Below, one piece after another: positions 1 through 29,008 of a stretch of 29,008 nt of DNA (positions within the stretch are counted from its first letter, which is position 1; each line of letters begins with the position of its first letter). The DNA comes from a virus: positions 1 to 29,008 of IMG/VR virus record IMGVR_UViG_3300027759_000319; one strand, given 5' to 3'. Below the pieces are notes generated by a model. That model was given only the letters and a program-made list of their open reading frames with translations, ran no database searches and had not been told where the DNA came from. The translations under genes were made by a program, and so were the position numbers.

Positions 1-63
1 AGAACACCACAGTTAATTGTGATCAGGTCATTAATACACGAGATGAGGCTAGTGTAGGGTCAG

Positions 64-168
64 TTAACTTATAATATTTAGTATTTCAGATACTAGTCCA
101 ATAACTACTACCGTAATCATTAATGTAATACCTATACAGTCAACTGCTTTATTTAGGAAAGTTTTCAT
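64..168 (-). CDS. Small single-pass membrane peptide (34 aa)
   Basis: A 34-residue peptide made almost entirely of one hydrophobic helix (about residues 8-33, rich in I, V, L and M) after a short basic N-terminus (MKTFLNK). The frame is open further upstream to 258, but that extension would run through the end of the next gene (stop at 179). The ATG at 168 gives a clean 10-base gap behind that gene, so I prefer it. No family is recognised. Single-helix peptides of this kind are common in phage accessory operons, where they often act at the host membrane; that role is inference only. It would be the last gene of the minus-strand run that begins at 2191. Confidence 0.4.
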   Translation of the reverse strand: MKTFLNKAVDCIGITLMITVVVIGLVSEILNIIS

Positions 169-178
169 ATGTTTTTTA

Positions 179-538
179 TTAAAGATTAATTTCTCTCCAT
201 GGAGTCTCTTGACCGAACCATTCCCGAATCTCTCCAGGTTTAGGCTGCGAACTTTCATAATTTGACCGCTCTTTATCTAAATATTTTTTTACATTAGCAG
301 CTTTCATTGATTCAGAAATAGTGGTCCAAGTATTAGCCAGGTCAGCCAATACAGAATCTTCAAAATTATATAGTAGACCATCTCGGTCAATCAGCACCCA
401 TTTTGCTGAATCTAATATAGCCCATCTGGTTGAAGTTGTTACCCCGTATAAAAATAGCATACGTGACTCTTCAAGTTCACCGTGCTCTTTAAGTAGTTGG
501 GTGAACACTAAGTTCCCCAAGTCTATTAAGTCCTTCAT
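179..538 (-). CDS. Hypothetical protein (119 aa)
   Basis: An unrecognised soluble protein of 119 residues with a helical, acidic N-terminal third, a tryptophan-rich middle and a polar C-terminus ending in WFGQETPWREINL. With the ATG at 538 it overlaps the end of the phosphoesterase gene by 50 bases. An internal ATG at 460 (MLFLYG) would remove the overlap and shorten it to 93 residues. The long form is chosen because its first 26 residues look like a normal amphipathic helix, but the start is uncertain. It appears cotranscribed with the upstream phosphoesterase. No function is proposed. Confidence 0.6.
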   Translation of the reverse strand: MKDLIDLGNLVFTQLLKEHGELEESRMLFLYGVTTSTRWAILDSAKWVLIDRDGLLYNFEDSVLADLANTWTTISESMKAANVKKYLDKERSNYESSQPKPGEIREWFGQETPWREINL

Positions 539-1130
539 TGTGTTTCTGTATTGTTTGTTTAATCCATTTAAAATTTACTGGCGTGTAATTTGTCAAGCAG
601 GTACATACTGAATAGGCATTTTTTATTGGGTGCACAATTGTGTGTGAGTGACCGTATAAATGATATGCACCATGATGTTTTCCATTAAATTCAAGAATTG
701 GATAGTGGAATAAGACAATTCTTCGATAACCAATCTGTTGGTCAGAATCAGGAAAGAAAATCTCATCATACTCTTTAAACTCTATAATCTTTGCGGCTTC
801 ACTAAGTTCTCTAAACCACATGTCAGTTATATGAGTATCATGATTACCCTTTAACCAAATAATATTTCCATTAAGCTGACTAAAAATCCATTTAAGATAA
901 CTCAATTTAATTCGATACATTGAAGCATCACCTAGGAAAAAAACAGTGTCATCTTCCTGTACTACTGAATTCCAACGAGCAATTATTTCATTATCATGCT
1001 CTTCAATTGACTTAAAGTTATGGAAACCTTCCTCAAATCTTAAAACATTACTATGATCAAAATGTGGATCACTTATAAACCAGGTCTTGGCTGGGTCGTA
1101 TATTTTATTGGGAGGTATTTGTATGCTCAT
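489..1130 (-). CDS. Calcineurin-like metallophosphoesterase
   Basis: This 213-residue protein carries the full motif series of the calcineurin-like metallophosphoesterases: DPH at 21-23 followed by H26, GD at 67-68, GNHD at 95-98, H142 in FHYP, and GHSH at 160-163. These side chains bind the two metal ions that activate water for phosphoester hydrolysis. The small size, with nothing beyond the core, fits the phage and bacterial subgroup acting on small phosphodiesters or nucleic acid ends, but the substrate cannot be read from the sequence. Its ATG overlaps the stop of the nucleotidyltransferase-like gene (ATGA), which suggests translational coupling and perhaps a functional pair (phosphodiesterase plus nucleotidyltransferase). 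Family certain, substrate unknown. Confidence 0.88.
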   Translation of the reverse strand: MSIQIPPNKIYDPAKTWFISDPHFDHSNVLRFEEGFHNFKSIEEHDNEIIARWNSVVQEDDTVFFLGDASMYRIKLSYLKWIFSQLNGNIIWLKGNHDTHITDMWFRELSEAAKIIEFKEYDEIFFPDSDQQIGYRRIVLFHYPILEFNGKHHGAYHLYGHSHTIVHPIKNAYSVCTCLTNYTPVNFKWIKQTIQKHNEGLNRLGELSVHPTT

Positions 1131-2191
1131 GCTAGTTTTTTACTAACATACTCAAAAGCGGTTTCGGCATCACTCATAACCTTAGCTCGCTGTTGATGAG
1201 CTAGATCGGTTTCAGCCTTGTTATATTTAGACGAAGACGTGTGCTTGTCTATTTTTATTTTGTAAATATCGACAACTTCCTGTAAGAATTCTTGAGAGTT
1301 CTTGTATTTAGATTTAGGAAGCTCAAATGTACCGTTTTGTTCCAAGGTTCTGGCAAATCCCAAAATACCATTGCAAATCTGTTCAAGACTTAATGCAGTC
1401 ACATCAATGCCAGGGTGCTGTTGCAAGTATTGATCAAGCTGAACTGCTCGCTTCTCTCCACGCGTAAATTCATCAGTAAATTCTGCAAGCTGTGATATGA
1501 ACCGGTTAAAATCTCTGGTGACTATTTGCTCTTCAACTCCCTTACGTAATAATGGATTAACCAGTTCGCCGCCCTTAATCTTGGCAACAACGCCTCGATC
1601 GGTTACCGAAACATCAAGCGCATTACCGAATGCTTGATATAAAAAACCTACAACAAATCCTTTAATACCCCGAATTGGCGTATATCGGGCTTTTGCCCAA
1701 TCTGATGAGTAATTAAATGTTGAAATAATATCAACTTGTACAGGGCCATCCGTTAAATTTATGACTAACTTAAGAGTACCTTCAGAGATGGCACGGGTTT
1801 CTTCTTTATCTAGGTCAGGTCGAGTTGTCTTGGCTAACCACTGTAAAAAAAGACCATTATATTTTTTAAGTGTATCAATTTCAGCTTGGCGGCCTTGAGG
1901 CTCATTGAGCGGATACATTACAAGAATATCAACATCACCGTATGCCTTTTCTGGATTCTCTTCAAGATCCTTTTTAAAATAGACACCTGATCCGCCTGGA
2001 CCAACTACAGTTAATGAATCAAATCCATGAGCCTGCGCCCATTGATTAAAATCGTCAAAAATATTTTCAAGAACCCCAATTGCCTCCTGTAAAACAGCCG
2101 GCGTTATTTTGGTTCCCTGTGTTTTAGTTGTTGCCCAGCCACCCATTTCATTTATTTGTAAAAAGTCAGTAAATGATTTAATATTCTTCAA
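1127..2191 (-). CDS. Nucleotidyltransferase-fold protein with capsid-targeting-like leader
   Basis: A 354-residue protein whose centre looks like a polymerase-beta-type nucleotidyltransferase. GPGGSG at 64-69 precedes DVD (D86, D88), and a third acidic residue follows in VQVDII (D154); this glycine motif plus DxD and a distant D is the family's catalytic pattern. Nucleotide and acceptor are unknown. The first 15 residues (MKNIKSFTDFLQINE) stand outside this fold and resemble the T4 capsid-targeting sequence with a cleavable INE site, so the protein may be packaged in the head. A GATAAATA box lies 21 bases before the ATG, inside the end of the upstream glycosylase gene, consistent with late expression. 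The C-terminal 150 residues are helical and unrecognised. The fold call is moderate; the leader is visible directly. Confidence 0.7.
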   Translation of the reverse strand: MKNIKSFTDFLQINEMGGWATTKTQGTKITPAVLQEAIGVLENIFDDFNQWAQAHGFDSLTVVGPGGSGVYFKKDLEENPEKAYGDVDILVMYPLNEPQGRQAEIDTLKKYNGLFLQWLAKTTRPDLDKEETRAISEGTLKLVINLTDGPVQVDIISTFNYSSDWAKARYTPIRGIKGFVVGFLYQAFGNALDVSVTDRGVVAKIKGGELVNPLLRKGVEEQIVTRDFNRFISQLAEFTDEFTRGEKRAVQLDQYLQQHPGIDVTALSLEQICNGILGFARTLEQNGTFELPKSKYKNSQEFLQEVVDIYKIKIDKHTSSSKYNKAETDLAHQQRAKVMSDAETAFEYVSKKLA

Positions 2192-2212
2192 AACTCTTAA
2201 TATTCTTTTAGA

Positions 2213-2220
2213 TATTTATC
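2213..2220 (-). promoter_or_regulatory. Late-promoter-like box GATAAATA
   Basis: GATAAATA on the minus strand, 21 bases upstream of the ATG at 2191 and overlapping the glycosylase stop codon. It differs from the T4 late -10 consensus TATAAATA only at the first base. The same core sits 19-32 bases before several other genes here, which supports a real promoter. Confidence 0.5.
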
Positions 2221-3022
2221 GCTGAACTTCCGGCACCCAATGGGTGGTACGGCCGTCTAGTGTCTCTTCACGAACAACCGTATTTCCGTTGGGGTCCTGT
2301 TTCTGTGCATAGACCTCAAACTCAAACGTAAATCCTCCAGTTTCTCCATTTACTTGTCGATAATTTCTGATACTTGCTCCACCTTGATCATATGAAGCCC
2401 GCATTATTAATTTACCCCAATTCCATAATTGACAAATCTCATCTTGTGTTAAATCCTGCACCAATCGATGTGGCGATATCCGGCAGCGATACAGCATTTC
2501 ACATTTAATATAGTTACCTATACCAGCAAATAGAGACTGGTTCATTAATGCTTCAGCCACCGTTTTTTTCTGAACTTTAGGAATCTCAACTTTTCTAATA
2601 AAATCATACATGCTCGAAGTTTGATCGTTTAACATATCTAGTCCAAGACTTGACAGTTTTTTTGAAAGCTCGGTCTTCAGTGTGAACTTTAAGGTGCCAA
2701 ATCGGCGCTGATCAACAAAGTACAGAGAAGTATCATCGTCAAAGCCTATTCGGAAATGACTATGCGGTTTAAGTTCAGTTGACCAATAACCGCTCATGCC
2801 CAGTGTTATCCACAGGCACGTCTCGTCACTAAATTCCAACCAGATAAATTTGCCTTTAACTCCACCGCCGATCACACGGACTGGCACTGAGGTTTTAACA
2901 GTAAGATCAGGTGCCCTTTTTAAGAAACGGCCACCGAGTACCTCAAATTGAGAAATTGTTTTATTTTTAGCGAATTCTGAGATTCCCTCATAAACTCGTC
3001 TGCATTCCGGTCCCTCAGGCAT
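2216..3022 (-). CDS. Fpg/Nei-family DNA glycosylase with zincless finger
   Basis: A 268-residue bifunctional base-excision glycosylase. It starts MPEGPE: Pro2 is the family's Schiff-base nucleophile and Glu3 the catalytic acid, which fixes the start at 3022 although the frame stays open to 3214. Other landmarks are the conserved lysine region GVKGKF (54-59), DQRRFGT (104-110) and the helix-two-turn-helix DNA-binding segment with GIGNYIKCE (167-175). The C-terminus lacks the four zinc cysteines. It keeps the outline of the hairpin, ending GRTTHWVPEVQ with the DNA-contacting arginine (R258), a 'zincless finger' as known from NEIL1. It likely removes oxidised bases and cuts the abasic site. It is divergent from the plus-strand gene at 3059 and groups with the UvdE, exonuclease and ligase genes. 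Confidence 0.9.
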   Translation of the reverse strand: MPEGPECRRVYEGISEFAKNKTISQFEVLGGRFLKRAPDLTVKTSVPVRVIGGGVKGKFIWLEFSDETCLWITLGMSGYWSTELKPHSHFRIGFDDDTSLYFVDQRRFGTLKFTLKTELSKKLSSLGLDMLNDQTSSMYDFIRKVEIPKVQKKTVAEALMNQSLFAGIGNYIKCEMLYRCRISPHRLVQDLTQDEICQLWNWGKLIMRASYDQGGASIRNYRQVNGETGGFTFEFEVYAQKQDPNGNTVVREETLDGRTTHWVPEVQR

Positions 3023-3024
3023 AA

Positions 3025-3032
3025 GATAAATA
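3025..3032 (+). promoter_or_regulatory. Late-promoter-like box GATAAATA
   Basis: GATAAATA on the plus strand, 26 bases before the ATG at 3059. Same octamer as at 2213-2220 on the other strand, and again in front of a gene with a capsid-targeting-like start. Confidence 0.5.
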
Positions 3033-3058
3033 ACTTTATAAAAATATACCAAAAACAA

Positions 3059-3526
3059 ATGAAAAAATACGTTGAAATTTTTGAAAAGTTTGAAAAAGCT
3101 TTTGACAATATGCCAATTAAGAAAAAGAAAGTTGATCAAGACGCCGATGGTGATACTGATTTTATTGATGCAAAAGTTGCTCAATACCAAAAAGGCGGTA
3201 TGACAAAAGGACAAGCAATTGCAAAAGCAAAACAGTTTGCAAAAAAGAATAATATCAAGGACTCTAATAAGTCAGTAAAAGAGGGCTTTTTTAATAGATT
3301 TATGAAACCTTCTATTGACCAAGCCTCTGATGATTCAGTAAAGGGCCAAGGACACAGTCAGCGAGGTAATGATGATTTAGCCACACCTGCGGGCGAATAC
3401 ATTATGTTCAATGGTCAAAAATTTAGTCAAGACGAAATTGATTATGCTGATTATAACGATCTTGGCAAAATTCCTAGAATTGAAGATGGCATGTTAATTA
3501 TTGCCAATCCAAATTGGAGTAATTAA
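3059..3526 (+). CDS. Small protein with possible packaging leader and EF-hand-like loop
   Basis: A 155-residue charged protein. The start MKKYVEIFEKFE resembles the capsid-targeting leader seen on other genes here, though without a clear cleavage site. Residues 20-25 are a lysine cluster, followed by a calcium-loop-like motif D26-x-D28-x-D30-G31-D32 with F35-I-D37, and then a helix with GGMTKGQAIAKAKQFAKK. From memory, similar DxDxDG-plus-helix modules occur in T4-like phage head-associated proteins; I cannot check this. The C-terminal half is acidic and unrecognised. It is the first gene of a two-gene plus-strand unit with 3580-3777, preceded by a late-type box and closed by a hairpin terminator. 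It may be a minor head protein; calcium binding is unproven. Confidence 0.65.
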   Translation: MKKYVEIFEKFEKAFDNMPIKKKKVDQDADGDTDFIDAKVAQYQKGGMTKGQAIAKAKQFAKKNNIKDSNKSVKEGFFNRFMKPSIDQASDDSVKGQGHSQRGNDDLATPAGEYIMFNGQKFSQDEIDYADYNDLGKIPRIEDGMLIIANPNWSN

Positions 3527-3579
3527 TCTAAAACTGGTTAACCGTTTCAAGTAAAACATATCAAATCAAAACTTAAAAT

Positions 3580-3777
3580 ATGTATTATTTAGCAAAACTA
3601 CGCTTTGAGTCAGAAGATGACAATGGCAAAACAAAAAAAATTAGAGAACAATATTTGGTACAGGCCTCATCGGTTGGGGAAGCTGAACAAAAATTAATGG
3701 ATCGATTTGGTCAAGGAATTTCGCCTTGCCAATTAGAGGCAGTTCAGGAGTCTAAAATATTGGGACTAATTGAGTAA
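3580..3777 (+). CDS. DUF4494-like small protein (65 aa)
   Basis: A 65-residue protein, MYYLAKLRFES..., with the charged segment GKTKKIREQYLVQASSVGEAEQKL. That order (aromatic start, basic turn, E-x-Y-LV-x-A, then S-x-x-EAE) recalls one repeat of DUF4494, a small protein family typical of Bacteroidetes whose members usually contain two such halves. The role of the family is unknown. The ATG is 53 bases after the previous stop, and the gene is followed at once by a strong terminator, so it is cotranscribed with the 155-residue protein. The similarity is from memory of the family pattern and is moderately secure. It is one of the hints for a Bacteroidetes host. Confidence 0.65.
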   Translation: MYYLAKLRFESEDDNGKTKKIREQYLVQASSVGEAEQKLMDRFGQGISPCQLEAVQESKILGLIE

Positions 3778-3781
3778 TTAA

Positions 3782-3805
3782 AAAAAGGGACTTACGTCCC
3801 TTTTT
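3782..3805. terminator. Bidirectional hairpin terminator
   Basis: Perfect 10-bp inverted repeat, AAAAAGGGAC and GTCCCTTTTT, around the loop TTAC, with A/T runs giving a U tract on both strands. It lies between the convergent genes 3580-3777 (plus) and 3819-4091 (minus), so it can stop transcription from both sides. Confidence 0.9.
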
Positions 3806-3818
3806 AAGTTTTTAAAGA

Positions 3819-4091
3819 TTACCATAATGGAGTTTCTCCGATTTGATCAAGTGCACAGTGAAAGCCTTGAAGCCGAGTTTTTGCTTCTAAAAAACAGCCA
3901 CACAGTCTACATCTGGTAAAGGTTGAGTCAAAGTGATCACACGTTTTACAAATAGAAAGCCTATGATTTTTAGTAGATTCTGAAACAAATACCTTATTTA
4001 TTATTTTAGAAAGAATTGTTGGTTCAGGAGTCTTTATTGTTGAAGAGCCACCGCAGCCGCAGTCTTCAGTTGTTGTGTTAGTTGTATCCAT
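3819..4091 (-). CDS. Cysteine-rich zinc-ribbon-like protein (90 aa)
   Basis: A 90-residue protein with two cysteine groups. The N-terminal DCGCGGSS is followed by a linker, then a zinc-binding pattern C48-x2-C51 with CRLCGCFLEAKTR and a final C78 before the end LDQIGETPLW. A CxxC pair plus CxLCGC is typical of small phage zinc-ribbon proteins, whose function is generally unknown. The ATG directly abuts the uvdE stop codon with no intervening base, so the two are very likely coexpressed. A link to DNA repair is possible from position only. Metal binding is likely; DNA binding is not shown. Confidence 0.7.
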   Translation of the reverse strand: MDTTNTTTEDCGCGGSSTIKTPEPTILSKIINKVFVSESTKNHRLSICKTCDHFDSTFTRCRLCGCFLEAKTRLQGFHCALDQIGETPLW

Positions 4092-5066
4092 TTAGGATTG
4101 ATTTTTTTCTAATATACTTTTATCATCAAACGGTAAATAGGTTTCACGTAGATTTGCACAATACATTCGATATTTAATTAGGGCAAGGTCTTTCATTTTA
4201 CACTCAAGCTCTATATCAAACGTACGGTTATAGGTATTTATTTGTTCATAAATATAGTCCGCATGAGACCGCGCAATTACTGATGCATCTTCGTATGTTT
4301 TTTTGCAACTTGAATAATGAGTTAATTGAGTAGCATTACCCCAAGTGGTTGAGGCTAGAATTAAAGCCTCTTCTTCAGTAAGCCCGCTAGTATTAAATCG
4401 GTGATGGTGAAAGTCAAAGGTAATTGGTGTTGATATTTTTTTATAAATTAAATTATATAAGTCAACTACTGAATACTGAGTTTCTTTATCATCATTTTCA
4501 ACAACAAGCCGCTTTTTTGTATTTGCGGATAATTTTTCAAAGTTAGTACAGAATCGCTCAGCTGCTGCCTCTTTATCACCATACGTGCCGCCAACATGGA
4601 TATTAATTGGAAACTCATGTGTTAATGGCAAGCCCATCAGATCCATAATTTCACAGTGCTGATCCAGATCCTTTAGCGTTTTTCTAACAACTGCCTCGTT
4701 TGGAGATGGTAATACATCAAATTGACCAGGGTGCATTGATATGCGTATACCATTGGCGGTTACAAACTCGCCAATCTTTTGTAAATCCTTTAAAATTTCA
4801 GAAAAATTAGGAAGCTTTTGAATTTCATATTCTGACATCCATGGAAAAATATCGCTTGATATTCGGTATACATAGATTTCATGCGTTAGATTCCAGCGTA
4901 GAATAGTAAGAACATCTTTTATATTTTGGTGTGCTAATAAACTACAGTAGTCTTGACCTTTTGCCTGAAAGGTCCGCTTAATCATTCCACGATTTGCTGT
5001 AATTTTTCTACTGGCTAATGATAAATTAATACAACAATAGCCCAAACGTACATTATTATCTTTCAT
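4092..5066 (-). CDS. uvdE: UV damage endonuclease (UvdE/UvsE family)
   Basis: A 324-residue protein with family features throughout: RLGY at 7-10, RISSDIFPW at 68-76, SMHPGQF at 110-116, NIHVGGTYGDK at 155-165, VVENDD at 188-193, DFHHHRFN at 218-225, H268 near the end of the barrel and ELECKMKDLAL at 286-296. This is the TIM-barrel metal enzyme that nicks DNA directly 5' of UV photoproducts and some other lesions, starting an excision pathway independent of photolyase and UvrABC. Length is normal and all metal-ligand motifs appear intact. A GTATAATA box ends 5 bases before the ATG. With the nearby exonuclease, glycosylase and ligase it forms a plausible self-contained repair set. Confidence 0.95.
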   Translation of the reverse strand: MKDNNVRLGYCCINLSLASRKITANRGMIKRTFQAKGQDYCSLLAHQNIKDVLTILRWNLTHEIYVYRISSDIFPWMSEYEIQKLPNFSEILKDLQKIGEFVTANGIRISMHPGQFDVLPSPNEAVVRKTLKDLDQHCEIMDLMGLPLTHEFPINIHVGGTYGDKEAAAERFCTNFEKLSANTKKRLVVENDDKETQYSVVDLYNLIYKKISTPITFDFHHHRFNTSGLTEEEALILASTTWGNATQLTHYSSCKKTYEDASVIARSHADYIYEQINTYNRTFDIELECKMKDLALIKYRMYCANLRETYLPFDDKSILEKNQS

Positions 5067-5071
5067 AATAT

Positions 5072-5080
5072 TATTATACT
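5072..5080 (-). promoter_or_regulatory. AGTATAATA promoter-like box
   Basis: AGTATAATA on the minus strand, with TATAAT ending 6 bases before the uvdE ATG. The ligase gene has GGTATAATA at the same spacing and the FkbM gene has the identical nonamer 19 bases out. No -35 box is evident. At this spacing the transcript would be leaderless or nearly so. Confidence 0.45.
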
Positions 5081-5090
5081 ACAAAATATA

Positions 5091-5723
5091 TTAAATTTGA
5101 CCAGTTGATTGGTAATCGGTAGTTGCAGTTCTAATAACTCTAACCACATCGAGTGCATCTTGCAGAGCCTCATGGGCTACTTTGCGTGTTAATTTACATC
5201 GATCCATACAGGTCTGTAAATTAGGTAAGCTTTTATCAACCTGCCAATCCATTAATAAGATTGATGGATCTATAATTCGCTGCCTAATTTGAATTTTATT
5301 TGACCAGCCGGATAATTTTTCTAAAAATAATTTATCAAAAGTGGCAAAGTTTTTGCCAGCAACAGTTATGCTAATTTGACTGGTGGTCTCATTGACTGGA
5401 CCTAATCCATTTGAGTTTAGCCACATTGAAAAAGACTGGGCAACCAGTGATTCAGGTAAAATATTATACTCACTTCTAATTGCAAGACGATCCTCTTTAT
5501 TTGAAGTTTGTAATTTTGCTAGAATTGATAAAATAGGTTGATTCATATCTAGCGCAAATGCTTGCCCAGTATATTTAGCGTGCTCAACAATACACTTAAA
5601 TTTAGGCAGTTGATCAAACGGTACCACATTTAAGGTATCTTCAATAACTGCACCAATTTGAAGAATTTGACAATACTCTGGATCTAATCCAGTTGTCTCA
5701 ATATCAATACTAACAAACCGCAT
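5091..5723 (-). CDS. DEDDh-type 3'-5' exonuclease
   Basis: A 210-residue exonuclease of the DnaQ superfamily. Exo I is DIETTGLD (D7, E9), Exo II is GKNFATFDKLFL (D130), and Exo III is AHEALQDALDVV (H184, D189); the histidine five residues before the last aspartate defines the DEDDh subclass. These residues bind two metals and remove nucleotides from 3' ends. There is no polymerase domain, so it is a stand-alone nuclease. The insertion of about 40 residues between Exo I and II (58-100) is larger than in oligoribonuclease. Substrate (DNA ends, RNA or oligonucleotides) is not decided. It lies 24 bases upstream of uvdE in transcription order, which suggests a role in DNA processing. Confidence 0.88.
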   Translation of the reverse strand: MRFVSIDIETTGLDPEYCQILQIGAVIEDTLNVVPFDQLPKFKCIVEHAKYTGQAFALDMNQPILSILAKLQTSNKEDRLAIRSEYNILPESLVAQSFSMWLNSNGLGPVNETTSQISITVAGKNFATFDKLFLEKLSGWSNKIQIRQRIIDPSILLMDWQVDKSLPNLQTCMDRCKLTRKVAHEALQDALDVVRVIRTATTDYQSTGQI

Positions 5724-5732
5724 GGTTATATT

Positions 5733-6134
5733 CTAAAAAGGTAAATCATCATCAGTTAACTCATCAAGTAGAGTTGTTGATTTAGAGATAGGTGCTGATG
5801 TATGAATATCATCAAAGTCGGTATCATCAGAAGAGTTTCCAATTTCTGCTCTTTTTTGACCACTAATTCTCCAAGCTTCAAGCGTTGTGAAATATTTTAC
5901 CTGACCAGTTTTATCAGTCCAGTCGCGGCCCTTTGGGTTAAATGATACAGTAACAGTATCTCCGATACCAAATGACTCCAGCATATCGCATTTTTCTTGT
6001 ACTAATTGAAATAGTATTTTTTGTGGGTACTTATCCCCTGTCTCAACGACAAATTCGCGTTTACGAAATCCTTTGTTAAATGTTTGGGCTGGAAATGCCT
6101 CAATGATTACCCCTGTTAATTCAAAATTGCTCAT
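5733..6134 (-). CDS. DUF3127 SSB-like protein
   Basis: A 133-residue protein matching DUF3127, an OB-fold-like family common in Bacteroidetes: start FELTGVIIEAFP, then FRKREFVVETGDKYPQKILFQL, then GDTVTVSFNPKGRDW and KYFTTLEAWRIS. The tail is acidic and ends DDDLPF, closely resembling the DDDIPF tip by which bacterial SSB recruits partner proteins. The probable role is binding single-stranded DNA during phage replication or repair, although DUF3127 proteins are poorly studied. It sits one base after the guanylate kinase stop and just before the exonuclease, in a replication and repair operon. The family call is fairly secure; SSB function is inference. Confidence 0.85.
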   Translation of the reverse strand: MSNFELTGVIIEAFPAQTFNKGFRKREFVVETGDKYPQKILFQLVQEKCDMLESFGIGDTVTVSFNPKGRDWTDKTGQVKYFTTLEAWRISGQKRAEIGNSSDDTDFDDIHTSAPISKSTTLLDELTDDDLPF

Positions 6135-6135
6135 G

Positions 6136-6618
6136 TTAAAAGTTTTGATTTGTTATTTTTATATTATAGTTTTTAAAGTTTTTAAAATCTTCGCGATCAG
6201 CCTCGAGTCTACGCTCAACTGAATCACCTGGCATTTTTCTCTCCAGTAATCTCTGTTTTCTTACCTCTTCATCAATATCTAAATAAATTACAGTTGATGT
6301 TTTTCTATCATCTTCGGATAATTGATTTAAACCAGACGGTGTCATAATAAAAATATCATCATTATAAAACTGCTTTTTAGTTGTTCCATAAATCCATCCA
6401 TTAAATGCAACCCATTCATAAAATTCGCATTTATCAATCATGTCCTGTGCATCAGGCTGTTTAATAAAAAAATAATCTTGACCGTCTATTTCATCTGGTC
6501 TTGGAGGTCTAGTTGTATAGCTTACGGCATATTTAAAACCCTGAGCCTCAAATATTTTACGAATATAGTCTTTGCCACTTGCAGCCTTGCCTACTAATAT
6601 TATTCGTTTGTGTTTCAT
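6136..6618 (-). CDS. Guanylate kinase-like protein
   Basis: A 160-residue P-loop kinase. GKAASGKD at 10-17 is the Walker A loop, SYTTRPPRPDEIDGQDYFF (33-51) is the GMP-binding signature of guanylate kinases, and YGTTKKQF follows the lid strand. The C-terminal lid and adenine-binding region (RKQRLLERKMPGDSVERRLEADREDF) is recognisable. It is shorter than bacterial guanylate kinase (about 200 residues), with the loss mainly at the C-terminus. It should phosphorylate GMP or dGMP to the diphosphate and feed phage DNA synthesis; T4 has a broader dNMP kinase for this. It lies between ligase and the DUF3127 gene with 1-3 base gaps. Confidence 0.85.
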   Translation of the reverse strand: MKHKRIILVGKAASGKDYIRKIFEAQGFKYAVSYTTRPPRPDEIDGQDYFFIKQPDAQDMIDKCEFYEWVAFNGWIYGTTKKQFYNDDIFIMTPSGLNQLSEDDRKTSTVIYLDIDEEVRKQRLLERKMPGDSVERRLEADREDFKNFKNYNIKITNQNF

Positions 6619-6621
6619 ATT

Positions 6622-7917
6622 TTAAAATTCTCTAGCCTTTCCGTATATACCTTTAAATACTGGAAATCTTAATGAATGTGCACCGTGTTGATCAGTGGTT
6701 TCTTCAAAAAATTGTACCGTTATTATTTTACCTAAAATTTCATTTGGGTTTTGGTGATAGTATCTGCGCTGGTCAAGATTAAAACCTGAACCTACTCTTA
6801 CCGTATTGCCCTTATGTTCTACAATTACGGCCTTTAACATAACCTCTTCAACCTCTTTACCTGCATCAATAATACGATTTATACCTGAATCTAGTCCAGT
6901 TACTGTATACTCAGCATCATGCATCTTTTTAACTTTTAACAGATTTTTTGAGCGACGGCCTTCATAACCAACATCATGTCTAATCATTATACCTTCATAA
7001 CCCATTGCTGATGCATCAGCTACTAATACTTCAAAATGATCACGACTCTCTACTTTAAACTGATATAGCGGCTCGGCAAATTCAAGCTCTATCTCTTCAA
7101 ATAGTGTACTTATTATTACCAGCCTGGCGGTTAATGATATTTCGCCAACACCTTTTTCAAATTCATCAAGCGTTAATAGGTCAAATATATGATATTTTGG
7201 CGACTTAATTATATGGTCTTTTTTACCAATTTCTTTTATTACACCTTGAAAATCTTCAAGACCAGACTCTTGCATTAGACAAACTTCTCCGTCCAGCACA
7301 GTTGACCTTAAGCCTAATTTTTTAAGATCAGTAGCTAGATTAGCCAAGGTTAAAAACTCTTTACCTTGTCTGGAAAAAAACTTTATTTCTCCAGCCTTAT
7401 CGATAACTGCAATACACCTGACTCCATCAAGTTTACGGCTTGCCCACCAGGTTTGAGTCTCAAAGTCTATCTTTTTTTCAGCTGATTCAAATTTTTCAGC
7501 CAAGGCTACATTAAAGGTTGGAACTGTTCCTGGTAAAACTGAATTAATTAGGGTTGCAGTTGCTCGGGTTTTTATATTACGATCAACAATATCATAGATG
7601 AGTTCTGAGAACTCCGGGTATTTTGCAATAAAACCATTAACACACTGAATTGCAGTGTGGCCAGTCACATGCTTATCGTTTAGATCATCAAGTAACTGAA
7701 ATAAGTCATTATAGTTATATACTAGGGTTAGATCTGATCGCTTTTTAAGATTAGCCGAGGTTACATGGTACTGTTTAAATGGAGAATATGTATATTCAAA
7801 TATTTTTCTTAAGAACGGAGAATCATATTTTAATAGAATCTGCTTCTTTATAAGAACCGAAGAGTTAGATTTCATCTCTTCAATAAAGTTTTGTAACTGT
7901 ATAAAATCATTTTGCAT
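6622..7917 (-). CDS. ATP-dependent DNA ligase
   Basis: A 431-residue ligase with all nucleotidyltransferase motifs: motif I K162-LDG-V-R167 (adenylated lysine), SRQG at 182-185, motif III LDGEV at 208-212, IIIa YHIFDLL at 242-248, motif IV EGIMIR at 308-313 and motif V LLKVKK at 326-331. An OB-fold domain follows, containing VRVGSGF. The N-terminal 155 residues form a helical DNA-binding extension, so it is of medium size, near T4 gp30 (487 residues). It seals nicks after replication, recombination and excision repair. It begins a minus-strand operon (ligase, kinase, DUF3127, exonuclease). A terminator lies just upstream and a GGTATAATA box ends 5 bases before the ATG. Confidence 0.95.
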   Translation of the reverse strand: MQNDFIQLQNFIEEMKSNSSVLIKKQILLKYDSPFLRKIFEYTYSPFKQYHVTSANLKKRSDLTLVYNYNDLFQLLDDLNDKHVTGHTAIQCVNGFIAKYPEFSELIYDIVDRNIKTRATATLINSVLPGTVPTFNVALAEKFESAEKKIDFETQTWWASRKLDGVRCIAVIDKAGEIKFFSRQGKEFLTLANLATDLKKLGLRSTVLDGEVCLMQESGLEDFQGVIKEIGKKDHIIKSPKYHIFDLLTLDEFEKGVGEISLTARLVIISTLFEEIELEFAEPLYQFKVESRDHFEVLVADASAMGYEGIMIRHDVGYEGRRSKNLLKVKKMHDAEYTVTGLDSGINRIIDAGKEVEEVMLKAVIVEHKGNTVRVGSGFNLDQRRYYHQNPNEILGKIITVQFFEETTDQHGAHSLRFPVFKGIYGKAREF

Positions 7918-7922
7918 AAAGA

Positions 7923-7931
7923 TATTATACC
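7923..7931 (-). promoter_or_regulatory. GGTATAATA promoter-like box
   Basis: GGTATAATA on the minus strand, with TATAAT ending 6 bases before the ligase ATG, exactly the spacing seen at uvdE. It lies just downstream of the 7936-7960 terminator, so the ligase operon needs its own promoter here. Confidence 0.45.
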
Positions 7932-7935
7932 AAAT

Positions 7936-7960
7936 AAAAAAAGCTGCGGTTGCAGCTTTT
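7936..7960 (-). terminator. Hairpin terminator after gene 7997-8665
   Basis: GCTGC and GCAGC pair around a GGTT loop, extended by four A-T pairs, and on the minus strand the stem runs into seven T residues. It ends the unit 9819-7997 and separates it from the ligase operon. Confidence 0.85.
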
Positions 7961-7996
7961 AATTAAAATTTTCAAAAAGATTAAGAGTAATATTTA

Positions 7997-8665
7997 CTAT
8001 TCTTCTTTTGGATATTTTTTAAGTATAGTTTGAATTTGACTAATTACTTTTGGTATATCATTGTCTAAAGTTTTGGTTCCAATACTTCCAATATCACTAG
8101 TTAAACTATCGCCGTCTTCGTCTCGTTTATATAAAGTTAAAATACGGCCAATTGCTGAAACTTTGGTTGTATCATCATCTGCTGTAGCTTTTTGGCCAAC
8201 ATATAACTCTAATATTTTTTTAATTTCTCTTACATCATCAGAGTAAACAGGAAAATCTAAACAATCAACTAAATCGTCAACTACTTTTTGTAAATCTTCA
8301 TCTGAGTATGTGTTAATCCTACCAGTACCGCCATCGTCGGTTTCGGTATTGTCATTAGTGCTTTTGCCTGGAGTTAATACTATAGACTCTTCCGGTAGTT
8401 CGTTATTAATAATTGTATAATTAATCGATACCATCTCAGCACCAGCATTATCCTTAATCTTTACAGTATAAGTTCCATCCTTTTGAATGTTCTTCTCAAC
8501 ATCTCCCATAAATTGATTCCATTGCTTTATATAGGCGTCATTGTTTTCTCCACTTAATACTAGTTTAAGGTTTTCAGCAGTTTGACCGTTAGACTCATTT
8601 ATTCTATTAAAATAGCCATATTTTTTCTGCTCAGCAAGTATTGCATAATTTTTTAAGTTAATCAT
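7997..8665 (-). CDS. Hypothetical protein with capsid-targeting-like leader (222 aa)
   Basis: A 222-residue acidic protein with no recognised domain. Its start, MINLKNYAILAE, lines up with the T4 internal-protein leader MKTYQEFIAE: basic residue, aromatic, short hydrophobic stretch, then LAE. A second possible cut site is INE before S25. The middle is rich in D, T and S (about 100-120), and the C-terminal half is helical with KKILELYVGQKA. It is the second gene of a two-gene unit with 8674-9819 (8-base gap), whose product carries the same type of start. It may therefore be a packaged internal protein. Function unknown; the leader is the main evidence. Confidence 0.7.
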   Translation of the reverse strand: MINLKNYAILAEQKKYGYFNRINESNGQTAENLKLVLSGENNDAYIKQWNQFMGDVEKNIQKDGTYTVKIKDNAGAEMVSINYTIINNELPEESIVLTPGKSTNDNTETDDGGTGRINTYSDEDLQKVVDDLVDCLDFPVYSDDVREIKKILELYVGQKATADDDTTKVSAIGRILTLYKRDEDGDSLTSDIGSIGTKTLDNDIPKVISQIQTILKKYPKEE

Positions 8666-8673
8666 ATCTTTAT

Positions 8674-9819
8674 TTATTTTTTTTTAATTAAGGATTTTTT
8701 ACGTTTTATTAAGGATTTTTTACGTTTTGTTGTATTAGTGTTAGTCTTTTTAGTCTGATCAACTGCTTTAAGCTGGTCAGCGGTTACGCTGGCTAGAGCA
8801 GTAGTTAACTGAGTTACTACATCTGCGGTAATATCAGTAACTGAAGTACCTGCAGCATTTGTTAAAAGACCAATTGCTAAAGCTGTTTTTTTCCCATAGT
8901 TAGCATCAGCTCCACCGCTATTCTTAACGGCCTCAGCCGCTTTTATATGGTTTGGGTCGTTAGGATATGCACTAGCACCTGCAATAATCATTTTTTGCAA
9001 TTGACGAACCACTTCTGACTTTTGGCCTTGCTTTAATCCAGTAAATTGGGTAAATCCGCCGGTAACTCCGCCGCCTCCACCTGCTGCGCTGGTTCCGCTG
9101 GTTCCGCCGCCTCCTGCATTTTGGCTTCCTCCGCTTCCTCCGCCGCCTCCGCTTCCTCCGCCTGCTGCTGCTAACCTCTCTTTTTCAGCTGCGGCTTTAA
9201 GTTTGTCAGCTTCAATTTGGGCATTTGTTCCACCCGCGCCTGGACCGCCAGTTGCAATAGCTCCTGTACCTGAAGTAGATCCTTTAGTTAATTGTGCCAT
9301 CTGTGAAATATCCCAAATATTTACGCTGATAGATTTAAGAATTGTTGGAATTTCCATATATGGTGTTATCTCGTAATTGGTTATCATTTTTTGAATCTCA
9401 TCGGCTGATTTAAAATTTGAGGAATATTTAAAAATTAAATCCGCATCAAACAATACATTATTATTAACAAGCTTTCTCTGTCTTAATGTTTTTACTTTAA
9501 TAAAAATAACCGCCGCTGGTGATAGTGATCCATCTTTATTTTTTGTAGTGCTAGATCGGGCGTCTGAACCAGCTTTAAATGCTGGATCTGCCGGTAATTG
9601 AGTTGCTACATATTGTTTAGCTACATTAATTGCCTGTTCTTCAGTTGCTCTTACATCATCTGGCATATTATACACTGCTGAGAATGATATATTTTGCAAT
9701 TCATCAGACTGTGGTGTATTATTTGTAACTTTAAATTTGTGATTTGCAGATTCATTAATTGGCACTAACTTTGCCGAGTTTGACTCTGTTATAAAGCGAT
9801 CAAATGATTTAAATATCAT
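8674..9819 (-). CDS. Packaging-leader protein with Gly-rich linker and peptidoglycan-binding-like domain
   Basis: A 381-residue modular protein. Residues 1-12 (MIFKSFDRFITE) form a capsid-targeting-like leader with an ITE site, and PINE at 20-23 offers a second cut. Residues about 28-175 are an unrecognised alpha/beta domain. Residues 185-256 are a glycine-rich linker with Ala/Glu/Lys helix AEKERLAAA. Residues 260-318 resemble the peptidoglycan-binding fold (PF01471), with LKQGQKSEVVRQLQKMI and YGKKTALAI marking the usual start and end. The C-terminus is a basic tail built from KRKKSLI repeats. If packaged, it could help the genome or co-delivered proteins through the cell wall; that is inference. 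A perfect TATAAATA lies 53 bases upstream of the ATG. Confidence 0.75.
   Translation of the reverse strand: MIFKSFDRFITESNSAKLVPINESANHKFKVTNNTPQSDELQNISFSAVYNMPDDVRATEEQAINVAKQYVATQLPADPAFKAGSDARSSTTKNKDGSLSPAAVIFIKVKTLRQRKLVNNNVLFDADLIFKYSSNFKSADEIQKMITNYEITPYMEIPTILKSISVNIWDISQMAQLTKGSTSGTGAIATGGPGAGGTNAQIEADKLKAAAEKERLAAAGGGSGGGGGSGGSQNAGGGGTSGTSAAGGGGGVTGGFTQFTGLKQGQKSEVVRQLQKMIIAGASAYPNDPNHIKAAEAVKNSGGADANYGKKTALAIGLLTNAAGTSVTDITADVVTQLTTALASVTADQLKAVDQTKKTNTNTTKRKKSLIKRKKSLIKKK
8686..8727 (-). repeat. 21-bp tandem repeat encoding KRKKSLI
   Basis: Two copies of a 21-bp unit (8686-8706 and 8707-8727) that differ at one base, in frame at the 3' end of the gene. They give two KRKKSLI units and then a final KKK. 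This looks like a recent duplication that lengthened a basic tail. Confidence 0.85.
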
Positions 9820-9872
9820 AAATTTATTTACTATTTTATAATTAACTAAATACTACCTTAGTTATACATAGT

Positions 9873-9880
9873 TATTTATA
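9873..9880 (-). promoter_or_regulatory. T4-late-like promoter box TATAAATA
   Basis: Exact TATAAATA on the minus strand in the divergent intergenic region, 53 bases before the ATG at 9819. Spacing is longer than at the other boxes. A related TTATAAAATAG lies nearer the start at about 9832-9842. Confidence 0.5.
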
Positions 9881-9894
9881 TCGCCATACCTAAA

Positions 9895-9902
9895 GATAAA
9901 TA
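9895..9902 (+). promoter_or_regulatory. Late-promoter-like box GATAAATA
   Basis: GATAAATA on the plus strand, but only 7 bases from the ATG at 9910. A transcript from it would be leaderless, so this assignment is weaker than the others. Confidence 0.3.
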
Positions 9903-9909
9903 AATCAAT

Positions 9910-11037
9910 ATGAAGTATCTTTTTGAATTTGCAGAATATTTAGAGTCAACGGCCCTAGATCAGGCATTTGGAATACTTGGTGATACTGGCAAGGACTCTC
10001 AATTCGGTGAACAAACTGGCTATTTTAAAGAATTAATTCAATATGCAAATGACTCAGAAGTTGATGCATTTGTATTTACTGACTTTACCTCAACTGGCTG
10101 TACTGCCTGGACACTAGTTAATGATAAATGGACCTCATCAGTTAGAGGACTGCCTGCGGTATTTTATGATAGAAGCTTTAAAAATAAAACCAATAAAGGT
10201 AAAACTTCAAATACCAGATTTTTATTAAATCTTGGGTGTACTCCGCTAAACAGTCCAGATTTTAGAAAAGTATCACTTGATAAATATTTAACCTATCAAA
10301 CCTTAATAAATGAAGACCTTGGCAAATTAAAGATTCCGCATACCCAAAAATACAGTAAATCTAATCTTATTAGGTTTATGAGCAATTATCCTGAGGCTAT
10401 TATTAAACCTAGATTTGGATCTGGCGGTAAAGGTATAATTAAGGTAGCTAAAAAGGGCTCAAGTTATTTAATTAACTATTTAGATAAGTCAACAACTGCA
10501 ACCGACCTAAATTTAGTAGACCGCATTGATGCAATCCGTAAAAGTATGAGATCTAATGGCAGAATTTATATTATTCAAGAGTGTATTTCTCTACCTCAAT
10601 ATAATGGAGGAGTATTTGATGTTCGGGTAATATATCAACGGGATAAGACTAAAAAACCAGTACGAACAGGCATGGCAGTTAGATTGGCTAAGCCCAGTAA
10701 AATTACCGCAAATTTACATCAAGGCGGCAGTAAAGAAACCCTAAGTAATATTTTAAAATCAATATTTAACCAAGATATAGACGGCCCGATTGCCCAGTCA
10801 ATTAGAGACGCATCACAGGTAATATTTGATATTTTAGATAAAAAGTCTGGCCCAATTGGAGAAATCGGATTGGATTTTTTAATAGATCAAAGCGGCGAAA
10901 TCCACCTACTAGAGGTAAATTCAATTCCAGGAAGAAATTTATTTAAAATACTACCTGATATTAGAAAAACTGCAATTCAAAGACCAGTTGACTATGCCAA
11001 CCGGTTGTTAAAGGATCTTACCAAAAAAAGCCGCTAA
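9910..11037 (+). CDS. YheC/YheD-type ATP-grasp enzyme with capsid-targeting-like leader
   Basis: A 375-residue ATP-grasp protein of the YheC/YheD type, otherwise known from Bacillus spore-associated proteins. The family domain starts at FGILGDTG (20-27). Landmarks are GLPAVFYDR (80-88), K166-P with the flexible loop GSGGKG (170-175), IIQE (221-224), FDVRV (236-240), a basic/His segment HQGG (270-273), EIGLDF (318-323) and the metal site LLEVNSIPGR (333-342). Such folds join an acid to an amine using ATP; the substrate is unknown. Ahead of the family domain sits an extra leader, MKYLFEFAEYLE, matching the packaging-leader pattern. It is one of three plus-strand genes, divergent from the peptidoglycan-binding-like gene, and its stop lies in the loop of a terminator. 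Confidence 0.85.
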   Translation: MKYLFEFAEYLESTALDQAFGILGDTGKDSQFGEQTGYFKELIQYANDSEVDAFVFTDFTSTGCTAWTLVNDKWTSSVRGLPAVFYDRSFKNKTNKGKTSNTRFLLNLGCTPLNSPDFRKVSLDKYLTYQTLINEDLGKLKIPHTQKYSKSNLIRFMSNYPEAIIKPRFGSGGKGIIKVAKKGSSYLINYLDKSTTATDLNLVDRIDAIRKSMRSNGRIYIIQECISLPQYNGGVFDVRVIYQRDKTKKPVRTGMAVRLAKPSKITANLHQGGSKETLSNILKSIFNQDIDGPIAQSIRDASQVIFDILDKKSGPIGEIGLDFLIDQSGEIHLLEVNSIPGRNLFKILPDIRKTAIQRPVDYANRLLKDLTKKSR

Positions 11038-11048
11038 TGCGGCTTTTT
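11023..11048. terminator. Bidirectional terminator with stop codon in its loop
   Basis: AAAAAGCCGC and GCGGCTTTTT pair around the loop TAAT, and the loop contains the TAA stop of the ATP-grasp gene (11035-11037). It has a T run on the plus strand and an A run on the other side, so it can serve both this gene and the converging minus-strand gene that ends at 11068. Confidence 0.9.
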
Positions 11049-11067
11049 AATTTAAAATAAAACGATT

Positions 11068-11271
11068 TTACATTAGTTTAATTGCATTATAGAGTTTTAG
11101 TCTATTTTTAGCATTTCCATTTGAATATTTATCCCAAAGAATAGAGGACTCAGTATCCATAAATGAATAGGCATCAGCAGCAGTCATATATTTTTCAAAT
11201 AGGTCATGGCTAGATGAAGATGCGGCTAATTTAATTAGATCAATATCTAATAATCGCCTATGATATCCCAT
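11068..11271 (-). CDS. Hypothetical protein (67 aa)
   Basis: A 67-residue mostly helical protein beginning MGYHRRLLDIDLIKLAASS. No family is recognised. Its ATG overlaps the stop codon of the 174-residue upstream gene by one base (TAATG), indicating coupled translation, and its transcription would end at the hairpin at 11023-11048. No function is proposed. Confidence 0.6.
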   Translation of the reverse strand: MGYHRRLLDIDLIKLAASSSSHDLFEKYMTAADAYSFMDTESSILWDKYSNGNAKNRLKLYNAIKLM

Positions 11272-11795
11272 TAATTAGAGGCTGGAGTGGTTTCAGCTTC
11301 TCGTAATTTTGCAATTTGAGAATCTAATGATTTCATTTCCATAATTACATTATTTAATGCAATTGCAATTCTAAATACACGTTGAGCAGTATCTAATCCA
11401 GAGCCTTCATACTTATTTAACATTAAGGCACAGGCTTCAATTGCAGATGCTGATAAATTTACAGTAGGGTTATCAATTCCGCTATTGGTTGCTGCCTCTA
11501 GTGTTCCGATTGCAGAGGCAAATCCTAAGTAACAATTCATTAACATAAAAGCCTCATTTGGACCGGTAAATGGAAATTTGTTATTACAGCCATTTTTAAT
11601 CCATTTTAAATCTGCCATGTCTAAATTAATAGCCCAATATCCAGTACGCTTATTAATTAATTTGTCAACTTCTGACATTTCTTTAGCCTCAGGCTCAGTG
11701 TTAGTTTCGGTAGATGACTCAGGTCCTGCAACCATTTCAGTATCAGGCGCATCCATTACTAGTGAATCAGTAATTAAGTCGGTTGTTTTTTTCAT
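11271..11795 (-). CDS. Hypothetical protein with acidic N-terminus (174 aa)
   Basis: A 174-residue protein. Residues 1-45 are acidic and probably disordered (many E, T, S and P). The remainder is a compact helical domain with NKRTGYWAINLDMADLKWI, then a series of alanine- and leucine-rich helices, and a coiled-coil-like end MKSLDSQIAKLREAE. No family is recognised. A TATAAATC sequence lies 9 bases before the ATG, a weak match to the late box. It is coupled to the 67-residue gene by a one-base overlap. The architecture fits a phage assembly or accessory protein, but nothing specific can be claimed. Confidence 0.65.
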   Translation of the reverse strand: MKKTTDLITDSLVMDAPDTEMVAGPESSTETNTEPEAKEMSEVDKLINKRTGYWAINLDMADLKWIKNGCNNKFPFTGPNEAFMLMNCYLGFASAIGTLEAATNSGIDNPTVNLSASAIEACALMLNKYEGSGLDTAQRVFRIAIALNNVIMEMKSLDSQIAKLREAETTPASN

Positions 11796-11846
11796 AAATT
11801 ATTTGATTTATATTTAGATTATATTACTAAAAAAAATAGGCAAGTT

Positions 11847-12314
11847 TCAGAAAATTCTATCTAAAATTATTCTTTGAGCTGCTGCTATTTTAGAATAGGC
11901 TAGCTCAATATCAATAAACCCAGCCCAGTCAATTTCGGCCTTTTGTAATTGTGATTTAGGCACAGTTAAGCCAGTTAAGCCAATTTCAGATAGGTTATTG
12001 ATATTACAAATTAAATAGTGAATATTATTAATAACAGTTTTGCCAGAATATACCTGAATTATTTCAGTATTTTGCTCTACCTGATTAGGTTTAATCCGTA
12101 TACCAGTTTCCTCGTATGTTTCCCTAAGTGCAGCATCTTCTGGCGATTCGCCATCCTCTATTTTACCCTTGGGAATTCCCATAACTGGATTAGCCCAGCT
12201 ACCATTTGTTGCATGCACTAATAAAATTTTTGAATTATAAATTATTGCAATACCTGCACTGTCTCTCTTTTTTTTAGGGCCTGTATTTGAGAACTTTTCA
12301 AATGTATTAATCAT
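11847..12314 (-). CDS. Nudix hydrolase
   Basis: A 155-residue Nudix enzyme: the box G50-KIEDGESPEDAALRETYEETG-I72 matches GX5EX7REUXEEXGU exactly, giving the metal-binding glutamates for hydrolysis of a nucleoside diphosphate linked to another group. Substrate is not readable; candidates include nucleotide sugars, dinucleoside polyphosphates, damaged dNTPs or RNA caps. The frame is open to 12377, but I choose the ATG at 12314. It leaves a 10-base gap after the preceding gene, and it starts MINTFEKFSN, which resembles the packaging leaders in this window (without a clear Glu cut site). The longer start would overlap the upstream gene by 53 bases. Confidence 0.85.
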   Translation of the reverse strand: MINTFEKFSNTGPKKKRDSAGIAIIYNSKILLVHATNGSWANPVMGIPKGKIEDGESPEDAALRETYEETGIRIKPNQVEQNTEIIQVYSGKTVINNIHYLICNINNLSEIGLTGLTVPKSQLQKAEIDWAGFIDIELAYSKIAAAQRIILDRIF

Positions 12315-12324
12315 AGCTAAGTTA

Positions 12325-13053
12325 TTAAAGTAAATAAGGACACTTCTTGGAAATCTCCTCTCTATTAATATACTCACTTAAATATTTTTCAACTAATGAT
12401 TTAGAGGTTTGGTGTCTATACCAATTTGGGATTTTTCCAAGTTTAGATTCATATGCTTGGAAATATAAATCAACAAGCTCAGGTGTTTTTAATTTAAAAT
12501 TTTCCATTGCCAATAGGATTGGACCAGCTTTAGTAAAACCTATTCTAAATCTAGAAAATTCTGATGCTAATTTAGAATATAAGGTTTCAGAAATTTGAGA
12601 TAATATTGGAATCTCAGGATATCGAGCTGTATTTAAATGAATTGGCTTGCCATCAATTATCTCTCTAGCTCCAATTATACGACCTTCATATGTAGCCACC
12701 TGAATTTGAGTATCAATTTTCGGTTTACTAAAATAAATTGAACCCTTTAATAAATTTGCACTATTCAGGTGTCTAAATGTTGGAAAAGTTTGAATAGTAG
12801 AGTTTGGAGAAATTACTGAAATTGGTGTCCTTAATTTCATAGCCTTAAATCGGTCTCCTACAAATCCAGGAATTACATCTGAGCCGGCTAATCTATTAAA
12901 TACTTGATGCGTTGAATATTCGTTTGGGGTAATTTGTACGCTAATCTTTGCATCACTGTTAAATAGGTCAGGAATATTATGGTTTTCTCCAATTAGGGCA
13001 ATTTTTTTAGAGAAAATATCATGGACTTGAAACTCATCAAATGGTCTTATCAT
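12325..13053 (-). CDS. Unknown protein, possibly degenerate ATP-grasp-like (242 aa)
   Basis: A 242-residue protein not firmly recognised. It starts MIRPFDEFQVHD, similar to the leaders of its neighbours (aromatic pair, then an acidic residue). The central and C-terminal parts (QVATYEGRIIGAREIIDGKPI, then KAGPILLAMENFKL at about 195-208) loosely follow the end of an ATP-grasp domain, where a 'D-lead-hydrophobic-E-x-N' strand binds metal. Key residues such as the P-loop-like glycine motif are missing. I regard this as a weak structural guess. Its ATG overlaps the stop of the 782-residue gene by four bases and it is followed closely by the Nudix gene, so the three form one operon. Confidence 0.55.
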   Translation of the reverse strand: MIRPFDEFQVHDIFSKKIALIGENHNIPDLFNSDAKISVQITPNEYSTHQVFNRLAGSDVIPGFVGDRFKAMKLRTPISVISPNSTIQTFPTFRHLNSANLLKGSIYFSKPKIDTQIQVATYEGRIIGAREIIDGKPIHLNTARYPEIPILSQISETLYSKLASEFSRFRIGFTKAGPILLAMENFKLKTPELVDLYFQAYESKLGKIPNWYRHQTSKSLVEKYLSEYINREEISKKCPYLL

Positions 13054-15398
13054 CTACGAGTTATTAATTTTCCAATTTTAAAAAAAGATTCATCTAGATT
13101 AATATCATTAATACCAAATGAATCTGGAAAAGTTCCACCTTTCCAGTGAGCAAGCACTTCCTCTTTAACTTCTTCTCTTCTATCTGGACTTAATTTTCCA
13201 TCCTTTATTAAAAGATCAAGGGTTTCATCTAACTTAGAGGTAGGTGATTCATTAATTAATAGTGCTCCATCTTTATAACTAAATACATCAGAGATATATG
13301 CGATATGAACTGGATCACTTGCTGAGATTGGGTGCTGTGGATCAATATTGGTATCTTGGTTAATTAAGCGAAGTAATGATTTATTATAGTCAGAGATACC
13401 AGCTTCTTTAAAATCCTCAGGTGTAATTAAAGCAGTTTCAATCTGTCCTTCTTTATATGCATGATGCCATTTTATAAGAGCAGTAGCCTTAGAAACAGCG
13501 ACTGCACTATTTAACTGGCATGGATTAGCATTAGTTTCGTTAACTATCTTTGACTTAGCAGCGGCAGCCGCCTCTATTTTATCAGACAGTACCTGATATT
13601 GCTCAGGATTACTGGTTTTTAATTCTTCAAGTTCAGCTGAACTTATTTCAGCAAGTGGATCAGTGTCTTCGTTTATTATGATTTTAGATAATAGTTCGTT
13701 TAGCGAATTAAGTGCACCAGAAGTCATTGCACCAGTAGCAGATGATGATACTCGTGATAAAATTTCAGAAGGGGTTCCTTTGATTAGCAAAGTTGCACAT
13801 TCGCCTTTTAAACACTGTTTTATAATAAATGCCATAAGTACCCTTAAGCTTGTGCCACGATATCCAGCTAATTTAGCAAGAGTTTTTTGAATCTGCTTAA
13901 GATTTTTAGTTCCAGCAATTAAGGCCTCAGGCGACTCTTTAAATATAGATAAGGTTTTAGCAACCTGAGCTTCCTTTGAAATAATATGTTCCATAATTGC
14001 AGGATTTTCGGACATTTCCTTAAATAATCTAGAAATTTCAGCAGGTTTGCCAGTTTTAATTGCATCAACCAGAGCAGCTTCACCTGGGCGCCATCCCATA
14101 GCTACAAGTTCATTAGAGATTTTAGTCTCTTTCATTAAATTTACAATTGAAGTTGCGGATTTAGCGTTAAGAACACCGCCTATTAATTTTTCAGTTACCG
14201 CAGACTTTAGATAAATTTCTTTAAATTTAGGACTTACACCCGATTTCACAAGTGATTCCCATTCTTTTGAGCCTTGAATCTCAAGCTTAAGATCTTTACT
14301 TAATAGGTTAAGCTCTCCAAGCGACTTCGCCGTTTTATCCCCAATTAGGGCCACCTCCGTTGCACTTTTACCAGCAAGGTTCGCTGCATCCTTTGCTGCA
14401 ATTGAACCAGCATCAGCGGTTGCCGCAGCACCCGCAAGTAATCTAGAGTCTTCTTTTACCAAAAGTTCACCGGCTTCAGTTGCGGCCTTTCCAGCCGAGG
14501 TCATTTTAATAACAAGCTCATCAACCCATCTAACCGCACCAGCTGGTAGTTTAAGCTTACCTAATGATACTAATTGAATTGATTTAGATATAAGTGAAAT
14601 TAGCGACTTGATTATAAGAAGTCCAGTACTAAGAATGAATGTACCAATTGACTTTAATATGTCTCCAAGTTTTGGAATAATTCCACCAGCTGATGCGGCT
14701 GCTTTATCAATAACAAGTGCGCCAGATGTAAATTCCATTGCCCCAGCCCTTAAGGCTGCTGAGCTTGAACCTTTAAATACCAAAGCAAACAACTTTTCTG
14801 CTCCTTTTATAAATGGCTTAATTGCTACTTTTAGACCGGCACCAATTGGGCCAGCAAAGGCAAATAGAATATTTATAGCTGCCAGTATATAACTCGGTTC
14901 ATCTTGAAAAATATAAATTAGTGCATTTACTAAAGATGCAGTAACATCAAAAGGAAAAAGAAACCAGGATGTTGGAATAAGAGACATAATATCTAATACA
15001 AAGTGTACTATACCAAGTGCATTGCCGCCGTCTGTCATTAGCAATAAAAAGCTTTTAACCGAATCAGCCAGGCTTTCATTTAACGAATTAAGAGATTCGA
15101 GAGTTTCTAAATATGCTCCTTCTAGAGTTAAAGAAACTGGCTTATATCCATATCTGGTTAGTAAGCTTTCATTTCGGTTAATCTCTGATATACTATCAAA
15201 ATTTTCTAATAGGTATATTTGATGAGACGTTATGGCCCAGGCCTCTTGTTTAGAAATTTCCCTAGCTGGTTTAAATTTAAGAGTATTGATATATTTCCAA
15301 TTATCAATAGGAACTGCCAATATAGATTCCCTAAGTTTAATTAATTTAGGATTATTATGAAGTTCAAAAAATTCAGTCGATGATGTTATAAATTTCAT
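13050..15398 (-). CDS. Large hydrophobic virion/ejection-type protein (782 aa)
   Basis: A 782-residue protein of unknown family. The start MKFITSSTEFFELHNNPK and a possible cut site LRE before S25 resemble the leaders of nearby genes. Residues about 118-190 contain closely spaced hydrophobic helices (LDIMSLIPTSWFLFPFDV, then LVNALIYIFQDEP, then ILFAFAGPIGAGLKVAIK). This arrangement recalls the pre-toxin/transmembrane segment of polymorphic toxins, and a further hydrophobic stretch lies at 250-272. Residues 300-600 are Ala/Lys/Glu-rich helices; the C-terminus is acidic and soluble. A large, leader-bearing, membrane-active protein expressed late is what an internal protein ejected with DNA would look like; this is inference. 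AATAAATA lies 20 bases before the ATG. Confidence 0.65.
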   Translation of the reverse strand: MKFITSSTEFFELHNNPKLIKLRESILAVPIDNWKYINTLKFKPAREISKQEAWAITSHQIYLLENFDSISEINRNESLLTRYGYKPVSLTLEGAYLETLESLNSLNESLADSVKSFLLLMTDGGNALGIVHFVLDIMSLIPTSWFLFPFDVTASLVNALIYIFQDEPSYILAAINILFAFAGPIGAGLKVAIKPFIKGAEKLFALVFKGSSSAALRAGAMEFTSGALVIDKAAASAGGIIPKLGDILKSIGTFILSTGLLIIKSLISLISKSIQLVSLGKLKLPAGAVRWVDELVIKMTSAGKAATEAGELLVKEDSRLLAGAAATADAGSIAAKDAANLAGKSATEVALIGDKTAKSLGELNLLSKDLKLEIQGSKEWESLVKSGVSPKFKEIYLKSAVTEKLIGGVLNAKSATSIVNLMKETKISNELVAMGWRPGEAALVDAIKTGKPAEISRLFKEMSENPAIMEHIISKEAQVAKTLSIFKESPEALIAGTKNLKQIQKTLAKLAGYRGTSLRVLMAFIIKQCLKGECATLLIKGTPSEILSRVSSSATGAMTSGALNSLNELLSKIIINEDTDPLAEISSAELEELKTSNPEQYQVLSDKIEAAAAAKSKIVNETNANPCQLNSAVAVSKATALIKWHHAYKEGQIETALITPEDFKEAGISDYNKSLLRLINQDTNIDPQHPISASDPVHIAYISDVFSYKDGALLINESPTSKLDETLDLLIKDGKLSPDRREEVKEEVLAHWKGGTFPDSFGINDINLDESFFKIGKLITRR

Positions 15399-15418
15399 TA
15401 ATCATTAATACTTTTTAT

Positions 15419-15426
15419 TATTTATT
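15419..15426 (-). promoter_or_regulatory. Late-promoter-like box AATAAATA
   Basis: AATAAATA on the minus strand, 20 bases before the ATG at 15398. One base from TATAAATA and at the spacing seen before 2191 and 19372. Confidence 0.4.
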
Positions 15427-15439
15427 AGTGAAATATTAA

Positions 15440-16504
15440 TTAAAGCGAATCGGCTATTTGACTAAGTATTTTAAAATAGTCGGCCCCGGAACAATCTTTT
15501 AGGAATTTACAAATTTCTTCAAATTCAGATACGGTATTAAAAGTTAGTGCAGGCTGGCTTCCAACCTTATATGAAATTGGGATAGTTCCAAATATAACCG
15601 ATTCGTATACTCGGGCTGGAATAAAACCTTCTTTTAAATAGAGATCTTTACTTACATTTACTGAAACCAGCGAATTTTCAAGAGCAGTCCAAATATCTTT
15701 ACGGTTCTCTCTAGGGCATAACTTAACCAACTTAGTTGAATTAATCCATTGCTCAAGTTCAGGAGTTGACTTTGCCGCAACCGTCATTTTAAAAGAGTCA
15801 CCACTAAATAGTGTCATATGGTCTACATTATTAATAATATCATTAATAATTGTATTTTTACTGTGGCCAGATTTATAATTTTCAAATGATAAATTTCCGT
15901 AGTATATAAGATTTGCAGGCTTGATAACACTTGACTTTTGATGTAGATCCATGCAACTTTTCAAAAATGATTTGCCTATTCCGGGTATTGTAATTGATGG
16001 AATTTCTCTAGTGATTCCTAATTCAGCCAGTCTGGCAATAAAAGATTCACTAAGCGAAAGATCTGTATCTAAAACTACAATATCTTTTGGGTCATAACCA
16101 GCAGTAATTGCAACTTCAATAATTTTTTCAAATTTTGAAGCATCAGTTAATTTTTTTTCAAGAGTTGATAAATTACGAAATCTGGCTTTTAGAAATAACT
16201 TTGAATAGCTCTTATCTTCAATATTAGAAATAACTCGATTGAAGCCTATTCGGTAATGATCAATTAATTTTTTGCTATAGGTATGAAATATTGAACCTAA
16301 TTTACCATCTCCAAAAATTGGAACCATATCGACTGGCGGAGCATCATCTATATAGTTTAAAAAATCAAATCGGCTAACTCCATATTTTTCAGAAATGGAG
16401 TCAAGTAAACCTAATTGATAAAAGGTATGGCCTGGAATATTTCCACTAAATAAACCTAATTCTCCGAAATAAGCATATAAAGATTTAGATTCAGTAGTTT
16501 GCAT
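15440..16504 (-). CDS. Putative GT-B glycosyltransferase
   Basis: A 354-residue protein. The C-terminal part (about 285-330), with KEGFIPARVYESVIFGTIPIS and then LTFNTVSEFEEICKFL, is the typical end of GT-B glycosyltransferases: the conserved glutamate plus 'G-x-x-P' segment binds the nucleotide sugar. An N-terminal Rossmann-like half is plausible (IVVLDTDLS at about 142-150) but not diagnostic. The acceptor could be phage DNA, a virion protein or a host glycan. It is the last gene of a unit starting with the FkbM methyltransferase at 17511, which favours glycan building and capping. TAGTATAAC lies 5 bases before the ATG. Confidence 0.65.
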   Translation of the reverse strand: MQTTESKSLYAYFGELGLFSGNIPGHTFYQLGLLDSISEKYGVSRFDFLNYIDDAPPVDMVPIFGDGKLGSIFHTYSKKLIDHYRIGFNRVISNIEDKSYSKLFLKARFRNLSTLEKKLTDASKFEKIIEVAITAGYDPKDIVVLDTDLSLSESFIARLAELGITREIPSITIPGIGKSFLKSCMDLHQKSSVIKPANLIYYGNLSFENYKSGHSKNTIINDIINNVDHMTLFSGDSFKMTVAAKSTPELEQWINSTKLVKLCPRENRKDIWTALENSLVSVNVSKDLYLKEGFIPARVYESVIFGTIPISYKVGSQPALTFNTVSEFEEICKFLKDCSGADYFKILSQIADSL

Positions 16505-16527
16505 ATCTAGTTATACTATTTAGCTAA

Positions 16528-16710
16528 TTAAGTTTTATTTAATATATTATAAAGTTCACAATCTGCTGAATAAAGAGCCTCGGCGATTTTTTGCATCTGC
16601 TTGCCAGTAACAATATATTCAGATTTTTCAAATCCAACATAGACTGGACAAGTTTCACCAATTGACTCTACAATTTCTCTAGCCTCTTCAATTACTTTTA
16701 ATACTTCCAT
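16528..16710 (-). CDS. Hypothetical protein (60 aa)
   Basis: A 60-residue, acidic, helical protein (MEVLKVIEEAREIVESIGE...) with two cysteines and the segment PVYVGFEKSEYIVTGKQMQKIAEAL. No family is recognised. Its ATG directly follows the FkbM stop codon, and it lies between the methyltransferase and the glycosyltransferase, so it belongs to the same operon. Function not proposed. Confidence 0.6.
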   Translation of the reverse strand: MEVLKVIEEAREIVESIGETCPVYVGFEKSEYIVTGKQMQKIAEALYSADCELYNILNKT

Positions 16711-17511
16711 TTACACGTTTTTAAATCCAGCAAAGTGAGTTATGAAATGCTTACTTGTTCCAGCATTTCGGTTTACAAAAATACGATCAAAGTTATTTTC
16801 CATAATTGACATTACTTCATTAAACTTTTGAGTGCGATTTTCAAGTAGCCAACTATAATGAAAATGATATTCTACAATAAATAATTTTATTTTACTCCAG
16901 TCAGTAATTGACCTAATCATTTCATATTCTAGACCTTCAATATCCATCTTTACGCAGTTAACCTTTTTAAGAACTTCATTAATATTCTCAGCAGGTACAG
17001 TCATTACTTTTCTACCTTTTACTGGATGAACTGAGTGTTTACCTGAATCTTGAGAAAGAAAAAAGTCTACCGAGGTTTCGTCACCGGGTACAACTGCCTT
17101 TTCAATAATTTCGCAACGATCCTGTACACCATTCATTTCAATATTCTGTTGAGCAAATTCTACATTATTATGGAATGGCTCATATGAATAAACTTTTTTA
17201 ATTTTAGGAAATTGGGTAAGTAGTCGGGTTGCAAATATACCAATATGTGCTCCAGCATCTAACCAAGTATCTTCTTGATTAAGATCATCCAGGCTTAATG
17301 GATTACCGTCCTGTGCATAGTGAGGTAAAAATAATGGTTTAAAATACTCTCCACCAGTTGGCTTCATTGAGATATTTTGAGAAACATTGAATTTGATCTC
17401 TTCTTCTGACCTAACCAGAAATTTATATTCGTGATATTTAGTCTTTTTTTCAAAGACTTGAAGAGTTCCAGCTTCTCTAGCTTCCTCAATTGAGCATAAT
17501 ACGTCTGCCAT
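16711..17511 (-). CDS. FkbM-family SAM-dependent methyltransferase
   Basis: A 266-residue class I methyltransferase of the FkbM family. The SAM-binding motif I is WLDAGAHIGIFA (83-94), motif II VYSYEPFHNN (107-116) and the family hallmark VKMDIEGLEYEMI (187-199), followed by FIVEYHFHY. FkbM enzymes methylate hydroxyl groups, often on sugars. In large phages such genes commonly accompany glycosyltransferases, as here, pointing to modification of a virion or host glycan. Residues 1-60 are an N-terminal extension of unknown use. The AGTATAATA box at 17531-17539 probably starts the three-gene unit. Confidence 0.9.
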   Translation of the reverse strand: MADVLCSIEEAREAGTLQVFEKKTKYHEYKFLVRSEEEIKFNVSQNISMKPTGGEYFKPLFLPHYAQDGNPLSLDDLNQEDTWLDAGAHIGIFATRLLTQFPKIKKVYSYEPFHNNVEFAQQNIEMNGVQDRCEIIEKAVVPGDETSVDFFLSQDSGKHSVHPVKGRKVMTVPAENINEVLKKVNCVKMDIEGLEYEMIRSITDWSKIKLFIVEYHFHYSWLLENRTQKFNEVMSIMENNFDRIFVNRNAGTSKHFITHFAGFKNV

Positions 17512-17530
17512 TTTTCTATAATGTTTAGAC

Positions 17531-17539
17531 TATTATACT
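17531..17539 (-). promoter_or_regulatory. AGTATAATA promoter-like box
   Basis: AGTATAATA on the minus strand, identical to the box before uvdE, here 19 bases from the FkbM ATG and just after the end (17544) of the frameshifted reading frame. Confidence 0.45.
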
Positions 17540-17543
17540 ATAA

Positions 17544-17840
17544 TTACTTGTCTTGGTTTAAATCAAATGGAGTATCTTTAATTGAAAGTTCATCAGTTTT
17601 ATCTGGATTAATTCCAGATATTTGATAGTCATTATCCTTGGGTTTTTCTAAACTTTCAATATCTGAGGTTTTAACCCGAATTGACCTGTTATCTGAAGTC
17701 ATTAGTAGATAGGTTCCGCTAACTGCATCTATTCCAATAATTGTACCTGAAGTATTATCATTTAGTACAACCCGTTTTCCAACACTATATTTTGCAGTTT
17801 TTGGAGAAACTAGTGTAATCGACTCAGCCTCGTTTATGCT
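17544..17840 (-). CDS. SH3/KOW-like C-terminal extension in the -1 frame of gene 17834-19372
   Basis: An open frame of 98 codons plus TAA, continuing directly from the run of nine A residues that ends the 512-residue gene, in its -1 frame. It encodes a small beta-rich domain, KYSVGKRVVLNDNTSGTIIG then GTYLLMTSDNRSIRVKTSDI, with the look of an SH3/KOW-like barrel, followed by an acidic tail ending TPFDLNQDK. There is no ATG, GTG or TTG before the ATG at 17702, which falls inside the domain. It therefore cannot be translated whole as a separate gene with a usual start. A fusion of 609 residues through a -1 shift, or a one-base-longer A run, explains it best. Without the shift, the 320 bases between 17511 and 17834 would appear empty. 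Confidence 0.75.
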   Translation of the reverse strand, partial: SINEAESITLVSPKTAKYSVGKRVVLNDNTSGTIIGIDAVSGTYLLMTSDNRSIRVKTSDIESLEKPKDNDYQISGINPDKTDELSIKDTPFDLNQDK

Positions 17841-19372
17841 TTTTTTTTCGATTGATCTAATTGAATATAGTGATTCTTAAGAGAGTTTACGTTCTTTTCA
17901 ATTGAAACTTTAAGATCAGATAATTGCGTTTGATACTCTTCAGATAAAGTAGAGTCGGTTAAGGCTTCTTCTAATTTAGAAATTGACAATTCCAGTTTAG
18001 ATAAGTCTGACTCAATTACCTTTTTATCTTCTTCAAGTTCACGAAGTTTAAATTCATTATCTTCTAACTCAATTGAATATAGTTCGCTAACATCATATTT
18101 GAAATTTTCCATTACGTAATTATGAAATTGTAAACCATCCATTTTCTTAATAAGTCTGGTTTGACCTAACTTTTCAAAGATATAAAGAGTTTCTCCAAGT
18201 GTAAATACCAATGAGTCTTTATCTAATCTTTCATTTACAATTTTCTTAGCAAATTCCAAATTAACAATAGTGTCTAATGAATTAAATATCTTTGTTAATT
18301 TAGAACGAGTTTCAAACTGTTCCATAACAAATAATTCAGACAAGTTCATTTTAGTTAAGTCTTCTACTATATTATTATTAACAAATAGGGTTAAGTTACC
18401 ATTTTCATTTATTGAGAACTTAATTTGTAAATTTCTACCGTTTGTAACAATTGAATTATCTTGCTCCTGAAAATTTAAACCTGCAAAAGCTTCGCAAACT
18501 TCAACAAATTCTGGAAATTCAGCAAGGTCTGAAATTTCTACCTGCTTAGGGCTTTCTTCTTCAGTTAATTTAATAAACTTATTATCTACAAAAACAACTG
18601 CTGCTGACTCTGATATTTTACAGAACGGGGCAATAATTGAATTAACTTTTGCATCTCCATTTCCTAGTCCAATATTAAATTTACCTGATAATTTAGACTC
18701 AACCATACTTAGGGTATTAATAAGTCTATTTACAATAGGTAGTGTAGATTTTCCACGCATTTTCATCTTAAGAGTATCTGAACTATATGAATTTTCTAAT
18801 AATGAATTTTCAAGTTCTGCAATAGATTCGCTATAAATCATTGAACTTGTTTGTCTCATTTCAAATATTGCATTGATTACCTCTAATTTTGCACGATTTT
18901 TATTTACATATTTTGCTAATTCAGAAATCGTATTGGCAACATTCTTGTCGTATGAATAAGGTGTTAATGCTTCAGAAATAACTCCAATTAGTCTAAACTC
19001 TGGAATACCGGCTAACTTTTCTTCAATTTTAGAAATTGTATATTTAAAAGTTGGATCTCCATACATGGCTGACTCTTTTAAGGCCTTAATCTTTATTGAT
19101 ATGCCAGCCTCTTTTGCCATGTTTTGAAGTCTCTGTGTAGGTTTTACTGCCATTTTTTTAAATTTAGCAACTACCTCTTTTAAGTTTTCATTAACTGTAG
19201 CCTGAGCTAATTGGTCAAGTGTAGAAAGTGCATTTTCTAATACATCAGAAGAAGCAACTCCTAATAGTACTGAATTATTAATTGACTCTAATACTACCTT
19301 TACGACAATACTATCTTTAATTTGAGTATTTGATTTTAACTCGGTTGTTAATTCTTGTATGAGACTGTTCAT
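17834..19372 (-). CDS. Unknown phage protein, helical with C-terminal coiled coil (512 aa, likely frameshifted)
   Basis: A 512-residue protein of unknown family, helical in its first 230 residues, then a mixed domain (about 230-400) and a strong coiled coil at 440-505 (KLRELEEDKKVIESDLSKLE onward). It ends SKKKA at a run of nine A residues. The next 297 bases stay coding in the -1 frame, so the natural product is probably also, or only, a 609-residue form with an SH3/KOW-like C-terminus. It lies downstream of structural genes; a head-scaffold or tail-assembly role is possible but not shown. AATAAATA (21 bases) and GATAAATA (47 bases) lie upstream of the ATG. Confidence 0.75.
   Translation of the reverse strand: MNSLIQELTTELKSNTQIKDSIVVKVVLESINNSVLLGVASSDVLENALSTLDQLAQATVNENLKEVVAKFKKMAVKPTQRLQNMAKEAGISIKIKALKESAMYGDPTFKYTISKIEEKLAGIPEFRLIGVISEALTPYSYDKNVANTISELAKYVNKNRAKLEVINAIFEMRQTSSMIYSESIAELENSLLENSYSSDTLKMKMRGKSTLPIVNRLINTLSMVESKLSGKFNIGLGNGDAKVNSIIAPFCKISESAAVVFVDNKFIKLTEEESPKQVEISDLAEFPEFVEVCEAFAGLNFQEQDNSIVTNGRNLQIKFSINENGNLTLFVNNNIVEDLTKMNLSELFVMEQFETRSKLTKIFNSLDTIVNLEFAKKIVNERLDKDSLVFTLGETLYIFEKLGQTRLIKKMDGLQFHNYVMENFKYDVSELYSIELEDNEFKLRELEEDKKVIESDLSKLELSISKLEEALTDSTLSEEYQTQLSDLKVSIEKNVNSLKNHYIQLDQSKKKA
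17840..17848 (-). other. A9 slippery tract (frameshift or slippage site)
   Basis: Nine consecutive A residues on the coding strand (context CG-A9-GC), read as three lysine codons. Both the tRNA -1 slip on A-AAA-AAA and polymerase slippage adding one A put translation in the frame that encodes the SH3/KOW-like extension. Only a weak possible hairpin (CGA/TCG around GGCTGAG) follows. Confidence 0.7.
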
Positions 19373-19393
19373 TGAACTAGTTATCTTTTTTAT

Positions 19394-19427
19394 TATTTAT
19401 TTAATATATTCTCTAACTTTATTTATC
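19394..19427 (-). promoter_or_regulatory. Two late-promoter-like boxes
   Basis: AATAAATA at 19394-19401 (21 bases before the ATG at 19372) and GATAAATA at 19420-19427 (47 bases), both on the minus strand. Either could serve as a late -10 element. Confidence 0.4.
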
Positions 19428-19450
19428 TATGGCTTTTTATAATAAATTAA

Positions 19451-22246
19451 TTATCCAAGAATTGATTGTAAATCCAGCGATACCTGTTCTCCTTGTATAA
19501 ATAGTTGACCTGTTGTAAATGTCACCCAACCATCGGAAACCGTATATGATGAATTATATACCCAAGGATCAAAATAATTATTATAGGCATTAGTTGAACC
19601 ATTTCTATTTTGATAATGTATTACAGTTTGGTCTAATGCTATTTGATTTTTATTAAAGTTAGAAACTCCGGCTCCAGGATTTAGGGTTCTAGTTAATTTA
19701 AGTTTAATTTGACCATTAATTGCTGTATAATTAAAACTTCCACTAATATAACCATCATTACCTACCATCAAATATGCATCAATTGATGCTTTAGTTCCTA
19801 TTGTAACATGAGTAGTTTCAACTGTACCATTTAAAGTTTTTATAGTAAATTGATCGCTATTATTAAGATTAAGTCCAACAAACCAATCAATATATGCGGT
19901 ATTGCCGCCGTTTAGAGGTCCAACATATAGTCGCCAATTTACAGTTATTGGACTACTTGCACCAATCACTTCAAATTTACCAGCACTGGTGCCAAAACCT
20001 GCAGAATTGCGTACATACATAGTATACAGGCCAGGCAATAAATTTGGTACAGTTGCCGTTATTGAACTTGCATCATTTTGTTGAAAAGTGCCAATTAAAC
20101 CAGCTGCAGTACCACCAAGTGCTACTTCCGAAATTGTGCCTGGGAAATTTCCAGCTATACCAAACGGTGTACCTGGCTGACCTTGTGATGGAGTTGAGAA
20201 ACTAATTGATGGTAAACCAACTGGCTGAAGAGTAGTAGTAGGAGCAGCGGTAGTAGTAGGAGCAGCGGTTGTTGTAGATCCAGTATTTCCACCGCCATTT
20301 GTATGTGTCAACATATGAGTTGATAAGGCAGACTGTGCATCACTTTTTGCCTTAAGTGCATCATCTTTTAGTTTAGTTAATGTACGAATTGTTTCAAGGG
20401 CAGTGGCTAAGGCAGCAGCAGTTACTGCATTTTCTCTGGCAATATCAGCCGCGTTATTTGCGGCTTGATAATCAGAGGATGATACCCAGGTACCAGTATA
20501 CATAAGAGATTCGGTTCCAAGTGGGTCAACTTTGGTTACCATAAAATTATTCTCTGAATTTTCTAATAGTAATTTAGCCTGAACCTTTGGAATTCTAAAT
20601 AAAAGTTCGCCGCTTGCCAAACTAGATATGTTACCAATTGAAGTATTTGAAAATATAAAATCGTTAGTGGTACCGAATGTTAATTTAAATGTTACGCCAG
20701 TAAATCCAGCCACTAAATTTATTTGGGCTAAACTTATTATTGCTGTACCTAGGGTCTCTTTTCTATAAAGTGTTAATTTTATTAAATTATCAACTGGATC
20801 AATTACTAATATTGCTCTGCCCTGTCCATAAATAGCCTCTGCTCCATTTGAGTGCAGTGCATTACCACTGCTTAATTGAATACTTACCTGTTTAATAACC
20901 GACGTAATTGGAATTTGGGCACTATTATATAGGGCCTGTAGTGCATTTCTTTGAGAGGTTAATAACGTAATTTGATTAGTTAAGAGTGTAGTACTTGGAG
21001 CACTTGTACTTAGTGATGGTACTGATCCTGAAAAAATTGCATTGGTCTCAAAGTTTTTTTGCTCAATTTTATTGTATATTCGCATTGACTGTGGACCGTT
21101 TAATAATTCAATTTTTTCTAATTTTTTACCATAGCGGTTTGGATTAATAATACTCATTGAGGCACTTTTTATTATTTGGTCCCCATTTTTTTTATTGATT
21201 AATCTCATGATATAGTCAATTGACATTGCTACCGCAAATCCTGCCTGTTTTAATATAGGTCGATACGTTAATGGGGTATCAAAATTAGACTCTTGATAAA
21301 TTAAAGAATTTCCAGATAGCACAATATCTGAACCAATATGTTCGTATATAGTCAGTTGATGTGATATTATCCATTCTTGATCAGCTCCACTCTCATTTAG
21401 GGTTGCAATTAATGAATCTGGAAATGCTCCATTCCAGGTTGCAAAAAATTCAATATAGTCGCCGTCCTCTGCCTCGGCAATTTGGCAACCTAGTGTATCA
21501 AATTTATTAATTTGCGAAACTGAACCTTCATAATATTGAGTAATTTGATATTGCTCATATGTTATATTATTTGGTGCAAAGTAATCAGATTGGGTCGCTT
21601 CTGCTAAAAATACTGTAATTGGGGCATTTTTAATAAAACCAATACCACCAGTTATTGCATGTTCAAATGAATTGGCTCCAAACTGTTTAAAGTCTGCATC
21701 TAGCCATGGAATTGATGGAATTTTAATATCAATATACTTATCATATATTGTATTGGCTAAAAATAGAGGTCGGGTATTATAACTAAAAAGTGAGGCAGTG
21801 GTTACTGCATTTAATATAATATTGGCTAACTGGATTTGAGTAATATTATTAAGTTTATGACGAGCTCCGACAATTATATGTTCAACTTCAGTAAAATTAA
21901 AACCTGATGCAAAATGAAATCGCATTGTGTCCATTACCATATTAATACTTAATTCACTAGAAACAGTGGTTTCTGTTATTAATGGATCAAAATCTGAATA
22001 CATTGGAATTAATGTAATATCATTATATATTAACTTAGATCCACCTAGCCCAATAAGACTAAAATTTCTAGTATTGCGAGTGGTTGCTGAATATCCATCA
22101 GTATTATAAATTTGTTTAATACCTAAGTGTTTATTATCAACTAGATAAAATTGTGAAGTTAATAATGGTGGATTTGCATCACCAATTGGGGTTGCTCTAA
22201 ATTCAAGTACACAATAACTTGATAAATTTATAAAATTTGAAATCAT
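19451..22246 (-). CDS. Large virion structural protein with TIG-like domain (931 aa)
   Basis: A 931-residue beta-rich protein, probably exposed on the virion (fibre, whisker or baseplate-associated). Residues about 1-420 are an unrecognised beta-rich part. About 420-640 contains helices and another beta domain. A threonine-rich linker (TTTAAP repeats, about 658-674) follows. Residues about 677-760 look like an IPT/TIG immunoglobulin-like domain (PSISFSTPSQGQPGTPFGIAG, then GLYTMYVRNSAGFGTSAGKFEV). The last 170 residues are beta-rich and end in GEQVSLDLQSILG. Its ATG overlaps the preceding stop by four bases (ATGA), coupling it to the coiled-coil gene. Structural role is inferred from size, composition and neighbours; no specific T4 counterpart is claimed. 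Confidence 0.75.
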   Translation of the reverse strand: MISNFINLSSYCVLEFRATPIGDANPPLLTSQFYLVDNKHLGIKQIYNTDGYSATTRNTRNFSLIGLGGSKLIYNDITLIPMYSDFDPLITETTVSSELSINMVMDTMRFHFASGFNFTEVEHIIVGARHKLNNITQIQLANIILNAVTTASLFSYNTRPLFLANTIYDKYIDIKIPSIPWLDADFKQFGANSFEHAITGGIGFIKNAPITVFLAEATQSDYFAPNNITYEQYQITQYYEGSVSQINKFDTLGCQIAEAEDGDYIEFFATWNGAFPDSLIATLNESGADQEWIISHQLTIYEHIGSDIVLSGNSLIYQESNFDTPLTYRPILKQAGFAVAMSIDYIMRLINKKNGDQIIKSASMSIINPNRYGKKLEKIELLNGPQSMRIYNKIEQKNFETNAIFSGSVPSLSTSAPSTTLLTNQITLLTSQRNALQALYNSAQIPITSVIKQVSIQLSSGNALHSNGAEAIYGQGRAILVIDPVDNLIKLTLYRKETLGTAIISLAQINLVAGFTGVTFKLTFGTTNDFIFSNTSIGNISSLASGELLFRIPKVQAKLLLENSENNFMVTKVDPLGTESLMYTGTWVSSSDYQAANNAADIARENAVTAAALATALETIRTLTKLKDDALKAKSDAQSALSTHMLTHTNGGGNTGSTTTAAPTTTAAPTTTLQPVGLPSISFSTPSQGQPGTPFGIAGNFPGTISEVALGGTAAGLIGTFQQNDASSITATVPNLLPGLYTMYVRNSAGFGTSAGKFEVIGASSPITVNWRLYVGPLNGGNTAYIDWFVGLNLNNSDQFTIKTLNGTVETTHVTIGTKASIDAYLMVGNDGYISGSFNYTAINGQIKLKLTRTLNPGAGVSNFNKNQIALDQTVIHYQNRNGSTNAYNNYFDPWVYNSSYTVSDGWVTFTTGQLFIQGEQVSLDLQSILG
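20233..20268 (-). repeat. 18-bp perfect tandem repeat (TTTAAP linker)
   Basis: Two perfect copies of an 18-bp unit (20233-20250 and 20251-20268) encode the repeated AAPTTT part of the threonine-rich linker. Similar linkers join domains in phage surface proteins and can change length by slippage. Confidence 0.85.
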
Positions 22247-22473
22247 GCTTTTTGTAATTCTTGTAAAATTTTATAAAAGTCAGGAACTTCTCCAGTTTCA
22301 GACTTTATTTTATCTATTAGGAGCCGTTCTGACTCTTTTACTTCAGCTAACTGTAATTCAATTGAATTTTTACTTAAATTTAGGATATGTGCCTGTTCTT
22401 CTAATAAATTTAAAGATTGCTGAATTTTATCGTAATTTAATACGATTTTTTTTATTTGATCTAGATATTTCAT
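22243..22473 (-). CDS. Small coiled-coil protein (76 aa)
   Basis: A 76-residue protein that is almost all coiled coil (LDQIKKIVLNYDKIQQSLNL then LEEQAHILNLSK, with leucine/isoleucine heptads) and ends with EVPDFYKILQELQKA. It overlaps its upstream neighbour by one base (TAATG) and its downstream neighbour by four (ATGA), a tightly coupled trio with the 651- and 931-residue proteins. Size and position fit an assembly chaperone or a small tail component; the specific role is unknown. Confidence 0.7.
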   Translation of the reverse strand: MKYLDQIKKIVLNYDKIQQSLNLLEEQAHILNLSKNSIELQLAEVKESERLLIDKIKSETGEVPDFYKILQELQKA

Positions 22474-24428
22474 TATGAGTATTTTACTTTTATTCCAGTT
22501 GTTAGCACATCATATATTGCATGTAATAGTTGAGAATTAAGAGCCAATTGTGAATTATCAACAGGTTCAGGTTTCTCTTCCGGAGGAACCGCTGCAGATT
22601 GAGGCATATTGGTTAACTGTTGTTGCATATTATTGTTAATGGTTTGAGTGGTTCCGGTGCCAGTCTCACCTAATGAATACGGTGAAGCGCCTGAGGAATT
22701 TATATTATTCTTGTTACTAATTTCAGTTAATAGGTTATTAGTTTTGCTGCCGACATTTTTAATTATATTAGGTATGGCAGCAAATGGTTCGGTTAATATT
22801 TTTTTGCCAGTACTCGCAGATATTGCAGGGCTTTGCACGATATTAGTACTTGAGTTATTAAAATTATCCCCAGTCTTAGTATCTTGATTATAAATACGAC
22901 TATTCATCATCTTGTCATAGGCTTGATCACTTGAGATTTGGGTAGTTGAATTATCTGTATCTGTATTATTATATTCTGCAGTAGAGGTATTGGTTGGGCT
23001 GATTAAATTGGCAGCAGTAGGCTCTTCAGGTAAAGCCGAGTTACGCTCTAAATACGGAGATTTATCTCCAGATAAGTTTAGCTGATCTTTTGCACTATCC
23101 GTAATAGGATTAATATTAGTATTACCCGTTTCAACATAACTACCTGACTTATTATTATCTGCATTAAGTATAACAGCTGGACCAATATCATTAGATACAA
23201 CAGCCGGCTCTGTGCCGGCGGCCATTAACTGCTCACGGCTTTCTATTTTATCATTGGGGCTTTTTGTATTATATAAACTAATGCCTTCAGTAATTTCTTT
23301 TTCTAATTTTGATATTTCATTGGTTACTGTGACCTTATCTGATTCAGTTAGCTTATTACTGCTAATTTGGGTTTCATAATTTGTTTTTGATCTTATTTTT
23401 GATGCAAGTGTAGCTTTGCGCACCTTATTTAATAATGTAGTTAGAGGCGGCTCTGAATTTATATTGGTGTTCTCTTGATTTGTAATATTTAAATTGTTAT
23501 TGGTAATAACGGTATTTACAGTAGGCTGAACAGGTACTCCAGTTGAGTTAAACTGATTATTTTTACGATTTTCATACTTAGAGTCAGGCGGATTTAGCTG
23601 ATCCTTTGGGTTTGGAATAATATCCTTAAGGTCAGAAATACCGCTGTTAACATACGAGGTTGATTCTTTCTTTTTATTATCGCTAAAGTCTTTGTTAATA
23701 TTTGCTAATTCAGCCTTAGATAACTCGTATGGGGATGTCTTGTTTTGATTGTTGCCGGCTTTTGAATCTGCAGTCTCTTCCTGGATTATAGCTGATATTT
23801 CAAATTTTGGCAGTTGACTTTTAGTAGTTCTTTCAGTAACCGTCTTTGGATCAATCCACACGTTATATTGACTACGAATAAGGTCAATATTATCTAAAAT
23901 TAATTGTCTTTTTAAATCTTCTTTAATATAGGTTAGACTAGTATTACCAGTTGCACCCTTTTTATATTTTTCAACTTTACTAGTCGCAATTGGTTTATTC
24001 CAAACAATTATTCCATCTCGCTGTATTATTCCATATAATGAAACTGATACGTTTGATTTTTTTTCATTAATATTATCAGAATATTCAAACCGTGTTCCAT
24101 TTATGTATTCAATTTGATTATCTAAAACAGCTCTTTCATTTAATTGTACCCTTATTTTTTCTGCGTCGGTTTCTAGTTTTTTAGTTCGGTTAGTTATTTT
24201 TAATTCTAAGTCTTTTATTTTATTAGCTAGGTCCCCAGGCGTTAATTTAAGTTTATCATCTTTCGGTAATTTATCACTAGTAATTATTACCTCGTTTAAT
24301 TTCTTAATTTCAGCATCCATGGCTGCAATTTCGGTTTTGGATGCTACTTGTAATTTCTTAATTTCAGCATCCTTGTCCGCAAGTTCCGTTAAGATTTCGT
24401 CTAATTTTTTAGTCTTATTAGGATCCAT
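22473..24428 (-). CDS. Coiled-coil, low-complexity phage structural or assembly protein (651 aa)
   Basis: A 651-residue protein. Residues 1-105 are coiled coil, including a duplicated DAEIKKL block. About 105-190 is a folded segment (YINGTRFEYSDN, then SLYGIIQRDGIIVWNKPI, then VEKYKKGATGNTSL). From about 200 to 600 it is asparagine-, serine- and threonine-rich and probably disordered. The C-terminus (QLALNSQLLHAIYDVLTTGIKVKYS) is a short helix that could bind a partner. No family is recognised. The exact TATAAATA 32 bases upstream and the coupling to two further genes make it the head of a late operon. A tether or scaffolding role is a guess. Confidence 0.7.
   Translation of the reverse strand: MDPNKTKKLDEILTELADKDAEIKKLQVASKTEIAAMDAEIKKLNEVIITSDKLPKDDKLKLTPGDLANKIKDLELKITNRTKKLETDAEKIRVQLNERAVLDNQIEYINGTRFEYSDNINEKKSNVSVSLYGIIQRDGIIVWNKPIATSKVEKYKKGATGNTSLTYIKEDLKRQLILDNIDLIRSQYNVWIDPKTVTERTTKSQLPKFEISAIIQEETADSKAGNNQNKTSPYELSKAELANINKDFSDNKKKESTSYVNSGISDLKDIIPNPKDQLNPPDSKYENRKNNQFNSTGVPVQPTVNTVITNNNLNITNQENTNINSEPPLTTLLNKVRKATLASKIRSKTNYETQISSNKLTESDKVTVTNEISKLEKEITEGISLYNTKSPNDKIESREQLMAAGTEPAVVSNDIGPAVILNADNNKSGSYVETGNTNINPITDSAKDQLNLSGDKSPYLERNSALPEEPTAANLISPTNTSTAEYNNTDTDNSTTQISSDQAYDKMMNSRIYNQDTKTGDNFNNSSTNIVQSPAISASTGKKILTEPFAAIPNIIKNVGSKTNNLLTEISNKNNINSSGASPYSLGETGTGTTQTINNNMQQQLTNMPQSAAVPPEEKPEPVDNSQLALNSQLLHAIYDVLTTGIKVKYS
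24297..24372 (-). repeat. 22-bp direct repeat (DAEIKKL)
   Basis: Two perfect 22-bp copies at 24297-24318 and 24351-24372, spaced 54 bases start to start and in frame. Each encodes a DAEIKKL heptad segment in the N-terminal coiled coil, so the coil has grown by duplication. Confidence 0.8.
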
Positions 24429-24460
24429 ATTTAATTAAATAATTTAATATCTCTTTTTGT

Positions 24461-24468
24461 TATTTATA
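24461..24468 (-). promoter_or_regulatory. T4-late-like promoter box TATAAATA
   Basis: Exact TATAAATA on the minus strand, 32 bases before the ATG at 24428 and just past a terminator, where a new promoter is needed. The best single late-promoter candidate in the window. Confidence 0.6.
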
Positions 24469-24470
24469 AT

Positions 24471-24510
24471 AAAAAAACCAAACTGGCTAATTACGTTGGC
24501 CGGTTTGGTT
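24471..24510 (-). terminator. Hairpin terminator overlapping the end of gene 24491-24670
   Basis: Arms 24476-24487 and 24499-24510 form a 12-bp stem (one G-T pair) around an 11-base loop, followed on the minus strand by seven T residues. The stop codon of the 59-residue gene (24491-24493) lies in the loop. It ends the unit coming from the gp26-like gene. Confidence 0.85.
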
Positions 24511-24670
24511 CAAGTTCAAAGACTTCATTTAAATTTTCATTAGTCTCATTTATTAAAAGTTTTAAATAGTACATATATTCATAATATGGTAATTCATATA
24601 GACTATTAAATGATTGATTAAGCTTCACTGCCAGAATCCGGTTAATATCAAATAAGTTCGTCAAGTCCAC
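24491..24670 (-). CDS. Small phage protein with GTG start (59 aa)
   Basis: An open frame of 59 codons that starts at GTG 24670 (or TTG 24664) and overlaps the end of the gp26-like gene by 23 bases. The product begins MDLTNLFDINRILAVK, continues SFNSLYELPYYEYMYYLKLL and ends in an acidic, polar tail. The regular aromatic and leucine helix pattern and a terminator placed exactly over its stop codon argue that it is real. Without it the 220 bases between 24428 and 24648 would have no content. Small helical proteins of this look are often assembly chaperones for baseplate or tail proteins, and position next to the hub gene supports that weakly. Confidence 0.7.
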   Translation of the reverse strand: MDLTNLFDINRILAVKLNQSFNSLYELPYYEYMYYLKLLINETNENLNEVFELEPNRPT

Positions 24671-25655
24671 CTGAAATAAGGAAAAAATCCCTGAACGTGA
24701 AGCTGGACTGTGTAAAAAGAGGTGATGTTATCTTGTTTCCACAATTTGGACAAACGGTATTTACAACAGATTCTCTAGCATTTTCAATTAATTCAGTAAA
24801 CTTTTTAATAAATGTAAATTTATTAATATGCCAAGCATATGAAACATTAATTAAGTTATAATATTCCTGTTGAGTAAATGCTTGCCAGTCTTGAATTAAG
24901 TAGGCTGCTACTGATAAAAATGCCATATCTGGCTTTCGGTTTTTAGACTTAGCCTCAGCAATTCTGGCTCTTAGTCGTTCAATTGCTCCAATTGTTGGCA
25001 TGTATAGATAAAAAGTCTCATTTAATTTTTCTGACTTTACCTCAAAACATTTATATTCAGCTGAATAATATTTCATTATTTCATCAGGTAAGTCAATAAA
25101 GGTTAACATAGAACTTTTAATCTTAACTGAGTCTTTCCATTTAACTTCACCTTTACAGGTTTCAGTGCATTCAAATTCTGAAAATAATGAATTTTGATCA
25201 GCTGGAAATGTTAATTCTTGAATTAGAAAAATTATAGCAACTCGGTCTAGTTCTGAAATATCTCTCCATGATAACCATGAAGTTCCGCCTTTTATTTTAA
25301 ATCGACTACACTTTTCAATAACATAATTTAGTTTATCATCAATATCTAATATATCAGAGTCATCAATTGTAGACCAGTGCCTAATTTCAGCAACCGTTGC
25401 TGCCTTTATTGTAATCTCTGCACCGGCTGGATAAAATAATCCTTTGCTTGGCAGATTTTCTAATGGAACATTTTTCCAAAGTGAATCATTTGGACCTCCG
25501 ATTGTAGACTCTAGCATTGGGGTTAAGGCATTACCTAATGCAGTAACTGGAGCAGGTTGAGCTACCTTTTTAATATCGACATTTTTTCCGTAAATCTTAT
25601 CTTGATTTTCCAAAAAAAGCGCAGCCTCATCTAATGGTTGTTCTTCTTCTATCAT
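24648..25655 (-). CDS. T4 gp26/gp51-type baseplate hub assembly protein
   Basis: A 335-residue protein with the hallmarks of the T4 baseplate hub (gp26) family as seen in T4-like phages. LENLPSKGLFYPAGAEITIKA (65-85) is followed by ATVAEIRHWSTIDDSDILDI (86-105), LNYVIEKCSRFKI (109-121) and SWRDISELDRVAIIFLIQEL (129-148). Two cysteine pairs, C163/C167 and C302/C305 (CPNCG), probably form a zinc site, an addition to the T4 version. The protein is longer than T4 gp26 (208 residues), with extra N-terminal (about 60) and C-terminal segments. It would act in building the baseplate hub. Family call good; gp26 versus gp51 is not decided. Confidence 0.8.
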   Translation of the reverse strand: MIEEEQPLDEAALFLENQDKIYGKNVDIKKVAQPAPVTALGNALTPMLESTIGGPNDSLWKNVPLENLPSKGLFYPAGAEITIKAATVAEIRHWSTIDDSDILDIDDKLNYVIEKCSRFKIKGGTSWLSWRDISELDRVAIIFLIQELTFPADQNSLFSEFECTETCKGEVKWKDSVKIKSSMLTFIDLPDEIMKYYSAEYKCFEVKSEKLNETFYLYMPTIGAIERLRARIAEAKSKNRKPDMAFLSVAAYLIQDWQAFTQQEYYNLINVSYAWHINKFTFIKKFTELIENARESVVNTVCPNCGNKITSPLFTQSSFTFRDFFLISGGLDELI

Positions 25656-25678
25656 AATTAATTGAGTTGTTTAAATAA

Positions 25679-26131
25679 TTATATCACAAAGGCTAGGAAG
25701 GTTTTCGCTAGGTATGATTTGGATTCGGTTAATCGGTTTAAACTTTCTGGATAAACTTCAACTTTTTTAAAGGTTTGTTGATCAGTAATAAATGCCCTAA
25801 TTGTCTTGGTTCCTTTATCTATTGTCATGCCTTCAAATTTACCAATTATCATAGTTGGTTCCTTTTTCTTATTGGTAAATGTTGAATTAATTTTTACACC
25901 AGTAATTCTAGAACCCTTTTTAAATTGATTATTTAGAGCTCTAAGATCAATATCAAATTCGTCAGTTACAACCACTTCAGGTCTAGATAAATCAGCTAAT
26001 GGCAGTAATTTAATTGAAATACCATTACTGAATGGCGATTTTGAGGCAACAAAATTAAAGTCAGATTTTCCATAAAATGGAAGACCTGTTAGAGCTTGTT
26101 GTCTTTGACCAAAGGTTAAAACTGGTACCAT
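25679..26131 (-). CDS. Hypothetical virion or assembly protein (150 aa)
   Basis: A 150-residue beta-rich protein (MVPVLTFGQRQQAL..., then KINSTFTNKKKEPTMIIGKFEGMTIDKG, then KTIRAFITDQQTFKKVEVYP). No family is recognised. Its ATG overlaps the stop of the 108-residue upstream gene by one base, and the gp26-like gene follows 23 bases later, so a baseplate or tail role is likely by position only. Confidence 0.65.
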   Translation of the reverse strand: MVPVLTFGQRQQALTGLPFYGKSDFNFVASKSPFSNGISIKLLPLADLSRPEVVVTDEFDIDLRALNNQFKKGSRITGVKINSTFTNKKKEPTMIIGKFEGMTIDKGTKTIRAFITDQQTFKKVEVYPESLNRLTESKSYLAKTFLAFVI

Positions 26132-26457
26132 TATAGAGAAACTTGAGTATTTGTTGTACCGAGTAACGTAACTGGTCCACTTGTGCCAACGGTTAATTTT
26201 GAAATATTTGCATAAAACGTACCTCCTTGAGCTACATAAACACTTACTCCAGTTCCAGCAGTTCCTTGTTCAACTGTCCATACTGAAATTGTTTGAGCAG
26301 CACTATAGTTATGTACACCATAATACAGAGGAGTCCATGAACCAACCGATCCATTTGAGCTTCCAAAACCAGATAGGTCAGTAAAAGCTGGGGTATAATT
26401 TGTTGAATTCTCAGCAGAGGTATGTTTTCTTAAAAATTTAGCAGGAGGTCCGATCAT
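26131..26457 (-). CDS. Hypothetical small structural protein (108 aa)
   Basis: A 108-residue, glycine-, serine- and threonine-rich beta protein without charged clusters except at the start (MIGPPAKFLRKHTSAEN). The composition is typical of a small capsid-decoration or tail-surface protein (SGFGSSNGSVGSW, then YVAQGGTFYANISKLTVG). No family is recognised. Coupled to 25679-26131 by a one-base overlap. Confidence 0.6.
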   Translation of the reverse strand: MIGPPAKFLRKHTSAENSTNYTPAFTDLSGFGSSNGSVGSWTPLYYGVHNYSAAQTISVWTVEQGTAGTGVSVYVAQGGTFYANISKLTVGTSGPVTLLGTTNTQVSL

Positions 26458-26472
26458 TTTATTATCTTTTTT

Positions 26473-27141
26473 TTAACAAGCACAATCGCTTGGGTCTTCA
26501 TTACTTTTTACATATACAATTAATCCAGTTACTTTAATACTAAAATTATCATTTGGATTAAATATCTCTATTTTATTTATCAAACTATCCGCTCCCCTGG
26601 TTTCAGGATTAGAGAAATGAGCGAAAAACTGATGTAATGAAACTGTATAGGTTTCAAGAGTTCGATTTGTTAATATTAATTTGCATTCATGATCTGCTGG
26701 TAATACATCATCTCCGTTTTTATCAAGTGATGGATAGGTTACATATAGTATGCAACCCCTAGCATAGTTTCGGTCATTTGCAGTTAAGTAAAAGACTGTA
26801 CCATTTCCAACTGAATCAATATATTCAGAGTCCGCACCTAATGGATAATTTGATGGAGTTCCAGATGCAGTATATGAACTAATATCGTCTAATCCATTAT
26901 CAAATATTGATAAGGTTTCATTTGCACATACTTCAAAATTAATTGATAATTGTCCATCTACTGGATAAATAAACTCTTCTAATTCACAAAAGTTAGCCTC
27001 TTTCTTTGACCCATTAAAAATAGCAAAACATCGGTCTACTAGTTTTAAAAATTTCTTACTTGGAAATTTACTACACAGATTGGCATATGCTGCACTAACT
27101 CTTTTGGCTAAAGGATCATCCTTATATGTAATATACGGCAT
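26473..27141 (-). CDS. Hypothetical protein with Cys-rich C-terminus (222 aa)
   Basis: A 222-residue protein with a helical start (residues 9-45), then a mainly beta segment, including ILYVTYPSLDKNGDDVLPADHECKLILTNRTLETYTV, and the end SNEDPSDCAC. Eight cysteines are scattered along it (at 23, 38, 52, 72, 130, 153, 220 and 222). No family is recognised. It stands 15 bases before the 108-residue structural gene and belongs to the same minus-strand run, so a virion or assembly role is plausible. Confidence 0.6.
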   Translation of the reverse strand: MPYITYKDDPLAKRVSAAYANLCSKFPSKKFLKLVDRCFAIFNGSKKEANFCELEEFIYPVDGQLSINFEVCANETLSIFDNGLDDISSYTASGTPSNYPLGADSEYIDSVGNGTVFYLTANDRNYARGCILYVTYPSLDKNGDDVLPADHECKLILTNRTLETYTVSLHQFFAHFSNPETRGADSLINKIEIFNPNDNFSIKVTGLIVYVKSNEDPSDCAC

Positions 27142-27157
27142 TCATTGGTTAATATTT

Positions 27158-27847
27158 TTATGGGTCAAATGGTTTTTTTAAACCACTAAACCCTCTTGCA
27201 AGGGCTGAATCTGTTAGTTTAGTGGATACCCGAGTTTTATTAATTTCGGGCGTATCTATAACAACTGGCTCAGCCGGTTTGCTTGGTAAATATTGATCCA
27301 TATAAGTAGTATCAGTGTCCTCAATTGGATCAGGCTCAATACTATTTATTATAGGAATTGCTGATTTAATGTCAGGCTCAACTATATTATCAGTTTTAAC
27401 CTCAATTTGCTCAGGGGTTGGCTTAATATAGTCAACCAGTGCTTTAATAAAACCCAAGGCAATGACTGGTAAAATTGCACCGCTTACAATTGATAAAATT
27501 CGTTTTTGATAAATTTGGTCCTCTTCACTTAATCCAAATAGTTCAATCCAACCTTGAAAGTTTTCTAAATTAATATAGGCATAATATGTATTACCCATTG
27601 CCTGCATGCATGTTAATATAATAAAAAGGCCCCATACAATACCCTTATTCATTTTATCAAGGGTTATTAATGATGCTAATGAGGCAGCTGCTCCAATTTC
27701 AAATGCAATAGCCAAGCTTATAGCTAACCATTGCGGATTTGATAATTCAAAAAAGCTAATTACGTGAATTGTAGAGATAACGGATACTAACAGGTATAGA
27801 GTTACAAATGTACTAATTATAAAATATTTAACAGTATTTGACCCCAT
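27158..27847 (-). CDS. Four-helix integral membrane protein (229 aa)
   Basis: A 229-residue membrane protein with four predicted transmembrane helices at about 7-33, 39-62, 69-91 and 117-141, then a soluble, acidic and proline-rich tail ending SALARGFSGLKKPFDP. No family is recognised. The start MGSNTVKYFIISTF contains no signal peptidase site. It overlaps the upstream gene by one base and lies in a cluster of three membrane-protein genes (27158-28676). It may be a host-membrane protein for lysis, superinfection control or virion attachment; the sequence does not decide. Confidence 0.7.
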   Translation of the reverse strand: MGSNTVKYFIISTFVTLYLLVSVISTIHVISFFELSNPQWLAISLAIAFEIGAAASLASLITLDKMNKGIVWGLFIILTCMQAMGNTYYAYINLENFQGWIELFGLSEEDQIYQKRILSIVSGAILPVIALGFIKALVDYIKPTPEQIEVKTDNIVEPDIKSAIPIINSIEPDPIEDTDTTYMDQYLPSKPAEPVVIDTPEINKTRVSTKLTDSALARGFSGLKKPFDP

Positions 27848-28149
27848 TACTTAGTTGATTCAATCTTTTTAATCTCTTTATCAATTTCAGCTTGACGATT
27901 TACATCAAATATCTTACGGTCAGTTGATTGAATCATTCTTTTTTCAGATTTTAAACCTTCAATTTCAATTAATTTAGCAATATCATTTTTAGTAAATAAG
28001 ATAGCCTGAATTGAATCTAATCTTGCATTTGTTATTTTTGACTGCTTTTCTAAACTTGAAGATTTTCGTGAAATTGTACAGGTTTGTATAAAGGCAATAA
28101 ACAATATGATAATTATAATTTTAGTAAAGTGTTGATCTATAAATTTCAT
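27847..28149 (-). CDS. Single-pass membrane protein with coiled coil (100 aa)
   Basis: A 100-residue protein with one N-terminal transmembrane helix (about 8-25, IIIIILFIAFIQTC) and a charged helical, coiled-coil-like tail. That design matches inner-membrane spanins (one helix plus periplasmic coil), but no partner lipoprotein gene is visible nearby, so I do not call it one. Cys24 and Cys26 lie at the end of the helix. AATAAATA lies 19 bases upstream of the ATG. Linked by one base to the four-helix protein gene. Confidence 0.65.
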   Translation of the reverse strand: MKFIDQHFTKIIIIILFIAFIQTCTISRKSSSLEKQSKITNARLDSIQAILFTKNDIAKLIEIEGLKSEKRMIQSTDRKIFDVNRQAEIDKEIKKIESTK

Positions 28150-28168
28150 TTATAATTTATTTTTTAGT

Positions 28169-28176
28169 TATTTATT
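28169..28176 (-). promoter_or_regulatory. Late-promoter-like box AATAAATA
   Basis: AATAAATA on the minus strand, 19 bases before the ATG at 28149. Same core and spacing as the boxes before 2191, 15398 and 19372. Confidence 0.35.
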
Positions 28177-28676
28177 TACTTTTTATTAAGCAAGTCCCCT
28201 AATCCGGTTTGGATTTCATTGTAATTTAAAAAACCTAGGTATATCCAATAGGCAATAAAACCTAAACAGGTTAACCAGCTTAATACATATATATGGTTTG
28301 AAACAGTAGCCATGGGTCTATATTTAATTTGAATTAGGTAGGCATAGTAGTCAGAGGTTTTAATTCGGTCAGTTTTTGCCTCAATTAATTCAGTTAAATT
28401 ATGGTTTTCAAAAAGTTCTTTCTTTTTAGTTAATGACTCAAATACTCTACTTTTTTCTAACTCTAGTGTATCTTGGCCCATCATTAATAATTCAGGTTCA
28501 ATATTTAATACGTAATATGCCCTAGCTCGAAGGTCTAATCTTAAACCTGTCTGTTTTAGAACTCCACTTTTATTGATAGCTGACATTTTGGTTCTATAAA
28601 AAATAAAATTTTTTAAATTTTTAACTATGATTACCATAGTTTCATAAAAAGTAACAGGATTAATAAAATCTTTCAT
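28176..28676 (-). CDS. Membrane-anchored hypothetical protein (166 aa)
   Basis: A 166-residue protein. The N-terminus has an amphipathic stretch (MKDFINPVTFYETMVIIVKN). Residues 50-115 are soluble and helical, and one strong transmembrane helix lies at about 128-151 (YVLSWLTCLGFIAYWIYLGF). No family is recognised. It sits between the partial sigma-factor gene and two other membrane proteins and is probably part of the same transcription unit (3-base gap to the sigma gene). Confidence 0.65.
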   Translation of the reverse strand: MKDFINPVTFYETMVIIVKNLKNFIFYRTKMSAINKSGVLKQTGLRLDLRARAYYVLNIEPELLMMGQDTLELEKSRVFESLTKKKELFENHNLTELIEAKTDRIKTSDYYAYLIQIKYRPMATVSNHIYVLSWLTCLGFIAYWIYLGFLNYNEIQTGLGDLLNKK

Positions 28677-28679
28677 AAT

Positions 28680-29008
28680 TTAAAAATAAGTAGTTAAATT
28701 TTCTTTCATTTGTGGATTTTTAATAAGCACAGAATCCTTTAGCATCTTTCGAGCCTTTCTAATTTTAGTCTTAACTGTATTCAAATTCATATTATATTTA
28801 GAGGCAATTGCATCGCCTTTCATTGAGTGAATTTCCTTGTCTACTAAAATTGATTTTTCAATACCGTCAGGCAGAGATTGCAATTCATCAGTTGTCATTT
28901 TATATAGAGACTCAATGTATATTTCTTTATCAAAATTAAAAACACTATCATCTTCAATATTTAAAGGTCGAGTCATATTATCAATTCTGATAGCATAATT
29001 TTTAATTA
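28680..29008 (-). CDS. Sigma-70-family (ECF-like) factor, 5' end beyond the window
   Basis: A partial gene. The obvious ATG is at 28976 (98 residues), but the frame is open to the window edge, with KNYAIRIDNMTRPL read upstream. That matches the end of sigma region 2 (N-x-AI-x-x-x-R). Residues after the ATG contain a region 4 helix-turn-helix: GDAIASKYNMNLNTVKTKIRKARKML, as in ECF sigma factors. The linker (EDDSVFNFDKEIYIESLYKM) is acidic. So the complete protein is probably an ECF-type sigma of about 170-190 residues and could direct phage late transcription at the TATAAATA boxes seen here; that link is inference. If only the ATG at 28976 is used, the product would be a lone region-4 regulator. 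Confidence 0.75.
   Translation of the reverse strand, partial: IKNYAIRIDNMTRPLNIEDDSVFNFDKEIYIESLYKMTTDELQSLPDGIEKSILVDKEIHSMKGDAIASKYNMNLNTVKTKIRKARKMLKDSVLIKNPQMKENLTTYF

Follow-up and report, generated by a model that had tools for sequence, protein, structure and literature searches.

In phage T4, Alt and the internal proteins (IPs) bear a capsid-targeting sequence (CTS), are cleaved by gp21 at L/I-x-E sites and are ejected (PMC9026906, PMC3012670, PMC12373910). The Ip1-3 proteins of the T-even ip hotspots act against GmrSD restriction (PMC12373910), and phiKZ-like giant phages (SPN3US, phiKZ, 201phi2-1) cleave large sets of their head proteins C-terminal to Glu and eject them (PMC5694885, PMC9026906). 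Here we analyzed a 29,008-nt stretch of viral DNA (the window), a fragment with 37 genes from a T4-like jumbo phage whose host is probably a member of the Bacteroidota. An earlier note, made from this sequence alone, had proposed that a set of unrelated proteins in the window share a T4-type leader and are packaged and injected, to act in the first minutes of infection. All the N-termini it listed are present, with one of them, at position 2191, starting at TTG.

The window was compared with eight related contigs, two of them ~253 kb long; relatives G001-G004 are among the eight, and four of the eight were held out of profile building. Gene starts were called within this analysis. As the window is a genome fragment and holds neither a capsid nor a protease gene, these genes were read in relatives at ~75% nucleotide identity to it. 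Window genes are named below by the position of their first base, and ↓ marks a predicted cut.

Results

In the two ~253-kb relatives and the six contigs, the leader motif K-x-F-x-[QED]-[FW]-[ILV]-[NT]-E↓[S/N/A] stands at the start of 6-27 genes per contig, a larger set than the earlier note had described. Counting the core motif F..[FWY][ILVM].E, ending no later than residue 18, we observed 18 genes against 0.57 expected in G003, 12 against 0.49 in G004 and 6 against 0.05 in G001; the G003 count is ~30-fold above the interior rate and also far above shuffled N-termini. The excess was replicated in the held-out contigs (observed/expected 12/0.59, 5/0.56, 6/0.30 and 5/0.20). In Chryseobacterium phage MA9V-2, a cultured relative, leaders with predicted cuts are MKTFTYFINE↓AKRN (166687), MKTFFTFVNE↓SVTN (216401), MKNFFSFINE↓ANSF (162897) and MRTFTQIINE↓SIDI (40608); for MA9V-1, the literature searched gave an SDS-PAGE (PMC10537231). 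Over nine contigs, 112 leaders of ~10-15 residues are attached to 58 unrelated body families, and the claim that the bodies are unrelated held without exception in G003, where the 27 leader genes have 27 mutually unrelated bodies. P1 is E in 91% of strict leader families, and P3 is I/L/V in 88% of leader families. The leader DNA of four neighbouring genes in G001 (33603-35949) is nearly identical, whereas their bodies are unrelated. A small Lys-rich basic repeat protein with a leader adjoins the capsid gene. A DNA ligase also matches the motif expression at MQNDFIQLQNFIEE, probably a chance occurrence inside the ligase.

Relatives G003 and G004 encode an S77 (gp21-type) prohead protease (Pfam 33 bits, cut-off 27), the kind of protease that the earlier note had suggested looking for. 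Its catalytic His and Ser segments are present: GELDHP, found in all loci read, and SSR align with GELNHP and SSR of T4, with TSSR matching T4 VSSR. The protease is fused to a scaffold of 8-11 tandem 14-residue repeats, I-x-Y-S-E-Y-[VL]-A-E, that come near the leader motif; repeats of the form IxY[ST]EY[VLI]AE↓[NK] occur in all loci read, with a period of exactly 14 where measured. The capsid protein of the relatives is a Pfam Gp23 (E=2.5e-42) with NAG[SAM][ILM]NE↓[SA] in all loci read. Leaders, scaffold repeats and capsid protein of one phage have a predicted cleavage motif in common.

When a profile trained on jumbo-phage leaders, with T4 left out, was applied to the 260 genes of T4, IPII, IPIII, IPI and gp22 all ranked seventh or higher (for the three IPs, P=1.2e-5). 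MKTYQEFIAE, the leader of T4, scores with this profile too, and FGSFLTE↓A of T4 gp23 conforms to the leader motif; Alt was missed (p=0.79). This blind recovery of the T4 IPs, the S77 protease and the motif in scaffold and capsid give good support to the proposed T4-type capsid-targeting leader. No match to the jumbo-phage leader was found in phiKZ. PTm1 has an S77 protease and yet no leader set was detected in it, a point against the reading; for a possible PTm1 leader of another kind, N-terminal [ILV][NST]E was counted in 20 genes, with 16.5 expected.

Within the window, two of the 37 genes are individually significant with the leader PSSM, 9819 (p=5e-5) and 2191 (p=4e-4); among the remaining listed starts, 12314 reached p=0.005, 15398 p=0.06 and 9910 p=0.11 (Table 1).

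Table 1 Leaders, leader-like starts and cargo regions in the window.
Position	Strand	Feature	Basis or remark
2147..2191	-	Leader MKNIKSFTDFLQINE, TTG start, predicted cut INE↓M, gene 1127-2191	PSSM p=4e-4; conservation
1127..2191	-	Leader-bearing protein, 354 aa, GG..DVD motif	No family match
8594..8665	-	Leader MINLKNYAILAE and second site INE (residue 24), gene 7997-8665	Relatives' leaders
7997..8665	-	Cargo, 222 aa, no assigned function	Replaces ~500-570 aa cargo at same position in G001-G004
9751..9819	-	Leader MIFKSFDRFITE and second site PINE (residue 23), gene 8674-9819	PSSM p=5e-5
8674..9819	-	Cargo, DGxYGxxTA peptidoglycan-binding-like motif and Gly-rich linker	Sequence motif
9910..9927	+	MKYLFE, short leader-like start, YheC/D ATP-grasp gene 9910-11037	Orthologue N-termini
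12985..13053	-	Extended leader-like start MIRPFDEFQ...LIGE↓N, gene 12325-13053	Orthologue conservation
15327..15398	-	Leader-like start, gene 13050-15398	[LI]RE, residues 22-24
12279..12314	-	MINTFEKFSNT start, Nudix gene 11847-12314	PSSM p=0.005
3059..3085	+	MKKYVEIFE, weak leader-like start, gene 3059-3526	Relatives

Three window genes, 2191, 8665 and 9819, have solid predicted leaders that are kept in every close relative and terminate in an L/I-x-E site of the gp21 type. For 2191, leader and TTG start are retained in five of five genomes with mostly synonymous nucleotide changes, and residues 1-10 and 13-15 are invariant. An in-frame ATG directly follows the leader Glu of this gene and could yield a leaderless form. 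Its motif suggests a nucleotidyltransferase, the label given earlier, which searches of Pfam, PHROG and PDB left unconfirmed (no match) and for which the structure model (pLDDT 40) was too poor for use. The 8665 leader, M[KR]xIN[LI]xNYA[IL]LxE..GYYSxxE, also occurs in G001-G004, there on one body family that has no similarity to the window's (E of at least 2.2); at this locus the leader was retained and the body replaced. Across five orthologues of 9819, 11 of 23 leader columns are invariant compared with 22 of 358 in the body (Fisher P=2.5e-7). The bodies are 26-29% identical between relatives, and Pfam gave no match for the window protein.

The shared leader thus stands for these three genes and as a genome-wide excess, but not for the Nudix protein or for E12 of the ATP-grasp protein. 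In the latter (9910; Pfam ATPgrasp_YheCD E=3e-56, domain from residue 122), [LV]FE at residue 6 is conserved, whereas the proposed cut after E12 lacks support, with that residue variable among orthologues (EYLE, EYLD, QYSA). The Nudix start (12314) is probably not a cleaved leader: no orthologue has an L/I-x-E site, the orthologue starts being MIDTFDNFTKPKK and MIKDFENFAAPKK. At 15398, the proposed FFE site is variable but [LI]RE at residues 22-24 is conserved in all orthologues, which partly rescues this start. One of the weaker listed cases, 13053, is also partly rescued, with F5, F8, G22, E23 and N24 invariant in six orthologues and [IV]GE↓N in all; its top-50 Foldseek matches are ATP-grasp-fold enzymes (best E=2e-3), which points to an ATP-grasp-like fold. 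The status of 3059, with counterparts MKRHVQIFE in G003 and MKRHVQGFE in G004, appears ambiguous. Searched by sequence against PDB, neither the profiles of 2191, 13053, 15398 and 9819 nor the ATP-grasp protein returned anything useful. In a phage collection, 2191 and 15398 had no relatives, and PADLOC matches were limited to weak Nudix and nucleotidyltransferase ones. The label 'membrane-active' found no confirmation.

Recognized leader proteins include Phage_lysozyme, VanY, CHAP and PG_binding_1, as well as 5'-3' deoxyribonucleotidase-like and NTP_transf_2 proteins; many cargoes have no enzyme match. Since peptidoglycan enzymes are prominent, wall breaching or lysis fits the set as well as takeover does. 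The lysozyme, VanY and CHAP cargoes could be lysis enzymes.

Discussion

The leader, its expansion, the unrelated bodies, conservation with body replacement, the protease and the matching motifs are all read directly from the genomes. With good confidence, we interpret the shared leader as a T4-type CTS on a greatly expanded cargo set, with the protease-trimmed cargo staying in the head. Packaging and cleavage of the leader proteins are strongly inferred, docking on the scaffold is suggested by the repeat similarity, and delivery with the phage DNA is probable.

Chance, or a general N-terminal composition of short Lys/aromatic starts with a coincidental Glu, would account for some listed cases (Nudix, ATP-grasp E12), and [ILV].E alone is indeed common at N-termini (101 genes in G003, 86 expected). 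For the core leader set it is refuted by the core-motif excess, the replication in held-out contigs and the conservation of leaders while bodies diverge, and the motif is absent from phiKZ; as a general account it is extremely improbable. Little more probable is that the leader directs proteins to the membrane, periplasm or lysis machinery. Many recognized cargoes do act on peptidoglycan, but the leader lacks a hydrophobic signal-peptide core, matches the T4 CTS, recurs in the scaffold and, as the motif end, in the capsid protein, and is also borne by non-wall enzymes. A third reading, unlikely but deserving more weight than these, retains targeting to the prohead core and makes the proteins structural or DNA-organizing parts of the mature head, without host action. 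The Lys-rich leader-bearing protein beside the capsid gene and the many cargoes without an enzyme match speak for it, whereas the enzymes among the cargoes, and body replacement under one leader, which is closer to the T4 anti-restriction IPs than to structure, speak against it.

How such a CTS might operate can be sketched. The leader would amount to a single aromatic-xx-aromatic-[ILV]-x-E unit. During assembly of the prohead core, it would dock on the fused protease-scaffold and its near-copies of the leader unit; the S77 protease would then cut after Glu in leaders, scaffold repeats and capsid protein, leaving trimmed cargo in the head to exit with the DNA. More tentatively, the leader may be a molecular replica of a single scaffold repeat, the self-cleaving scaffold a docking rail and the leader DNA a cassette copied onto new genes, allowing open-ended loading of dozens of exchangeable effectors. 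As dozens of unrelated proteins have the same address label, the proteins that are probably delivered can be read from the genome. In this large group of Bacteroidota jumbo phages, most of it unannotated, N-termini alone should predict which proteins are likely to be packaged in the head, and they yield a list of candidate delivered effectors. Similarity to scaffold repeats is also a testable idea of CTS recognition, for which the literature searched gave no answer, and a short leader might load foreign proteins.

Like the CTS of T4 IPI-III and Alt, the leaders are N-terminal, ~10-15 residues long, attached to unrelated proteins and ended by L/I-x-E, with an S77 protease encoded. However, T4 has a handful of leader genes compared with up to 27 strict ones per genome here, where the cargo includes wall hydrolases, LRR proteins and nucleotide enzymes, and where the protease is fused to a scaffold with leader-like repeats. 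Large sets of Glu-cleaved head proteins are shared with phiKZ-like giant phages, cleavage here being predicted, but the phiKZ-type motif is [S/A]-x-E and the propeptides often exceed 100 residues, whereas the leaders here are short, with I/L/V at P3. As in the T-even ip hotspots, the leader is conserved and the bodies are exchangeable (PMC12373910); unlike in those hotspots, the leader DNA here appears copied within arrays, as in G001, and is found at many loci genome-wide.

Leaders across related phages

The 29-kb IMG/VR window is part of the genome of a T4-like jumbo phage; the phage probably infects Bacteroidota, because a conserved gene of the window (24648-25655) has matches in phages of that group and in uncultured phages only. 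Two close relatives (G001, G002) are 93-94% identical to it across 24 kb, and two near-genome-size contigs (G003, 253,137 bp; G004, 252,618 bp) are ~75% identical across 13-14 kb. Contig genes were called by a custom script, so their starts are predictions.

The leader exceeds chance genome-wide. The motif F..[FWY][ILVM].E ends within residues 1-18 in 18 G003 genes against 0.57 expected from its interior frequency (shuffling the N-termini gave 0.29 on average and at most 2), in 12 G004 genes against 0.49 and in 6 G001 genes against 0.05. Since the motif was picked after inspection of G003 and G004, it was tested on four held-out contigs, used neither for motif choice nor for training, giving 12 against 0.59 (G005), 5 against 0.56 (G006), 6 against 0.30 (G007) and 5 against 0.20 (G008; Poisson P from 2e-12 to 3e-4). 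The profile scan of related phages proposed in the earlier note, run leave-out at 5% false discovery, returned 6-27 genes per contig (G001 to G008: 20, 6, 27, 17, 19, 10, 12 and 6). Within the window alone, only 9819 and 2191 (window proteins are named by start coordinate) are individually significant. The logo reads K-x-F-x-[QED]-[FW]-[ILV]-[NT]-E↓[S/N/A] (arrow, predicted cleavage); the seed already contained the two aromatics, P3 and E, but not K at P9, Q/E/D at P5, N/T at P2 or S/N/A at P1'.

Proteins behind the leader

As had been claimed, the leader precedes unrelated proteins: G003 has 27 genes with a strict leader, and none of their 27 bodies matches another at E<1e-3; over nine contigs, the 112 strict leaders are spread across 58 body families. 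Copying of leader DNA as a cassette is suggested by four neighbouring genes (G001 33603-35949), which open with the identical 24 bases ATGAAACACATTAAACTATTTGAA and continue into unrelated proteins; genes 1 and 2 have nearly 45 starting bases in common. The same contig holds a tandem array of LRR-like proteins (L034:8175-11820; starts MKY[IL]xL[YF]E), two of which match LRR_EndoS (Pfam).

Cargoes in relatives include a phage lysozyme, a VanY carboxypeptidase, CHAP and a peptidoglycan-binding protein, all wall-related, together with an NTP_transf_2 protein, DUF5824, LRR proteins and one 5'-3' deoxyribonucleotidase-like enzyme; the majority had no match in searches. They are not simply a host-takeover kit. 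For the wall hydrolases, wall breaching at entry and lysis are real alternatives; T7 gp16 is a precedent for a wall hydrolase packaged in the head.

Within the window, the leaders of 2191, 8665 and 9819 proved conserved across five genomes. In 9819 the leader and a second site (PINE) are nearly invariant and the bodies 26-29% identical (invariant columns 11/23 in the leader against 22/358 in the body; P=2.5e-7). The window copy ends in a duplicated KRKKSLI tract (8674-8760), and relatives have Gly-rich GTSGTAG tails. The 8665 leader, M[KR]xIN[LI]xNYA[IL]LxE...GYYSxxE, precedes a 222-aa body unrelated to the 500-570-aa body at the same position elsewhere. Proteins at that position in G001-G004, and G003 83003-84535, have leader-like C-terminal tails (SFSDFLK, TFNDFYKK, EFSDFLKQ), which in the proteins at the 8665 position mostly stand behind [VI]xE or KE; C-terminal processing is known for T4 Alt. 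Gene 1127-2191 keeps its leader and TTG start in all five genomes, and a leaderless second product may also be made from it because an in-frame ATG directly follows the leader Glu.

The other proposed leaders fared unevenly. For 15398, [LI]RE is conserved in orthologues and the proposed FFE site is not; for 9910 (ATP-grasp), E12 is absent from relatives and [LV]FE at residue 6 is conserved. No cleavage site was found in 12314 (Nudix), and 3059 is ambiguous. In 13053, [IV]GE↓N is conserved at residues 21-24; its weak predicted model matches ATP-grasp-fold enzymes (best E 2e-3). By its modelled fold, 12325-13053 looks like an ATP-grasp peptide ligase (RimK/LysX/macrocyclase); with it, the window contains two ATP-grasp-like proteins, close to a Nudix and a methyltransferase gene.

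Protease, scaffold and capsid protein

The gp21-type prohead protease that the earlier note suggested seeking is encoded in G003 and G004 as a Peptidase_S77 domain, N-terminally fused to a long scaffold-like region and adjoined by a Gp23-family capsid gene. An internal Met (MANDFVSREEM) precedes the G003 repeats, where a scaffold-only form might start; PTm1, MA9V-2 and LR756500 likewise have their protease in a long fused frame. At all loci read, the scaffold has 8-11 tandem repeats, I-x-Y-[ST]-E-Y-[VLI]-A-E↓[NK]; their period, where measured, is exactly 14 residues, and aromatics, hydrophobic P3 and Glu are spaced as in the leader. Near residue 53, the capsid protein at every locus has NAG[SAM][ILM]NE↓[SA], with the same ending as the leaders. 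LR756500, a 462-kb uncultured phage, combines a repeat scaffold of similar kind with a leader of its own, MKYIKxYxxF[IL]NE (29 motif genes against 4.65 expected). A small Lys-rich protein of KSVDPKMA units is a candidate core or DNA-condensing protein.

Coordinates of head-related features in the relatives
Feature	Position	Remark
S77 prohead protease-scaffold fusion	L011:4429-6411 = G003 64429-66411 (-)	
Leader-bearing Lys-rich repeat protein	G003 62245-62604; G005 154089-154442; G006 103095-103448	Beside capsid gene

Comparison with T4 and phiKZ

The S77 protease, the scaffold repeats, the capsid [ILM]NE↓[SA] site and a profile test on T4 make it very likely that this is a T4-type capsid-targeting system, greatly expanded and joined to a leader-like repeat scaffold; we infer that leader proteins are cleaved and packaged, and they may also be injected. 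No description of such a system was found in the literature searched, which covers few subscription journals. In T4, gp21 cuts after L/I-x-E, the capsid-targeting sequence loads unrelated proteins, and the internal proteins and Alt are ejected (PMC9026906, PMC3012670, PMC12373910). Our profile, never shown T4, placed IPII, IPIII, gp22 and IPI within the top seven of 260 T4 genes, and gp23 FGSFLTE↓A conforms to the motif. First in that ranking is gp61.1 (MKTFKEFIKE; AF158101 18966-19130, 54 aa, hypothetical), a candidate internal head protein. Scanning phiKZ with the jumbo-phage leader gave no matches; its protease cuts [S/A]-x-E. T4 gp22 lacks tandem repeats of this type, whereas the jumbo-phage scaffold carries them in 14-residue units.
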